Source: Dactylosporangium aurantiacum (GTDB lineage Bacteria > Actinomycetota > Actinomycetes > Mycobacteriales > Micromonosporaceae). Taken from it: 49,578 bases of DNA. Below, piece after piece: positions 1 to 49,578 of the stretch. The first letter of the stretch is position 1, and each line of letters starts with the position of its first letter. The notes beneath the pieces were generated by a model, which ran no database searches, was not told where the DNA came from, and saw only the letters and a program-made list of their open reading frames with translations. Location: positions 1-49,578 of the forward strand of contig NZ_JNYJ01000086.1 of NCBI RefSeq assembly GCF_000716715.1. Reading direction: 5' to 3'. Made by a program: the position numbers and the translations under genes.

Positions 1-350
1 GCCAGGTAGCCGTTGCCGTTGACGTTGAACGTGCCGGAGTAGTTCACCGTGTGACTGGAGCCGGGTTTCCAACCCTTGCCGACGACGGTGTTGTTGATGT
101 TGCTCCACTGGACACTGTACGAGCCGCCGGCCCCCAACGTCATGTTGACGTTGCCGTTGTCCTTCCAGTACGAGAAGAAGTAGCCGTTGTGGGTGCCGGT
201 GGTGTTCGAGGTGACGGTCCGGTCGGCCTCGGCGTGGGCCGTGCCGGTCAGCGCCAGTGTGGCCGCGGCCAGCGCGACGGCGCACGCGCCGGCGATGAGC
301 AGCCTGCCCCGGCGTAGGCGGCGCCGGGGGTGTGCGGAAATGTCATTCAT
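1..350 (-). CDS. GH11 endo-1,4-beta-xylanase, secreted (partial, 3' end outside window)
   Basis: Reading the minus strand from the ATG at 348-350 gives a basic N-terminus, a hydrophobic signal segment ending in an Ala-His-Ala type cleavage region, then a mature start containing [16 protein letters not shown] and, further on, [16 protein letters not shown]. This is the N-terminal beta-sheet pattern of glycoside hydrolase family 11 xylanases, which hydrolyse internal beta-1,4-xylosyl bonds of xylan outside the cell. Only about 116 codons lie in the window, so the two catalytic glutamates and any binding module cannot be seen. Family assignment is by recognition of the sequence pattern. It stands alone, divergent from the aldo/keto reductase gene. 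Confidence 0.88.
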
Positions 351-427
351 GCCTGCGTCCCTTCGTGCAGTGCTCGACTCGCGTCGATGGCGGCAGTCTC
401 ATTCCCGGCGGTGTCGCCGTCAATATA

Positions 428-435
428 TTTCGAAA
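428..435. promoter_or_regulatory. TTTCGAAA palindrome between xylanase and reductase genes
   Basis: The 193-base gap between the divergent xylanase and aldo/keto reductase genes is less GC-rich than its surroundings and holds TTTCGAAA. GAAA/TTTC palindromes are reported upstream of xylanase genes in streptomycetes, so this could be a sugar-responsive repressor site; that link is an inference. Nothing else in the gap looks like a gene. Confidence 0.25.
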
Positions 436-543
436 GGCGAGGAATGTATTCGTGAAAGCGACGGAAATGAAACTTACATTGCGGAGATGTTCATTTCTGG
501 GGGTACGGATCCGGCGCGGCGGCCGGTGCGGTTGGATGGGGAC

Positions 544-1383
544 ATGACCGTGACTCCCGCGCCGACGGTGGCGCTGCCGCACGGGGCCGCGATGCCCCGC
601 CTGGGCCTGGGCACGTGGCCGATGGACGACGCGGCGGCCGAGACGACCGTCGCCACCGCGATCGAGCTGGGCTACCGGCTCGTCGACACCGCCGAGAACT
701 ACGGCAACGAGCGCGGCGTCGGTCGTGGGCTCAAGGCGTCCGGGGTGCCGCGCGAGGAGCTGTTCGTCACGACCAAGTTCAACAAGCGCTGGCACGGCGT
801 CGACCTGGCCGCCGAGGCGTGCGAGCGCAGCCTGGACCGGCTCGGCCTCGACCACGCCGACCTGCTGCTCATCCACTGGCCCAACCCGGGGCAGGACCGG
901 TACGTGCAGGCCTGGCAGGGCCTGGTCCGGCTGCTGGAGGACGGCCGGGTCCGCGCGATCGGCACGTCGAACTTCAAGCCCGCCCACCTGGAGCGCGTCA
1001 TCGCCGAGACCGGCGTCGTGCCGGACGTCAACCAGGTCCAGCTCAGCCCGATGGTGACCCGCGAGTCCACCCGCGCCTTCCACGCCCGGCACGGGATCGT
1101 CACCCAGTCATGGTCGCCGATCGGCGGGGAACACAACGACGTGCTGCGCGAGCCGGTCGTCACCACGATCGCCGAGCGGCACGGGCGCACGCCCGCCCAG
1201 GTGGTGCTGCGGTGGCACATGGAGCTCGGGTTGACGGCCGTACCGAAGTCGAGCGACCCGCAACGGCTCCGGCAGAACCTCGACGTCTTCGACTTCGCGC
1301 TCACCACCGACGAGGTGGCCGCGCTCAGCGCGCTCGACCGGGGCGACGCCGCCGGGGCGGACTCCGACGCGTTCGGTCACTGA
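544..1383 (+). CDS. Aldo/keto reductase
   Basis: A 279-residue NADPH-dependent aldo/keto reductase. It starts with the family pattern PRLGLGTWPM, carries the catalytic Asp and Tyr in VDTAENYGNE, the Lys in FVTTKF and the His in LLIHWP, and ends with the cofactor-binding region VPKSSDPQRLRQN. The order and spacing match the 2,5-diketo-gluconate reductase group (AKR5-like), cytosolic enzymes reducing aldehydes and ketones. The ATG at 544 is chosen because the family start lies a dozen residues before the GLGTW motif; an in-frame extension upstream has no homology-like features. The substrate cannot be told. It converges on the FN3K-like gene 24 bases downstream. Confidence 0.9.
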   Translation: MTVTPAPTVALPHGAAMPRLGLGTWPMDDAAAETTVATAIELGYRLVDTAENYGNERGVGRGLKASGVPREELFVTTKFNKRWHGVDLAAEACERSLDRLGLDHADLLLIHWPNPGQDRYVQAWQGLVRLLEDGRVRAIGTSNFKPAHLERVIAETGVVPDVNQVQLSPMVTRESTRAFHARHGIVTQSWSPIGGEHNDVLREPVVTTIAERHGRTPAQVVLRWHMELGLTAVPKSSDPQRLRQNLDVFDFALTTDEVAALSALDRGDAAGADSDAFGH

Positions 1384-1407
1384 CCGCCCCGCGCGCGACC
1401 GCCGGGG

Positions 1408-2277
1408 TCAGCCGCGCGTGCGGAACGGGGCGAGGGTGGCCCGGATCTGGTCGCCCGCGCCCCAGTCGTCGTCGAACTGGGCCACCACGGCGAGGTGCTG
1501 CCGCAGCTGGATGATCGGCATGCGGTCGGGCCACCCGGCGTCCAGGCCGGTCAGTTCCGCGTAGACGGCGAAGCACCGCCGCGCCTCGGGCGGCGGCGCG
1601 GTCGTCCACACGTGCGCGAGGTCGACCTCGGCCCACATGTACGACACGGCCGGGTCGATCAGCGCGGGCCGGCCGTCCGGGGTGGCCAGGACGTTCTGCG
1701 CCCACAGGTCACCGTGGGTCAGGCAGGCCGGCCGGTCCGGCAGCAGCTCGGGCAGCCGGTCGCACAGCCGCTCCAGCGCCGCCCGGTCCGCGCTGTCCAG
1801 GGCCGCGTCGACCCGGGGCTCGCCGAGCCACCGCAGCAGCCGGTGCTGCGCGAAGAACGCGAAACCGTCGCCGGTCCAGGTGTTGCGCTGCCGGCGGCGA
1901 CCGAGCCAGTTGTCGCGGTGCCAGCCGAACCGCGGATGCGTCGTGCTCGTGTGCAGGTGGGCAAGGGCGTGCGCGAACCGCTCCCAGAAGTCCTCGGTGG
2001 ACGGTCGGGGCCGCAGCACCGACAGCACGAGCAGCTCGTGGTTGGCCAGCACCACGTCCGGCGTGGCCATGCCGCCGAGGTCGCGCAGCGCGGCCAGGCC
2101 CTCGGCCTCGGCGTCGAACACGTCCTCGGCGGGCGGCTCGTCGAACGCCTTGACGAACACCGGCGGCGCGTCCCGGCGGGTGGCGATGCCGGCGAGCGCC
2201 GCCAGCCCACCGGTGGCCGGTTCGACCGTGAGGACGTCGTGCATCCCGGCCCGGGCCAGGTGCTCCAGCATGATCAC
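1408..2277 (-). CDS. Fructosamine-3-kinase family protein
   Basis: A 289-residue protein of the fructosamine kinase/aminoglycoside phosphotransferase fold. The catalytic loop THGDLWAQN, the following metal-binding ALIDPAVSY, and the lysine-containing strand VFVKAF are all in place, and length agrees with the family (about 290). Members phosphorylate sugar-modified (glycated) amines or small metabolites. The GTG start at 2277 overlaps the stop of the upstream TetR gene by four bases (GTGA), so the two are translationally coupled; an ATG two codons later is the alternative. Coupling with TetR suggests it is controlled by the operators at 2948-3001. Confidence 0.85.
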   Translation of the reverse strand: MIMLEHLARAGMHDVLTVEPATGGLAALAGIATRRDAPPVFVKAFDEPPAEDVFDAEAEGLAALRDLGGMATPDVVLANHELLVLSVLRPRPSTEDFWERFAHALAHLHTSTTHPRFGWHRDNWLGRRRQRNTWTGDGFAFFAQHRLLRWLGEPRVDAALDSADRAALERLCDRLPELLPDRPACLTHGDLWAQNVLATPDGRPALIDPAVSYMWAEVDLAHVWTTAPPPEARRCFAVYAELTGLDAGWPDRMPIIQLRQHLAVVAQFDDDWGAGDQIRATLAPFRTRG

Positions 2278-2948
2278 GGTGCCTCCTTGAGGGGGAGCGC
2301 GGCGTAGCCGGCGAGCAGGATGTCGATCGCCTCGGCGAAGCGGCTGTCGAAGTCGAGGCCGGCGCGGGTCGCGATGACCTCGGCCAGGTTCGGGAACAGC
2401 GCCGGGTCCAGCTCGTCGGCGCGCTGGTCGAGGTCCGGTTCGGTGCCCTCGTGGCCGGGGGTCTGCCCGACCTCGGCGAGGGTGTGCCCGATGGTGAACG
2501 TGGCCACGACGTTGACCACGTCCATCGCCCGGCCCAGCGGCAGCCCGGCGGCGCGCATCGTGGCGAGCCACCGCTCGGACATCCGCAGCGCGTCGGGGGA
2601 GTTCACCGGCCGGGTGGCGGCGAGCGGCAGCACGCCGGGGTGGGCCCGCAGGGCGGCGCGCAGCGCGTGCGCGAACTGCCGCATCCACGGCACCCACGCG
2701 CCGGTGCGGCCGGGCGGCGGGTCCTGCAGGCCGGCGAACGCCAGCTCCATGACCCGGTCGACGAGCCCGTCGAGAAGGGCGGCCTTGTTCGGTACGTGCC
2801 GGTAGAGCGACATCGCCTCGACGCCGAGGTGGGTGCCGAGCTTGCGCATCGACAGCGCCGGCAGCCCGTGCGCGTCGAGGTACTCCAGCGCGCCGTCCAG
2901 GACCCGCTCCCGGCTCAACCCGGCCTTCACCCACACCCCCTTGACCAT
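2274..2948 (-). CDS. TetR family transcriptional regulator
   Basis: About 224 residues. The N-terminal helix-turn-helix reads from LSRERVLDGAL through LGVEAMSLYRHVPNKAALLDGLVD, the classic TetR DNA-binding domain, and the remainder resembles the tetracycline-repressor type C-terminal domain. It is the first gene of a coupled pair with the FN3K-like kinase and is divergent from a small membrane protein. The ATG at 2948 is preferred over another 21 bases upstream because the latter would place a perfect operator inside the coding sequence. Likely a repressor of itself, the kinase and the membrane protein; the ligand is unknown. Confidence 0.87.
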   Translation of the reverse strand: MVKGVWVKAGLSRERVLDGALEYLDAHGLPALSMRKLGTHLGVEAMSLYRHVPNKAALLDGLVDRVMELAFAGLQDPPPGRTGAWVPWMRQFAHALRAALRAHPGVLPLAATRPVNSPDALRMSERWLATMRAAGLPLGRAMDVVNVVATFTIGHTLAEVGQTPGHEGTEPDLDQRADELDPALFPNLAEVIATRAGLDFDSRFAEAIDILLAGYAALPLKEAP

Positions 2949-3001
2949 GCTTACAGCGTAAGCAACCATAGCAGCACGCGCCGATGCTTACACCGTAAGC
3001 A
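2948..3001. promoter_or_regulatory. Twin TetR operators
   Basis: Two copies of the same inverted repeat, TGCTTAC-N3-GTAAGCA, lie at 2948-2964 and 2985-3001, 37 bases apart, between the divergent TetR and membrane-protein genes. Both have perfect 7-base arms and differ only in the spacer (AGC and ACC). A third partial half-site (CTTAC) follows at about 3007. This is what an autoregulatory TetR operator looks like; direct evidence of binding is absent. Confidence 0.8.
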
Positions 3002-3028
3002 TCATTCTTACCGTGTGGAGGCCGCCCC

Positions 3029-3499
3029 ATGTTCGTGCTCGCGCTGACCCTGACCCTGGCCGCCGTGGCGTACTTCCTGCTCGTCACGCTCGTCGACCTG
3101 TACCCGCTGAACAACGTCCGCGACGCCAAGCCGTCCGAGCAGCGCACGGAGGTCGCGGTCAACGCGCCGATGATGACGCTGCCCGCGGTGCTGCTCGCCC
3201 TCGCGGCGACGCTGTCCGTGCCGGCGCTCGGCTACGTGGCCGGCGCCCTGGAGCTGCTCTTCGCCGCGGGCGGCCTGGTCCTGTGGTGGATGCCGTACCT
3301 CACCGGTGTCCCCGCCCCGTGGGCGACCGCCGGCACCGGCACGACCTGGGCGGAGCTGCACGCCCGCACGTACGCCCAGACCCTGATCGTGCTGCCCCGC
3401 ATCGGCGAGCGCCCCCGGCCCAACCTCGAGCACATGATCCTGCACGGCCTGATGCTCGCCGCCGCCGCGACCATCCTCGCCGCCGCCGCGCACCTGTGA
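3029..3499 (+). CDS. Small integral membrane protein, function unknown
   Basis: A 156-residue protein with about four hydrophobic segments (residues 1-20, about 50-68, 70-90 and 138-156) separated by short polar loops containing YPLNNVRDAKPSEQR and RPRPNLEHM. It resembles conserved actinobacterial membrane proteins without an assigned function; I cannot name one. A good ribosome binding site (GGAGG, 3017-3021) precedes the ATG by seven bases. Position directly behind the twin TetR operators suggests it is the main target of that regulator, possibly a stress or efflux-related membrane protein. Confidence 0.75.
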   Translation: MFVLALTLTLAAVAYFLLVTLVDLYPLNNVRDAKPSEQRTEVAVNAPMMTLPAVLLALAATLSVPALGYVAGALELLFAAGGLVLWWMPYLTGVPAPWATAGTGTTWAELHARTYAQTLIVLPRIGERPRPNLEHMILHGLMLAAAATILAAAAHL

Positions 3500-3528
3500 G
3501 GTGACGCGCACCGGAGCGCGGCCGGTGG

Positions 3529-3560
3529 CGCCAGCACGCCGAGGGTCGGGCGTGCTGGCG
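3529..3560. terminator. Bidirectional hairpin terminator
   Basis: Perfect 12-base arms CGCCAGCACGCC and GGCGTGCTGGCG around an 8-base loop, between the converging membrane-protein and metalloprotease genes. There is no U-tract, as is common for actinobacterial terminators. Confidence 0.8.
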
Positions 3561-3568
3561 TCCGGCGG

Positions 3569-5119
3569 TCAGCCGGCGAAGGCCTTGACCTCCAGCAGGC
3601 CGACCGAGCTCGTGCCGTTGGCCTGCAGCAGCACGCGCAGCCGGGTCGTGCTGACCGCGGTGAACGTGACCGTGATGTACGCGTTCGCGGTCACCGGGTA
3701 GCCGCTGGCGCCCGGCACGTCGGCGTAGGCGCTGCCCGTCCAGTACTGCAGCCGCCAGCTCGACGGCAGGTCGATGCCCTGGTTGTCGTCGAACAGGTAG
3801 ACCTGGGCGCGGCGCAGCGAGACCGCGGCGGGCCAGGTCAGCTCGGCCCACTGCTGGCCGCTGTTGGGCCAGGTGCCCCAGCGCGGGTTGACGGTGTCGC
3901 TGGACGACGGCGGGTCGATGCCGTCGTTGATGGCCGTGACCGACTCCCACGCGGAGGTGTAGGACGCCGACACGGTCGCGGACCGGGCGAGGTTGGGGTC
4001 GGGCTGCGGGTTGCCGCCGGTGCCCTTGATGAGGAACAGGTTGTCCGCGACGTTGTAGTACTGCGACAGGTAGGACCCGGCCGGCGGGTCGGTGCTGTAG
4101 TAGTCGTCGTGGTTGCAGTCGAGCCGGTCGTCGTGGGACCGGTTGGTGCAGACCGTGCGGACCACGACGTCATCGCCGTCCTTGTAGCACATGACGTCCC
4201 ACTCGTCGGTGCAGTGGCCGTAGCCGGACGCGTTGGGCGCGTTGTTGTTGACGGCGCCCAAGGTGTGGCCGAGCTCGTGCGCGGCGACGCCGGCGGTCCA
4301 GCAGCCGTTGTCGGCGCGGGCGTACTCGGGGCCGGTGTTGGAGCGGTTCGCGTCGCTCTTACGGGTGTCGCCGGCCAGACCGCCGATGCCGCAGTACACG
4401 TTGGCGTCGACGAACTGCAGGTACTTGCGGTCGGTGCGGTTGTAGCCGGCGGCCTTCACCGCGTTGAGCAGCGGCGCCCAGTCGTTGGCGTTGAGGGCCG
4501 AGTCGGCGATCTGGACATTGCGCACGACCGGGCGGCACGCGCCGTTGACGGTCTCGGTGACGTACCGGACGTGCCGCTCGCCGCCGGTCTCCTTCGCGCT
4601 CTCGATGAAGATCGTGTCGACGCCCTCGGCAAGGGTGCGGAACGTCTCCAGGTACTGCGTGTAGCGGCTGGTCGAGCCGTGGATGTACAGGACCTCGACC
4701 CGGCGGCCGCTGGTGCCGTCGCCCTCGCAGGCCGCGAGTGACTGGGCGGCGGCCGGCCCGGCCGCGGCGGCGGCGAGGGCCGGCACGCTGGTCGACACCG
4801 ACAGGCCGGCCGGTGGGGCGTCGGGGCCGTGCGTGCACATGACCGGGCTGGTCCCCTGCACCTCCAGCAGCGCGCTGCCGCACGGACCGGCGGGGCGGCG
4901 TCGCAGGCCGTGGTAGACCAGCCCGCGCGCGGCGTCGTTCGCGGGCACGGCGGCCGGGTCGGCGCGCCGGCCGTCCCGGTCGCCGGCCAGCGCGGTGCCG
5001 GCGAAGGCGTTGAGGCCGACGACGGCCGTCGCGACGGCGACGGCGGTGGCGGATGCGAGGGCGGTCCGGCGGGGACGGCGCCCGGCGAGTCTTCGCACGG
5101 CGGATACGGATCCGGGCAT
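3569..5119 (-). CDS. Secreted metzincin-type zinc protease with C-terminal F5/8 type C (discoidin) domain
   Basis: A 516-residue exported protein. A twin-arginine-rich basic start (RRLAGRRPRR) and a hydrophobic stretch near residues 20-45 form the signal peptide. The zinc site is HELGHTLG at 281-288, with a likely third ligand His302 in GYGHC and a Met-turn DVMCY around residue 310, the metzincin arrangement. Residues from about 377 to the end look like an F5/8 type C carbohydrate-binding beta-sandwich (RSATVSASYTSAWE, VYLFDDNQGIDLP, LLEVKAF). Several Cys pairs fit extracellular life. The ATG has a GGGAG site nine bases upstream. It probably cleaves proteins near a polysaccharide surface; the substrate is unknown. 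Confidence 0.85.
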   Translation of the reverse strand: MPGSVSAVRRLAGRRPRRTALASATAVAVATAVVGLNAFAGTALAGDRDGRRADPAAVPANDAARGLVYHGLRRRPAGPCGSALLEVQGTSPVMCTHGPDAPPAGLSVSTSVPALAAAAAGPAAAQSLAACEGDGTSGRRVEVLYIHGSTSRYTQYLETFRTLAEGVDTIFIESAKETGGERHVRYVTETVNGACRPVVRNVQIADSALNANDWAPLLNAVKAAGYNRTDRKYLQFVDANVYCGIGGLAGDTRKSDANRSNTGPEYARADNGCWTAGVAAHELGHTLGAVNNNAPNASGYGHCTDEWDVMCYKDGDDVVVRTVCTNRSHDDRLDCNHDDYYSTDPPAGSYLSQYYNVADNLFLIKGTGGNPQPDPNLARSATVSASYTSAWESVTAINDGIDPPSSSDTVNPRWGTWPNSGQQWAELTWPAAVSLRRAQVYLFDDNQGIDLPSSWRLQYWTGSAYADVPGASGYPVTANAYITVTFTAVSTTRLRVLLQANGTSSVGLLEVKAFAG

Positions 5120-5193
5120 GGTGTGCGGCTCCCTTCACGAAGCGAAGCGGGATCGGGACCGATGCGCGCACCGGGCGGGGTGCGACACATCGA

Positions 5194-5207
5194 CGAAAAC
5201 CTTTTCG
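5194..5207. promoter_or_regulatory. LacI-like palindrome upstream of the metalloprotease
   Basis: CGAAAA-CC-TTTTCG is a perfect palindrome 75 bases before the protease start. A CGAAA...TTTTCG pattern with a CG-rich centre is typical of LacI-family operators, suggesting nutrient control of the protease; no LacI gene is in the window, so the regulator is inferred to lie elsewhere. Confidence 0.45.
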
Positions 5208-5286
5208 CAGGGTGCCAAGATGCATCGCCGCATGTCAATGATGTGACAAGTTGTGCCAAGGACTTAAGCGCAGGCACAACTCGGCG

Positions 5287-5311
5287 CCGCGCCGAAACGT
5301 TTTCGGCGCGG
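5287..5311. terminator. Long perfect palindrome: terminator of the S41 gene or second operator
   Basis: Arms CCGCGCCGAAA and TTTCGGCGCGG (11 bases, perfect) flank CGT, eight bases beyond the stop codon of the S41 peptidase gene. Position favours a terminator on the minus strand. Its core CGAAACGTTTTCG also resembles the palindrome at 5194-5207, so it could be a second operator for the metalloprotease. Confidence 0.55.
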
Positions 5312-5318
5312 GAGAGGT

Positions 5319-6197
5319 TCAGGCGCGCAGCCAGACCACGGCCGCGGCGAGCGGGTCCGCGCCGCCGGGCTCGTCGGGCGGCAGCGGGCCGCGGTGGACG
5401 GTGCGCCGGTGATCGGCGAACCAGGCGACCGTCACGTGCATGCGGGCGCCGTCGCGCAGCAGGTGCGTCTCGTTGGCGCTGGTCATCCCGGCCGTCGCGG
5501 CGCCGAACCCGCGCACGTGCGGCCGGCCCCGCAGCGCGACCGCGACCGCCTCGCCGGAGCTGGCGGTGCGCCCGTCGGTGAGCACCGCGATGCGGCCCGT
5601 GCCGGATACGCCCCCGACGGGCGCGCGGGCCAGGGTGCGGCCGTCGAGCAGCACCCGCCCCCGGCGCAGCGTCCACGTCCGGTCCGGGCCGTCCGGCGGC
5701 ACGAAGTGGCCGAGGACGCCGTCGGGCAGCAGCGGGGCGAGCACGGCGAGCATCGGCCACATGTTGCCGCCCTGGTTGCCGCGCAGGTCGACGACCCACC
5801 CCGTCACCCCGGCGGCGGCCAGCCCACGCACCGTCCGGAGGCCGGCGTCGCGGTACGCGCGGTGCTCACCGGCGCAGGAGGGCAGCCGCAGGTGCCCGGC
5901 ACCGCCGACCACGTCCCCGGTCGGCACCGCCGTGGCCGGCCCGCCGGCGCCCCGGACGCCGGGACGGCGCAGCCCACTGTGCGCCCCGCCCGCCCGCCGC
6001 AGCACGGCGGCGATGGTGTCGTGCGTGCCGGCGTACGTGACCGCATCCGCACACCCGGCGAGAGCGTCGGCCCGGGTCGCCGGCCAGTCGACCGTGTCCC
6101 GGTGCAGCGCGGTGGACTCGATGACGTCGAGGGCGTGCAGCAGATACCGCCGGACCCGCCGCCGCGCGAGCCGGTGCACCCCGTCGATGAACCGCAC
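5319..6197 (-). CDS. S41 family (tail-specific/C-terminal processing type) peptidase
   Basis: A 292-residue protein. The core resembles the S41 protease domain: WVVDLRGNQGGNMWPML corresponds to the conserved D-L-R-x-N-x-G-G strand, and DGRTASSGEAVAVALRGR holds the catalytic Ser in the S-S-G-E motif. The second half to ADPLAAAVVWL closes the fold. No PDZ domain or clear signal peptide is visible, so it belongs to the short, retail-like group also seen in interphotoreceptor-retinoid-binding-protein-type S41 proteins. The start is GTG at 6197. It probably cleaves peptides in the cytosol or at the membrane; the target cannot be predicted. Confidence 0.82.
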   Translation of the reverse strand: MRFIDGVHRLARRRVRRYLLHALDVIESTALHRDTVDWPATRADALAGCADAVTYAGTHDTIAAVLRRAGGAHSGLRRPGVRGAGGPATAVPTGDVVGGAGHLRLPSCAGEHRAYRDAGLRTVRGLAAAGVTGWVVDLRGNQGGNMWPMLAVLAPLLPDGVLGHFVPPDGPDRTWTLRRGRVLLDGRTLARAPVGGVSGTGRIAVLTDGRTASSGEAVAVALRGRPHVRGFGAATAGMTSANETHLLRDGARMHVTVAWFADHRRTVHRGPLPPDEPGGADPLAAAVVWLRA

Positions 6198-6240
6198 GAT
6201 GCCGCCGAGCCTACCGGCCGGGCGGCACCGCGAAACGTGG

Positions 6241-6969
6241 CTACTTGGCGGCCAGCAGATCCACGACGAACCGCAGCGTGCCGCCCGGTGCCCCGTTGCC
6301 GGGGTTGTCGCCGTAGGCCATCGAGGCGGGGATGTCGAGCTGCACCCGGCTGCCGACCTTCACGCCGACCAGGCCCTCGTCCCAGCCCTTGATGACCATG
6401 CCGGTGCCGAGCTGGAAGTCCAGCGGCTGCGACCGCTTCCAGGACGAGTCGAACTCCTTGCCGTCGGCGTACGTGACACCGACGTAGTTCACCGTGATGT
6501 TCTGCCCGGCCTGGGCCGGCGCGCCCTTGCCCTCGATGAGGGTGGTCACCACCAGCTTCGACACGGTGCCGGTGCCGGCCTTCGCCGCCGGCTTGGTGCT
6601 CAGCGCCGGGTCGGCGCCCGCGGGCACCGGCGGGAACGCGGCGGGCGGCGCGGTGTCGCCCTGCGCGGGCGCGGTCTGCGCGTCGGTGCCCTGCGTGGCG
6701 GCGCCGGAGGTGGTGCTGCCGGTGCTGGTGTTGTCTCGCGGGGACGAGTCGCCGGAGCGGACCCACAGCGTGATGCCGACGATCAGCACAAGCACGGCGG
6801 CGGCCGCACCGACGATGCTCAGCATCCGCCGGCGCTTCTCCGCCGCGACCGCGCGCGCCTTCGCGGCCTTCGCCGCCGCGCGTTTCGCGGCCTTGGACTT
6901 GTCCACCTGGATGGTGCTGGGACGCTTGGAGCCCGTCCCAGGCTGCGGGTTCGTCACGCGATCGGTCAC
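6241..6969 (-). CDS. FKBP-type peptidyl-prolyl cis-trans isomerase, membrane-anchored
   Basis: A 242-residue protein with a Lys/Ala-rich cytosolic N-terminus, one transmembrane helix (MLSIVGAAAAVLVLIVGITLWV), a Thr/Ala/Pro-rich linker, and a C-terminal FKBP domain: ITVNYVGVTYADGKEFDSSW, GTGMVIKGWDEGLVGVKVGSR, IPASMAYGDN and TLRFVVDLLA. It catalyses prolyl isomerisation of exported proteins outside the membrane. The GTG at 6969 is favoured: a TATGGT element (6976-6981 on the complement) ends six bases before it, as in leaderless actinobacterial genes, and there is no ribosome binding site. The in-frame ATG at 6990 is the alternative and would overlap that element. Confidence 0.9.
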   Translation of the reverse strand: MTDRVTNPQPGTGSKRPSTIQVDKSKAAKRAAAKAAKARAVAAEKRRRMLSIVGAAAAVLVLIVGITLWVRSGDSSPRDNTSTGSTTSGAATQGTDAQTAPAQGDTAPPAAFPPVPAGADPALSTKPAAKAGTGTVSKLVVTTLIEGKGAPAQAGQNITVNYVGVTYADGKEFDSSWKRSQPLDFQLGTGMVIKGWDEGLVGVKVGSRVQLDIPASMAYGDNPGNGAPGGTLRFVVDLLAAK

Positions 6970-7030
6970 CGCAACACCATACGCAACCATCCGGCCACCG
7001 CCCACCACCGTGCGGTGCGCGGCGGCGCCG

Positions 7031-8332
7031 TCAGCCGCGCCGGCTCGCCGCCAGGACACCGGCCAGCATGATCACCGCGGCCACCTGGATGGTGAGCACG
7101 GCCACGGTCAGGTGCGCCGGCGACCGGCTGTAGAGCAGCCCGGCCGCGGTGCCGCCGGCGAGCGCGCCGGCGCCCTGGACCGCGGCGAACACGCCGTACG
7201 CGGTGGCCCGGCGGTGCCGCGGCACGAGGTCGGCGACGAGCGCCTTGACGGTGGAGTCCTGCACGCCCACGGCCGTCCCCCACAGCAGCACCGCCGCCAC
7301 CGCCAGGTACACGGCGCCGTCGAACAGCAGCGGCGGTACGGCGGCGACCAGCGCCGGCAGCGCGATCAGCACCCATGGGCCCGTCCGGTCGTACAGGGCC
7401 CCGGTGGCCAGGGCGGCGAGGGCACCGGCGGCCATCGCCGCCGCGTACATGACCGGCACCGCCGCGGTCGCGACCACCCCGGCCGCGACGAGGTGGAACC
7501 CGATCAGCCCGAACGTCACCAGACCCGCGGTGCACAACGCCGTCGCCGCGGCGAACCAGTGGAACCGGCGAGGCAGCCGGTCCCGGTCCAGTACCGGCGC
7601 GGCGGGCGCAGGATCTGCCGGTGCCGGTGCCGGTGCCGGTGCCGGTGCCGGTGCCGGTGCCGGTGCTGGTGCCGGTGCCTGACCGGCCGGTGGTGGCGCC
7701 GAACCGCCCGGTGGCGGTGCCGTGCGGGCCCGCGCCCGGATCGTGACCAGCAGCAGCATCGCGGCCGCGGCCGGCGCGGCCAGGACCGCCAGCCCGGGCC
7801 ACAGGGCGCCGGCCGAGGCCGCGACGACCGCGGCGACGAGCAGCGGACCGGCGAACGCGCCGACCTGGTCCAGGGCCTTGTGCACACCGAGTCCCCGGCC
7901 CATGCCGACCTGCCCGGCGGCGTCGGCCAGCAGCGCCGACTTCGCGGGGCTGCGGACCGCCTTGCCCAGCCGCTCGGCGAGGATCAGCCCGGCAGCCACG
8001 GCCAGGCCGGCGCCGCCCAGCGCCGGGGTGACGGCGAGCAGCGGCACGCAGACCGCGGTCAGCCCGTAGCCGGCGATCGTCAGCGTCCAGTACCGGCGGG
8101 TCCGGTCGGCCAGCGGCCCCGACACCAGCCGCAACAGCAGCGCCGCGGCTTCCCCCGCGCCGGTGACCAGGCCGACGACCACGGCGGACGCGCCGAGCGA
8201 CGCGAGCAGCGGCCCGTACAGGGACCGGGCGCCCTCGTACACCATGTCCGCGGCGAGGCTGACCACCCCGAACCCGACGACCACCCGCCATGCCGTCCCC
8301 GTGGTGCCGGCCCGGTCCGTCCCAGTGGTCAT
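7031..8332 (-). CDS. MFS transporter
   Basis: A 433-residue major facilitator superfamily protein with two six-helix halves. The first half holds the loop 2-3 signature region GPLADRTRRYW and a second positive loop ERLGKAVRSPAKSALLADA; this latter pattern is frequent in drug-proton antiporter-like actinobacterial MFS proteins. The two halves are joined by an unusually long Ala-Pro linker encoded by a hexamer repeat. The ATG at 8332 gives a short cytosolic N-terminus before helix 1. It is divergent from the Ser/Thr kinase, 78 bases apart. The substrate cannot be predicted. Confidence 0.85.
   Translation of the reverse strand: MTTGTDRAGTTGTAWRVVVGFGVVSLAADMVYEGARSLYGPLLASLGASAVVVGLVTGAGEAAALLLRLVSGPLADRTRRYWTLTIAGYGLTAVCVPLLAVTPALGGAGLAVAAGLILAERLGKAVRSPAKSALLADAAGQVGMGRGLGVHKALDQVGAFAGPLLVAAVVAASAGALWPGLAVLAAPAAAAMLLLVTIRARARTAPPPGGSAPPPAGQAPAPAPAPAPAPAPAPAPAPADPAPAAPVLDRDRLPRRFHWFAAATALCTAGLVTFGLIGFHLVAAGVVATAAVPVMYAAAMAAGALAALATGALYDRTGPWVLIALPALVAAVPPLLFDGAVYLAVAAVLLWGTAVGVQDSTVKALVADLVPRHRRATAYGVFAAVQGAGALAGGTAAGLLYSRSPAHLTVAVLTIQVAAVIMLAGVLAASRRG
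7617..7679. repeat. GGTGCC hexamer tandem repeat inside MFS gene
   Basis: About ten nearly perfect GGTGCC units (one has GGTGCT) encode the alternating Ala-Pro linker between the sixth and seventh helices of the transporter. In-frame unit changes would only lengthen or shorten the linker. Confidence 0.9.
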
Positions 8333-8410
8333 GCGGCAAGTATCCGTACAACCGTGATCGTGATCGAACCGTGATATTGATTCGGGCGCCGATGGGGCAG
8401 AAGAGGGTAC

Positions 8411-9883
8411 GTGCGTGGGCAGGTGCTGGGCGGGCGGTATCACCTCTACGACGTGCTCGGCTCGGGCGGCATGTCGGTGGTGTGGCGTGCCCGCGACGAG
8501 GTGCTCGACCGTGACGTGGCGGTGAAGCTGCTGTCCGGCCCGCACGCCGTCGACCGGGCCGCCCGGCACCGCATCCGCGTCGAGGCCAGGTCGGCCGCCG
8601 CGCTCGCCCACCCCAACGTCGCGCAGGTCCACGACTTCGGCGAGACGGTCGAGGGCGGGCAGCGCACCCCGTACGTGGTCATGGAGCTGGTGCCGGGGCC
8701 GACCCTCGAGGAGCACGCCGCGGCCGGCCCGCTGCCGCCCACCGCGGTGGTCCGCGTCTGCGCCGAGGTCGCCGCCGCACTGGCCGCCGCGCACACCGAC
8801 GGGCTGGTGCACCGCGACGTCAAGCCCGCGAACGTGATCCTGGCCCCGACCGGGGCGAAGGTCGTCGACTTCGGCATCGCCGCCTCGGCCGGCCGGGAGG
8901 GCACCGACGCGAACGGGGGCCTGCTCGGCACCGCCGACTACATCGCACCGGAGCGGCTCGTCGACGACACCGTCACCCCCGCCTCCGACGTGTACTCCCT
9001 CGGTGTCCTGCTGTACAAGCTGCTCACCGGCCGCCAGCCGTGGCGGGCGTCGGGGGCCGCCGAGATCCTCCACGCCCACCTGCACGCGACCCCGGAGCCG
9101 ATCCCCGACCTGCCCGGCGTCCCACCCGGCGTCGTGGAGCTGTGCCTGCGCTGCCTGGACAAGGACCCGGCCCGCCGGCCCACCGCCGCCGAGGTGGCCG
9201 CCACCCTGACCGCCGCCGCCACGTCCGCCGCCGCGATCTCCGCCGCCGCGTCCGCTGCGGCCACCGCTGCCGCCGACCGGGCCGGCCGTTCCCAGCGGGA
9301 GGGTGCCGGCGGCCGGCGCCGCAGCGGCCTCGCCCTGGCCGCCGCCGGCGCTGTCACGGCGGCCAGCGTGACCTGGCTGCTCGTCCCGGCACCCGAGCAC
9401 TCGCAGCCCGCCGACGCGCGCCCCGCCACCGTGCCGGCCGACGCGAGCGGCCGGCCGGGCGCCCGGCCGAGCGCACCGGCGAGCGCGCCGGCCACCGGCG
9501 GCACGCCCGCCGCCCAGCCGCCGGGCACCGCCCCCGCGACCGGCGTCGGCGCCGGCACCCCCGCCGCGTCGGCACCCGCCACCCCCGAGGCCGTGGCGAC
9601 ACCGGCCGGCTCGGACGCGCCGACCGACCAGCCAGGCACCGCACCGGCCGGGCCGCGGTCGTTCACGTCCGACGGCGGCACCGTCCGGGCCCAGTGCACC
9701 GGCGCCGCGCTCGCCGAGCTGCTGTCGTGGACGCCCGTGACCCCGTACCGGACCGACTGGGTCAACCCCGGCCCGGCCACCGCCGCCGTCGCCGCGTTCA
9801 CCCGCGGCAACCTCACCGTCGACATGACCGTCACCTGCGACGGCACCGTCCCGACGGCGTCGGTGAGCACGCACGGCGGCTAG
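8411..9883 (+). CDS. Transmembrane Ser/Thr protein kinase (PknB-like)
   Basis: A 490-residue Hanks-type kinase. The catalytic domain is complete: glycine loop GSGGMSVVW, VAVKLL lysine, HRDVKPANV catalytic loop, DFGIA metal site, GTADYIAPE activation segment end. It is followed by an Ala-rich juxtamembrane region, a single transmembrane helix (LALAAAGAVTAASVTWLLV), an Ala/Pro/Thr-rich linker and a small extracellular C-terminal domain with two Cys (AQCTGAAL, MTVTCDG). No PASTA repeats are seen, so the sensor part is not of the muropeptide-binding kind. The GTG start has GAGGG four bases upstream. Confidence 0.92.
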   Translation: MRGQVLGGRYHLYDVLGSGGMSVVWRARDEVLDRDVAVKLLSGPHAVDRAARHRIRVEARSAAALAHPNVAQVHDFGETVEGGQRTPYVVMELVPGPTLEEHAAAGPLPPTAVVRVCAEVAAALAAAHTDGLVHRDVKPANVILAPTGAKVVDFGIAASAGREGTDANGGLLGTADYIAPERLVDDTVTPASDVYSLGVLLYKLLTGRQPWRASGAAEILHAHLHATPEPIPDLPGVPPGVVELCLRCLDKDPARRPTAAEVAATLTAAATSAAAISAAASAAATAAADRAGRSQREGAGGRRRSGLALAAAGAVTAASVTWLLVPAPEHSQPADARPATVPADASGRPGARPSAPASAPATGGTPAAQPPGTAPATGVGAGTPAASAPATPEAVATPAGSDAPTDQPGTAPAGPRSFTSDGGTVRAQCTGAALAELLSWTPVTPYRTDWVNPGPATAAVAAFTRGNLTVDMTVTCDGTVPTASVSTHGG

Positions 9884-9897
9884 CCCGATCAGGCTAG
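9880..9897. terminator. Short bidirectional hairpin
   Basis: CTAGCC-N6-GGCTAG spans the stop codons of the converging kinase and sensor-kinase genes; it may serve as a terminator in both directions. The arms are only six bases, so this is tentative. Confidence 0.45.
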
Positions 9898-11009
9898 GCC
9901 GACGCCGGGAACCCCACCTCGACGGCCAGGCCGCCGCCGGGGCGCGGGCGGGCGGTCAGCGTCGCGCCGTGGGCCCGCGCGACCGCCCGCACGATCGACA
10001 GGCCGAGGCCGTGGTGCCCGGCGTCGGCGGTGCGGTGCAGCCGCTGGAACGGCTCGAACAGCCGATCGACCTGGTCGTCGGGGATGACCTCGCCGGTGTT
10101 GGCGACGTTGAGCACGACCCGGTCCGCCGCGACGTGCAGGCCGGCCTCGACCAGGCCGCCGGGCACGTTGTGGTGGATCGCGTTGTCGCACAGGTTGACC
10201 AGCAGCCGGCCGAGCAGCAGCGGGTCGCCGGGCACCACCGCCGGCGGCAGCGACGCCGTGACCCGCAGCCCGCGCCGCCGCGCCTCGGGCGCCCGCTCGC
10301 GCAGCGTCAGTTCGAGCAGGCCGGCGAGGTCGACCGGCTCGTCGCCGCCGCGGCCGTGCTCGCTGCCGGCCAGGGTCAGCAGCGACTCCAGCAGCTGCCC
10401 GCGCTGCTCGCTGATGGCCAGCAGCCGCGCGAAGTTCGACCGGAACGACGCGAGGCTCGCGTCCGGGTCGATGAGCGGCTCCTCCAGCAGCGCGCGTTCG
10501 ACGGTCAGCGGGGTGCGCATCTCGTGGGCGGCGTTGGCCACGAACCGTTTCTGCGCGTCGAGCGCGGCCTCGAGCCGGCCGAGCAGCCCGTCGACGGTGT
10601 CGGCCAGGTCCTTGAGCTCGGTGCGGCGGCCGGACAGCGCGAGCCGCTCGTGCACGTTGCGGTCCGAGATGCGGTGCAGGCGTTCGGTCATGGTCAGCAC
10701 CGGGCGCAGCACCCGGCCGGCGATGAGCCAGCCGAGCAGCAGCGACAGCACCGCCATGATGGCCAGCGCGATCAGCGGCTGCGCGAGCCGGCCGCCGGCG
10801 CCGGCGACCTCTTCCACGACCGGGGCCGGCACCGGCGGCCCCGCACCGGGCACGGCCGGGACCGGCGGCACCGGGTCCAGCGCCGGCGGCGCCACCGCCC
10901 CGCCGAGGCTCTTGGCCAGGGCCCACATGATGCCCAGCAGCACCGCGCTGGACATGACCGAGACGAGGCAGTACAGCAGGGTGAGCCGCAGCCGCAGCGG
11001 GTGTCGCAT
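9894..11009 (-). CDS. Two-component sensor histidine kinase
   Basis: A 371-residue sensor kinase: transmembrane helix 1 near residues 8-32, a short Pro-rich extracellular loop (about 45 residues), helix 2 (LIALAIMAVLSLLLGWLIAG), HAMP linker, the dimerisation/phosphoacceptor motif NAAHEMRTPL, and an ATPase domain with NLCDNAIHH (N box), VANTGEVIPDD (G1) and GHHGLGLSIVRAVA (G2). The short, Pro-rich sensor loop suggests it detects something at the membrane rather than a soluble ligand. The ATG at 11009 follows the response-regulator stop by two bases, so the two form one operon. The adjacent ABC transporter, divergent from it, is the likely target. Confidence 0.92.
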   Translation of the reverse strand: MRHPLRLRLTLLYCLVSVMSSAVLLGIMWALAKSLGGAVAPPALDPVPPVPAVPGAGPPVPAPVVEEVAGAGGRLAQPLIALAIMAVLSLLLGWLIAGRVLRPVLTMTERLHRISDRNVHERLALSGRRTELKDLADTVDGLLGRLEAALDAQKRFVANAAHEMRTPLTVERALLEEPLIDPDASLASFRSNFARLLAISEQRGQLLESLLTLAGSEHGRGGDEPVDLAGLLELTLRERAPEARRRGLRVTASLPPAVVPGDPLLLGRLLVNLCDNAIHHNVPGGLVEAGLHVAADRVVLNVANTGEVIPDDQVDRLFEPFQRLHRTADAGHHGLGLSIVRAVARAHGATLTARPRPGGGLAVEVGFPASA

Positions 11010-11011
11010 GC

Positions 11012-11665
11012 TCAGATCCGGTATCCGGCCCGCGGCACCGTCTCGATGAGCGGGGGATCGCCCAGCTTGGCCCGCAGCCGGTTCATGGTCGCCTTGACGG
11101 TGGTGGTGAACGGGTCCGCGGCCTCGTCCCAGACCCGCTCCAGCAGCTCCTCGGCCGGCACGACCCGGCTCCCGCTGGCCATCAGGTACTCCAGCACGGC
11201 GAACTCCTTCGGGCTCAGCGGCAGGCGGGCACCGGCCCGGGTGGCGGTGCGCTGCGCGGGGTCGAGGCGCAGGTCGCCGTGGACCAGCACCGGCGGCGTC
11301 GGCGGCTGCGCGCGGCGGCCCAGGGCCCGGATCCGCGCGACCAGCTCGGCGTAGGCGAACGGTTTGGGCAGGTAGTCGTCGGCGCCGAGGCCGAGCCCTT
11401 CGACCCGCTGCGCGACGGTGCCGGACGCGGTGAGCATGAGCACCCGGCTCAGCGACGCCTGCCCGGCGAGGGTGCGGCACACGTCGTCGCCGTGCACCAC
11501 GGGCAGGTCCCGGTCCAGCACGATGACGTCGTACCCGACGACGGCCGCCCGCTCCAGGGCCGCGCCGCCGTCGTAGGCGACGTCGACGGCCATGCCCTCG
11601 CGCCGCAGCACCCGGGCCACGGAGTCGGCCAGGTCCGGCTGGTCTTCGACCACGAGTACCCGCAT
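11012..11665 (-). CDS. OmpR/PhoB-type response regulator
   Basis: A 217-residue regulator with a receiver domain (acidic pocket VVEDQPD, phosphoacceptor Asp in VIVLDRDLP, TAS and KPF switch residues) and a winged-helix output domain (RLPLSPKEFAVLEYLM, VWDEAADPFTTTVKATMNRLRAKLG, AGYRI). It is the first gene of the pair with the sensor kinase. The repeats at 11706-11744 immediately upstream look like its own binding site and would control both this operon and the divergent ABC transporter. Confidence 0.93.
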   Translation of the reverse strand: MRVLVVEDQPDLADSVARVLRREGMAVDVAYDGGAALERAAVVGYDVIVLDRDLPVVHGDDVCRTLAGQASLSRVLMLTASGTVAQRVEGLGLGADDYLPKPFAYAELVARIRALGRRAQPPTPPVLVHGDLRLDPAQRTATRAGARLPLSPKEFAVLEYLMASGSRVVPAEELLERVWDEAADPFTTTVKATMNRLRAKLGDPPLIETVPRAGYRI

Positions 11666-11705
11666 CACGCACCTTCCCGTCCGCCCCGACGCTACCGGCG
11701 GGCCC

Positions 11706-11744
11706 GTCACAGCCCGGTCACAGCGGTCCGGACCGTGCTGTGAC
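11706..11744. promoter_or_regulatory. Response-regulator binding repeats between divergent TCS and ABC operons
   Basis: GTCACAGC occurs at 11706-11713 and again at 11717-11724, an 11-base period, which is the tandem half-site spacing used by OmpR-family dimers. The inverted copy GCTGTGAC is at 11737-11744, closer to the ABC gene. The three sites occupy most of the 104-base divergent gap. Assignment to the neighbouring regulator is inference from position and spacing. Confidence 0.6.
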
Positions 11745-11769
11745 CGTCCGGCGCCTACAAAGGGAGCCC

Positions 11770-12629
<860 letters not shown>

Positions 12630-12633
<4 letters not shown>

Positions 12634-13628
12634 TCTGGCTGACGTGGCGGCAGTTGCGTGCCCAGAGCGTGGCGGCCGCCGCCGCGCTGACGCTGCTGGC
12701 GCTGTACCTCATCCACCTGGGCCGCGGCATCCGTGCCTTCCATGACACGAGGATCGCCGGCTGCGCCGGTGACGCGTGCCGCCTCGCCCGGATGCAGCTG
12801 CGCGGCGACTACGGCGACACCGTCGCGCTCCTCGGGCTGCTCCTGCTCGTCGTGCCCGCCCTGATCGGCGTCTTCTGGGGCGCGCCGCTGGTCGCCCGGG
12901 AGCTGGAGGAACGCACCGACCGGCTGGTGTGGAACCAGAGCGTCACCCGCACCCGCTGGCTCGCGGTCAAGCTCACCGTCGTCGGCCTGTGCAGCGCCCT
13001 GGTCACCGGCGCGTTCAGCCTGCTGCTGACGTGGAGCGCCGGCCCGTACGACGCGGTGACGGGCGAGCGGTTCGCGGCCGTGAACTTCGCCGCCCGCGAC
13101 GTCGTGCCCGTCGGCTACGGGGTGTTCGCGTTCGTGCTCGGCGCCGTCGCCGGCATGCTGGTGCGCCGGACGCTGCCGGCGATGGCGGTGACCCTCGTCG
13201 TGTTCACCGCCCTGCAGGTGCTGGTCCCGGCGGTCGTACGGCAGCACCTGATGCCCCCGGTCACCGAGACCGTCGCCATGGACACCACGGTCCTGCGCGG
13301 CGACATCGGCCTCAGCCTGGAGGATGACGGCACGTTCACCATCCGCGGCTACACCGTCCCCGGCGGCTGGGCGCTGCGGGACTCGTCGCCGGTGGTCAAG
13401 TCGGACGGCTCGGCGTACACCGGCGACGACGCGAAACCCTGCGTCGCCGACATCGGCGACATGGACGCCACCATCGCCTGCACCGCCGCCCAGCGGCTGC
13501 GCTTCGAGCACACCTACCAGCCGGCCGGCCGCTACTGGACGTTCCAGTGGATCGAGCTGTCGCTGTACCTGCTGCTGTCGCTGCTGCTGGCCGGGTTCGG
13601 GCTCGGCTGGCTGCGGCGCCGGGTCTGA
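12630..13628 (+). CDS. ABC transporter permease
   Basis: A 332-residue membrane subunit with about six helices (near residues 8-28, 66-88, 112-132, 165-185, 190-207 and 305-325) and a large extracellular domain between the last two, ending in the basic cytosolic tail WLRRRV. The pattern WGAPLVARELEERTDRLVWNQSVTRTRWLAVK is typical of actinobacterial ABC-2-like permeases paired with a GntR or two-component regulator. Coupled by ATGA with the ATPase. The transported compound is unknown. Confidence 0.85.
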
Positions 13629-13642
13629 CGCCCCGCCGGGGC

Positions 13643-14149
13643 TCAGGCGGAGTGCAGCCGGCCGAAGCGGCTGCGGTGGAACACCAGCGGCGACGGGTCC
13701 GGCAGCTGGGACCGGCCGGCGGCGATGAGCCGCAGCAGCACGATGGTGTGGTCGCCGGCCGGGACCTCGTGGTGGATGGTGGTGTCGAAGTGTGCCAGGC
13801 CGTCTTCGAGCGTGACCGCGCCCTCGGCGGTCACGATCAGCGGCAGGCCGTCGAAGCGGTGCTCGACGGCGCCGGCGAGCTGGCGGGCCACCGCGGAGTG
13901 GTGGTCGGCGAGGATCGTGACCCCGAGGTGCGGCGCGCGGCGCAGGTCCGGCCACGTCTTCGAGGTGTTGGCGATGCAGAAGGAGACCAGCGGCGGGTCG
14001 AGGCTCACCGACGTGAACGAGCTGGCGGCGAGCCCGACCGGCACGCCGTCGACGAGGGCGGCGACGGCGACCACGCCGCTGGGGTAGCTGCCGAACACCT
14101 CACGCAGCCGGTCGGGGTCGAGGTCCTGGTTGGTCCGCAGTCCCGTCAT
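13643..14149 (-). CDS. Flavin reductase family protein (FMN-binding)
   Basis: A 168-residue flavin-reductase-domain protein. The motif YPSGVVAVAALVDGVPVGLAASSFTSVSLDPPLVSFCI is split here across its two recognisable parts, YPSGVVAV and SSFTSVSLDPP, and LGVTILAD and HFDTTIHHEVPAGDHTI follow in the usual order. Such proteins reduce FMN or FAD with NAD(P)H and hand it to a partner monooxygenase. It is the last gene of a three-gene operon, with its ATG overlapping the preceding stop by ATGA. In context it supplies FMNH2 to the SsuD-like enzyme. Having two reductases in one operon is redundant. Confidence 0.87.
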   Translation of the reverse strand: MTGLRTNQDLDPDRLREVFGSYPSGVVAVAALVDGVPVGLAASSFTSVSLDPPLVSFCIANTSKTWPDLRRAPHLGVTILADHHSAVARQLAGAVEHRFDGLPLIVTAEGAVTLEDGLAHFDTTIHHEVPAGDHTIVLLRLIAAGRSQLPDPSPLVFHRSRFGRLHSA

Positions 14150-14676
14150 CGCGGGCCCTCCCGGCGGGCGTGCAGGAAGCCGGCGACGACGGGCCGGGTC
14201 GCGGTGAGCCAGTCGGCGTAGGCGGCCGGGTCGTCGTGCTGCTTGTCGATGACGAACAGGCCGCGGCCGGGGACGGTGGCGCCGATCTCGGTGAGCACCG
14301 GGCGCAGGGTCAGCTCGGCGGCGAGGGCGTGCTGCGGGCCGGCGCCGAGCAGCATCGGCACCGCGAGGCCGCGCAGGCCGGTGCCGCCGGCGAACCGGTC
14401 CAGGAACAGCTTCAGCAGGCCGGTGTAGGTCCCCTTGTACGTGGGGCTGGCGGCCACGACGAGGTCGGCGGCGCCGACGGAGGCGACCAGTTCGGTGACG
14501 GCCGGGTCGGCCCAGTCCAGCAGCGTGGCGCCGAGGGTGGCGAGGTCGACGACCAGGTCCGGTTCGGCGCCGGCCAGCTCCCGCGCGACGTACGTGGCGG
14601 CCGACAGCGTCCGGCTCCGCGGGCGCGGGTTGCCGACGACGACGGCGATCCGGCCCCCGCCGTCCGGGGCGGTCAC
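14146..14676 (-). CDS. NADPH-dependent FMN reductase (SsuE/MsuE-like)
   Basis: A 176-residue flavodoxin-fold reductase: VVVGNPRPRSRTLSAATYVA is seen as the phosphate-binding VVGNPRPRSRT loop, followed by VVAASPTYKGTYTGLLKLFLD with the family's S-P-x-Y-x-G motif, and LLGAGPQHALAAELTLRPVL. It is the SsuE/MsuE type, which provides reduced FMN for desulfonation of organosulfonates. The GTG start overlaps the ssuD-like stop by GTGA. Together with its neighbours it forms a sulfonate-sulfur scavenging operon, normally expressed when sulfate is scarce. Confidence 0.88.
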   Translation of the reverse strand: MTAPDGGGRIAVVVGNPRPRSRTLSAATYVARELAGAEPDLVVDLATLGATLLDWADPAVTELVASVGAADLVVAASPTYKGTYTGLLKLFLDRFAGGTGLRGLAVPMLLGAGPQHALAAELTLRPVLTEIGATVPGRGLFVIDKQHDDPAAYADWLTATRPVVAGFLHARREGPR

Positions 14677-15838
14677 GACGCCCGCCCGGCGGCCGTCGCG
14701 GGCACGCCGAACGGCACCGCGGCCGTCGCGTGCCGGCCCGGTGCGGGATGCCGCCAGCGCCCGCGTCGGGTCAGCTCGGGCAGGACCCCCTCGCCGAAGC
14801 GGTACGCCTCCTCCAGGTGCGGGTAGCCGGACAGGACGAACTCGGTGACGCCGGCCTCGGCATACTCCTCGATGAGGTCGGCGACCTGCTGGTGGCTGCC
14901 GACGAGGGCGGTGCCGGCACCGCCGCGGACCAGGCCGACGCCGGCCCACAGGTTGGGGTGGATCTCCAGGCCGACCTTGGTGCCGCCGTTGAGGGCGAGC
15001 ATCCGCCGCTGCCCCTCGGACTCGCTGCGGCGCAGCCCGTCCTGGACGGTGCGGATCCGCTCCTCGGAGATCCCGGCGAGCAGCCGGTCGGCCTCCGCCC
15101 ACGCCTCCTCGGCGGTGTCCCGGGCGATGGTGTGCACCCGCAGGCCGAAGGCCGGCGCCCGGCCCTGGCGCGCGGCGAGGTCCCGCACCCGGGCGACCTT
15201 CTCCGCGACCGCGGACGGCGGCTCGCCCCAGGTCAGGTACACGTCGGCGTGGCGGGCCGCGACCTGCAGCGCGGCCGGGGAGGAGCCGCCGAAGTACACC
15301 AGCGGCAACGGATCCGGCAGCTGCGCCAGGACCGCGTCGGACAGCTGGTAGTGCTCGCCGTCGACGGTGACGGGCTGGCCGGACCAGAGGGCCCGCACGA
15401 TCGTCAGGAACTCCGCGCAGCGGGCGTAGCGGGCGTCCTTGTCGAGGTAGTCGCCGTACATGCGCTGCTCGTGGCTCTCCCCGCCGGGACGACGTTGAGC
15501 AGCAGCCGGCCGCCGGAGAGGTTCTGGAAGGTGCCGGCCATCTGGGCGGCGAGGAACGGTGCGATGAGCCCGGGGCGGAAGGCGACGAGGAACTTCAGCC
15601 GCTCGGAGACGCCGGCCAGCATGGCGGTGGTGATCCAGGCGTCCTCGCACCACGCGCCGGTCGGGGTCAGCGCGGCCTCGAAGCCGAGCTGCTCCGCGGA
15701 GCGGGCGATCTGGCCGAGGTAGGCGACGGAGGCGGGCCGCCCGGCCGCGCCGGCGGGCGTGCCGTGGCCGCCGCCGACGACCTGCCGGCCGTCCCCGCCG
15801 TTGGTGGGCAGGAACCAGTGGAATTTGAGGTCTGTCAT
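14673..15838 (-). pseudogene. ssuD: SsuD-like FMNH2-dependent alkanesulfonate monooxygenase, frameshifted
   Basis: The first part, from the ATG at 15838, reads MTDLKFHWFLPTNGGD, GFEAALTPTGAWCEDAW and GGRLLLNVVPAG; the rest continues in another frame with GESHEQRMYGDYLDKDARY, YFGGSSPAA, TWGEPPSAVAEKV and WAGVGLVRGGAGTALVGSH. Joined, they give a full-length (about 388 residues) SsuD, which cleaves alkanesulfonates to aldehyde and sulfite. The family normally has N-V-V-T-G-G here, so one base is missing at about 15487-15488. Either the gene is inactive or this is a sequencing error in a GC-rich run. The two partner reductases are intact, which favours a sequence error or a recent mutation. Confidence 0.88.
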
Positions 15839-15877
15839 CACGCCTGTCCGTGGCTCGGGGCCGGGCATCTCGGTAAA

Positions 15878-15893
15878 TACTATAGACTTAGTA
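15878..15893 (-). promoter_or_regulatory. Promoter/operator of the sulfonate operon
   Basis: An AT-rich island in very GC-rich DNA. TACTA-N6-TAGTA is an inverted repeat, and on the minus strand it contains TATAGT, a good -10 element, about 45 bases before the ssuD-like start. It overlaps the last codons of the upstream LuxR-type gene. A sulfur-responsive regulator site is a plausible but unproven reading. Confidence 0.5.
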
Positions 15894-18369
15894 GGGTATA
15901 TCTCCGCAAGGCCTCCGCCGGGGCCAGCTCGCGGCCCTGCGCGTACGCGCTGCCGAACGCCTCGGCGCCGAGGGCCCCGGCCAGGCGGCGGCGCAGGTCC
16001 TCGTCCGCCGGCCGGAACGGCCGCAGGTGTGCCCCGGCCGACTCGCGCTGCCGGGCGGCGGCGCCGAGCAGGACCGCGGCGGTCCCGGGCCGCTCCTGGT
16101 CGGCGGCGAGCGCGGCGAGCGCCTCCAGGGCCTGCACCAGCACCACCGACTGCCCCGCGACCAGGATCGCCCCGGCGGCGGCGGGCAGCAGCTCCGCCGC
16201 CCGGGCCAGGTCGCCGGTGCGCCGGGCGTGCTCGCCGAGGACGTACAGGGCGCGGCCCGCGCAGCGGCGGTCGCCGAGGCGGCGCAGCGTCGGCAGCAGG
16301 TCCCGCATCCGGTCCGCCGCGTCGGCGTCCTCGCCGCGGACCCAGGCCAGGTTCGCCAGGCCGACCCCGGCGTGCGCGACGTCGGCCTCGCTGCCGGCCG
16401 CCTCGGCCATCGCCCGGCTGCGCGCCAGCCAGCCGCGGACGTCCTCGTCGGCGATCCCGGCCGACATGGCCCGCTGCGCCATCATGAACAGCGTGTTGGC
16501 GGCGTACACCTGGTCGCCCGCGCGCTGGAACAGCGTGACGCTGTCGCGGCCCCACTGCAGCGCCTCGCTGAGCGCCGGCGAGATCGGCACGAGCCCCTGC
16601 ATCGTGAGCGCCCGGTCCCACGGGTCGTCGAACCCGGCCAGCGCGTCGTGCAGCGCGGGCCGTGCCGCGTCCGGGCGGATCCACATCGCGCACATGCCGA
16701 CCGCGCGGGCCGCCACGGCCCGGGTCGGCCGGTCCTGGCCCCGGGCGAGCCGCGCCGCCCGTTCGGCGAGGTCCAGGGCGGTGCGGGCGTCGCCGGGGTG
16801 CAGCAGCGCAGCGGCGGCGGCGAGCCCGGCCACGGCGGCGGGCGTCGGGGCCGGGTCGCCGAGCTCCAGGATCCGCTGGATCCACTCGTGCGCCTCCCGA
16901 CGCTGCCCGGCCAGGTCCCAGAACCGTTCCAGGTCGGCGACGCAGCGCCAGGCGGCGTCCGTGTCGCCGGTCCCGACGCGGTACGCCAGCGCCGCGCGCA
17001 GGTTCGGCTGCTCGGCCGCGGCCCGCCGGAACCAGTCGCGCTGCCCGGCGTGCCGCAGCCCGTCGGCGGCGCGGCCGGCGAACGCCAGGTAGTGCGCGGC
17101 GTGCCGGGCCCGGGCGGCGGGCTCGCCGCCACCGGCCGCGAGGCGCTCCGCGGCGTACGCCCGCAGCGTCTCCAGCAGCCGGAACCTCCTGGGCTCCCCG
17201 CCGACCACGGTCACCAGCGACTTGTCGACCAGCCGCGGCAGCACCGTGAGCGCCGCCTCGCCGCCGGGGCCGTGCACCGCCCGCACCGCGTCGAAGTCGA
17301 AGTCGGCGGGGAACACGCCGAGCCGGTCGAACAGGGCCCGCTCGTCGGCGTCGAGCAGCTCGTAGCTCCAGTCGACGGCGCCGCGCAGTGTGCGGTGCCG
17401 CGGCCCGCTGGTCCGGGCGCCCGCGGACAGCAGGTCGAAGCGCTGGTCGAGGTGCTCGACCAGCTCGGCCGGGCCGAACGTGCGCAGCCGCGACGCGGCC
17501 AGCTCGATCGCCAGCGGCAGCCCGTCGACGCGCCGGCACAGCGCCGCGACCGCGGGGGCGACGGCGTCGGTGAGGGCGAAGCCCGGCGCCGCGGTCGCCG
17601 CCCGGTCGACGAACAGCCGCACGGCCGCCAGCCCGGCGATGCCGGCGGTCGTGTCGGCACCGTCCGGCGGCACGTCCAGGGTGCGCAGCTGGTACGTGAC
17701 CTCGCCGGGCACGCCCAGCGGCTCCCGGCTGGTGGCCAGCACCCGCAACCCCCCACCGGCCCGCAGCAGCGCGGCGACGACCTCGGCGGCGGCCGCCACG
17801 ACGTGCTCGCAGTTGTCGACGAGCAACAGGCCGCGCAGGCCGGCCGCGGCGTCGCCGAGGACCTCCGGCAGGGACCAGCCGGGCTCCGGCACGACGCCCA
17901 GCGCCCGCGCGACGACGTCACCGACGAGGTCCGGCGCGACCGGGGCGAGGTCGGCGAGGCGCACGTCACCGCCGGCCCCGGCCACGTGGAACGCCAGCCG
18001 GGTCTTGCCGACCCCGCCCGGCCCGGTGAGCGTGACCAGCCGGTGCCCGGCGAGCAGCGCACCGACCTCCGCGGACTCCCGCTCCCGGCCGACGAGCGTG
18101 GTCAGCGGCGCCGGCAGCGCGGGCCGCGGCGGGCGGCGCAGCGCGGCACCGGCCTCGACCAGCGCCGCCCGGTCGGCGGCGCCGAGCTTGCGCAGCAGCG
18201 CCGCGACGTGGCTCTCCACGGTGCGCACCGACACGTGCAGCCGCTCGGCGATCTCCCGGTTGCGTAACCGCTCCCCGATCGCGCGCAGCACCTCCGCCTC
18301 ACGCGCGGTGATGCCGGCCCCCTCAACGGTCATGTCCGCATTCTGCTGGGCGGCGTCCGGCGCGGACAT
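15880..18369 (-). CDS. LuxR-family regulator with N-terminal HTH and NB-ARC-like ATPase
   Basis: An 829-residue regulator. The LuxR helix-turn-helix is at the N-terminus (ITAREAEVLRAIGERLRNRE, VSVRTVESHVAALLRKLG, about 20-63), followed by an ATPase with Walker A GPGGVGKT (116-123), Walker B LLLVDNCEHV and the sensor ATSREPLGVPGE, then winged-helix and TPR-like helical repeats to the C-terminus. This order (HTH first) is the reverse of the usual LAL arrangement but common in actinobacteria. The start may be ATG 18369 or ATG 18333. Ending right at the sulfonate operon promoter, it may regulate that operon or the divergent AhpD-like gene. Confidence 0.9.
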   Translation of the reverse strand: MSAPDAAQQNADMTVEGAGITAREAEVLRAIGERLRNREIAERLHVSVRTVESHVAALLRKLGAADRAALVEAGAALRRPPRPALPAPLTTLVGRERESAEVGALLAGHRLVTLTGPGGVGKTRLAFHVAGAGGDVRLADLAPVAPDLVGDVVARALGVVPEPGWSLPEVLGDAAAGLRGLLLVDNCEHVVAAAAEVVAALLRAGGGLRVLATSREPLGVPGEVTYQLRTLDVPPDGADTTAGIAGLAAVRLFVDRAATAAPGFALTDAVAPAVAALCRRVDGLPLAIELAASRLRTFGPAELVEHLDQRFDLLSAGARTSGPRHRTLRGAVDWSYELLDADERALFDRLGVFPADFDFDAVRAVHGPGGEAALTVLPRLVDKSLVTVVGGEPRRFRLLETLRAYAAERLAAGGGEPAARARHAAHYLAFAGRAADGLRHAGQRDWFRRAAAEQPNLRAALAYRVGTGDTDAAWRCVADLERFWDLAGQRREAHEWIQRILELGDPAPTPAAVAGLAAAAALLHPGDARTALDLAERAARLARGQDRPTRAVAARAVGMCAMWIRPDAARPALHDALAGFDDPWDRALTMQGLVPISPALSEALQWGRDSVTLFQRAGDQVYAANTLFMMAQRAMSAGIADEDVRGWLARSRAMAEAAGSEADVAHAGVGLANLAWVRGEDADAADRMRDLLPTLRRLGDRRCAGRALYVLGEHARRTGDLARAAELLPAAAGAILVAGQSVVLVQALEALAALAADQERPGTAAVLLGAAARQRESAGAHLRPFRPADEDLRRRLAGALGAEAFGSAYAQGRELAPAEALRRYTLLSL

Positions 18370-18371
18370 CC

Positions 18372-18405
18372 CATCCGTGCCGCTTTTCCGTGCCCCGCAC
18401 GGATG
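18372..18405. promoter_or_regulatory. Inverted repeat between LuxR-type regulator and AhpD-like gene
   Basis: CATCCGTGC (18372-18380) and GCACGGATG (18397-18405) are perfect 9-base inverted arms, with an extra CCGTGC inside (18388-18393) forming a nested palindrome with the right arm. It lies in the 98-base divergent gap and is a candidate operator for the adjacent regulator. Confidence 0.5.
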
Positions 18406-18467
18406 TGCCGGCGTGCGGCGGCGGCGACGCTGGGACGGTCACCGCACCGCCGAGCACTGGAGCAACC

Positions 18468-19058
18468 GTGGACACCGCCGGGTTTCTCGCCGCCCCCGAG
18501 GCGACCACCGACGCGCAACGCCTGCTGGACGAGGACCTCGCCGAGCTGGGGTACGTGATGAACTGCACCCGCCTGTGGAACTACCAGCCGGCCACGGTCA
18601 CCGGGCTGTTCGAGCTGATGGGCGTGGCCAACGCGGTGGACCGGTTCGACCTGCGCCAGCGCGGCATCCTCGTCACCGCCGCCACGTCGGCGTTCGGCGA
18701 CGCGTACTGCACCCTCGCCTGGGGCCGCAAGCTCGCCGAGCTCACCGACGAGCGGACCGCCGCCGGCGTCGTCGCCGGCACCGACGAGCGGCTCAGCCCC
18801 GCCGAACGGGCGATGGCCGGCTGGGCGCGCAAGGTCGCCCGCGCCCCGAACGGCACCACCGCCGAGGACGTGCAGCAGCTGCGCGACGCCGGCTTCACCG
18901 ACCCGCAGATCTTCACCATGACGGTGCTCGTCGCGCTGCGCCTGGCGTTCTCCACGGTCAACGACGCGCTCGGCGCGGGCCCGGACCGGGGCCTGCACGA
19001 CAGCACCCCGGCCGCCGTGCGCGACGCGGTCACGTTCGGCCGTCCGGTCGACGCGTGA
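18468..19058 (+). CDS. AhpD-like / carboxymuconolactone-decarboxylase-fold protein
   Basis: A 196-residue all-helical protein. The segment RLWNYQPATVTGLFELMGVAN fits the first AhpD-fold helix pair, and FDLRQRGILVTAATSAFGDAYCTLAWGRKLAE is where the family usually has its E-x-x-x-C-x-x-C-H site; only one Cys is present here (AYCTLAWG, with Trp/Gly in place of His), so peroxidase activity by the two-Cys mechanism is unlikely. The GTG start at 18468 has GGAG six bases upstream. It is divergent from the LuxR-type regulator, which may control it. Confidence 0.75.
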   Translation: MDTAGFLAAPEATTDAQRLLDEDLAELGYVMNCTRLWNYQPATVTGLFELMGVANAVDRFDLRQRGILVTAATSAFGDAYCTLAWGRKLAELTDERTAAGVVAGTDERLSPAERAMAGWARKVARAPNGTTAEDVQQLRDAGFTDPQIFTMTVLVALRLAFSTVNDALGAGPDRGLHDSTPAAVRDAVTFGRPVDA

Positions 19059-20241
19059 GACCCGCGCCGCGCCCTGGCCGGCCGTCGGCTCCAGCCGCAA
19101 CGGCGTCACGGCGGGGGGGGGCCCCTTCGCGGGCCCCCCGGGCCGGGGGGGGGGGGCGGCCCGCCGGCCCGGCCCCCCGGGGGGGGGGGGGGGGGCGGGC
19201 GCCCCCGGCCGGGGGCCCACCCCGCCCCGCCCGAAGACGCGGGCCGTCGCGGAGGTGGTAGTCGAGGAAGGCCGCGCAGAACGCCCGCGGCGTCGGCGCG
19301 TTCGTGCTCCACATGCCCTGGTCGACCGCCCATCTGACGGTCGGGTCGGCCGCGGCCCGCTCGGCGATCACGGCGTCGATCTCACGGTCCTCCGCGGCGC
19401 GCAGCCGGGGGTCGATGTCGGCGCGGTCGCCGGGCACCGCCGTGGTGACCCAGTCGCCGAGGTCGTAGACGCCGTCCAGGGCGATGAGCGCGTTCGGGCG
19501 GGGTTCGAAGGCGGCGGCGCGGGGCATGAGGTAGCCGCCCATGCTGAGACCGAGCAGCGCGATGTGGTTCGGGTCGATCTCGGTGCGGGTCAGCGCGTAG
19601 TCGATGACCGGGCCGACCACGTGCTCCCAGTCGGGCCGGAAGCCCAGGCCCTGCCGGTGCCGGGGACCCGGATGGCCGGGCCCGGCGAAGGCCAGCACGT
19701 GGTAGCCGCGCTCGGCGGCGGCCGCGGCCCCGTAGAAGTACAGCTCCTCGACCGGGCCGTCGAAGCCGTGGCACATCACGACGGTCGGGCGCGGCTCGCC
19801 GGTCGCGCCGCCCTGGTAGAAGTACCCGGGCAGCGTGGTGCCCTCGTAGGGGATCTCGAGCGGTTCGATCGCCGGCGTCATGAGTCCGGCCGCGGTCTGG
19901 AAGCAGGCGACGCTGCGGTCGTAGGCGTGCGGGATGCGGGGATCGTCGGGCCGCCCGTGCAGGAAGAACTCGGCGGTCCGGTAGTAGTTCGAGGCGCGCA
20001 GGTACCCGTCGCGCGCGCTGTGCCGGTGCCCGGCCATCGCCGACTTGTCCGCGGCGTGCGCGATCCGGTCGGCGGTCGAAAGCCACTGGTCGTGCCAGCC
20101 GTCGTAATCGCCGCCGGTGATGGCCTCGGCGGTGCTCACGACCTCGCCGATGTCCGCGCCGCCGTATGCGGTGTGGCCGAGGCAGCGCAGGGTCTCGTAC
20201 CAGAACTGCTGGTCGTCCGGAAACAGCAACGAGCGCATCAT
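19030..20241 (-). CDS. Alpha/beta hydrolase (2,6-dihydropseudooxynicotine hydrolase/FrsA-like), C-terminus corrupted
   Basis: From the ATG at 20241, about 335 residues are normal: helical N-terminal cap (DGWHDQWLSTADRIAHAA), lid region, PTVVMCHGFDGPVEELYFYG oxyanion area seen as VVMCHGFDG, and the nucleophile elbow LLGLSMGGYLMPRAA with its catalytic Ser. The acid, expected near the end in D-x-E-N-D, and the catalytic His should follow after YHLRDG, but the frame there runs into Gly/Pro/Ala-rich nonsense through the homopolymer cluster. Credible coding spans about 19230-20241. It would hydrolyse a carbon-carbon or ester bond in a small molecule. Confidence 0.75.
   Translation of the reverse strand: MMRSLLFPDDQQFWYETLRCLGHTAYGGADIGEVVSTAEAITGGDYDGWHDQWLSTADRIAHAADKSAMAGHRHSARDGYLRASNYYRTAEFFLHGRPDDPRIPHAYDRSVACFQTAAGLMTPAIEPLEIPYEGTTLPGYFYQGGATGEPRPTVVMCHGFDGPVEELYFYGAAAAAERGYHVLAFAGPGHPGPRHRQGLGFRPDWEHVVGPVIDYALTRTEIDPNHIALLGLSMGGYLMPRAAAFEPRPNALIALDGVYDLGDWVTTAVPGDRADIDPRLRAAEDREIDAVIAERAAADPTVRWAVDQGMWSTNAPTPRAFCAAFLDYHLRDGPRLRAGRGGPPAGGARPPPPPRGAGPAGRPPPPARGAREGAPPRRDAVAAGADGRPGRGAGLTRRPDGRT
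19111..19225. other. G/C homopolymer cluster, probable sequence artefact
   Basis: Runs of 9, 12 and 17 consecutive G are separated by C-rich blocks, with almost no A or T for over 100 bases. Nothing else in the window resembles this. It falls exactly where the C-terminal domain of the minus-strand hydrolase should be encoded, and the conserved residues expected there are missing. Misassembly or base-calling failure in a strong hairpin is the simplest reading. Confidence 0.75.
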
Positions 20242-20353
20242 GCCCTCCTCGCACGCGTCGGTGCCGGCCGGTGCGACACCGCCGGCCTCGCCGGGGGATG
20301 ACTACCCGTGCGTGCCGGCCGAAACGGCCCCGCGGCGCCGGGCCGCCGCGTCG

Positions 20354-20911
20354 TCAGCCGCCGGTGGTGACCCCGGTGCGCAGCAGCGCCACGAGGCGGC
20401 GGGCGTGGGCGGCGCCGGTGGTGGCGGCGGCGCCGCTGGCGAGGGTCAGCAGGTCCAGGGCGGTGACCTCGTCGCGCAGGGCGGGCCGGGCCCGGTCGAC
20501 GAGGCGGTCGGCGGTGGAGGTGATCGCCGCGTGCCACTGGTGGAACAGGGCGGTGCGGCGTTCGGCGGTCTCCTCGGTGGCGGCCAGCGCGAGCGCACGC
20601 TTGGTGGCGACGTGCACGGTGAACTCGTCGAGCCAGGCGAACAGCGCGTCCACCGGCTCGGGCGCCTCCAGCAGCCGCGTGCCGCGGTCGCACAGGGCGG
20701 CGACCTCGTCGGCGTAGACGGCCACGAGCAGATCAGCGCGGGTCGGGAAGTGCCGGTACAGGGTCGCGTTGCCGACGCCGGCGCGGCGGGCGATCACGTC
20801 GAACGCGGCGTCGTTGCCGGCCTCGGCCAGCACCTCGCGCGCCGCGGCGACGAGCCGGGCGGCGTTGCGGGACGCGTCGGCCCGCGGGCCGCGCTTGCTG
20901 TCCGGGGACAT
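20354..20911 (-). CDS. TetR family transcriptional regulator
   Basis: A 185-residue TetR protein with the N-terminal HTH ARLVAAAREVLAEAG and RAGVGNATLYRHFPTRADLLV, and a C-terminal region resembling the SbtR-like type found in many actinobacterial repressors. It is divergent from a SnoaL/NTF2-fold gene with a perfect palindrome between them. It most likely represses that gene and itself; the ligand is unknown. Confidence 0.9.
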   Translation of the reverse strand: MSPDSKRGPRADASRNAARLVAAAREVLAEAGNDAAFDVIARRAGVGNATLYRHFPTRADLLVAVYADEVAALCDRGTRLLEAPEPVDALFAWLDEFTVHVATKRALALAATEETAERRTALFHQWHAAITSTADRLVDRARPALRDEVTALDLLTLASGAAATTGAAHARRLVALLRTGVTTGG

Positions 20912-20933
20912 CCCCGTATACGGTACCGGCGAC

Positions 20934-20955
20934 TAAGTGGGGAGGTCCCCACTTA
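20934..20955. promoter_or_regulatory. Perfect TetR operator
   Basis: The 10-base arms TAAGTGGGGA and TCCCCACTTA flank a two-base centre in the 60-base gap between the TetR gene and the NTF2-like gene. The AAGTGGGG half-site is a pattern seen for this repressor type in actinobacteria. Position and symmetry make it a near-certain operator for the adjacent TetR. Confidence 0.85.
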
Positions 20956-20971
20956 CGGCGGAGGGACTGTC

Positions 20972-21373
20972 ATGAGCATCAGCGTGGACGACCGGACCAC
21001 CATCACGGACCTGATCAAGCTGCACGGCCACCTCACCGACCGCGGCGACTTCGACGGCCTGACGGCGCTGTTCACCGAGGACGTCGTCTACGACGTGTCC
21101 GCTCTCGGCGGCACACCCCTCGCCGGGCTCGCCGGCGCCCGCGAGGCCGCCCTGGCCCTCGGCGACGGCAACCCCGTCGCGCACCACGTCACCAACATCG
21201 TGCTGCGCGAGATTGACGACGGCGTCGTGCACGCCCTGTCCAAGGGCCTCGGCGTCAGGACCGACGGCTCGGTCGACAGCGTCACCTACGAGGACACCGT
21301 CGAGCGCACTCCCGCCGGATGGCGCATCACCCACCGCGTCGTGCGCCCCCGCCGCACCCCGCTGCGCGACTGA
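20972..21373 (+). CDS. SnoaL-like / NTF2-fold protein
   Basis: A 133-residue cone-shaped alpha+beta barrel protein: ITDLIKLHGHLTDRGDFDGLTALFTEDVVYDVSA is the usual start, here seen as DRGDFDGLTALFTEDVVYD, followed by GREA-like turn and VAHHVTNIVL, and ending WRITHRVVRPRR. Family members act as isomerases, hydrolases or dehydratases on small hydrophobic molecules. A good GGAGGG site precedes the ATG at 20972. Expression is presumably released when the divergent TetR leaves its palindrome. Confidence 0.87.
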   Translation: MSISVDDRTTITDLIKLHGHLTDRGDFDGLTALFTEDVVYDVSALGGTPLAGLAGAREAALALGDGNPVAHHVTNIVLREIDDGVVHALSKGLGVRTDGSVDSVTYEDTVERTPAGWRITHRVVRPRRTPLRD

Positions 21374-21384
21374 CCAGGCGGCCG

Positions 21385-22320
21385 TCAGCCTGTGCCGCGC
21401 CATCGCGCCGGGGTCACCCGGTGCTCGGCGCGGAACCGTTTGATGAAGTAGCTGGCGTCCGGGTATCCGACGCGGCGGCTGATCGCCGCCACCGTCAGGT
21501 CGGTCTCGGCCAGCAGCGCCCGCGCCTCCTGCAGGCGACGCTGGGTGATCCACTGCTGGACGGTCCGGCCGGTCCGGCGGCGCACGACCGTCGTGAGGTG
21601 ACCGGCGGTGAGGGCGAGCTCGGCGGCGACGTCGGCGAGCGAGATGGGCTCGTGGTAGCGCTGTTCGATGACGTCGAAGACGGCGGCGAGCAGCGGCTCG
21701 TCGGCCGAGCGCAGCTCGCCGGCGACGTCGGCCGAGAGCCTGGCGGCCCCGACCAGCAGCAGCGTCAGATGGGCGAGCGCGGCCTCCTGGTGGCCGTCCC
21801 GGCGGGTGTGCAGCTCCGTGTCCAGCGCCGCGAACCGCGCCATCCAGTCGGGCCGGTCGGCGGACGGCACCCGTAGCCGCTGCGCCCGGTCCGCGCCGCG
21901 GGCGAACGGGAACAGCAGCGGGTGGGACCGCCACGACGCGGACGCGCCGTGGCGCACGGCGTCCGCCGGGAACCACACCACCCAGCCGTCCTCGGCGACC
22001 CGCTGCGTGCCGGTGAACCCGACCACCTGCCCCGGTGCGAGGACGAACAGGTCGCCGTCGGTGACCGTCCACGTGCGGTGGTCGATCGACACGGTGGCGT
22101 CGGCCCGGTGCGCATACAGCAGCACGAGGAAGTCGTGCGCGTGCGTGCCGACCCCCGGCTGCGGGACCGGGCCCGGCAGGCGGGACGCCGCGACCGGCAC
22201 CACGCCGGGCGCACGGCCGAGCCCATAGACGGGCGTGCCGTCCCCGGTCCGACCGACCGGCACCAAGGATCGTCGCATCATCACCGCAGATGCACCACTG
22301 TCGGCGGCTTCACCGGCCAT
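21385..22320 (-). CDS. AraC family transcriptional regulator
   Basis: A regulator of 311 residues with an N-terminal cupin-like sensing domain (THAHDFLVLLYAHRADATVS, DGDLFVLAPGQVVGF) and a C-terminal double HTH (ISLADVAAELALTAGHLTTVVRRRTG and LTVAAISRRVGYPDASYFIKRFRAEH). The ATG at 22320 is chosen from the divergent arrangement with the methyltransferase gene; an in-frame upstream extension to 22464 would overlap that gene and lacks family features. It probably activates its neighbour in response to a small effector. Confidence 0.9.
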   Translation of the reverse strand: MAGEAADSGASAVMMRRSLVPVGRTGDGTPVYGLGRAPGVVPVAASRLPGPVPQPGVGTHAHDFLVLLYAHRADATVSIDHRTWTVTDGDLFVLAPGQVVGFTGTQRVAEDGWVVWFPADAVRHGASASWRSHPLLFPFARGADRAQRLRVPSADRPDWMARFAALDTELHTRRDGHQEAALAHLTLLLVGAARLSADVAGELRSADEPLLAAVFDVIEQRYHEPISLADVAAELALTAGHLTTVVRRRTGRTVQQWITQRRLQEARALLAETDLTVAAISRRVGYPDASYFIKRFRAEHRVTPARWRGTG

Positions 22321-22368
22321 GAGACTGAGCGTACGACCCAACGATCGTCGGACTCTCAGGAGCGTGAC

Positions 22369-22971
22369 ATGACCGAACAGGCGTATCTGCCCGCCATGGG
22401 CGTGCGGTGGCTGCTGCCCTTCTACGACCCGTTCTGCCGGCTCGCGGGCGTCCGCCGCGTCCACGCGCAGCTGCTGGAGCGGGCCGACCCGCAGCCCGGG
22501 CAGCGGGTGCTGGACGTCGGCTGCGGCACGGGCACACTGCTGGGCGCGCTCGTGCGCCGCAGCCCCACCGTGGAGGCCATCGGCATCGACCCGGACGCCG
22601 CCTCGCTGCGCCGCGCCCGCGCCAAGGCCGCCAGGGCCGGCCTGCAGATCAGCTTCGAGCGCGCCTACGCCGGCCGGCTGCCGCTGCCCGACGGCAGCGT
22701 CGACCGCGTCCTGTCGTCACTGATGCTGCACCACCTCGACGACGACGAACGCGGCCGGGCGCTGCGGGAGGTGCGGCGGGTGTTGCGGCCCGGAGGCCAG
22801 CTGCACGTCGTCGACATCGCCGGTGGGCACGGCCGGCACCCCCGGCTCGCCGCCGTCCAGCCGGAGCGGGTCATCGCCGCGATGGCCGCCGCGGGCCTCA
22901 GCGACCCGGCAGTGGACGGTCACGGACGCGTCCGGTTCGGCCGGGTCGCGTTCTACCGGGCCGGACGCTGA
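22369..22971 (+). CDS. Class I SAM-dependent methyltransferase
   Basis: A 200-residue methyltransferase with motif I VLDVGCGTGTLLGAL, motif II acidic residue in IGIDPDAASL, the LPLPDGSVDRVLSSLMLHHL motif and RRVLRPGGQLHVVDIAGG. This is the UbiE/COQ5-like Methyltransf_11 group. The N-terminal MGVRWLLPFYDPFCRL is typical for the subgroup acting on small lipophilic or quinone-like acceptors. A CAGGAG site precedes the ATG by six bases. Divergent from the AraC-type regulator. Confidence 0.9.
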   Translation: MTEQAYLPAMGVRWLLPFYDPFCRLAGVRRVHAQLLERADPQPGQRVLDVGCGTGTLLGALVRRSPTVEAIGIDPDAASLRRARAKAARAGLQISFERAYAGRLPLPDGSVDRVLSSLMLHHLDDDERGRALREVRRVLRPGGQLHVVDIAGGHGRHPRLAAVQPERVIAAMAAAGLSDPAVDGHGRVRFGRVAFYRAGR

Positions 22972-23067
22972 GCCGGCGCGGTGACCGGCCCGGCCGCGGA
23001 TGCTCCGCCGCGCCGTGCCCCCCGCCGCGCGACTGACCGCGGTTGACACGGCCGCGAGACTGATGCC

Positions 23068-23295
23068 GTGGACTCCTTCGTGTTCTCCGTGGTGCTGCGC
23101 GGATACGATCCCCGCGCCGTCGACGCGTTGCTGGCGTCGGCGAGCGCCGCACTCACCGGCGCCGACCGGGCCGCGCGTGCGGACGCCGCCGCCGCGCTGC
23201 GCCGGGCGAGCCTGCGCGTCGTGCTGCGCGGGTTCGACCGGGCACAGGTCGACGCGGCGATCGAGGACCTGGCCGGGCGCCTGGAGCGCGCGTAA
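23068..23295 (+). CDS. Small DivIVA-domain protein with two repeated motifs
   Basis: A 75-residue protein starting at GTG 23068. It carries the DivIVA polar-targeting motif twice: VVLRGYDPRAVDALL near the N-terminus and VVLRGFDRAQVDAAIEDLAGRL at the C-terminus, separated by an Ala/Arg-rich helix. DivIVA-motif proteins sit at curved membranes and cell poles in actinobacteria. It is far shorter than DivIVA/Wag31 and lacks the long coiled coil, so it may only be an adaptor. The next gene converges 16 bases downstream. Confidence 0.72.
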   Translation: MDSFVFSVVLRGYDPRAVDALLASASAALTGADRAARADAAAALRRASLRVVLRGFDRAQVDAAIEDLAGRLERA

Positions 23296-23311
23296 CGCGC
23301 CGGTCGGCCCG

Positions 23312-24433
23312 TCAGGGGGCGAAGACGGTCACCCCGGGCCAGCGCGTACCCGGGTCGTGGCGGGCCAGCCGGGCCCGGGACCGCTCGGCGGTGACACTGC
23401 GCGGGTTGCGGCGCCAGACGCCGTCGAGGAGGTCGGCGAGGCCGAAGGGCGCGCACACCTCGATGCCGTCGTCGTCGCGCAGCCGCACCACGACGGCCGT
23501 CGCGGTCTCCGGCCAGGTCCCGATCGCGTCCCGGATCGAGGTGAGCGGCGCGACGGGTCCGCCGCCGAAGGTCGCCGCGTACCAGGTGTGCACGGCCGTC
23601 TGGTTCTTCGCCTCCCACGGCACGCCGGGCAGCCGCCGGCGCAGCCGCTCGGTCACCCGGTCCTCGTTGCCGGGGCTCAGGTCGGCCGGGTCGAAGAACG
23701 CGACGTCCACGTCACGGACCCGCCCGGGGTCGAAGCCTGACCCGTACCGCGGACCCCACACGAGGTCCCGGAGCGCCCCGGCGCCGGTCCAGGCGTCGGG
23801 GACGCGGGCGTCCCGGACCGCGGCGAGCACCCGCGTCATCCACGCGCTGCCACGGATGAGGTCGGTCAGCTCGCGCTCCGCGGCGGCGTCGGTCGCGGTG
23901 GTGGACGGCAGGCCCGCGGTGCGCAGGCTCAGCACGTCGGTGGTGGCGCGCAGCGCGGCGACGACACCCGGGTCCGGTGCGGCGTGCACCGGCTCGTAGT
24001 CGCGCTCGCCGGCGGCCGGGTCGAGGGTGAACGCCAGCCGCGGCACGTCGAGGGAGAACTGGGCGTCGACGCCGGGCTTGTTGCCGCGCGGGTCCTGCCG
24101 GTGCCAGCGCCCGTCGAGGTGGACCGCGACGAGGCCGTGCACGACGAACCCGCCGCCGCCCGTGGCGAGGCGCTGATAGCACAGCCCCGCCGGGACGCCC
24201 TGCGCCCGCAGCAGCGCGGCGAGCAGGTGCGATTTGGCGTAGCAGAGCCCGACGCGGTGCTCGAGCACCTCCGCGGCGCTGACGGTGACGCGCGGGTCGC
24301 CGGCGTCGAAGGAGTGCCGCACCTCGTCGCGGACGAACTCGAAGGCAGCCCGGGCGAAGCCGGTGTCGTCCGGGTGCCCGGCGCGCAGCCGCGCCGCCGC
24401 CGCGCGGACGGCGGGATGATCGGCCTGCACCAC
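23312..24433 (-). CDS. Transglutaminase-like domain fused to a PF06042-type nucleotidyltransferase
   Basis: A single 373-residue frame holding two domains. Residues 1-130 form a transglutaminase-like fold: FEFVRDEVRHSFDAGDP, catalytic Cys in EHRVGLCYAKSHLLAALLRAQGVPAGLCYQRL (shown by VGLCYAKSHL), His in FVVHGLVAV and Asp in RWHRQDPRGN. Residues about 185-373 look like the DUF925/NTP_transf_6 nucleotidyltransferase: DLIRGSAWMTRVLAAVRD, DAWTGAGALRDLVW, VDVAFFDP, and TAVVVRLRDDDGIEVCAPFGLADLLDG. The start is GTG 24433, although homology seems to extend about ten codons upstream where no standard start exists. The fusion is unusual, and no function can be stated. Confidence 0.78.
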   Translation of the reverse strand: MVQADHPAVRAAAARLRAGHPDDTGFARAAFEFVRDEVRHSFDAGDPRVTVSAAEVLEHRVGLCYAKSHLLAALLRAQGVPAGLCYQRLATGGGGFVVHGLVAVHLDGRWHRQDPRGNKPGVDAQFSLDVPRLAFTLDPAAGERDYEPVHAAPDPGVVAALRATTDVLSLRTAGLPSTTATDAAAERELTDLIRGSAWMTRVLAAVRDARVPDAWTGAGALRDLVWGPRYGSGFDPGRVRDVDVAFFDPADLSPGNEDRVTERLRRRLPGVPWEAKNQTAVHTWYAATFGGGPVAPLTSIRDAIGTWPETATAVVVRLRDDDGIEVCAPFGLADLLDGVWRRNPRSVTAERSRARLARHDPGTRWPGVTVFAP

Positions 24434-24546
24434 GTCGCCGGCGGTGAGGAAGTCGGCGGCGAGGGAGGGGCGGTCGGCACGGATCGAGGGTACGCGCCGC
24501 GGGTCATCCGGGCGGGGTCACGCCCCGTCCGAGATGTACGGCCGGC

Positions 24547-25062
24547 TCACCCGACCGGTGGCATGGGGCCGGGACCGGCGACCGCGTGCACCAGGCGTTC
24601 CAGGTGGCCGGCGAGATCCCGCCGTTGCTCGGGGGTGAGCGCAGCGAGCAGCTCGTTCTCCCGGTCGAAGACGCGGCTGGCCACGCGGTCGACCAGTTCC
24701 CGGCCGGCGGCAGTCAGGTGCACCAGCACCCGGCGGCCGTCACCGGGTTCCCGCATCACCCACCCGTGCCGTTCCGCCCGGTTGAGGCGCTGGGAGATCG
24801 CGGCGGCCGTGACCAGGGTGTGTTCGGCCAGCTCGCGGGTCGTGAGTGTGTACGGTTCGCCGGAGCGCCGCAGCGTCCCGAGCAGGTCGAGCAGCGCCGG
24901 ATCGATGTCGAGGGTGACGAGCAGGCGGCGCCGCTCGTCGGCGAAGACCTTCGCCAGGTGCCAGATGCGGGTGATCACCGCGATCGACGAGGGATCCAGG
25001 TCGGGGCGCTCGCGGCGCCATGCCGCCTCGATCCCGCCGGCCCGGTCGGGACTTGTGCTCAT
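24547..25062 (-). CDS. MarR family transcriptional regulator
   Basis: A 171-residue winged-helix regulator: dimerisation helices at both ends, DNA-binding LTTRELAEHTLVTAAAISQRLNRAE and wing WVMREPGDGRRVLVHLTAAG. The length and motif order fit MarR. It is divergent from an SDR gene, with a clear inverted repeat in the 59-base gap, so it is probably a repressor of that enzyme and of itself. Confidence 0.92.
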   Translation of the reverse strand: MSTSPDRAGGIEAAWRRERPDLDPSSIAVITRIWHLAKVFADERRRLLVTLDIDPALLDLLGTLRRSGEPYTLTTRELAEHTLVTAAAISQRLNRAERHGWVMREPGDGRRVLVHLTAAGRELVDRVASRVFDRENELLAALTPEQRRDLAGHLERLVHAVAGPGPMPPVG

Positions 25063-25075
25063 GCCGGAAGTCTAC

Positions 25076-25112
25076 GTTAAGGTCTTAACCAATCGATCGT
25101 TTAGACCTTAAC
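25076..25112. promoter_or_regulatory. MarR operator
   Basis: GTTAAGGTCT (25076-25085) and AGACCTTAAC (25103-25112) are perfect 10-base inverted arms; the left arm with the next bases also makes a smaller palindrome TTAAG-GT-CTTAA. It fills the gap between the divergent MarR and SDR genes and is followed at once by the SDR ribosome binding site GGAGGAG. Confidence 0.82.
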
Positions 25113-25121
25113 GGAGGAGTC

Positions 25122-25829
25122 ATGTACGTGATCACCGGAGGCGGTACGGGTATCGGCCGGGCGATCGCGCTGGCGCTGGACGAACCCGTGCTGATCACTG
25201 GGCGGCGCGCCGGCCCGCTGGCCGCGGTGTCCCACGGGTCCGGCGGCCGGGTCCGCCACCTGGTCTGCGACAACGCCGACCCGGACGACGCCGCGAAGAT
25301 GGCCGCGACCATCGACGAGCCGGTACGCGGCCTGGTGCTGTGCGCCGGCGGCAATCCGGCCATCGGCCGGCCTGATCCGGGCGACCTCAAGGGCGTTGCC
25401 GCCCTGCTGGACGAGACTCTTGCCAGCAACCTGCGGTCCGCCGTGCTGACCTGTGCCGCGCTGGAGCCGCACCTGGCCGACGGGGCATCCGTGGTGCTGT
25501 TCGGATCGATCGCCGCGGAGCGCGGCGTGGGGTTCTACGGCCCGGCCAAGGCGGCCGTCTCGGCGTACGCGGTCGGTCTGGCCGGCCGGCTGGGCCCGCG
25601 CGGCATCCGGGTCAACTGCGTGTCGCCCGGCTACATCGCGGACACCGAGTTCTTCCGCGGCGGCATGACGGCCGACCGGGAACAGCAGCTACGTCTGCAG
25701 ACGATGAGCGGCCGCACCGGCACCCCGGACGACGTGGTCGGCACCGCGCTGTTCCTGCTGTCCCCGCACGCCGGGCACCTCACCGGCCAGACCCTGCACC
25801 TGAACGGGGGCGCCTTCACCACCAGGTGA
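25122..25829 (+). CDS. SDR family oxidoreductase
   Basis: A 235-residue short-chain dehydrogenase: cofactor motif ITGGGTGIGRAIAL, an unusually short strand-loop to CDNADPDD, structural LVLCAGGN, catalytic Ser in LFGSIAAE, Tyr and Lys in FYGPAKAAV, and the terminal VNCVSPGYIADTEFF and GQTLHLNGGA. It reduces or oxidises an alcohol/ketone using NAD(P). Control is by the divergent MarR. It borders the phosphonate cluster but has its own regulator, so I do not include it in the pathway. Confidence 0.92.
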   Translation: MYVITGGGTGIGRAIALALDEPVLITGRRAGPLAAVSHGSGGRVRHLVCDNADPDDAAKMAATIDEPVRGLVLCAGGNPAIGRPDPGDLKGVAALLDETLASNLRSAVLTCAALEPHLADGASVVLFGSIAAERGVGFYGPAKAAVSAYAVGLAGRLGPRGIRVNCVSPGYIADTEFFRGGMTADREQQLRLQTMSGRTGTPDDVVGTALFLLSPHAGHLTGQTLHLNGGAFTTR

Positions 25830-25887
25830 GGCGGCACGACCAGCTCGGAAAGCTCGGTACCGGCCCGCACGGCGTCGCGGGGCCGTG

Positions 25888-26700
25888 TCACCGGCGCAGG
25901 GTGGCGCCCAGGCGGCGCACGGCGAGGGCCAGCGCGGCCGTGCCCAGGATGGCGAGGTACGCGGCGGAGACCAGCAGCTGCGGGCCGGGCGCGCCGAGGA
26001 ACGGCTGACGGACCAGCTCGATGCTGTGGTACAGCGGCAGCACCTCCACGAGCAGCTGGATCGGGCGCGGGTACACCGTCAGCGGGTAGAACGTGGTGGC
26101 GAACAGGAACATGGGCAGCATGACCAGCTGGATGAGCTGGAAGTCCTGGAACGTGCGCAGATAGGTGACGACGAGCAGGCCGACGGCGGCGAAGGCGTAC
26201 CCGGTGAGCAGGGCGCCCGGCAGGGCGAGCAGCACCCACGGGGAGTGGGCCAGGCCGAACGCGGACACCACGGCGAGGAAGCCGGTGGCGACGATGAACC
26301 CGCGCAGCAGCGCCCACCAGACCTCGCCGAACGCGACGAGCCGCACGGTCATCGGGGTGGTGAGGATCGACTCGTAGGTGTGGTCGGTCTTGAGCTTGCC
26401 GAACATGTTGAACGTGGTCTCGTTCATCGCGCCGTTCATGGCGGCGGTGGCCAGCAGGGCGGGCGCGACGAACTGCGGGTAGCTGACGGCGCTGTCGGAA
26501 AGGCCCGGCACGCCGTCGATGAGCAGGCCCATGCCGACGCCGAAGGCGAGCAGGTACAGCAGCGGCTCGAAGACCTCGGCGGCCAGGACGAACCAGGTGT
26601 GCCGGTAGATGAACAGGTTGCGTTCGACCATGGCCGCGGCGCGTCCCCGGCGCAGCGGCCCGCTGAGCGGGTTGAGCAGGGTGCTGGCTGTCGTCGGCAT
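25888..26700 (-). CDS. ABC-2 type transporter permease
   Basis: A 270-residue permease with six helices, of the NodJ/DrrB kind: VERNLFIYRHTWFVLAAEVF amphipathic start, FVAPALLATAAMNGAMNETTF, LTTPMTVRLVAFGEVWWALLRG and a final ATFYPLTVYPRPIQLLVEVLPLYHSIELVR motif region (seen as LPLYHSIELVR). Together with the adjacent permease and ATPase it forms a heterodimeric exporter. It is the last gene of the four-gene operon begun by the condensation protein and so probably exports the phosphonate product or provides self-protection. Confidence 0.9.
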   Translation of the reverse strand: MPTTASTLLNPLSGPLRRGRAAAMVERNLFIYRHTWFVLAAEVFEPLLYLLAFGVGMGLLIDGVPGLSDSAVSYPQFVAPALLATAAMNGAMNETTFNMFGKLKTDHTYESILTTPMTVRLVAFGEVWWALLRGFIVATGFLAVVSAFGLAHSPWVLLALPGALLTGYAFAAVGLLVVTYLRTFQDFQLIQLVMLPMFLFATTFYPLTVYPRPIQLLVEVLPLYHSIELVRQPFLGAPGPQLLVSAAYLAILGTAALALAVRRLGATLRR

Positions 26701-26711
26701 GCTGGCCCCCG

Positions 26712-27494
26712 TCAGACGTAGAGGTTTCGGCGGAAGTTGCGGCGGGCGAAGTACAGCCCGGCGAAGGTCATGGCGGTGAGGTAGCCGGCGTGGACGGCGA
26801 CGCCGGTGGGCGTGGCGGTGCCGACGGCGGCGTCGCGGGCCAGCTCGACGCCGTGCCACAGCGGGGTGGCCTGGGCGATCCAGCGCAGCATCGGGGTGAC
26901 CGTGCCGAGCGGGAAGAACGTGCCGGACAGCATGTACATGGGCATGACGATGAACCGCAGGATCGCCACCATCGTGGACAGCCGCCGCACCCGGACCGCC
27001 ATCGCGGCCACGCACGGGGCGAACGCGCAGCCGACGAGCACGGCACAGCCGACGACCAGCAGCCCGCGCAGCGGGTCCAGGGCGCCCATCGCGGCCGCGA
27101 CGACGGCGAAGAGCAGCGAGGTCACCGCCACGCGCAGGATGATGAACACGAGGTGGCCGTAGAAGATGGTCTCCGGCCACATGGGGGTCGCCGCGGCGGC
27201 CTGGTAGTTGTGCCGGCCGCGGATGGACTGGAAGACCGGTCCGGCGGACTCGACGTAGGTGGTCTGCATGGCGGCGGCGATGAGCAGCCCGGGCACGACG
27301 AAGCGCAGGTAGGTGCCGCCCGGTAGGGCCTGCGGGTCGGCGACGAGCTCGCCGAGACCGACGCCGATGGCGATCAGGAACAGCAGCGGGTTGACGACGC
27401 TGATGACGATGCTGCCGCGCCAGGTGCGGCGGTACCGCAGCAGCCAGTAGCGGGTCTCGCGGAACGTCTGGTTGGTGAGGGCGAGGGTGCTCAT
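26712..27494 (-). CDS. ABC-2 type transporter permease
   Basis: A 260-residue six-helix permease, similar in plan to the next gene: RYWLLRYRRTWRGSIVISVVNPLLFL start, RFVVPGLLIAAAMQTTY, AAAATPMWPETIFYGHL and MYMLSGTFFPLGTVTPMLRWIAQATPLWHGVEL, seen in part as QATPLWHGVELARDA. Its ATG overlaps the ATPase stop by ATGA. Paired NodJ-like permeases with one DrrA/NodI-like ATPase are typical antibiotic exporters. Confidence 0.9.
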   Translation of the reverse strand: MSTLALTNQTFRETRYWLLRYRRTWRGSIVISVVNPLLFLIAIGVGLGELVADPQALPGGTYLRFVVPGLLIAAAMQTTYVESAGPVFQSIRGRHNYQAAAATPMWPETIFYGHLVFIILRVAVTSLLFAVVAAAMGALDPLRGLLVVGCAVLVGCAFAPCVAAMAVRVRRLSTMVAILRFIVMPMYMLSGTFFPLGTVTPMLRWIAQATPLWHGVELARDAAVGTATPTGVAVHAGYLTAMTFAGLYFARRNFRRNLYV

Positions 27495-28429
27495 CAGTCC
27501 ACCAGCGTCCGGCCGGTCAGGGTGAGGAACACGTCCTCGAGGGTGGAGCGGCGCACCAGCGCGGTCAGCGGGGTGACCTTGCGCTCGTGCACGGCGGCCA
27601 GGGTCTCCTCACCGTTGGCGGTGTACAGCAGGACCCGGTCGGCGAACACGTCGACGCGGTCGGTGAGGCCCTGCAGCTTCTCCGCGGCGACCTCCCGCTC
27701 GGCGGCGGGGAAGCGCAGCTCGAGGACCTCGCGGGTGCTGTACCGGGCGATGAGGTCGGCCGGGGTGCCCTCGGCGATGATCTTCCCGCCGTCCATGATG
27801 ATGAGCCGGTCGCACAGCTGCTCGGCCTCGTCCATGTAGTGCGTGGTGAGCAGCAGCGTCACGCCGTCCTGCTTGAGCTGGAAGAGCCGTTCCCAGAGCA
27901 GGTGCCGCGCCTGCGGGTCCAGGCCGGTGGTGGGCTCGTCGAGCAGCACGATCGCCGGGTCGTTGATGAGGGCGCGGGCGATGGTGAGCCGCCGGCGCAT
28001 CCCGCCGGACAGGTTGCTGACCTGCTCGTCGGCGCGTTCGGTGAGCCGGGCGAACTCCAGCAGCTCGGTGGTGCGCCGCGTGATGTCGGCCCAGCGCATG
28101 CCGAAGTAGCGGCCGTAGATGAGCAGGTTCTCCCGCACGGTCAGGTCGGTGTCGACGCTGTCCTCCTGCGGCACGACGCCGAGACGCGCGCGGACCGCGG
28201 CGCCGTCGCGGTCGGGGTCGCCGCCGAGGACGCGCAGCGTGCCGCCGGACACCGGGGAGGTGCACGCGACCATGCGCATCGTGGAGGACTTGCCCGCGCC
28301 GTTGGCGCCGAGGACGCCGAAGGCCTCGCCGCGGCGGACCTGGAAGGTGATGCCGTCCACGGCGCGCAGCCCGCTGTTGTACGTCTTCACCAGGTCGCGG
28401 GCGTCGACCAGGATCTCGTCGGTCTTCAC
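27494..28429 (-). CDS. ABC transporter ATPase (DrrA/NodI-like)
   Basis: A 311-residue ATPase: Walker A GANGAGKSSTMRMV, Q-loop VVPQEDSVDTDL, signature NLSGGMRRRLTIARAL, Walker B IVLLDEPTTGLDP and switch LLTTHYMDEAEQL, followed by a C-terminal extension ending STLEDVFLTLTGRTL, the DrrA-type ending. The VPQEDSVDTDLTVREN variant is the NodI signature. The GTG start overlaps the condensation-protein stop (GTGA), so export and biosynthesis genes are coupled in one transcript. Confidence 0.93.
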   Translation of the reverse strand: MKTDEILVDARDLVKTYNSGLRAVDGITFQVRRGEAFGVLGANGAGKSSTMRMVACTSPVSGGTLRVLGGDPDRDGAAVRARLGVVPQEDSVDTDLTVRENLLIYGRYFGMRWADITRRTTELLEFARLTERADEQVSNLSGGMRRRLTIARALINDPAIVLLDEPTTGLDPQARHLLWERLFQLKQDGVTLLLTTHYMDEAEQLCDRLIIMDGGKIIAEGTPADLIARYSTREVLELRFPAAEREVAAEKLQGLTDRVDVFADRVLLYTANGEETLAAVHERKVTPLTALVRRSTLEDVFLTLTGRTLVD

Positions 28430-29814
28430 GGCTGTGCTCCGAACTCGCCGCGCAGGGTGGCGATGGTGAGGGTGTCGTCCGCGGCGGCCATGACGAGCAC
28501 GCGCTCGAGGTCACCGAGGGCGTCGGCGGCCGTGCGGGGGTGCAGGAACGCCGGGTGGGCGCTGAGCTGGAGCACGGCCCGGTCGCCGAGCTCCCTGAGA
28601 AACAGGAAGAACTTGCTGGTCATCTGGGTGCGGGTGTCATCGAGGCGGATGAGCTCGGTCGCGGCCTGGGCCTTGGCGAGCACGTCGGCGAGCGCGTCGC
28701 CGTCCGGCGGGTCCTCACCGGCGGGGCCGGTGTCGTAGCGCACGTCGTTGAAGAAGCAGTAGCCGCCGACCTCGATGCCGCGCTGTGCGGCGATCCCGGC
28801 GACGAGCTCCTCCAGGCGCCGCGGGTGGTACTCGCTGTTGCGGCTGGCGGCGAGGGCGGCGGCGCCGGCGTGGCGGAAGTAGTCGCCGGCGGTGCCTGAC
28901 CCGGGGACGTCGACGCGGAAGAGCGCGTTCTGGTTGAAGGCGCCGACGAGGCGGCGGCTCTGCGGCTGGAAGCGGGTCGCGACCAGCACCCGCAGCCCGG
29001 CGCCGTCGCTGCCGGTGTACAGGGCGAGCAGCAGCCCGGCGCCGGCGAGCACGACCTGGGAGTCGCTGAGGCCGTTGCGCCGGGCGAGCGCGCGGGCGGC
29101 GACGGCAAGCGCGGGGGAGCGGATCTCGCCCCAGTCCGGCCCACCGTCCGATGTGGACGGCAGCGGGGTGAGCATCGCGGCGGGCAGCGTCGTCATGTGC
29201 CTGGCCCAGAAGGCGAGCGCCCGCTCCTGCCGCTGCTGGGCGAGGTCGCCGCGCTCGTAGGCGGCCCGCTGCAGGGGCTGCTGCCCGGCCGGCTCCAGGG
29301 TGCCGCCGGTCGGGTCGCGCAGCAGCTCGCGCAGGTCGTCGGCGACGATCTGGATGCTCCAGCCGTCCACGGCCATGTGCGACACGACCATGACGATCAG
29401 CCGCGGCTGCCCGTCGCCGGTGAGCACGGCGAGGCGGACGGGCTGGTCGGCGGCGTGGTCGAACGGCGGCGCCAGCAGCCGGGCGGCGGTCGCGTCGGCG
29501 GTGCCGTCGAGGTCGGCCGTCTCGATCAGCTCGACGAGGACCTCGCCCTCGCCCTCGACGGTCTGCGTCGGGTCGGGCTCGCCGGGGTGCCAGCGGCTGT
29601 GCAGCACGTCGTGCCGCTCCAGCAGCGCGCGCAGCGCGTCGCGGACCGTGTCGAGGGTGGTGCCGGGCGGGACCTCGACACGGCGGATGAGGTTGAGCGT
29701 GTGCCACTCGTCCGGCGACAGCCAGACGAAGACGTCCCAGATCGCGATCTGTCCCCACATGAGTGGTCCGCTGCCGTGGTTGCCGGTGAAGCGGACGGGC
29801 ATCCGATCAGGCAT
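28426..29814 (-). CDS. Free-standing NRPS condensation-domain protein
   Basis: A 462-residue stand-alone condensation-fold protein. The opening GPLMWGQIAIWDVF and RHDVLHSRW match condensation core motifs C1/C2. Core C3 reads SHMAVDG (145-151): the second, catalytic His and the structural Asp-Gly are kept while the first His is Ser. Later motifs VGAFNQNALFRVDV (C5-like) and SEYHPRRLEELV follow. It likely forms an amide between a carrier-bound aminoacyl group and an amine such as an aminoalkylphosphonate. Transcription seems leaderless, from TTGCGG-N17-TAGCAT ending six bases before the ATG. Confidence 0.85.
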   Translation of the reverse strand: MPDRMPVRFTGNHGSGPLMWGQIAIWDVFVWLSPDEWHTLNLIRRVEVPPGTTLDTVRDALRALLERHDVLHSRWHPGEPDPTQTVEGEGEVLVELIETADLDGTADATAARLLAPPFDHAADQPVRLAVLTGDGQPRLIVMVVSHMAVDGWSIQIVADDLRELLRDPTGGTLEPAGQQPLQRAAYERGDLAQQRQERALAFWARHMTTLPAAMLTPLPSTSDGGPDWGEIRSPALAVAARALARRNGLSDSQVVLAGAGLLLALYTGSDGAGLRVLVATRFQPQSRRLVGAFNQNALFRVDVPGSGTAGDYFRHAGAAALAASRNSEYHPRRLEELVAGIAAQRGIEVGGYCFFNDVRYDTGPAGEDPPDGDALADVLAKAQAATELIRLDDTRTQMTSKFFLFLRELGDRAVLQLSAHPAFLHPRTAADALGDLERVLVMAAADDTLTIATLRGEFGAQP

Positions 29815-29820
29815 CGGCAG

Positions 29821-29849
29821 ATGCTATGTCTGTGCGTACGGTCCCGCAA
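29821..29849 (-). promoter_or_regulatory. Promoter of the condensation/exporter operon, leaderless
   Basis: On the minus strand TTGCGG (29844-29849) and TAGCAT (29821-29826) are separated by exactly 17 bases, and the ATG begins six bases after the -10 element, so transcription would start at or next to the start codon. No ribosome binding site is present, in agreement with a leaderless mRNA. Confidence 0.65.
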
Positions 29850-29850
29850 T

Positions 29851-29865
29851 CCGTTGCGTTAACGG
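29851..29865. promoter_or_regulatory. Inverted repeat adjoining the -35 element
   Basis: CCGTT-N5-AACGG lies one base upstream of the -35 element of the condensation operon. It could bind an activator; the arms are only five bases, so this is a weak call. Confidence 0.35.
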
Positions 29866-30023
29866 GGTGAGACGTTCTGGATACGTGGCGTGGCATGATG
29901 GAGTGAAATGTCCACATCTGGCGACTCTCCTCGAAAAATCATGAGAGATCTTGTCGGATCGTGGATCCGCTGGTCAGAAACATGATGTTCGTCGTCAGCT
30001 TTTTACGTTCACATTTCGGATGC

Positions 30024-30053
30024 TTGCAGGTCAACATCGTGCCGTCATACAGT
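30024..30053 (+). promoter_or_regulatory. Candidate promoter for the carrier-protein gene
   Basis: TTGCAG, 18 bases, then TACAGT fits an actinobacterial vegetative promoter. It would give a leader of about 155 bases before the carrier-protein start. No riboswitch-like fold was recognised in that leader. Confidence 0.35.
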
Positions 30054-30216
30054 GCACCGAGGGCCGCAACGCAGTTCATCGATGTGTTCGCCGGCCGCAC
30101 GCCACGGGGGCAAGGACTCAACGCTGCGTCGGCGTCACCGGGCGAGACCTGGGTCGTGCGCGCCCGTAGCCGGGACCGGCGCACGACGGACCCCGTTCAC
30201 GACTGGGAGACGTGCG

Positions 30217-30504
30217 ATGACGACGCCGTTGGACAGCACGACCGGCAGCACGACCGGAAGGGCCTGGGACGACCGGTTCGAGGAGGTGCTGCGGGTGCAC
30301 CTCGCGCCGGGCACGCCGCCGCTGCGCCCCGACGACCGGCTGTTCGAGCTGGGCCTGGACTCGCTCGCCGTGGTGCAGCTCGCCGCCGACCTGGAGGACG
30401 CCTACGGGGTGTTGCTGCCCGACGAGTCGCTGACCCGGGAGAGCTTCGCGACGCCCGGCGGGTTGTGGGCCGTCGTCCACCCGCTGCTGCCCGCCGGCCG
30501 GTAG
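30217..30504 (+). CDS. Free-standing acyl/peptidyl carrier protein
   Basis: A 95-residue phosphopantetheine-binding protein. The attachment motif LFELGLDSLAVVQLAADLE contains the modified Ser in D-S-L, preceded by the first helix FEEVLRVHL and followed by the helix-3 region LLPDESLTRESFATPGGLW. A GGGAGA site precedes the ATG at 30217. It is the only carrier protein seen in the window, so it is the natural partner of the free-standing adenylation and condensation proteins of the cluster and would hold the activated amino acid as a thioester. It forms a single-gene unit facing the PPOX gene. Confidence 0.92.
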   Translation: MTTPLDSTTGSTTGRAWDDRFEEVLRVHLAPGTPPLRPDDRLFELGLDSLAVVQLAADLEDAYGVLLPDESLTRESFATPGGLWAVVHPLLPAGR

Positions 30505-30565
30505 CCCGGTGGCAGGCAGGGGGGCCGACATGCTGCGATCCATCGACTGGCCGTGACCGTCCACG

Positions 30566-31174
30566 TCAGTACAGCCGCTGCTCGTACTGCGGGCCGTACC
30601 GTTCCTCCAGTTCGGCCAGCGACTTGTCCGTCCACTCCGTCGCCTGGGCGATGCGGGCCCGCGAGGACACCGCATCCGGCGCCCAGGTCTCGGGCCGCCA
30701 CACGTCGCCACGCAGGAACGCCTTCGCGCAGTGGAAGTAGGCCTCCTGGACGCGCACCCGCAGCGCGAGCTGCGGCCGACGGCCACGCACCACCATCCGC
30801 TCGAACCACGGCTCGTCGCGCACCAGCGCGGCGCGGCCGTTGACCCGCAGCGTGTCGCCCCGACCCGGGATCAGGAAGAGCAGCCCGACGTGCGGGTTGC
30901 CCAGCACGTTGAGCCAGCTGTCGAGGCGGCGGTTGCCGGGCCGGTCGGGCAGGGCGACGGTGTGCTCGTCCAGCACCAGCGCGAAGCCGGGCGGGTCGCC
31001 GCGCGGCGACACGTCGCAGGTGCCGTCGGCGGCCGACGTGGCCAGCAGGCACAGCGGGGAGTGCGCCAACCACTCCCGCTCCAGCGGGCCGAGGACCGCG
31101 GTCGCCTTGCGGTACACGACCGGGTTCGCCTCGCCGGTCAGCGCCCGCAGCTCCTCGGCCGAGGTGATCTCCAT
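30566..31174 (-). CDS. PPOX-class FMN-binding protein (MSMEG_1061-like)
   Basis: A 202-residue split-barrel flavoprotein of the pyridoxamine-5'-phosphate-oxidase superfamily: SPLCLLATSAADGTCDVSPRGDPPGF (shown by CDVSPRGDPPGF), LPDRPGNRRLDSWLNVLGNPHVGLLF, with LPDRPGNRR typical of the MSMEG_1061 group, then IPGRGDTLRVNGRA and VQEAYFHCAKAFLR. Such proteins bind FMN or F420 and reduce or oxidise small substrates. It starts four bases after the TauD-like gene and is co-transcribed with it, hence a candidate tailoring enzyme of the phosphonate. Confidence 0.87.
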   Translation of the reverse strand: MEITSAEELRALTGEANPVVYRKATAVLGPLEREWLAHSPLCLLATSAADGTCDVSPRGDPPGFALVLDEHTVALPDRPGNRRLDSWLNVLGNPHVGLLFLIPGRGDTLRVNGRAALVRDEPWFERMVVRGRRPQLALRVRVQEAYFHCAKAFLRGDVWRPETWAPDAVSSRARIAQATEWTDKSLAELEERYGPQYEQRLY

Positions 31175-31178
31175 CGGG

Positions 31179-32153
31179 CTAGCTCGCCGGCTGCTTCGTC
31201 GACCACATGCGGAACATGTACCGGTTGACGTCCTCCGGCCGGTCGGTGCGCATGTCGATCGGGCGCGGCGGGCGGCGGTCGGCGAACGCGGTGCGGGTGT
31301 GCAGGAACCGGTCGTCGGCGGAGACGAGGATCTGGCCCTGGTCGAGCCGGACCCGGATCTGCACCGAGGACTGGTCCATCACGGCGTCGAAGATGTCCAG
31401 CGCGGCGGCGGTGGCCTCGCTCAGCGGCTCGCCGAGCTTCTCGTGGGCCACCTCGATGTAGGTGCGGAAGTAGCGGACCAGTGCGGCCCCGTCGGGGGAG
31501 TACCGGATGATCGGCGAACGGAAGAACTCCGGCTCCAGCGCCATGCCGCGCTTCTCGAACCAGAACTCCCGCTCCAGCTCGGCCAGCACCTCCGGGTGCG
31601 CCCGCAGCGCCTCGTGCACGGCCACGGCGTCGACCAGGATGCTCTCGCCGCCGACGAGGGCCGCCTGGCCGCAGGACAGCAGCAGGTAGTCGATCGGGTC
31701 GACGTCGTTGACCGCGTCGTTGTGCATGTAGGAGCCCTGGCGGGTCTGGTGGTAGCGGGCGCCCTCGGCGATCGTGCGGCCGGTGCCGCGGTCGTAGACC
31801 TCGATGAGCCGCCAGCCGTCGGTGTTCTGCACCATGGGCGTACCGAGCGCGTGGCCGAGCACCCACGTGTAGATGGCCTGCCCGCGCAGGGTGTCCACAC
31901 CGGACACCCGGTCGTAGACGATGAAGTGCGGCGACGCGTCGATGACCGCGCGGGTGGCCTCGACCTCCGCCGTGAAGGCCGGCACGGCGCCCAGGTCGAC
32001 CGCCAGGTCGTCGACGCGCCCTTCGGGCTGGCCGCGGTCCAGCATGTCCACATAGGACGCGAGTTCCTCCTGCGCCCCGGCGGAGAACGTGTGGAACGTC
32101 TGCGGCGGTGCGGCGAGGGTGCGTGGCTGGGTCGCGATGGTCGCACTGGTCAT
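31179..32153 (-). CDS. TauD/TfdA-family Fe(II)/2-oxoglutarate-dependent oxygenase
   Basis: A 324-residue oxygenase of the clavaminate synthase/TauD kind. The iron ligands are visible as H144-N-D146 (SYMHNDAVND) and distal H285 (FLHTRTAF), with basic residues after it that can hold 2-oxoglutarate. The ATG at 32153 is preferred over an in-frame start 114 bases upstream because an AGGGGG site precedes it and the longer form would run through the promoter and operator. Related oxygenases hydroxylate aminoethylphosphonate or its derivatives in phosphonate pathways, so hydroxylation of the phosphonate carbon chain or of the diaminopropionate unit is the likely role. Confidence 0.85.
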   Translation of the reverse strand: MTSATIATQPRTLAAPPQTFHTFSAGAQEELASYVDMLDRGQPEGRVDDLAVDLGAVPAFTAEVEATRAVIDASPHFIVYDRVSGVDTLRGQAIYTWVLGHALGTPMVQNTDGWRLIEVYDRGTGRTIAEGARYHQTRQGSYMHNDAVNDVDPIDYLLLSCGQAALVGGESILVDAVAVHEALRAHPEVLAELEREFWFEKRGMALEPEFFRSPIIRYSPDGAALVRYFRTYIEVAHEKLGEPLSEATAAALDIFDAVMDQSSVQIRVRLDQGQILVSADDRFLHTRTAFADRRPPRPIDMRTDRPEDVNRYMFRMWSTKQPAS

Positions 32154-32200
32154 GGTCGTGACGTCCCCCTGTGGTCGCTGTCTGCTCGGTGCTCGCGCCG

Positions 32201-32273
32201 AACGTAACAGCGGTTGGCAATTATTGACAAGGTGTTTGTCAAGCTTGACTAAATCGTCGGACATCACTAACTT
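32201..32273. promoter_or_regulatory. Divergent promoters of tauD-like and pepM operons
   Basis: Plus strand: TTGACT (32245-32250), 17 bases, TAACTT (32268-32273), which would drive pepM. Minus strand: TTGTCA (complement of 32225-32230), 18 bases, TACGTT (complement of 32201-32206), which would drive the TauD-like gene. The element pairs are better than chance for such GC-rich DNA, and the region is an obvious AT-rich island. Confidence 0.6.
32224..32242. promoter_or_regulatory. Operator TTGACAA-N5-TTGTCAA in the core divergent promoter
   Basis: A perfect 7-base inverted repeat located immediately upstream of the pepM -35 element and covering the -35 of the minus-strand promoter, an ideal place for one protein to control both operons. 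A second symmetric pair, GTGACGTCC (32158-32166) and GGACGTCAC (32278-32286), lies in the two leaders. The cluster encodes no obvious regulator, so the binding protein must be elsewhere. Confidence 0.6.
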
Positions 32274-32313
32274 CGGCGGACGTCACAGCCGACCAGCGAA
32301 CCGGGGGATCGAA

Positions 32314-33174
32314 ATGCAGCGATTGACCTACCCGTCCTTCCGCACCGTGCTCGAAGAGCGGGCCTTCGTGCGCGTCGCGGGCGTCAACCACGCGCTCGGC
32401 GGGCTGCTCGCGGAGGAGGCCGGGTGCGACGCCGTGTGGTCCTCCAGCCTGGAGGTCTCCGCCTGCCGCGGGGTGCCCGACGCCAGCATCCTGACGATGT
32501 CGGAGTACCTGGAGGCGGCGGCCAACATCCAGAAGGTGCTGCAGATCCCGGTCGTCGCCGACTGCGACACCGGCTACGGCGGCACGATGAACGTCGCGCA
32601 CATGATGCACGAGTACGAGGCCGCCGGGATCACCGCCGTCTGCCTGGAGGACAAGCGCTTCCCGAAGATGAACAGCTTCGTCGGCACCGGCCAGCACCTG
32701 CTGGACACCGGCGAGTTCACCACCAAGATCAGCGTCGCCAAGCGGGCGCAGACCTCACCCGAGACGTTCTTCATCGCCCGCACCGAGGCGCTCATCGTCG
32801 GCCAGCCGGTCGCCGAGGCCCTCGAACGCTGCCGCGCCTACGCCGACAGCGGCGCCGACGCGGTCCTCATCCACTCCAAGGCCAAGACCCGCGACCAGAT
32901 CATGGCGTTCCTGGACGGCTGGGACTTCCGCGTCCCCGTCGTGGTCGTGCCGACCACCTACCCCGACTGGCAGATCGACGACATGCGCGCCGCCGGCGTC
33001 TCCGTCGTCATCTACGCCAACCAGGGGCTGCGCGCCACCGTCGCCGCGCTGCGCGACACGTACGCGGCGATCCTGCGCCACGGCGACTCGACCGTCGTGG
33101 AGGGCTCGATCGCCTCGGTGCGTGACATCTTCGACCTGCAGCGCCTCGCCGAGTGGCAGAAGCTCGAGGCCTGA
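32314..33174 (+). CDS. pepM: Phosphoenolpyruvate phosphomutase (PEP mutase)
   Basis: A 286-residue enzyme of the isocitrate lyase/PEP mutase superfamily that isomerises phosphoenolpyruvate to phosphonopyruvate, forming the C-P bond; this is the defining step of phosphonate biosynthesis. The diagnostic mutase motif E-D-K-x5-N-S is present as EDKRFPKMNS (112-121), and DCDTGYGG (83-90) holds the metal-binding acid. The EDK motif distinguishes it from isocitrate and methylisocitrate lyases, which carry a Cys motif instead. A GGGGGA ribosome site lies just before the ATG. It heads a long operon of overlapping genes. Confidence 0.96.
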   Translation: MQRLTYPSFRTVLEERAFVRVAGVNHALGGLLAEEAGCDAVWSSSLEVSACRGVPDASILTMSEYLEAAANIQKVLQIPVVADCDTGYGGTMNVAHMMHEYEAAGITAVCLEDKRFPKMNSFVGTGQHLLDTGEFTTKISVAKRAQTSPETFFIARTEALIVGQPVAEALERCRAYADSGADAVLIHSKAKTRDQIMAFLDGWDFRVPVVVVPTTYPDWQIDDMRAAGVSVVIYANQGLRATVAALRDTYAAILRHGDSTVVEGSIASVRDIFDLQRLAEWQKLEA

Positions 33175-33179
33175 GCGCG

Positions 33180-34145
33180 GTGGCCGTCATCTCCCGAGCC
33201 GACGAGCTCCATGACAGCGACCTGTACGTCGACCTGCGCGCCGAGCTCGGCCTGAACCTGCGGCTGCGCTGCGACGGGCTCAACCTCGCCGGGTCGGTCA
33301 AGCTGCGCCCGGCCGTCGCGATGGTGGCGCAGGGCCTCGCCAGCGGCGCCATCACCAGCGACTCGGTGCTCGTGGAGTCCTCCTCGGGCAACCTCGGCGT
33401 CGCGCTGAGCCTGGTCGCGGCGGCGAACCGGCTGCGCTTCCACTGCGTCACCGACCCGAAGTGCAACCCGACCGCGCTGAAGCTCATGCGCGCCTTCGGC
33501 AGCGTGGTCGAGGTCGTCGCCGAGCCCGACGCCACCGGCAGCTACCTCACCGCCCGCAAGGCCCGCATCCGCGAGCTGTGCGCCGCCGACCCGCGGTACA
33601 CGTGGCTCAACCAGTACGAGAACCCGGCGAACTGGATCGCCCACCAGGAGTCGACCGCCCCGATGATCGCCAAGGAGTTCCCCGACCTCGACGTGCTGTT
33701 CGTCGGCGTCGGCACCGGCGGCACCCTAGCCGGCTGCTCCCGCTACTTCCGGGAGAACCGCGCCGGCGTGCGTATTGTCGGCGTCGACAGCGTCGGCTCG
33801 ATCAACTTCGGCCTGCCCGCCGCACCCCGGCACATCCCCGGCCTGGGCGCCAGCGAGCCGATGCCGCTGGTCACCGCCGACCTCATCGACGACCTGGTGC
33901 GGGTCGAGGAGCCGGCCTCGGTGCGCATGTGCCGCCGGCTCGCCGGCCGCGGGTTCCTGTTCGGCGGCTCCACCGGCACCGTCGTCGCCGGCGCCGAGCG
34001 GTGGCTGCGCGAGCACGACCCCGCCCAGCGGCTCACCACCGTCGCCATCTCCGCCGACATGGGCGAGCGGTACGTCGACACCATCTACGACGACGCATGG
34101 ATCACCGGGCTGTACGGCGAACTGGAGGACGACCGTGGCCGCTGA
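33180..34145 (+). CDS. sbnA: SbnA-like PLP enzyme (N-(2-amino-2-carboxyethyl)-L-glutamate synthase)
   Basis: A 321-residue cysteine-synthase-fold PLP enzyme. The PLP Lys is K41 in LNLAGSVKLRPA, VESSSGNLGVALS binds the substrate carboxylate, and GVGTGGTLAGCSRYF holds the cofactor phosphate. SYLTARKARIRELC and PRYTWLNQYENPANW are typical of the SbnA branch, which joins O-phospho-L-serine and L-glutamate. The GTG at 33180 is chosen, five bases after the pepM stop. The adjoining SbnB-like gene supports this assignment over ordinary cysteine synthase. Product: the precursor of L-2,3-diaminopropionate. Confidence 0.9.
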   Translation: MAVISRADELHDSDLYVDLRAELGLNLRLRCDGLNLAGSVKLRPAVAMVAQGLASGAITSDSVLVESSSGNLGVALSLVAAANRLRFHCVTDPKCNPTALKLMRAFGSVVEVVAEPDATGSYLTARKARIRELCAADPRYTWLNQYENPANWIAHQESTAPMIAKEFPDLDVLFVGVGTGGTLAGCSRYFRENRAGVRIVGVDSVGSINFGLPAAPRHIPGLGASEPMPLVTADLIDDLVRVEEPASVRMCRRLAGRGFLFGGSTGTVVAGAERWLREHDPAQRLTTVAISADMGERYVDTIYDDAWITGLYGELEDDRGR

Positions 34146-35172
34146 CGACACCATCCCCGCCTTCTCGGTCGTGTCCGGCGCCGCCGTCGAGCGGGCCCTG
34201 CACGGCCGGCGCCGGGAGCTCATCGACCTCGTCGAGCACGCGTACCGCCTGCACGGCCAGGGCGACACGGTCAACCCGCCGTCGTACTTCCTGCGCTTCC
34301 CGGACCGGCCCAGCGCCAGGATCATCGCGCTGCCCGCGTCCGTCGGCGGCGACGTCGCCGTGGACGGCATCAAGTGGATCTCCAGCTTCCCGACGAACCT
34401 GGCGCTGGGCATCCCGCGCGCCTCGGCGCTGCTGATCCTCAACGACGCCCGCACCGGCGTGCCGTTCGCGTGCCTGGAAGGCTCCATCATCAGCGCCGTG
34501 CGCACCGCCGCGTCCGCCGCGGTCGCCGCCCGCGCCCTGGTCGCCGGCCGGGACACCCCCCGCCGCGTCGGCTACATCGGCGCCGGGCTCATCGCCCGCT
34601 ACATCCACGCCTACCTGTCCGAGCTGGACTGGAAGGTCGAGCAGTACGCGGTGCACGACCTCGACGCCGGCTACGCCACCTCATTCGCCGAGCGGGTGCT
34701 CGGCGGCGGCGCCGACGTCCGCGTCCACGACAGCGCCGCGGCGCTGATCCGCGACAGCGACGTCGTCGTGCTCGCCACCACCGCGGCCACGCCGCACCTG
34801 CACGACCCGGCGCTGTTCGCGCACCACCCGCTGGTGCTGCACGTGTCGCTGCGCGACCTCGGCGAGGACGTCGTCCTCGGCGCCGCCAACATCGTCGACG
34901 ACGTCGAGCACGTGCTCAAGGCCAACACCTCCGTGCACCTCACCGAGCAGCGCACCGGCCACCGCGACTTCATCGACGGCACCCTGTACGACGTGCTCAC
35001 CGGCGCGGTGACCGTGCCCGCGGACCGGCCGGTGATCTTCTCACCGTTCGGCCTCGGCGTGCTCGACCTCGTCGTCGGCGCCACCGTGCACCGCCACGCC
35101 ACCGACCACGGCGACGTCACCACCGTCGACGGGTTCTTCCACGAGCTGAGCCGGCACGGGGCGGCCCGATGA
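34135..35172 (+). CDS. sbnB: SbnB-like dehydrogenase (2,3-diaminopropionate-forming, ornithine cyclodeaminase family)
   Basis: A 345-residue member of the ornithine cyclodeaminase/mu-crystallin family. The Rossmann motif is VGYIGAGLIARYIHAYL, the substrate-binding Lys lies in AVDGIKWISSFPTN, and VFSPFGLGVLDLVVG-like residues (IFSPFGLGVLDL) close the domain. SbnB oxidatively cleaves the SbnA product with NAD+ to L-2,3-diaminopropionate and 2-oxoglutarate. It starts at GTG 34135 and overlaps the sbnA end by 11 bases. Pairing with an SbnA-type gene distinguishes it from ornithine cyclodeaminase. Confidence 0.92.
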   Translation: MAADDTIPAFSVVSGAAVERALHGRRRELIDLVEHAYRLHGQGDTVNPPSYFLRFPDRPSARIIALPASVGGDVAVDGIKWISSFPTNLALGIPRASALLILNDARTGVPFACLEGSIISAVRTAASAAVAARALVAGRDTPRRVGYIGAGLIARYIHAYLSELDWKVEQYAVHDLDAGYATSFAERVLGGGADVRVHDSAAALIRDSDVVVLATTAATPHLHDPALFAHHPLVLHVSLRDLGEDVVLGAANIVDDVEHVLKANTSVHLTEQRTGHRDFIDGTLYDVLTGAVTVPADRPVIFSPFGLGVLDLVVGATVHRHATDHGDVTTVDGFFHELSRHGAAR

Positions 35173-36860
35173 ACCCGCCGCCACCCGCCACCGCACCCGG
35201 CACGGCCGTGTGCGCCGCCCTGCCGCTCACCCCCGGCGCCGCCGGCCGGGCCACCGCCCTCGCCCTGCGCAACCCGCTCGACGTCGACCTCACCACCGGC
35301 GTCCTGCAGCACGTCACCCGCCACGCCGCCGCCCGCCCCGACGCGCCCGCCGTCACCGACGGCGACCGGGTGCTCGGCTACGCCGAACTGGCCGGGCACG
35401 CCCGGCGGCTGGCCGGCGCGCTCGCCGCGGCCGGCGTGCACGCCGGTGACCTCGTCGCCGCCGCCGGCCCCCGCAGCGCCGACACCATCGTGACGTTCCT
35501 GGCCCTGGAGCGCCTCGGCGCCGTCTACCTGCCGGTGGACCCGCAGTGGCCGCAGCGGCGCACCGCGGCCGTGCTCACCGTCAGCGGCGCCCGGCACCTG
35601 CTGGACTACGCCGACGGCACCGCCGACACCGCCGCGGCCAGGGCGGCCGCCGCCGACGCCGGCGCGACCGTGCACGTGTTCGGCGAGCTGATCCGCGACG
35701 GCGCGCCCGGCGACGAGCCGGCGCGCCCGGCGCGGCGCGACCACGCCCGGGAGCCCCGCTACTGCATCTTCACCTCCGGCACCACCGGACGGCCGAAGGG
35801 CGCCCTCGTCGAGCACCAGGGGATGGCCAACCACCTGTGGGCGAAGGTCCACGACCTCGGCATCACCGACGGGGACCGGGTCGCGTTCAGCGCGCCGCTG
35901 GTCTTCGACATCTCGATCTGGCAGATGCTCACCCCGCTGGTCGCCGGCGCCACCGTCGTCGTCGCCCGCGACGCCGACCTGGCGTTCCCGCGCCGCCTCA
36001 CCGGCCTGCTCGACCGGGGCGCCGTGTCCGTCGTGGAGCTGGTGCCGACGATGGTCGGCTGGGTCGCCGACGACGCCGAGCGGCGCGGCGCCGGGTCGCT
36101 GGCGCGGCTGCGCTGGCTCATCTCCACCGGCGAGGAGCTGCACCCCGGACTGGCCCGGCGGGTGCTCACCATCGCCCCGCACGTACGGCTGCTCAACGCG
36201 TACGGGCCGACGGAATGCTCCGACGACGTCACCCACCACGAGGTGCGCCCCGCCGACCTGGACCTGCCCCGGCTGCCGGTCGGCGCCCCCGTGCCCAACG
36301 CCGTGCTGTACCTGCTCACCGAGGACGACGACAGCGCCGGCTGGCGCGCCGCCGAACCCGGCGAGACCGGGCAGCTGTTCGTCGGCGGCGTCGCCGTCGG
36401 CCTCGGCTACGTCAACGACCCGGACACCACCGCCGGCGCGTTCTTCGCCGACCCGTTCGACCCGCACTCGCCGACCGGCCGGCTGTACCGCACCGGCGAC
36501 GCCGCCCGCATCGCCGACGGCCTGGTCTTCTACCTCGGCCGCATCGACCGGCAGGTCAAGGTCGCCGGCGTGCGCATGGAACTGGACGAGATCGAGGTCG
36601 TCCTGCGCCGCCACGCCGCCGTCGACGCGTGCGCCGTCACCGTCGTCACCACCGCCGACGGGCGCCCCGCCCTCGCCGCGTTCGTCACGCTGCGCACCGC
36701 CGGCACCGACGACACCGAGCTGCTCAAGTTCCTCGCCGAGGAGCTCCCCGACGCGATGGTGCCCAAGCACCTGCTCGTGCTGGACGCGTTGCCGCTCACC
36801 GGCAACGGCAAGACCGACCACCGGGCCCTGGCCGGGCTCGTCACCCGAGAGGCGCAGTGA
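35169..36860 (+). CDS. Free-standing NRPS adenylation-domain protein
   Basis: A 563-residue amino acid adenylating enzyme without a carrier domain. Core motifs: FTSGTTGRPKG (201-211, A3), FDISIWQM (246-253, A4), NAYGPTE (343-349, A5), GRLYRTGDAAR (A7), GRIDRQVKVAGVRMELDEIE (A8) and LPLTGNGKTD (A10). Hand alignment to GrsA gives specificity residues D-I-W-E-I-T-A-D-D-K; the acidic residues at positions 278, 330 and 331 could bind a second amino group. With SbnA/SbnB directly upstream (ATGA overlap), diaminopropionate is the predicted substrate, to be loaded on the free carrier protein. Confidence 0.93.
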   Translation: MNPPPPATAPGTAVCAALPLTPGAAGRATALALRNPLDVDLTTGVLQHVTRHAAARPDAPAVTDGDRVLGYAELAGHARRLAGALAAAGVHAGDLVAAAGPRSADTIVTFLALERLGAVYLPVDPQWPQRRTAAVLTVSGARHLLDYADGTADTAAARAAAADAGATVHVFGELIRDGAPGDEPARPARRDHAREPRYCIFTSGTTGRPKGALVEHQGMANHLWAKVHDLGITDGDRVAFSAPLVFDISIWQMLTPLVAGATVVVARDADLAFPRRLTGLLDRGAVSVVELVPTMVGWVADDAERRGAGSLARLRWLISTGEELHPGLARRVLTIAPHVRLLNAYGPTECSDDVTHHEVRPADLDLPRLPVGAPVPNAVLYLLTEDDDSAGWRAAEPGETGQLFVGGVAVGLGYVNDPDTTAGAFFADPFDPHSPTGRLYRTGDAARIADGLVFYLGRIDRQVKVAGVRMELDEIEVVLRRHAAVDACAVTVVTTADGRPALAAFVTLRTAGTDDTELLKFLAEELPDAMVPKHLLVLDALPLTGNGKTDHRALAGLVTREAQ

Positions 36861-38014
36861 CCATGCCCGACCACACCGCTGAACTGACCGTGTCCGGCCT
36901 GCCGCCGCACGCCCAGCTCCTGCTCGCCCTCGCCACGCTGCGGCTGACCCCGGACGAGGTCGCCGCCGTGCGCGCCCTCGCCGCCCGCCCCGACCTCGAC
37001 TGGGGCGCGTTCCTGGAGGCGTCCGCCCGGCACAAGATGCTGCCGCTCGTCGGGCGGCTCGTGGACCGGCACCGCCTGGACCGCAAGACCGCCGCCGGCG
37101 GAGCGTTCCCCTACCCGTGGGTGTTCACCACCGCGTACCTGGGCAACCGCACCCGCAACCTCGCCCTCGCCGACGAGTTCGGCCGGGTCTTCGACGAGCT
37201 CAACGCCGCCGGCATCCGCTTCGCCGTGCGCAAGGGCTTCTCACTCGGCGAAGGGGAGTACCACGACCCCGCGCTGCGCCGCATCGCCGACCTCGACGTG
37301 CTCATCGACCGCGCCGACGCCCCCGCCGCGCACGAGGTCCTGGTGCGGCTCGGGTACGCCCAGGGCACCGTCGCCGACGACGGCGAACGCATCGAGCCGT
37401 TCAGCCGCCAGACGCAGGTGTTCTGGCGGGTGAACCTCAGCAACCAGCTGCCCTACCGCAAGCCGGCCGGCCGCCCCGACGTGCTCGACTTCAACGTCGA
37501 CCTGTGCCACGACATCTTCCAGCAGCGCTCCGGGATCTCCGCCACCGCCGCGGAGCTGCTGGACCGGGCCGTCCCGGCGGTGCTGTGCGGCACCCTCGCC
37601 GCCGTGCCCGCCCCCGACGACCGGCTGCTGGACCTGTGCTCGCACCTGCAGAAGGAGGCCACCAGCCTGCACTTCATCGAGGACAGCCAGGACCTGCAGC
37701 TCAGCAAGTTCCTGGACCTGAGCCTCGTCGCCGCGCAGCGCGGGCCCGACGACTGGGCCCAGTTCGTCAAGCGGGTCCAGGAGCTGGGCGCGGAGGCCAT
37801 CGCGTACTACGCGCTGCACTTCACCGCGATCCTGTTCCCCGCCTCGATCCCCGCCGACGTGCTCGACGTGCTGCGCCCCGCCGACCTGTCCTACCTGGAC
37901 AGCTACGGCGCCATGGACGGCCGGACCGCGACCTGGCAACAGCCGTTCCTCGCCCGTCTCTTCGACGTGCACCGGCACACCGGCGCCGCCGCCTCGAACG
38001 TGCCGCGGACATGA
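36857..38014 (+). CDS. Nucleotidyltransferase family protein (PF14907-like)
   Basis: A protein of about 385 residues of the uncharacterised nucleotidyltransferase type. The polymerase-beta-like core is seen in FAVRKGFSLGEGEYHDPALRRIADLDVLID, shown by RIADLDVLIDRADAPAAHEVL with its D-x-D metal site, and a helical C-terminal part with HLQKEATSLHFIEDSQDLQL follows. The GTG at 36857 (GTGA overlap with the adenylation gene) and the ATG two codons later are both possible. This family occurs in several peptide natural-product clusters, for example beside HprK-like kinases in lasso-peptide loci. Here it may attach a nucleotide to a pathway intermediate; no direct evidence. Confidence 0.72.
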   Translation: MTMPDHTAELTVSGLPPHAQLLLALATLRLTPDEVAAVRALAARPDLDWGAFLEASARHKMLPLVGRLVDRHRLDRKTAAGGAFPYPWVFTTAYLGNRTRNLALADEFGRVFDELNAAGIRFAVRKGFSLGEGEYHDPALRRIADLDVLIDRADAPAAHEVLVRLGYAQGTVADDGERIEPFSRQTQVFWRVNLSNQLPYRKPAGRPDVLDFNVDLCHDIFQQRSGISATAAELLDRAVPAVLCGTLAAVPAPDDRLLDLCSHLQKEATSLHFIEDSQDLQLSKFLDLSLVAAQRGPDDWAQFVKRVQELGAEAIAYYALHFTAILFPASIPADVLDVLRPADLSYLDSYGAMDGRTATWQQPFLARLFDVHRHTGAAASNVPRT

Positions 38015-38103
38015 GCGGCCCGCAGCGGAGCGGAGGGCTGCGAATCATGGGCGCAGGGTGGAGCTCAGGTCGGCGCCGGAGCGCAGCGGAGGAGACGACA
38101 TGA
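38011..38103 (+). CDS. Short coupled frame of 30 codons upstream of the kinase
   Basis: ATG 38011 overlaps the stop of the nucleotidyltransferase gene (ATGA) and the frame ends by overlapping the next ATG (38100) the same way. The peptide is Ser/Gly/Arg-rich and has no recognisable domain. It may keep ribosomes running through the gap toward the kinase gene rather than make a functional peptide. Its second half is one copy of the 56-bp repeat. Confidence 0.35.
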   Translation: MSGPQRSGGLRIMGAGWSSGRRRSAAEETT

Positions 38104-38161
38104 GCGGCGCAGGGTGGAGCTCAGGTCGGCGCCGGAGCGCAGCGGAGGAGACGACATGAGC
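38050..38161. repeat. Perfect 56-bp tandem duplication carrying a ribosome site and start codon
   Basis: Bases 38050-38105 are repeated exactly at 38106-38161. Each copy ends with GGAGGAG-acgac-ATGAGC, so the ribosome binding site and start codon of the following kinase gene are present twice. The extra copy creates a 19-codon frame (38100-38159) whose stop overlaps the true kinase ATG at 38156. Confidence 0.95.
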
Positions 38162-38965
38162 GGGATCACGGGGGAACCGACACTGCTGGTGCTGAAGGTC
38201 GGCGGCAGCGTCCTGACCGACAAGTACAGCACCGGCGGGACCGACTACGCGGCGATCGACGACTTCGCCGCCCGCATCGCCGACCTGCACGCCGAGCAGC
38301 CCGGCCGGATCGTGCTCGTCACCGGCGGCGGGCCGCTGTGCCACCCGGTCGGCATGCGCATCAAGGCCGACCGCGCCGACGCGTACGCCGCCGTCGCCCT
38401 CACCGAGCCCGCGTTCGCGATGCGGTGGGCGTGGACGACCCGGCTGCGGGCGCACGGCGTGCGGGCGGTGCCGCTGCAGGTGTCCGCCATGTACACCGAA
38501 CGCCCGGACGGCACCGTCGTGCAGACCGAGGCCGTCGAGCGGCTCCTGCGCGCCGGCGCGCTGCCGGTGCTGTCCAGCGACTTCGTCGTCACCGCCGGCG
38601 GCACCCTGCGCATCTTCAGCAGCGACGAGGTCCCCGCGCTGTTCACCGCCGAACGGTTCCGGCCGCTGCGGGTCGTCGCGCTCAGCGACGTGCCCGGCAT
38701 CCTCACCGGCGGCGGCGACGTCCTTCCCGAGGTCGACCCGCACCGGCTCGACGAGATCCGCGGCCTGCTGTGGAACAAGCCCGGCAACGCCACCGGCGCC
38801 ATGGACGGCAAGGTCGCCGCACTCGCCGCGCTGGCCCGCGACGGCGTCGAATGCGTCATCGCCCGCGGCGAGCGGACCCGCCCGATGCGGCACCTGCTCG
38901 CCCCCATGTCCGAGTGGCCGCCGGCCACCCCTCGCACCCTGATCGCCGTTGGAGCGCACCGATGA
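38156..38965 (+). CDS. Amino acid kinase-fold protein resembling isopentenyl phosphate kinase / FomA
   Basis: A 269-residue kinase. LLVLKVGGSVLTDK has the ATP-binding Lys and Gly-rich loop of the family, VLVTGGGPLCHPVGM is where isopentenyl phosphate kinase and FomA place G-G-G-x-F-G-H with the catalytic His, here His in LCHPVG, and VVALSDVPGILT with NATGAMDGKVAALAAL form the nucleotide site. FomA phosphorylates the phosphonate group of fosfomycin for self-resistance, so this kinase may phosphorylate a phosphonate as protection or as an activation step. It overlaps phnW by ATGA. An isoprenoid role is unlikely in this operon. Confidence 0.85.
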   Translation: MSGITGEPTLLVLKVGGSVLTDKYSTGGTDYAAIDDFAARIADLHAEQPGRIVLVTGGGPLCHPVGMRIKADRADAYAAVALTEPAFAMRWAWTTRLRAHGVRAVPLQVSAMYTERPDGTVVQTEAVERLLRAGALPVLSSDFVVTAGGTLRIFSSDEVPALFTAERFRPLRVVALSDVPGILTGGGDVLPEVDPHRLDEIRGLLWNKPGNATGAMDGKVAALAALARDGVECVIARGERTRPMRHLLAPMSEWPPATPRTLIAVGAHR

Positions 38966-40074
38966 CCCGTGTCGTGCTGATGAACCCCGGACCCGTCAAC
39001 GTCGACGAACGGGTCCGGGCCGCCATCGCCTCGCCGGACGAGTGCCACCGCGAGCCCGAGACCCGCGAACTGCTCGCCCGGGTCCGCGGCAAGCTCGCCA
39101 CCGTCGCCGGCGGCGGCGACGCGCACACCGCGGTGCTGCTCACCGGATCCGGCACCGCCGCGCTGGAGGCGACGGTCTCCTCCGTCGTGCCGGCCACCGG
39201 CGGGCTCCTCGTGCTCGACAACGGCCACTACGGCGAGCGGCTGCACCGCATCGCCCAGGTGCACGGCATTCCCGTGCGGCGCCTCGAGTTCGGCTGGGCC
39301 AACCCCGTCGACCTCGACGCCGTCGAGCGGGCCCTGACCGCCGAGCCGTGGCTCAGCCACGTCGGGCTGGTCCACCACGAGACCAGCACCGGCATGCTCA
39401 ACCCCGCCGGCGACGTCGGCCGGCTCACCGCCCGGCACGGCCGCTCCCTCATCCTCGACGCCATCTCCAGCATCGGCGCCGAGGACCTCGACGTCGTCGC
39501 CGACCACGTCGACTGGTGCGTCGGCACGGCCAACAAATGCCTGGAAGGCCTGCCCGGCATCAGCTTCGTCCTCGGTACCCGAGCCGGGTTCGACGCGCTC
39601 GCCGCGATCCCGGCCCGCACCTTCTACCTGGACCTGCACGCCGGCTACCGGGCGCAGGTCGCCGGCGGCGCGCCCCAGTTCACCCCGGCGCTGCAGGTGC
39701 TGCGCGCCCTGGACGTCGCCCTCGACCTGACCCTCGCCGAGACGGTCACGGGCCGCGGCGAACGGTACCGGGCCCGCGCCGAACAGCTCCGGACCGGGCT
39801 CACCGACCGCGGCGTGGCGCTGCTGCTGCCACCACCGCACCGGGCCGCCTCGATCACCAACGCCTGGCTCGGCGGCGACCTCACCTACGACCAGCTGCAC
39901 GACGGGCTCAAACAGCACGGGTTCGTCATCTACGCCGTCCAGGACCGCGTCGCGGGCTCGTTCCGGCTGGCCAACATGGGCCAGCTCACCGCGGCGGACA
40001 TCGACCGATTCTTCACCGCGTTCGACGCCGTGACCGCCCGGCCCACCGTCGCGGCCGTGGGGGCCGGACAGTGA
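38962..40074 (+). CDS. phnW: 2-aminoethylphosphonate aminotransferase-like enzyme (class V)
   Basis: A 370-residue class V PLP aminotransferase. VLMNPGPVNVDERVR is the typical PhnW start, CHREPE follows, LLTGSGTAALEATVSS lies near the cofactor, LILDAISSIGAE holds the Asp, and GTANKCLEGLPG has the PLP Lys192. PhnW interconverts phosphonoacetaldehyde and 2-aminoethylphosphonate with alanine/pyruvate. Here, after PEP mutase and phosphonopyruvate decarboxylase, it would run in the synthetic direction to form the aminoethylphosphonate unit. Confidence 0.92.
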   Translation: MTRVVLMNPGPVNVDERVRAAIASPDECHREPETRELLARVRGKLATVAGGGDAHTAVLLTGSGTAALEATVSSVVPATGGLLVLDNGHYGERLHRIAQVHGIPVRRLEFGWANPVDLDAVERALTAEPWLSHVGLVHHETSTGMLNPAGDVGRLTARHGRSLILDAISSIGAEDLDVVADHVDWCVGTANKCLEGLPGISFVLGTRAGFDALAAIPARTFYLDLHAGYRAQVAGGAPQFTPALQVLRALDVALDLTLAETVTGRGERYRARAEQLRTGLTDRGVALLLPPPHRAASITNAWLGGDLTYDQLHDGLKQHGFVIYAVQDRVAGSFRLANMGQLTAADIDRFFTAFDAVTARPTVAAVGAGQ

Positions 40075-40094
40075 CCGGCACGAGGGAGGACACC

Positions 40095-42293
40095 ATGCCC
40101 CGCATCGGGCTCGCGATCGTCGGCGGCGGACCGACGTGCACCTACGTACTGGAGCGCCTCGCCGCGCTCACCCTGGACCGGTCCGGCGACCTCGCCCTCG
40201 ACCTGGTCATCTACGACCACTCCGGCGAGTTCGGCTCCGGCGCGGTCCACAGCCCGAAACAGACCACGACGAGCTACCTCAACCGGATCGTCGGGCAGGT
40301 CGCCTTCGCCGCCGACGAGAGCGTCATCGACGCCGGTCCGCTGCTGCCCCGCGACGCCCGGCCCACCCTGCTGGACTGGTGCCGGGCCAGGTACGCCGCG
40401 ACCGGCGACCCCGCCTACGACCTCGTCGCCGAGGACTGGCCGAAACGGTACCTGCACGGCCTCGCCCTGCAGGACCAGTTCACCTGCTACATCGACATGC
40501 TGCGGGGCGCCCCCGGCGTCAGCGTCGACCTGCGCCGCGCCGACGTCACCGACCTCGTCGAGGACGGCGACGGGTTCCTCGTCGTCACCGCCGACGGCGA
40601 CGACCCCTTCCGGGCCGACTACGTGCTGCTGCTCACCGGGCACTCCACCAACCGCCCCGAGACCGACCCCATGCAGGCCGAATGGGCGCGGTTCACGGCC
40701 CGCCACGACGCGCGGCTCATCCCGTCGGCGTACCCGATGGAGGAGACGCTGCACGGCCCGCACACCGGACCCGGCTCCACCGTCGCCTGCCTCGGCATGG
40801 GCCTCACCGGCATCGACGTGCTGCTGTACCTCACCGAGGGCCGCGGCGGCCGGTTCACCCGCGGCGAGGACGGCACGCTCAGGTACCAGCCGTGCGGCCA
40901 GGAGCCCGACGAGATCGTCGCGTTCAGCCGCAACGGGCTGTTCACCTTCGCCCGGCCGTACAACCAGAAGGAACGCGACATCGCCAAGTACGAGTACCGC
41001 GGCGTGTTCCTCACCAACGCCGCCGTGCAGCGGCTGCGCGACGCGTTCGGGCTGGTGCACCCGGTGCCGACGCTCACCCGGCCGCAGCTGGACTTCGAAC
41101 GGCACGTGTTCCCGCTCGCCGTGCTGGAGATGGCGCTCATCTACTACAGCACCCTGTACGGCGACCGGTTCCGCGCCGCCGCGATCGCCGCCGCCGGACC
41201 CGCCTACGAACGGTTCCTCGCCACCGCCGACGAGTACCCCGACCACCACGCCGCCTGCGCCGAGCTGACCGCGCCGGTGCAGGACCTCGCCGCGGCCGTC
41301 GCCGCCGACGTCGACGCCGTCCTCACCGGCCGGCGGGTCCTCGGCGACGACGCCGCGCTGCGCGAGGCGGTGACCGCGTTCCTCACCGTCCTGCACGACC
41401 CCGCCCGCGCCGCCGAGCTGCTCGCCCACGCCGACCGGCCCGCCGCGCTGGCCGATGCGGTCGCCGCCGCCGGCTCGCCGCACCGGCATCCGCTGTCGGC
41501 GGCGCGGCACCGCTTCTCCTGGGCCGAGGCCATCGAACCGGTGCCGGCGAACGGGTACGCCACCGCGGAGGAGTACCACCGCAAGTTCCTGGACTTCCTC
41601 GACGCCGACATCCGCTGGGCCGCGCAGGGCAACCTCAGCAACCCCGGCAAGGCCGCCGCCGACGCCGTCTGGCGCGACCTGCGCGGCGTCATGATCGACG
41701 CGGTCGACTTCGGCGGGCTGCGCGCCGGCTCGCACCGGGTCTTCCTCGACGTGTACACCGGCCACCACAACCGGCTCTGCCAGGGCGCCTCCTGCGAGGC
41801 GATGGAGAAGGTCGTCGCCCTCATCCGTGCCGGCTACGTCGACGTCACCGTCGGCCCGCAGGCGCGGGTCACCTGCGACGAGGAGACCGGCAAGTTCCGC
41901 ATCAGCGGGCCGGTCACCGGCGTGCACCGCCTCGCCGACGCGCTCGTCGACGCGCGCGTGCAGCGCTTCGACGCCGCCCGCGACGTCAGCGCCCTCTACC
42001 CGAACCTGCTGCGCCGCGGCCTCATCCGGCAGTGGACCAACCCGGGCATCGACGAACCCGACTTCACCCCCGGCGGGCTCGACCTGACGCCGCAGTTCCA
42101 CCCGGTGCGCGCCGACGGCACCGTCGAACGGCGCGTCACCGTGCTCGGCCCGCCGAGCGAGGGCGTCATGTACCACCAGATCGGCGCACTGCGCCCCAAC
42201 AAGGACCACCACGTGATCCGCGACATCCTCAGCTGGACCAACGCATTCCTGCCGCACGCGGCGGCCCGCACCCCGGAAAGGGTTTCACCATGA
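40095..42293 (+). CDS. Large FAD/NAD(P)-binding protein (PF13454-like)
   Basis: A 732-residue flavoprotein. The FAD-binding motif is at the N-terminus, IGLAIVGGGPTCTYVLERLAAL, seen as IVGGGPTCTYVLERL, followed by DHSGEFGSGAVHSPKQTTTSYLN, DYVLLLTGHSTNRPE and a second nucleotide-binding VACLGMGLTGIDVLLYL. The long C-terminal half is helical. ATG 40095 has GAGGGAGGA six bases upstream and is preferred to an in-frame GTG at 40071. Family members are poorly characterised and include predicted monooxygenases and dehydrogenases. In this operon it is a strong candidate for an oxidative tailoring step, possibly N-oxidation, but the reaction is unknown. Confidence 0.85.
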   Translation: MPRIGLAIVGGGPTCTYVLERLAALTLDRSGDLALDLVIYDHSGEFGSGAVHSPKQTTTSYLNRIVGQVAFAADESVIDAGPLLPRDARPTLLDWCRARYAATGDPAYDLVAEDWPKRYLHGLALQDQFTCYIDMLRGAPGVSVDLRRADVTDLVEDGDGFLVVTADGDDPFRADYVLLLTGHSTNRPETDPMQAEWARFTARHDARLIPSAYPMEETLHGPHTGPGSTVACLGMGLTGIDVLLYLTEGRGGRFTRGEDGTLRYQPCGQEPDEIVAFSRNGLFTFARPYNQKERDIAKYEYRGVFLTNAAVQRLRDAFGLVHPVPTLTRPQLDFERHVFPLAVLEMALIYYSTLYGDRFRAAAIAAAGPAYERFLATADEYPDHHAACAELTAPVQDLAAAVAADVDAVLTGRRVLGDDAALREAVTAFLTVLHDPARAAELLAHADRPAALADAVAAAGSPHRHPLSAARHRFSWAEAIEPVPANGYATAEEYHRKFLDFLDADIRWAAQGNLSNPGKAAADAVWRDLRGVMIDAVDFGGLRAGSHRVFLDVYTGHHNRLCQGASCEAMEKVVALIRAGYVDVTVGPQARVTCDEETGKFRISGPVTGVHRLADALVDARVQRFDAARDVSALYPNLLRRGLIRQWTNPGIDEPDFTPGGLDLTPQFHPVRADGTVERRVTVLGPPSEGVMYHQIGALRPNKDHHVIRDILSWTNAFLPHAAARTPERVSP

Positions 42294-42997
42294 CCGACCA
42301 ACAGCCCGGCCAGGACATCGCCGGCCGGCTGGCCGAGATCGACGCCGTGCACGCCTGGATCCGCTCGGCGACCGCCGGGCTCGACGAGGACGGTGTCCGC
42401 GCCCCGAGCGGCCTGCCGGACTGGACCCGCGCGCACGTGCTGGTCCACCTCGGCGACCTGTCCCGGGCGTTCGCCCGCCAGGCGCGCTACGCGGTGCGCG
42501 GCGAGACCATCGAGGTGTACGACGGCGGCCGGTCCACCCGGGACAAGTCGATCGAGGAGAACCACACCCGCGACGCCGCCTGGCTCGTCGAGCACGCCGT
42601 CTCCGGTCTCGCGGACCTGCGCGACGCCTGGTCCGGCCTCACGCCGCAGGACTGGCAGCGGCCGTGCGCGTACCGCGACTCGCCGCTCATCGCCACCCAG
42701 TACGCGTGGTGGCGGGAGTCGGAGCTGCACGGTGTGGACCTCGCCCTCGGCCGCACCAGCGAGCAGTGGAGCCCCGCGCTGGCCGAGCACGTCGTCACCT
42801 ACCTCCAGCCGCGGCTCGGCCCCGGCACCGGCGTGCGCATGGACGCCACCGACGCGGGGCTCACCTGGAACCCGGACGGCGCCGTCACCGTCACCGCGCC
42901 GCTGACCGCGCTCGCCGCCTGGATCTCCGGCCGGCCGGGGGTCGCCCCGACGGTGACGCCGCCCGGGCCGCTGCCGCTGCTGCACGCCTGGCCGTGA
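42290..42997 (+). CDS. Maleylpyruvate isomerase family mycothiol-dependent enzyme
   Basis: A 235-residue DinB-fold protein. LPDWTRAHVLVHLGDLSRAFARQA carries the first metal-binding His typical of the MDMPI family, and WWRESELHGVDLALG the second His, with RDAAWLVEHAVSGL between. The family uses mycothiol, the actinobacterial thiol, as cofactor or substrate in isomerisations and conjugations. It overlaps the flavoprotein gene by ATGA and so belongs to the operon. It could attach or remove mycothiol on an electrophilic intermediate, or handle phosphonoacetaldehyde; unproven. Confidence 0.85.
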   Translation: MTDQQPGQDIAGRLAEIDAVHAWIRSATAGLDEDGVRAPSGLPDWTRAHVLVHLGDLSRAFARQARYAVRGETIEVYDGGRSTRDKSIEENHTRDAAWLVEHAVSGLADLRDAWSGLTPQDWQRPCAYRDSPLIATQYAWWRESELHGVDLALGRTSEQWSPALAEHVVTYLQPRLGPGTGVRMDATDAGLTWNPDGAVTVTAPLTALAAWISGRPGVAPTVTPPGPLPLLHAWP

Positions 42998-43022
42998 CCA
43001 ACCCCTCGTCGAAAGGTTCACC

Positions 43023-43562
43023 GTGCCCACTGACGCACTGCAAGCGGCCGCGCCGCCAGCCCTGAGCACCGCCGAGGAGGTGGTCAGGGCCTATACCGGG
43101 CAGGGGTACACGCACTTCACCGGGGTGCCGTGCTCGCTGCTCAAGGGCCTGTTCAAGCTGCTGGAAGGCCCGCCGACCGAGCTGACCCGGCAGGTGACCT
43201 ACCTGCCGGCGCCCCGCGAGGACGCGGCCGTCGGCGTCGCCACCGGCCTCGCCGTCGCCGGCGCCCGGCCGGTCGTGATGATGCAGAACTCCGGCCTCGG
43301 CTACTGCCTCAACGTGCTGACCTCGCTCAACCTCATCTACGACGTGCACGTGCCGCTCATCGTGAGCTGGCGCGGCCACGACGGCAACGACGCCGTCGAG
43401 CACGACATCATCGGCCGGGAGCTGACCAACCTGCTCGACGTCTTCGGGCTGCGCTGGAGCGTGCTGGACCCGGCCCGCCCGCACGACAGCGTGCTGGACT
43501 GCCTCGCCGCGACCGCCGACGGGAAGGCCACCCCGGTGCTCATCGTCAAGGAGAGGATATGA
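43023..43562 (+). CDS. Phosphonopyruvate decarboxylase, N-terminal (alpha) subunit
   Basis: A 179-residue TPP-binding pyrimidine-domain subunit. YTHFTGVPCSLLKGLFKLL matches the Ppd start G-V-P-x-S-L-L, PAPREDAAVGVATGLAVAGA has the TPP-activating Glu, and MMQNSGLGYCLNVLTSLN and SWRGHDGNDAVEHDIIG follow as in phosphonopyruvate and sulfopyruvate decarboxylases. With the next gene it makes the two-chain enzyme that converts phosphonopyruvate to phosphonoacetaldehyde and drives the pathway. The GTG at 43023 has GAAAGG upstream. PepM in the same operon points to phosphonopyruvate and not sulfopyruvate as substrate. Confidence 0.93.
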   Translation: MPTDALQAAAPPALSTAEEVVRAYTGQGYTHFTGVPCSLLKGLFKLLEGPPTELTRQVTYLPAPREDAAVGVATGLAVAGARPVVMMQNSGLGYCLNVLTSLNLIYDVHVPLIVSWRGHDGNDAVEHDIIGRELTNLLDVFGLRWSVLDPARPHDSVLDCLAATADGKATPVLIVKERI

Positions 43563-44107
43563 CCACGCCAGGCATCACCGAGGCGATCCTCGCGGTGACC
43601 CGCCGGTTCCCGGCCGCGCTCACCGTGTCCACCTGCGGCTTCATCACCCGTGACCTGTACAACGTCGCGGACCGGCCGCAGAACTTCTACCTCGTCGGCT
43701 CGATGGGCATGGCCGCGCCGGTCGGGCTCGGCATCGCCCTGGCCGTCCCCGGGCGGCAGGTCGTGGTGCTCGACGGCGACGGCTCGTTCGCGATGAACCT
43801 GTCGGTGCTGCCGATGCTCGCCGAGCACCGGCCCAACCTCGTGCACGTGGTGCTGGACAACGGCGTGCACGAGAGCACCGGCGGCCAGCGGCCGGTCCAC
43901 GTCGGTGACCCGGCCGGGCTCGCCCTCGCGGCCGGGTACGCCGCCGCGTACACCATCGACAGCCTCGACGCCCTCGAGGCGCTGACCCCCGCGGACGGCC
44001 CGACGCTCGTGCACATCCGGTGCACGCCGCGCGGGAAGTCGGCGGGCGCGCGGGTGCGGTGGACGCCGCAGCAGATCGTGGCCAGGTTCGCCGAGGCGGC
44101 TGCCTGA
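43559..44107 (+). CDS. Phosphonopyruvate decarboxylase, C-terminal (beta) subunit
   Basis: A 182-residue TPP-binding subunit. LVGSMGMAAPVGLGIALA and the diphosphate/Mg motif GDGSFAMNLSVLPMLA (from residue 73) with VVLDNGVHESTGGQ are the standard Ppd C-terminal half. It overlaps the alpha gene by ATGA. In most phosphonate clusters the enzyme is a single chain; the split form here resembles the two-subunit sulfopyruvate decarboxylase ComDE and is also known in some phosphonate clusters. Confidence 0.93.
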   Translation: MTTPGITEAILAVTRRFPAALTVSTCGFITRDLYNVADRPQNFYLVGSMGMAAPVGLGIALAVPGRQVVVLDGDGSFAMNLSVLPMLAEHRPNLVHVVLDNGVHESTGGQRPVHVGDPAGLALAAGYAAAYTIDSLDALEALTPADGPTLVHIRCTPRGKSAGARVRWTPQQIVARFAEAAA

Positions 44108-45126
44108 TGCGGGTCGGCGTGGACGTGCTCGACCCGGTGCTGCGCTCGTCGAGGACCGTGGACCTGGGTGTGCTGACGCTGCGGATCTCCTCCAACCTGG
44201 AGGAGTTCGACGGGTACGCGTACTTCCCCCGACCGGCGGTCCCCGGTGCGGAGCCCGACGAGGAGCTCGTCTGCGTCGACCTCGACCGCGACCCGGTGGA
44301 CGTCGCCGAGCTCGAGGCGCTGGCGGACCGGACCCTGCGCGCCAAACGTTTCCGGACGGGCTACTACCTCAGCCACGTCTTCGGCGCACCCGCCTACCTC
44401 GTGACCCGGGGGCGGCGCCGGTTCGTCTTCGGCCGCCGGCTGGAACGCACGGTGTGGCCGTACTTCGTCAAGACCATCCTCACCGCGCACGCCATCGACC
44501 ACGGCCGGCTGCACCTCAAGGCCGCCGGCTTCACGGCCGGCGGGGCGGCGACCCTGCTGGTGGGCGCGAACGCCGGCGGCAAGACGGTGTTCCTGGAGCA
44601 GGCGTGCCGGGCCGGCGCCCGCTTCCTGAGCAACACCCACACGCTGGTCCTGCCCGGTCCCGGGGCGGGCGTCGCGGTGGGGGTGCCGTCGGCGGTACGG
44701 GTCCGCGAGGTCGCACCGGAGCTGCTGGCGTCCGGGCGGGCGCGCCGGCACATCGAGGCCGGCGACTACATCGTGGACCCGGCGGAGCTGTTCGGCGGCG
44801 ACCCGGTCGCCTCGGCCCCGGTCCGCAACGTCGTCATCGCCAACTACCGGCCGGGGGCGCCCTTCGCGTTCGACCGGATCGGCGCGGCGGACGCGGAGGC
44901 GTTCTGCGAGCAGTTCGCCTCGGCGCTGACGATGTACGGGCTGAAGGACGACGTGCTGGCGCACGGCGGCGGTGACGCGCTGCGCTTCGCCGGCATCGTG
45001 CGGGACATGCGCCGCCGCCTGCACGACCTGGTGTCGGCGGCGCGCTGCTACCGGGCCACGGTGGACATGCACGACGCCACGCACCGGGCCGCCGTGCTCG
45101 CCGAGCTCGCCGCGCCGCTGCCGTGA
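44107..45126 (+). CDS. HprK-like P-loop kinase
   Basis: A 339-residue protein with a P-loop LLVGANAGGKTVFLEQA (GANAGGKT at 153-160) and the sequence environment of HPr kinase-like proteins, AHAIDHGRLHLKAAGF just before it. The 150-residue N-terminal part is an unassigned alpha+beta domain. HprK-like proteins of natural-product clusters phosphorylate peptide serines (for example in lasso-peptide loci). No peptide precursor is visible here, so a small-molecule or carrier-bound hydroxyl group could be the acceptor. Its ATG shares one base with the previous stop (TGATG). Confidence in the kinase role is moderate. Confidence 0.7.
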   Translation: MRVGVDVLDPVLRSSRTVDLGVLTLRISSNLEEFDGYAYFPRPAVPGAEPDEELVCVDLDRDPVDVAELEALADRTLRAKRFRTGYYLSHVFGAPAYLVTRGRRRFVFGRRLERTVWPYFVKTILTAHAIDHGRLHLKAAGFTAGGAATLLVGANAGGKTVFLEQACRAGARFLSNTHTLVLPGPGAGVAVGVPSAVRVREVAPELLASGRARRHIEAGDYIVDPAELFGGDPVASAPVRNVVIANYRPGAPFAFDRIGAADAEAFCEQFASALTMYGLKDDVLAHGGGDALRFAGIVRDMRRRLHDLVSAARCYRATVDMHDATHRAAVLAELAAPLP

Positions 45127-45272
45127 GCGGCGTGCTGCTGGTGTCGCCTCCGGTGTCGGGCTTGGTGTCGCCTTCGGTGTCGGCCTTGGTGTCGCTTTCG
45201 GTGTCGCTTTCGGTGTCGCTTTCGGTGTCGGGCCTGGTGTCGGGCCTGGTGTCGCGCTTGGTGGCCGCGTGA
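45123..45272 (+). CDS. 49-codon Val-Ser-x-x repeat frame, coupled at both ends
   Basis: The frame begins at GTG 45123, overlapping the HprK-like stop by GTGA, and ends at TGA 45270-45272, overlapping the EamA start by GTGA. The peptide is a short leader, VSGVLL, then ten tetrapeptides V-S-x-x (PP, GL, PS, AL, LS, LS, LS, GL, GL, RL) and a final VAA. It is hydrophobic, with Ser every fourth residue, and could insert in a membrane or form an amyloid-like strand. It might instead only carry ribosomes between its neighbours. It resembles nothing I know. Confidence 0.5.
   Translation: MSGVLLVSPPVSGLVSPSVSALVSLSVSLSVSLSVSGLVSGLVSRLVAA
45141..45260. repeat. Ten tandem 12-bp units (GTGTCG plus six variable bases)
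   Basis: Ten adjacent units all begin GTGTCG; the second half is CTTTCG in three consecutive units and GGCCTG in two. The period of 12 keeps the 49-codon frame open whatever the copy number, so the array can grow or shrink without breaking coupling to the transporter gene. Confidence 0.95.
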
Positions 45273-46123
45273 CGGCGGCGGTGCTGCTGGCGGTGCTGGT
45301 CGCGGCGGTCGTCCACGCCAGCTGGAACGCGGTGGCGCACACCATCGACGACGAGCTGGCCGGGCTGAGCCTCGTCGGGGCCGGGCGGGTGGTGTGCGGT
45401 CTCGCCCTCGCGGCGGCGGCGCCGGCACCCGACCCGGCGTCGTGGCCGTGGCTGGCCGCATCGGCGCTGCTGCACGTCGTGTACCAGGTGCTGCTGGTGC
45501 GCTCGTTCGCGCTCGGCGACTTCGGGCAGGTGTACCCGATCGCCCGCGGCACGGCGCCGATCGTGGTGACGCTGGTGGCCACGACGGTCCTCGGCGAGCG
45601 GCTGCACCCGCTGACGCTCGCCGGGGTCGCGGTGACCATGGCCGGCCTGGTCGGGCTCGCCGTGTGGGGTTTCCGCGCCCGCCAGGCCGACGCCCCGCCG
45701 TCGTGGCCGGGGATCGTGGCGGCGCTCGGCACCGGGCTCACCATCGCGGCGTACACCGTCGTGGACGGCGTGGGCGTGCGCGCGGCGGTCGCCACCGCCG
45801 GCTACGTGGCCTGGCTGATGATCAGCGACGGCGTCGCGGTGCCCGCCTACGCCCTCGCGCGGCACGGCACGGCGATGGTCCGCCGGGCCCGTCCGGTCGC
45901 CGCCAAGGGCCTCACCGCCGGTGCCCTGTCCGTGCTGTCCTACGGCCTGATCCTGTGGGCACAGGCGAACGCGCAGCTGGCGCCGGTCGCGGTGCTGCGC
46001 GAGTCGAGCATCCTCGTCGGCGCGGCCATCGCCACGTTCTGCTTCCGGGAGCGCTTCGGCGCACCGAGGGCCGTCGCGGCGGCCGTCGTCCTGGCCGGCA
46101 TCACCCTCATCCTGGCCCGCTGA
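45269..46123 (+). CDS. EamA family (drug/metabolite transporter) permease
   Basis: A 284-residue protein with ten hydrophobic helices in two EamA halves: VLLAVLVAAVVHASWNAVAH start, LLHVVYQVLLVRSFALGDFGQVYPIARGTAPIVV typical of the family (seen as GDFGQVYPIARGTAPIVV), TVLGERLHPLTLAGVAVT, and in the second half QLAPVAVLRESSILVGAAIA and CFRERFGAPRAVAAAVVLAG. The GTG at 45269 is the first in-frame start after the repeat array. Being the last gene of the phosphonate operon, it probably exports the product or a precursor. Confidence 0.9.
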   Translation: MTAAVLLAVLVAAVVHASWNAVAHTIDDELAGLSLVGAGRVVCGLALAAAAPAPDPASWPWLAASALLHVVYQVLLVRSFALGDFGQVYPIARGTAPIVVTLVATTVLGERLHPLTLAGVAVTMAGLVGLAVWGFRARQADAPPSWPGIVAALGTGLTIAAYTVVDGVGVRAAVATAGYVAWLMISDGVAVPAYALARHGTAMVRRARPVAAKGLTAGALSVLSYGLILWAQANAQLAPVAVLRESSILVGAAIATFCFRERFGAPRAVAAAVVLAGITLILAR

Positions 46124-46168
46124 CCCCCGCCCGCCGGCGCCGACCGGCCCGGTGGGCGGTGCCGGGCG

Positions 46169-46828
46169 TCACCCGAACTTCGTCCACTGCCCTTCGGAGA
46201 CCACCTCGACGGCGCCGTCGACGACCGCGATCGCCGTCTGCTCGTCGATGGCGTACGCCGGACCGCCGATGTCGGCCCCCCACCGCGCCGCGTGGGCCAT
46301 GGTGTTCGTCGGGAACGCGTCCAGGTGCGGAAAGATCGAGAAGTCGACGACCCCCAGGGTGCGGTCGTCCGGCGCCGACGGCCACTCGACGAAGGAGCCA
46401 CCGATCCTGGGCGTCATCACCATGCTGCCGGCGCTCACTCCCACCCAGACCTTGTCGGGCAGTGCAGGCAGCAGCTCGGCCAGGCCGGACTCCCGCATCC
46501 AGTGGCACAGGTACGTCGCATCGCCGCCGTCGACCAGCAGCACGTCGGCCTGCCGGACCCAGGGAACCCACCGCTCGGCGCCGACGCTGGGCAGCGCGGT
46601 CAGCTCCAGCACCCCGAGCGACGCCCAGCCCAGGCCGGACAGGTGGTCGAACCCCGGCCCGGCGGCCACGAAGCTCCGGACCGTTGCCGGACCGCACATC
46701 GGGTGCCCCCACTGCGCGGTCGGGACGCACAGGGCGTGACACTCGGCGATCGGCTTGCCGAGCAGCCGCACGAGCGCCGACCGGATGCTCGGGTTCGTGA
46801 CCCCACCGGAGGTGAGCAGGAGCTTCAC
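46169..46828 (-). CDS. Peptidase S51 family protein (dipeptidase E/cyanophycinase-like)
   Basis: A 219-residue protein beginning KLLLTSGGVTNPSI, with QADVLLVDGGDATYLCHWM and the nucleophile elbow VWVGVSAGSMVMTPRIG (Ser in S-A-G-S), and the later HLDAFPTNTM carrying the probable His. This is the alpha-aspartyl dipeptidase type that hydrolyses Asp-X dipeptides. It is transcribed toward the phosphonate operon and converges with EamA, so it marks the right border of the cluster. A role in the pathway is unlikely but it could cleave a peptide conjugate. Confidence 0.87.
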   Translation of the reverse strand: MKLLLTSGGVTNPSIRSALVRLLGKPIAECHALCVPTAQWGHPMCGPATVRSFVAAGPGFDHLSGLGWASLGVLELTALPSVGAERWVPWVRQADVLLVDGGDATYLCHWMRESGLAELLPALPDKVWVGVSAGSMVMTPRIGGSFVEWPSAPDDRTLGVVDFSIFPHLDAFPTNTMAHAARWGADIGGPAYAIDEQTAIAVVDGAVEVVSEGQWTKFG

Positions 46829-47065
46829 GGTGCCTCCGAAATCACCGGAAGGGCCATGGTCCCTGCCGACCGCAGGCCGAGATGGAGCCCATCCTAGTCG
46901 CGACGCCGCGGGCCCGCCGGCGCAAGGACGTCGAGGACGGCAGGCGCGTGGCGTTCGCCGTGCTGAGCCTGGCCGAGGGGACGGCGATCGGCACCACCAA
47001 CCTGCACAGCTGGCACGCGCTCGCCGGGCAGGAACCGGGGCGCGGCACGGCGCCGGCTGGACGGC
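46829..47065. other. Gap without a supported gene
   Basis: Frames exist on both strands, the longest beginning ATG 46882 on the plus strand, but after about 60 residues it turns to Arg/Gly/Ser-rich composition typical of an out-of-frame shadow of the minus-strand gene at 47066. A decayed gene fragment in 46882-47060 cannot be excluded. No promoter stands out. Confidence 0.4.
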
Positions 47066-47350
47066 TCAGTCGTCCCCGAGGTAGCCGGTGGCGGGGTCGA
47101 TCTGGGCCAGGAAGCCGCGGATGTGCTCCAGGTGCTCGTCGAGCGACGGGTCCGGGGTCGGGCTCACGCCGAATCCGTAGCCGGGATTCGGGCCGCTCAG
47201 CCACGTGTAGTCGGTGCCTCCGAAGGCGTTCGGGCGCAGGGCGAACCGTTCGCCGTCGACGTCGAGCGTGACCGACCCGGCCGCGTCGCCGGGCTCCGGG
47301 CACACGCCGGGCACGGCCCGCGGGTCGCCGTCGCTGTCGTCCGGGTACAT
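47066..47350 (-). CDS. Hypothetical small protein
   Basis: About 94 residues from the ATG at 47350 (an in-frame GTG at 47377 is possible). It is acidic, contains VTLDVDGERFALRPNAFGGTDYTW, seen in part as DGERFALRPNAFGGTDY, and ends with DEHLEHIRGFLAQIDPATGYL. Codon-position GC bias and the sensible residue make-up support a real gene; the middle looks like a small beta-sheet domain of the kind in actinobacterial proteins of unknown function. No signal peptide. I do not recognise the family. Confidence 0.55.
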   Translation of the reverse strand: MYPDDSDGDPRAVPGVCPEPGDAAGSVTLDVDGERFALRPNAFGGTDYTWLSGPNPGYGFGVSPTPDPSLDEHLEHIRGFLAQIDPATGYLGDD

Positions 47351-47494
47351 CGCCTGCACGCCACCATCTTCGCGCACCCGCGTGGAGAACTAACTGTTGA
47401 CAAACCTTACTGATTGACGTTCCCTGATGGAAAGGTCGACGCCGGTGGGCGGACCGGTCGTCAACAGATGGCTCTCGCCTGCCGAAGGAGCGAC

Positions 47495-48202
47495 ATGACC
47501 CTCCGAAGAAGACTGGCGGTCCTCGCCGCCGCCCTCCTCGCCGCCCCGCTGATCACCGTGATCGTCTCGGCCTCGCCGGCCAGCGCCCACGGCTGGGTCA
47601 CGAGTCCACCGAGCCGCCAGGACCAGTGCGCCACCGGTGTCGTGGCGAACTGCGGCCAGATCCAGTACGAGCCGCAGAGCGTCGAGGCCCCCAAGGGATC
47701 CCGCCTGTGCAGCGGCGGCAGCAGCTACACGGTGCTCGACCAGGACGACAAGGGCTGGCGCGTCACGAACATCAACAGCTCGACGACGTTCTCGTGGCGC
47801 AACACCGCCATGCACCGCACGCTCAACTGGCAGTACTACGTCGACGGCAACCTGCACCAGACGTTCACCAACGGCAACACGCAACCGCCGCAGGTCGTCA
47901 ACCACAACGTGACCGGCCTGCCCAGCGGGCGGCACAAGATCCTCGCCGTCTGGAACATCTACGACACCGCGATGGCGTTCTACGCGTGCGTCGACGTCAA
48001 CGTGGGCAGCGGCGGTGGCACCACCACCCCGCCGCCGCCGACCGGCAACTGCCCCGCGGCGTGGAGCGCCTCGGCGGTCTACACCGGGGGCATGACGGTC
48101 TCGCACAAGAGCCGCAAGTACACCGCGCGGTGGTGGACCCAGGGCGAGGAGCCCGGGACCACCGGCGAGTGGGGCGTGTGGCAGGACAACGGCGCCTGCT
48201 GA
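47495..48202 (+). CDS. AA10 lytic polysaccharide monooxygenase with C-terminal CBM5/12
   Basis: A 235-residue secreted copper enzyme. A signal peptide ends in SPASA so the mature protein begins at His32 (HGWVTSPPSRQ), the amino-terminal His of the copper-binding histidine brace. NTAMHRTLNWQYYVDG probably includes the second brace His, and LAVWNIYDTAMAFYACVDV the axial Phe region. A Thr/Pro linker leads to a chitin-binding type 3 module, CPAAWSASAVYTGGMTVSHK with WWTQGEEPG. It oxidatively cleaves crystalline chitin or cellulose. The CBM5/12 suggests chitin. AAGGAG precedes the ATG at 47495. Confidence 0.93.
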   Translation: MTLRRRLAVLAAALLAAPLITVIVSASPASAHGWVTSPPSRQDQCATGVVANCGQIQYEPQSVEAPKGSRLCSGGSSYTVLDQDDKGWRVTNINSSTTFSWRNTAMHRTLNWQYYVDGNLHQTFTNGNTQPPQVVNHNVTGLPSGRHKILAVWNIYDTAMAFYACVDVNVGSGGGTTTPPPPTGNCPAAWSASAVYTGGMTVSHKSRKYTARWWTQGEEPGTTGEWGVWQDNGAC

Positions 48203-48228
48203 TCCGCAGCACCTCCTGAAGAGGACCG

Positions 48229-48253
48229 CCGGCCCCGGGCACCCCGGGGCCGG
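48229..48253. terminator. Strong hairpin after the LPMO gene
   Basis: Perfect 11-base arms CCGGCCCCGGG and CCCGGGGCCGG with a 3-base loop, 27 bases after the LPMO stop. No U-tract. Confidence 0.75.
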
Positions 48254-48290
48254 ACGGCTCCGAGCATCCGAACGAGCGGAGCCCGCCCCG

Positions 48291-49112
48291 ATGCACCTGC
48301 GCAGCGTGAGTGTCGTGGCCGTGGCCGCGATGGCCGTCGCCGGTCCCGTCCTGGTGGCGTGCTCCGGCGCGCCGGCCCCTGCCGCGGCGACGGCTTCGGC
48401 CGGCCACGACCACCAGCACCCCGCCGGCGGCCCGGCCGGGACCGGCGCGCCGGGCGGGACGCTCGTCGTGCACGCCGCCGACGAACTGCGCGCGACGCTG
48501 ACCGTCCTCGTGCCGAAGTTCGAGGAGGCGTTCCCGGACGTCCGGGTCGCGGTGGAGTACGGGCCGGCGGCCGAGCACGCCGGGCACATCCTCGCCGGTG
48601 CGCCGGTCGACGTGTTCGTGACCGGGGACTCCGTCGCCGTCGCGCAGGTCGCGGCCGGCCACGCCCGTGGCGCACCGGCGGTCGTCGCGCGCAACCCGAT
48701 CGTCATCGCCGTCCCACCGGGCACCGGGATCGCCGGGGTCGCCGACCTTCGCGGTACCCGGGTCGCGTTGTGCGCCGAGAGCATCCCGTGCGGCCGGGTA
48801 GGCCGTGCCGCGCTCACCGCCGCCGCGGTCGACGTGCGCCCCTCCGCCGTCGAGCCGGACCCGGCCGCCGCGCTGGCCCAGGTCCGCGCGGGTGCCGCGG
48901 ACGCCGCGCTCGTCTACCGCACCGACGTCGTCGCGTCCGGTGCCGACCTGCGCGCCCTCGACTTCGCCCAGGCACTGCTGATCGCCGACCAGTACACCGC
49001 CATCAAGGTCTCCTCCGGCCGCAACCCGGTCGGCGCGGACGCGTTGGTGGCCTTCCTCGGCTCCGCCCTGGCCCGGCACGTCTTCGCCGACGCCGGCCTG
49101 TCACCCACCTGA
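48291..49112 (+). CDS. modA: ModA-like molybdate-type substrate-binding lipoprotein
   Basis: A 273-residue periplasmic-binding-protein type II. The signal peptide ends in the lipobox LVAC (Cys24), so it is a membrane-anchored lipoprotein. A short His-containing segment, AGHDHQHPAGG, precedes the binding domain: LVVHAADELRATLTVLVPKFEE, VDVFVTGDSVAVAQVA, ARNPIVIAVPPGTGI, and CAESIPCGRVG, all typical of ModA order. No modB or modC is adjacent, so it is an orphan and lies between two chitin-degradation genes. It may bind an oxyanion, or, given its His-rich stretch, a metal. Confidence 0.83.
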   Translation: MHLRSVSVVAVAAMAVAGPVLVACSGAPAPAAATASAGHDHQHPAGGPAGTGAPGGTLVVHAADELRATLTVLVPKFEEAFPDVRVAVEYGPAAEHAGHILAGAPVDVFVTGDSVAVAQVAAGHARGAPAVVARNPIVIAVPPGTGIAGVADLRGTRVALCAESIPCGRVGRAALTAAAVDVRPSAVEPDPAAALAQVRAGAADAALVYRTDVVASGADLRALDFAQALLIADQYTAIKVSSGRNPVGADALVAFLGSALARHVFADAGLSPT

Positions 49113-49155
49113 GCACCTCCCACCTTCCCCCGACCCGTCGATGACGAGGAGTCCG

Positions 49156-49578
49156 ATGACCGCTCAACGTCGCAAGTTCGCACTGGCCGCAGGTGTGGCC
49201 CTGACCATCGCCTCGGCGATGGTGCTGGTGCCCACGATTCAGGCGCAGGCCGGCAGCGCCGCCGTCCAGGCCGCGTGCACCGCGCCGGCCTGGGCGGAGG
49301 GCAACACGTACACGGTGGGCACCCAGGTCACGTACCAGGGCCACACGTACCAGGCGCTGCAGACGCACACCGCCTACCCCGGGGCCGGCTGGACCCCGTC
49401 GACCACGCCGGCGCTGTGGGCGGATCTCGGCGCGTGCACCGGCGGTGGCGGCCCGACCACACCGCCGCCGACCACGCCGGCGGGGACCCCGGGTGTGCCG
49501 GGGAACTTCCGGGTGACCGCGACGACGAACACGAGCTTCTCCCTGGCGTGGAACGCTTCGACGGGTACGGTCACCGGC
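49156..49578 (+). CDS. Secreted chitin-binding/FN3 protein (partial, 3' end outside window)
   Basis: Only the first 141 codons are inside the window. A signal peptide (RKFALAAGVALTIASAMVLV) is followed by a CBM5/12 module, CTAPAWAEGNTYTVGTQVTY and HTYQALQTHTAYPGAGW, a Pro/Thr/Gly linker and the first strands of a fibronectin type III domain, GNFRVTATTNTSFSLAW. This is the usual N-terminal arrangement of streptomycete-type GH18 or GH19 chitinases, so a chitinase domain probably follows. GAGGAG precedes the ATG at 49156. Confidence 0.82.
   Translation, partial: MTAQRRKFALAAGVALTIASAMVLVPTIQAQAGSAAVQAACTAPAWAEGNTYTVGTQVTYQGHTYQALQTHTAYPGAGWTPSTTPALWADLGACTGGGGPTTPPPTTPAGTPGVPGNFRVTATTNTSFSLAWNASTGTVTG

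Follow-up and report, generated by a model that had tools for sequence, protein, structure and literature searches.

A phosphonate gene cluster of Dactylosporangium aurantiacum combines a putative N-oxidase with diaminopropionate supply and free-standing NRPS proteins

The DNA analyzed here (the window) is a stretch of 49,578 nucleotides from Dactylosporangium aurantiacum, a soil actinomycete. Pfam and NCBIfam profile scans revealed a 20-gene phosphonate cluster at positions 25888-46123. Such a cluster had been proposed in a preliminary description, every named part of which was found in its place; the NTP5 gene (PF14907), the mycothiol-isomerase-like gene and the nature of the 740-aa flavoprotein had been left unnamed. 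The genes are arranged as follows.

25888..26700, minus strand: ABC-2 exporter membrane protein 1 (Pfam PF01061, 69 bits)
26712..27494, minus strand: ABC-2 exporter membrane protein 2 (Pfam PF01061, 75.5 bits)
27494..28429, minus strand: ABC exporter ATPase, NodI/DrrA-like (PF00005, 105 bits; 4-base overlap with the C gene)
28426..29802, minus strand: free-standing condensation (C) protein, SHMAVDG (PF00668, 76.9 bits)
30217..30504, plus strand: free-standing acyl/peptidyl carrier protein, GLDSL (PF00550, 41.8 bits)
30566..31174, minus strand: FMN PPOX-type flavoprotein, MSMEG_1061 family (TIGR04025, 236 bits, cut-off 170)
31179..32153, minus strand: TauD-family dioxygenase, HND...H (best solved relative FrbJ)
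32314..33174, plus strand: PEP mutase (PepM), EDKRFPKMNS (ATG start after GGGGGA; Pfam, NCBIfam, 5unc)
33180..34145, plus strand: SbnA-type enzyme of 2,3-diaminopropionate synthesis (TIGR03945, 354.7 bits, cut-off 349.95)
34135..35172, plus strand: SbnB-type enzyme of 2,3-diaminopropionate synthesis (TIGR03944, 406.3 bits, cut-off 326.9)
35169..36860, plus strand: free-standing adenylation (A) protein, presumed to activate diaminopropionate (pocket DIWEITADDK; SbnB-A fusions)
36857..38014, plus strand: NTP5, nucleotidyltransferase family PF14907 (150 bits; A-NTP5 fusion P0139)
38114..38965, plus strand: FomA-like phosphonate kinase, amino acid kinase fold (profile scans; FomA as solved relative)
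38974..40074, plus strand: PhnW/AepZ-like aminotransferase (TIGR03301, 342.9 bits, cut-off 360.8)
40071..42293, plus strand: N-oxidase (NOX) of the CreE/FzmM/PcxL group (8cp2 as solved relative; alignment)
42290..42997, plus strand: mycothiol-dependent maleylpyruvate isomerase (MDMPI) family protein (H53/E143/H147 invariant in nine sequences)
43023..43562, plus strand: phosphonopyruvate (or sulfopyruvate) decarboxylase-type alpha subunit (Pfam TPP-domain, NCBIfam)
43559..44107, plus strand: phosphonopyruvate decarboxylase-type beta subunit (Pfam TPP-domain, NCBIfam)
44107..45126, plus strand: FomB-family phosphonate monophosphate kinase (NF000361, 511 bits, cut-off 400)
45269..46123, plus strand: EamA-type membrane protein, phosphonate-associated (phn_DUF6, below cut-off)

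A PEP mutase, a two-subunit phosphonopyruvate decarboxylase (Ppd) and a PhnW-like aminotransferase had been described for this locus, and all were confirmed. PepM scored 176.5 bits with Pfam PEP_mutase (cut-off 31.5) and 272.6 with the NCBIfam PEP mutase equivalog, which is under the cut-off of 319.55. It contains the EDKxxxxxNS signature of PepM-dependent phosphonate clusters, and its best solved relative is the PEP phosphomutase 5unc. Ppd, the partner step driving the PepM reaction, is present as adjacent alpha and beta genes, whose products both exceeded the Pfam TPP-domain cut-offs and stayed under those of NCBIfam. The alpha subunit scored 99.2 as sulfopyruvate decarboxylase alpha versus 96.5 as phosphonopyruvate decarboxylase; for the beta subunit, the phosphonopyruvate decarboxylase score (137.8) was above that for sulfopyruvate decarboxylase (134.9). 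PhnW was slightly under its PhnW-AepZ cut-off. Taken together, the family assignments support the predicted supply of 2-aminoethylphosphonate by PepM, Ppd and PhnW.

The previously noted oxygenase proved to be a FrbJ/TmpA-like member of the TauD family, and the exporters correspond to the ABC-2 membrane proteins with their ATPase and to the EamA-type protein (Pfam). In four related clusters (type 1, described below), TauD and the EamA-type protein have homologues with 70-72% and 58-62% identity, respectively. A further TauD homologue (62%) in genome G713 lies one gene from the N-oxidase of that genome. The PPOX-type flavoprotein has full-length matches in B-2873 (66%) and G565 (70%), and no match to either ABC-2 membrane protein was found within the compared loci (E 1e-10). 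Both kinases were present, and their identity was refined by comparison with the fosfomycin self-protection kinases: the FomB-family protein lies above the curated NCBIfam cut-off, whereas the FomA-like protein is distant, its 160 bits being far below the FomA cut-off of 550, with FomA as best solved relative. Strain SBT349 has the FomA-like orthologue and PhnW in one fused protein, pointing to a role of this kinase in biosynthesis. FomB was considered as a marker for related clusters and discarded: it was found solely in the genome of origin among 61 genomes searched and was absent from four named Streptomyces; it was present in all four type 1 neighbourhoods. The Pfam and NCBIfam scans, which were not aimed at fosfomycin, named no match for a fosfomycin epoxidase or precursor route. 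NTP5 gave a poor predicted structure (mean pLDDT 55), and its profile matched no solved chain.

SbnA and SbnB are adjacent and exceed their NCBIfam equivalog cut-offs, SbnA narrowly, which supports their proposed function as suppliers of L-2,3-diaminopropionate (Dap). They resemble the staphyloferrin B pair in this respect but lie beside phosphonate and NRPS-type genes. The A, carrier and C proteins are indeed separate and above the Pfam cut-offs (240, 41.8 and 76.9 bits). The ATG of the A gene overlaps the SbnB stop. The pocket motif of the A protein, in the form DIWE[ILVM]TADDK, is shared by 113 of 121 aligned rows, and SbnB-A fusions occur in 5 of 120 A homologues among the matches listed. 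Because of this conservation and these natural fusions, the NRPS trio is predicted very likely to activate Dap. The C protein did not match HHxxxD in a pattern test. Full alignment showed SHMAVDG instead of HHxxxDG, i.e. Ser replaces the first His, and the second His, Asp and Gly are kept; the catalytic His and Asp are thus retained, and loss of catalysis is not claimed. Nineteen homologues of the C protein were found, and its counterparts in seven Streptomyces clusters are 28-32% identical.

The 740-aa flavoprotein falls in the CreE/FzmM/PcxL group of N-oxidising monooxygenases. FzmM, CreE and PcxL form one subgroup, in which PcxL is oxime-forming and acts on 2-aminoethylphosphonate (PMC10404684). 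Among solved structures, the L-aspartate N-hydroxylase 8cp2 was the only relative found at E values up to 1; five residues surround its aspartate: Arg13, Arg276, Asn413, Arg416 and Arg577 (PMC10404684). Contact residues were counted by hand on the alignment with 8cp2. Three of the five are replaced (Arg13 by Thr, Asn413 by Gly and Arg416 by Ile), Arg577 is kept, and Arg276 falls in an unaligned stretch; the sulfate-binding residues Arg266, Arg409 and Arg412 are retained. WRDxR was present in 120 of 120 homologues among the matches listed, nine of which are fused to PepM. In strain SBT349 and seven further loci, the N-oxidase gene stands beside PepM and PhnW genes without SbnA or SbnB matches. 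Seven pcx-like loci have Arg where the window protein has Thr, a difference that counts against a PcxL-like function of the latter. From the PepM/PhnW-linked loci devoid of SbnA/SbnB and the PepM fusions, we deduce that the substrate is probably a phosphonate and not Dap, and family and context are consistent with a PcxL-like function. Two loci contain the N-oxidase gene without PepM nearby; thus, enzymes of this kind may in some cases act on something other than a phosphonate. A role as aspartate N-hydroxylase supplying nitrite for an N-N bond was considered and rejected because of the three replaced contacts. Further grounds were the occurrence of the N-oxidase beside PepM and PhnW in the absence of SbnA/SbnB, its fusions to PepM, and the lack of a CreD-type lyase among the cluster proteins (Pfam and NCBIfam scans).

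The cluster was compared with a sample of 392 Streptomyces genomes. Four of these (G472, G746, G579 and G565) contained orthologous type 1 clusters with 54-76% identity and the order of the window, PepM-SbnA-SbnB-A-NTP5-FomAl-PhnW-NOX-MDMPI-PpdA-PpdB-FomB-EamA; SbnA of G579 was uncalled and aligned in part only. The carrier gene of the type 1 clusters is placed between PpdB and FomB, that of the window in the left arm. Their left arm holds an ATP-grasp trio and an MFS exporter, none of which matched any called window protein (E 1e-4), in place of the ABC exporter of the window. Three named Streptomyces retain the Dap/NRPS block of the window alongside a swapped C-P head pathway; in one, the head occurs in the absence of that block. 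The cluster family recurs in several actinomycete genera. Searching six genomes of the same genus with the genes flanking the cluster on either side gave no clear empty site. As orthologous gene order recurs in four other genomes, a chance assembly is untenable. The pairing of functions is further supported by the natural fusions known among homologues (SbnB-A, A-NTP5, PepM-N-oxidase and FomA-PhnW). This conserved order, together with the Dap block joined to a different head in three more genomes, also speaks against the idea that aminoethylphosphonate serves cell-surface decoration next to unrelated NRPS genes, although most bacterial phosphonate capacity is devoted to surface tailoring (PMC6697681). 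No MobA- or cytidylyltransferase-like Pfam match was obtained among the cluster proteins; NTP5, though, belongs to a nucleotidyltransferase family. Surface decoration is therefore already disfavoured and appears very improbable.

On balance, we regard it as probable that the cluster makes a small, Dap-bearing, N-oxidised phosphonate. By homology, PepM would form phosphonopyruvate, Ppd alpha/beta would convert it to phosphonoacetaldehyde, and PhnW would yield 2-aminoethylphosphonate. The FrbJ-like TauD protein may hydroxylate the head, with carbon 1 as the probable site, and the head amine may be converted to an oxime-level product by the PcxL-like N-oxidase. SbnA and SbnB would form L-Dap by homology, which the A protein is expected to load onto the carrier. 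From this sole carrier the C protein would pass Dap to an acceptor in solution, the simplest candidates being the phosphonate head and its N-OH or C-OH group; since the cluster has one carrier only, the acceptor is a guess. The FomA- and FomB-like kinases may add phosphate to the phosphonate, either at an intermediate stage of the pathway or for self-protection, and the ABC exporter and EamA protein presumably export the product. For NTP5 and the mycothiol-isomerase-like protein, one possibility is a thiol adduct on the activated oxime, as in phosphonocystoximate. The preliminary description had the cluster just join Dap to an aminoalkylphosphonate, which is not supported in that form: the CreE/PcxL-group N-oxidase, the FrbJ-like dioxygenase and the FomA/FomB-type kinases imply further oxidation and phosphorylation of the phosphonate, and aminoethylphosphonate is probably hydroxylated and N-oxidised and not merely acylated. 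The phosphonate amine may no longer be free, and if it is fully oxidised, N-acylation by Dap is impossible. A putative Dap-phosphonate link is plausible. Weighing against the reading as a whole are the scores of PepM, Ppd and PhnW below their NCBIfam equivalog cut-offs, the slightly better fit of the alpha subunit to sulfopyruvate decarboxylase, the distance of the FomA-like protein from FomA, and the Ser in the C protein motif.

P0167 of Streptomyces alanosinicus, a free-standing A protein listed in UniRef as AlaC, shares 58% identity with the A protein of the window and has the same pocket except that Ile is changed to Leu. L-Alanosine (ala/aln) is built from Dap, and its N-N genes encode AlaD/AlnG of the acyl-CoA dehydrogenase type, the cupin AlnA and a CreD homologue (PMC11705231). 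This likeness invokes an alternative in which Dap is a carrier-bound scaffold, altered on the carrier and either kept in part or cut off later, as may happen for L-alanosine. We consider it unlikely, given that Pfam and NCBIfam scans showed none of the named N-N genes among the cluster proteins and that the N-oxidase occurs also without Dap genes. L-Alanosine also differs in being devoid of C-P chemistry.

Membership of the N-oxidase in the PcxL group links the window to phosphonocystoximate and hydroxynitrilaphos (pcx/hpx). Seven loci likened to pcx/hpx by content, not identified as such, share PepM, Ppd, PhnW and the N-oxidase with the window, and one of them shares TauD. At E 1e-10 they matched none of SbnA, SbnB, NTP5, the FomA-like kinase, FomB, MDMPI and the carrier, and they gave no more than distant matches to the A family (26-37%) in four of seven and to C in one; the window thus differs in its SbnA, SbnB, A, carrier and C genes. 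The shared genes would fit a product whose oxime head is active and from which Dap is removed as an uptake or masking residue, i.e. a Trojan horse dipeptide, and the mycothiol-isomerase-like protein retains H53, E143 and H147, which we take to be three metal ligands. Such behaviour has been proposed for other phosphonopeptides (PMC13302981). Against this stands the lack of any match (E 1e-10) to the mycothiol-isomerase-like protein in the seven loci, and we rate the proposal as quite improbable.

Returning to the Dap-bearing, N-oxidised phosphonate, its novelty is smaller than suggested by the preliminary description, which knew of no described phosphonate with this combination. Orthologous clusters exist in Streptomyces, and a phosphonate-nonribosomal peptide hybrid cluster of Streptomyces sp. 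I6 was flagged in 2019 without a product (PMC6346202). We infer that it is the I6 locus compared here; two pepM genes are reported for I6, and PMC6346202 gives no coordinates. At the I6 locus, the genes for PepM, SbnA, SbnB, A, NTP5, the FomA-like kinase, PhnW, the N-oxidase and the mycothiol-isomerase-like protein are ordered as in the window, with 45-69% identity. A carrier gene is also present but follows NTP5 and precedes an extra kinase-like gene. A head pathway of 2-hydroxyacid dehydrogenase, PGK-like and ArgC-like proteins replaces Ppd-TauD-FomB-EamA, and the locus additionally encodes an MFS exporter, a pair of TldD proteins and three ligases of the ATP-grasp type, which no called window protein matched. 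A literature search (titles and starts of abstracts, among the matches listed) returned no Dap-containing phosphonate. The cluster is real and a variant of already known phosphonate-nonribosomal peptide hybrids; it is not unique.

These variants invoke the more tentative idea of modular head-swapping, in which one conserved Dap-NRPS/N-oxidase core might carry alternative heads. The two-carbon version (Ppd-PhnW-TauD) would give a P-C-C-N-O skeleton and the three-carbon version (2-hydroxyacid dehydrogenase-PGK-like-ArgC-like-PhnW) a P-C-C-C-N-O skeleton. The enolase inhibitor phosphonoacetohydroxamate has the former skeleton and FR-33289 the latter.

Antibiotics and herbicides abound among phosphonates, and phosphonates with a known link to NRPS components are few. 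The cluster family couples an oxime-group N-oxidase, Dap loading and fosfomycin-type kinases, with the C-P head swapped and the rest kept, and it yields concrete predictions on substrates and product. The organism probably builds an antibiotic-like molecule in which a small C-P compound is N-oxidised and diaminopropionate attached. If head-swapping is true, the family would represent a new scaffold class in which one assembly module serves different targets.

The preliminary description had placed a phosphonate gene cluster at 25888-46123, and a codon-bias gene caller together with profile scans found twenty genes there, with the named parts among them:

32314 (ATG start of PepM) rightwards, plus strand, right arm, a single packed run: PepM, SbnA, SbnB, free-standing adenylation (A) protein, PF14907 nucleotidyltransferase (NTP5), FomA-like kinase, PhnW
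40071..42293, plus strand, in the same run: 740-aa flavoprotein (N-oxidase), followed by the maleylpyruvate isomerase-family protein MDMPI, Ppd alpha, Ppd beta, FomB and an EamA protein
Left arm, mostly minus strand: TauD and PPOX flavoprotein, adjoining PepM
Between PPOX flavoprotein and condensation (C) gene, plus strand: carrier gene
C gene: shares four bases with an ABC exporter operon

The window is one complete contig out of the 227 that make up an 11.4-Mb genome; families were scanned from 23312 rightwards. An S51 peptidase gene (46169-46828) flanks the cluster immediately on its right; it is a possible further member, and tblastn (E 1e-10) showed no counterpart of it in the type 1 loci introduced below. 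One ORF at 23312-24433 carries transglutaminase-like and NTP_transf_6 domains, and its halves match separate contigs in the same-genus genome G006.

A search of genome contigs with PepM returned four named loci, with relatives at 66-69% in Streptomyces sp. NRRL S-455, sp. I6, sp. SBT349 and S. anulatus NRRL B-2873. The N-oxidase had matches at E <= 1e-100 in 14 of 392 genomes sampled from the genus of NRRL S-455 and at E <= 1e-60 in two of 394 genomes of a class-wide sample, its own and G353. Comparison of PepM neighbourhoods, proposed beforehand as a check, uncovered type 1, type 2 and phosphonocystoximate-like (pcx-like) relatives, which were told apart by their gene maps and by tblastn matches (E 1e-10) in the regions compared.

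Type 1, the orthologous Streptomyces clusters, comprised four of the 14 genomes (G472, G746, G579 and G565). Identities were 54-76% for PepM, SbnB, A, NTP5, FomA-like kinase, PhnW, N-oxidase, MDMPI, Ppd, FomB, EamA and TauD, and 37-55% (blastp) for the carrier. SbnA matched at 64-67% over its full length in three genomes; in G579, where the gene caller missed it, the match was 63% across only 44% of the query. Compared with the window, all four also encode an MFS exporter and a trio of ATP-grasp ligases, and their C protein is more distant; all except G565 have a TldD/PmbA pair. In Streptomyces clusters the TldD/PmbA-like pair (L023:14424-15752 and 13123-14427) accompanies the three ligases. 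Neither pair nor ligases had a match among the called proteins of the window.

Type 2 comprised S-455 (also among the 14), I6 and B-2873, which share a block of 2,3-diaminopropionate (Dap) genes, A, NTP5, carrier, FomA-like kinase, PhnW, N-oxidase and MDMPI, and in which tblastn (E 1e-10) found no Ppd, TauD, FomB or EamA. Upstream of pepM there are instead a D-2-hydroxyacid dehydrogenase, two alcohol dehydrogenases (one Zn-type, one Fe-type), and ArgC-like and PGK-like proteins, the families being read from B-2873 and the other loci assigned by tblastn matches. This head set (L011:4277-9704 and its equivalents in L008, L009 and L010) is divergent from pepM and replaces Ppd. The head presumably resembles the valinophos route. 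A 2-hydroxyacid dehydrogenase acting downstream of PepM would be in keeping with phosphonolactate (PMC12871164). SBT349 has the type 2 head, with no SbnA, SbnB, A, NTP5, carrier, MFS, ATP-grasp or TldD match (tblastn, E 1e-10).

The seven putative pcx-like loci (G713, G494, G458, G642, G788 and G745 of the 14, and G353) combine PepM, Ppd, PhnW and N-oxidase, and neither SbnA nor SbnB had a match in them; the incomplete locus of G826 resembles them. In G713, a TauD protein (62%) lies one gene, an MFS exporter, past the N-oxidase, with PepM-Ppd-PhnW about 6 kb upstream and other genes between. G752 and G552 have the N-oxidase with a thymidylate-kinase-like gene (L048-L051), and PepM had no match in the roughly 18 kb around it. 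In midpoint-rooted trees (16 PepM and 24 N-oxidase rows), the seven pcx-like loci formed a fully supported group for both proteins. The window and the four type 1 N-oxidases grouped together (100/100); in the PepM tree the position of the window among the remaining nine was not resolved.

The flavoprotein, oxygenase and kinases described earlier are present, and more specific identities, overlooked at that stage, emerged. Up to E = 1, the sole solved relative of the N-oxidase is 8cp2, an L-aspartate N-hydroxylase sharing a subgroup with FzmM, CreE and PcxL, the last of which forms an oxime from 2-aminoethylphosphonate (passages of PMC10404684). The same passages name five aspartate-surrounding residues, Arg13, Arg276, Asn413, Arg416 and Arg577. 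By hand count on the alignment, Arg13, Asn413 and Arg416 are replaced by Thr, Gly and Ile in the window protein and Arg577 is kept; Arg276 falls in an unaligned stretch. The sulfate-binding Arg266, Arg409 and Arg412 are retained, and WRDxR was present in all 120 homologues among the matches listed. At the Arg13 position, the 24 aligned N-oxidases have Thr (window and four orthologues), Ser (11) or Arg (the seven pcx-like loci), one shortened row lacking it. The best solved relative of the TauD protein is FrbJ, with TmpA third (E = 4e-5). That of the first kinase, which scores far under the NCBIfam cut-off, is FomA; the second kinase exceeds the curated cut-off for the FomB family.

Natural fusions link cluster parts functionally. 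Among the 120 N-oxidases listed, nine form one protein with PepM (P0068, P0072, P0073, P0075, P0083, P0084, P0101, P0103 and P0104; about 980-1120 residues), two with an altered EDK motif (P0101 and P0104) and two named from Solirubrobacterales MAGs. In the passage of PMC6697681 that inventories PepM fusions, this one is missing. P0139 is an A-NTP5 fusion, an SbnB-family domain occurs in five of 120 listed A homologues (P0230, P0231, P0235, P0237 and P0239; Pfam, layout checked for P0231), and in SBT349, as assembled, a single 671-aa frame (L010:11567-13582) encodes both FomA-like kinase and PhnW. By eye, at least 19 contigs, paired by their length, were common to the N-oxidase and A listings, including ones named Streptosporangium, Haloactinomyces and Streptomyces. 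A protein from Dactylosporangium sp. NPDC000555 shares 88% identity with the window A protein, and the name Dactylosporangium recurs in four of 19 C homologues; the source organism therefore probably belongs to that genus. At what we take to be the GrsA positions, the A pocket reads DIWEITADDK, and DIWE + I/L/V/M + TADDK occurred in 113 of 121 aligned rows. PMC12283262 reports DVWQMIGDDK as a diaminobutyrate signature and describes the signatures for Dap and diaminobutyrate as alike; its main text has no DIWE.

By homology, the cluster would form the C-P bond, decarboxylate and aminate, and would make Dap and supply the A-carrier-C set. In loci without Dap genes the N-oxidase still accompanies PepM and PhnW, which makes aminoethylphosphonate the likely substrate of N-oxidation; this compound may also be hydroxylated. 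Dap would be loaded on the carrier by the A protein and then transferred by the C protein, whose SHMAVDG motif retains the catalytic His and Asp, with one carrier alone to draw on. The FomA-like and FomB kinases may phosphorylate. The predicted structure of NTP5 was a poor model. MDMPI, whose solved relative is Cgl3021, has invariant H53, E143 and H147, presumably the metal site of its family.

The preliminary description knew of no described phosphonate with this combination. No Dap-containing phosphonate appeared in titles or abstract openings of the open-access literature among the matches listed, nor did diaminopropion or oxim in the main text of the review PMC13302981, or diamino or oxime in that of PMC12288639. 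That statement is qualified by a 2019 announcement of a phosphonate-nonribosomal peptide hybrid cluster, with no product given in the part seen, in Streptomyces sp. I6 (PMC6346202). We infer this cluster to be L009; section 7 of a 2025 survey counts two phosphonate clusters in I6 (PMC12723261). On this evidence the window cluster is a variant of a type already described, its product uncharacterised as far as seen. Because the window version is without the ATP-grasp ligases, it probably yields a smaller product than the Streptomyces type 1 clusters do.
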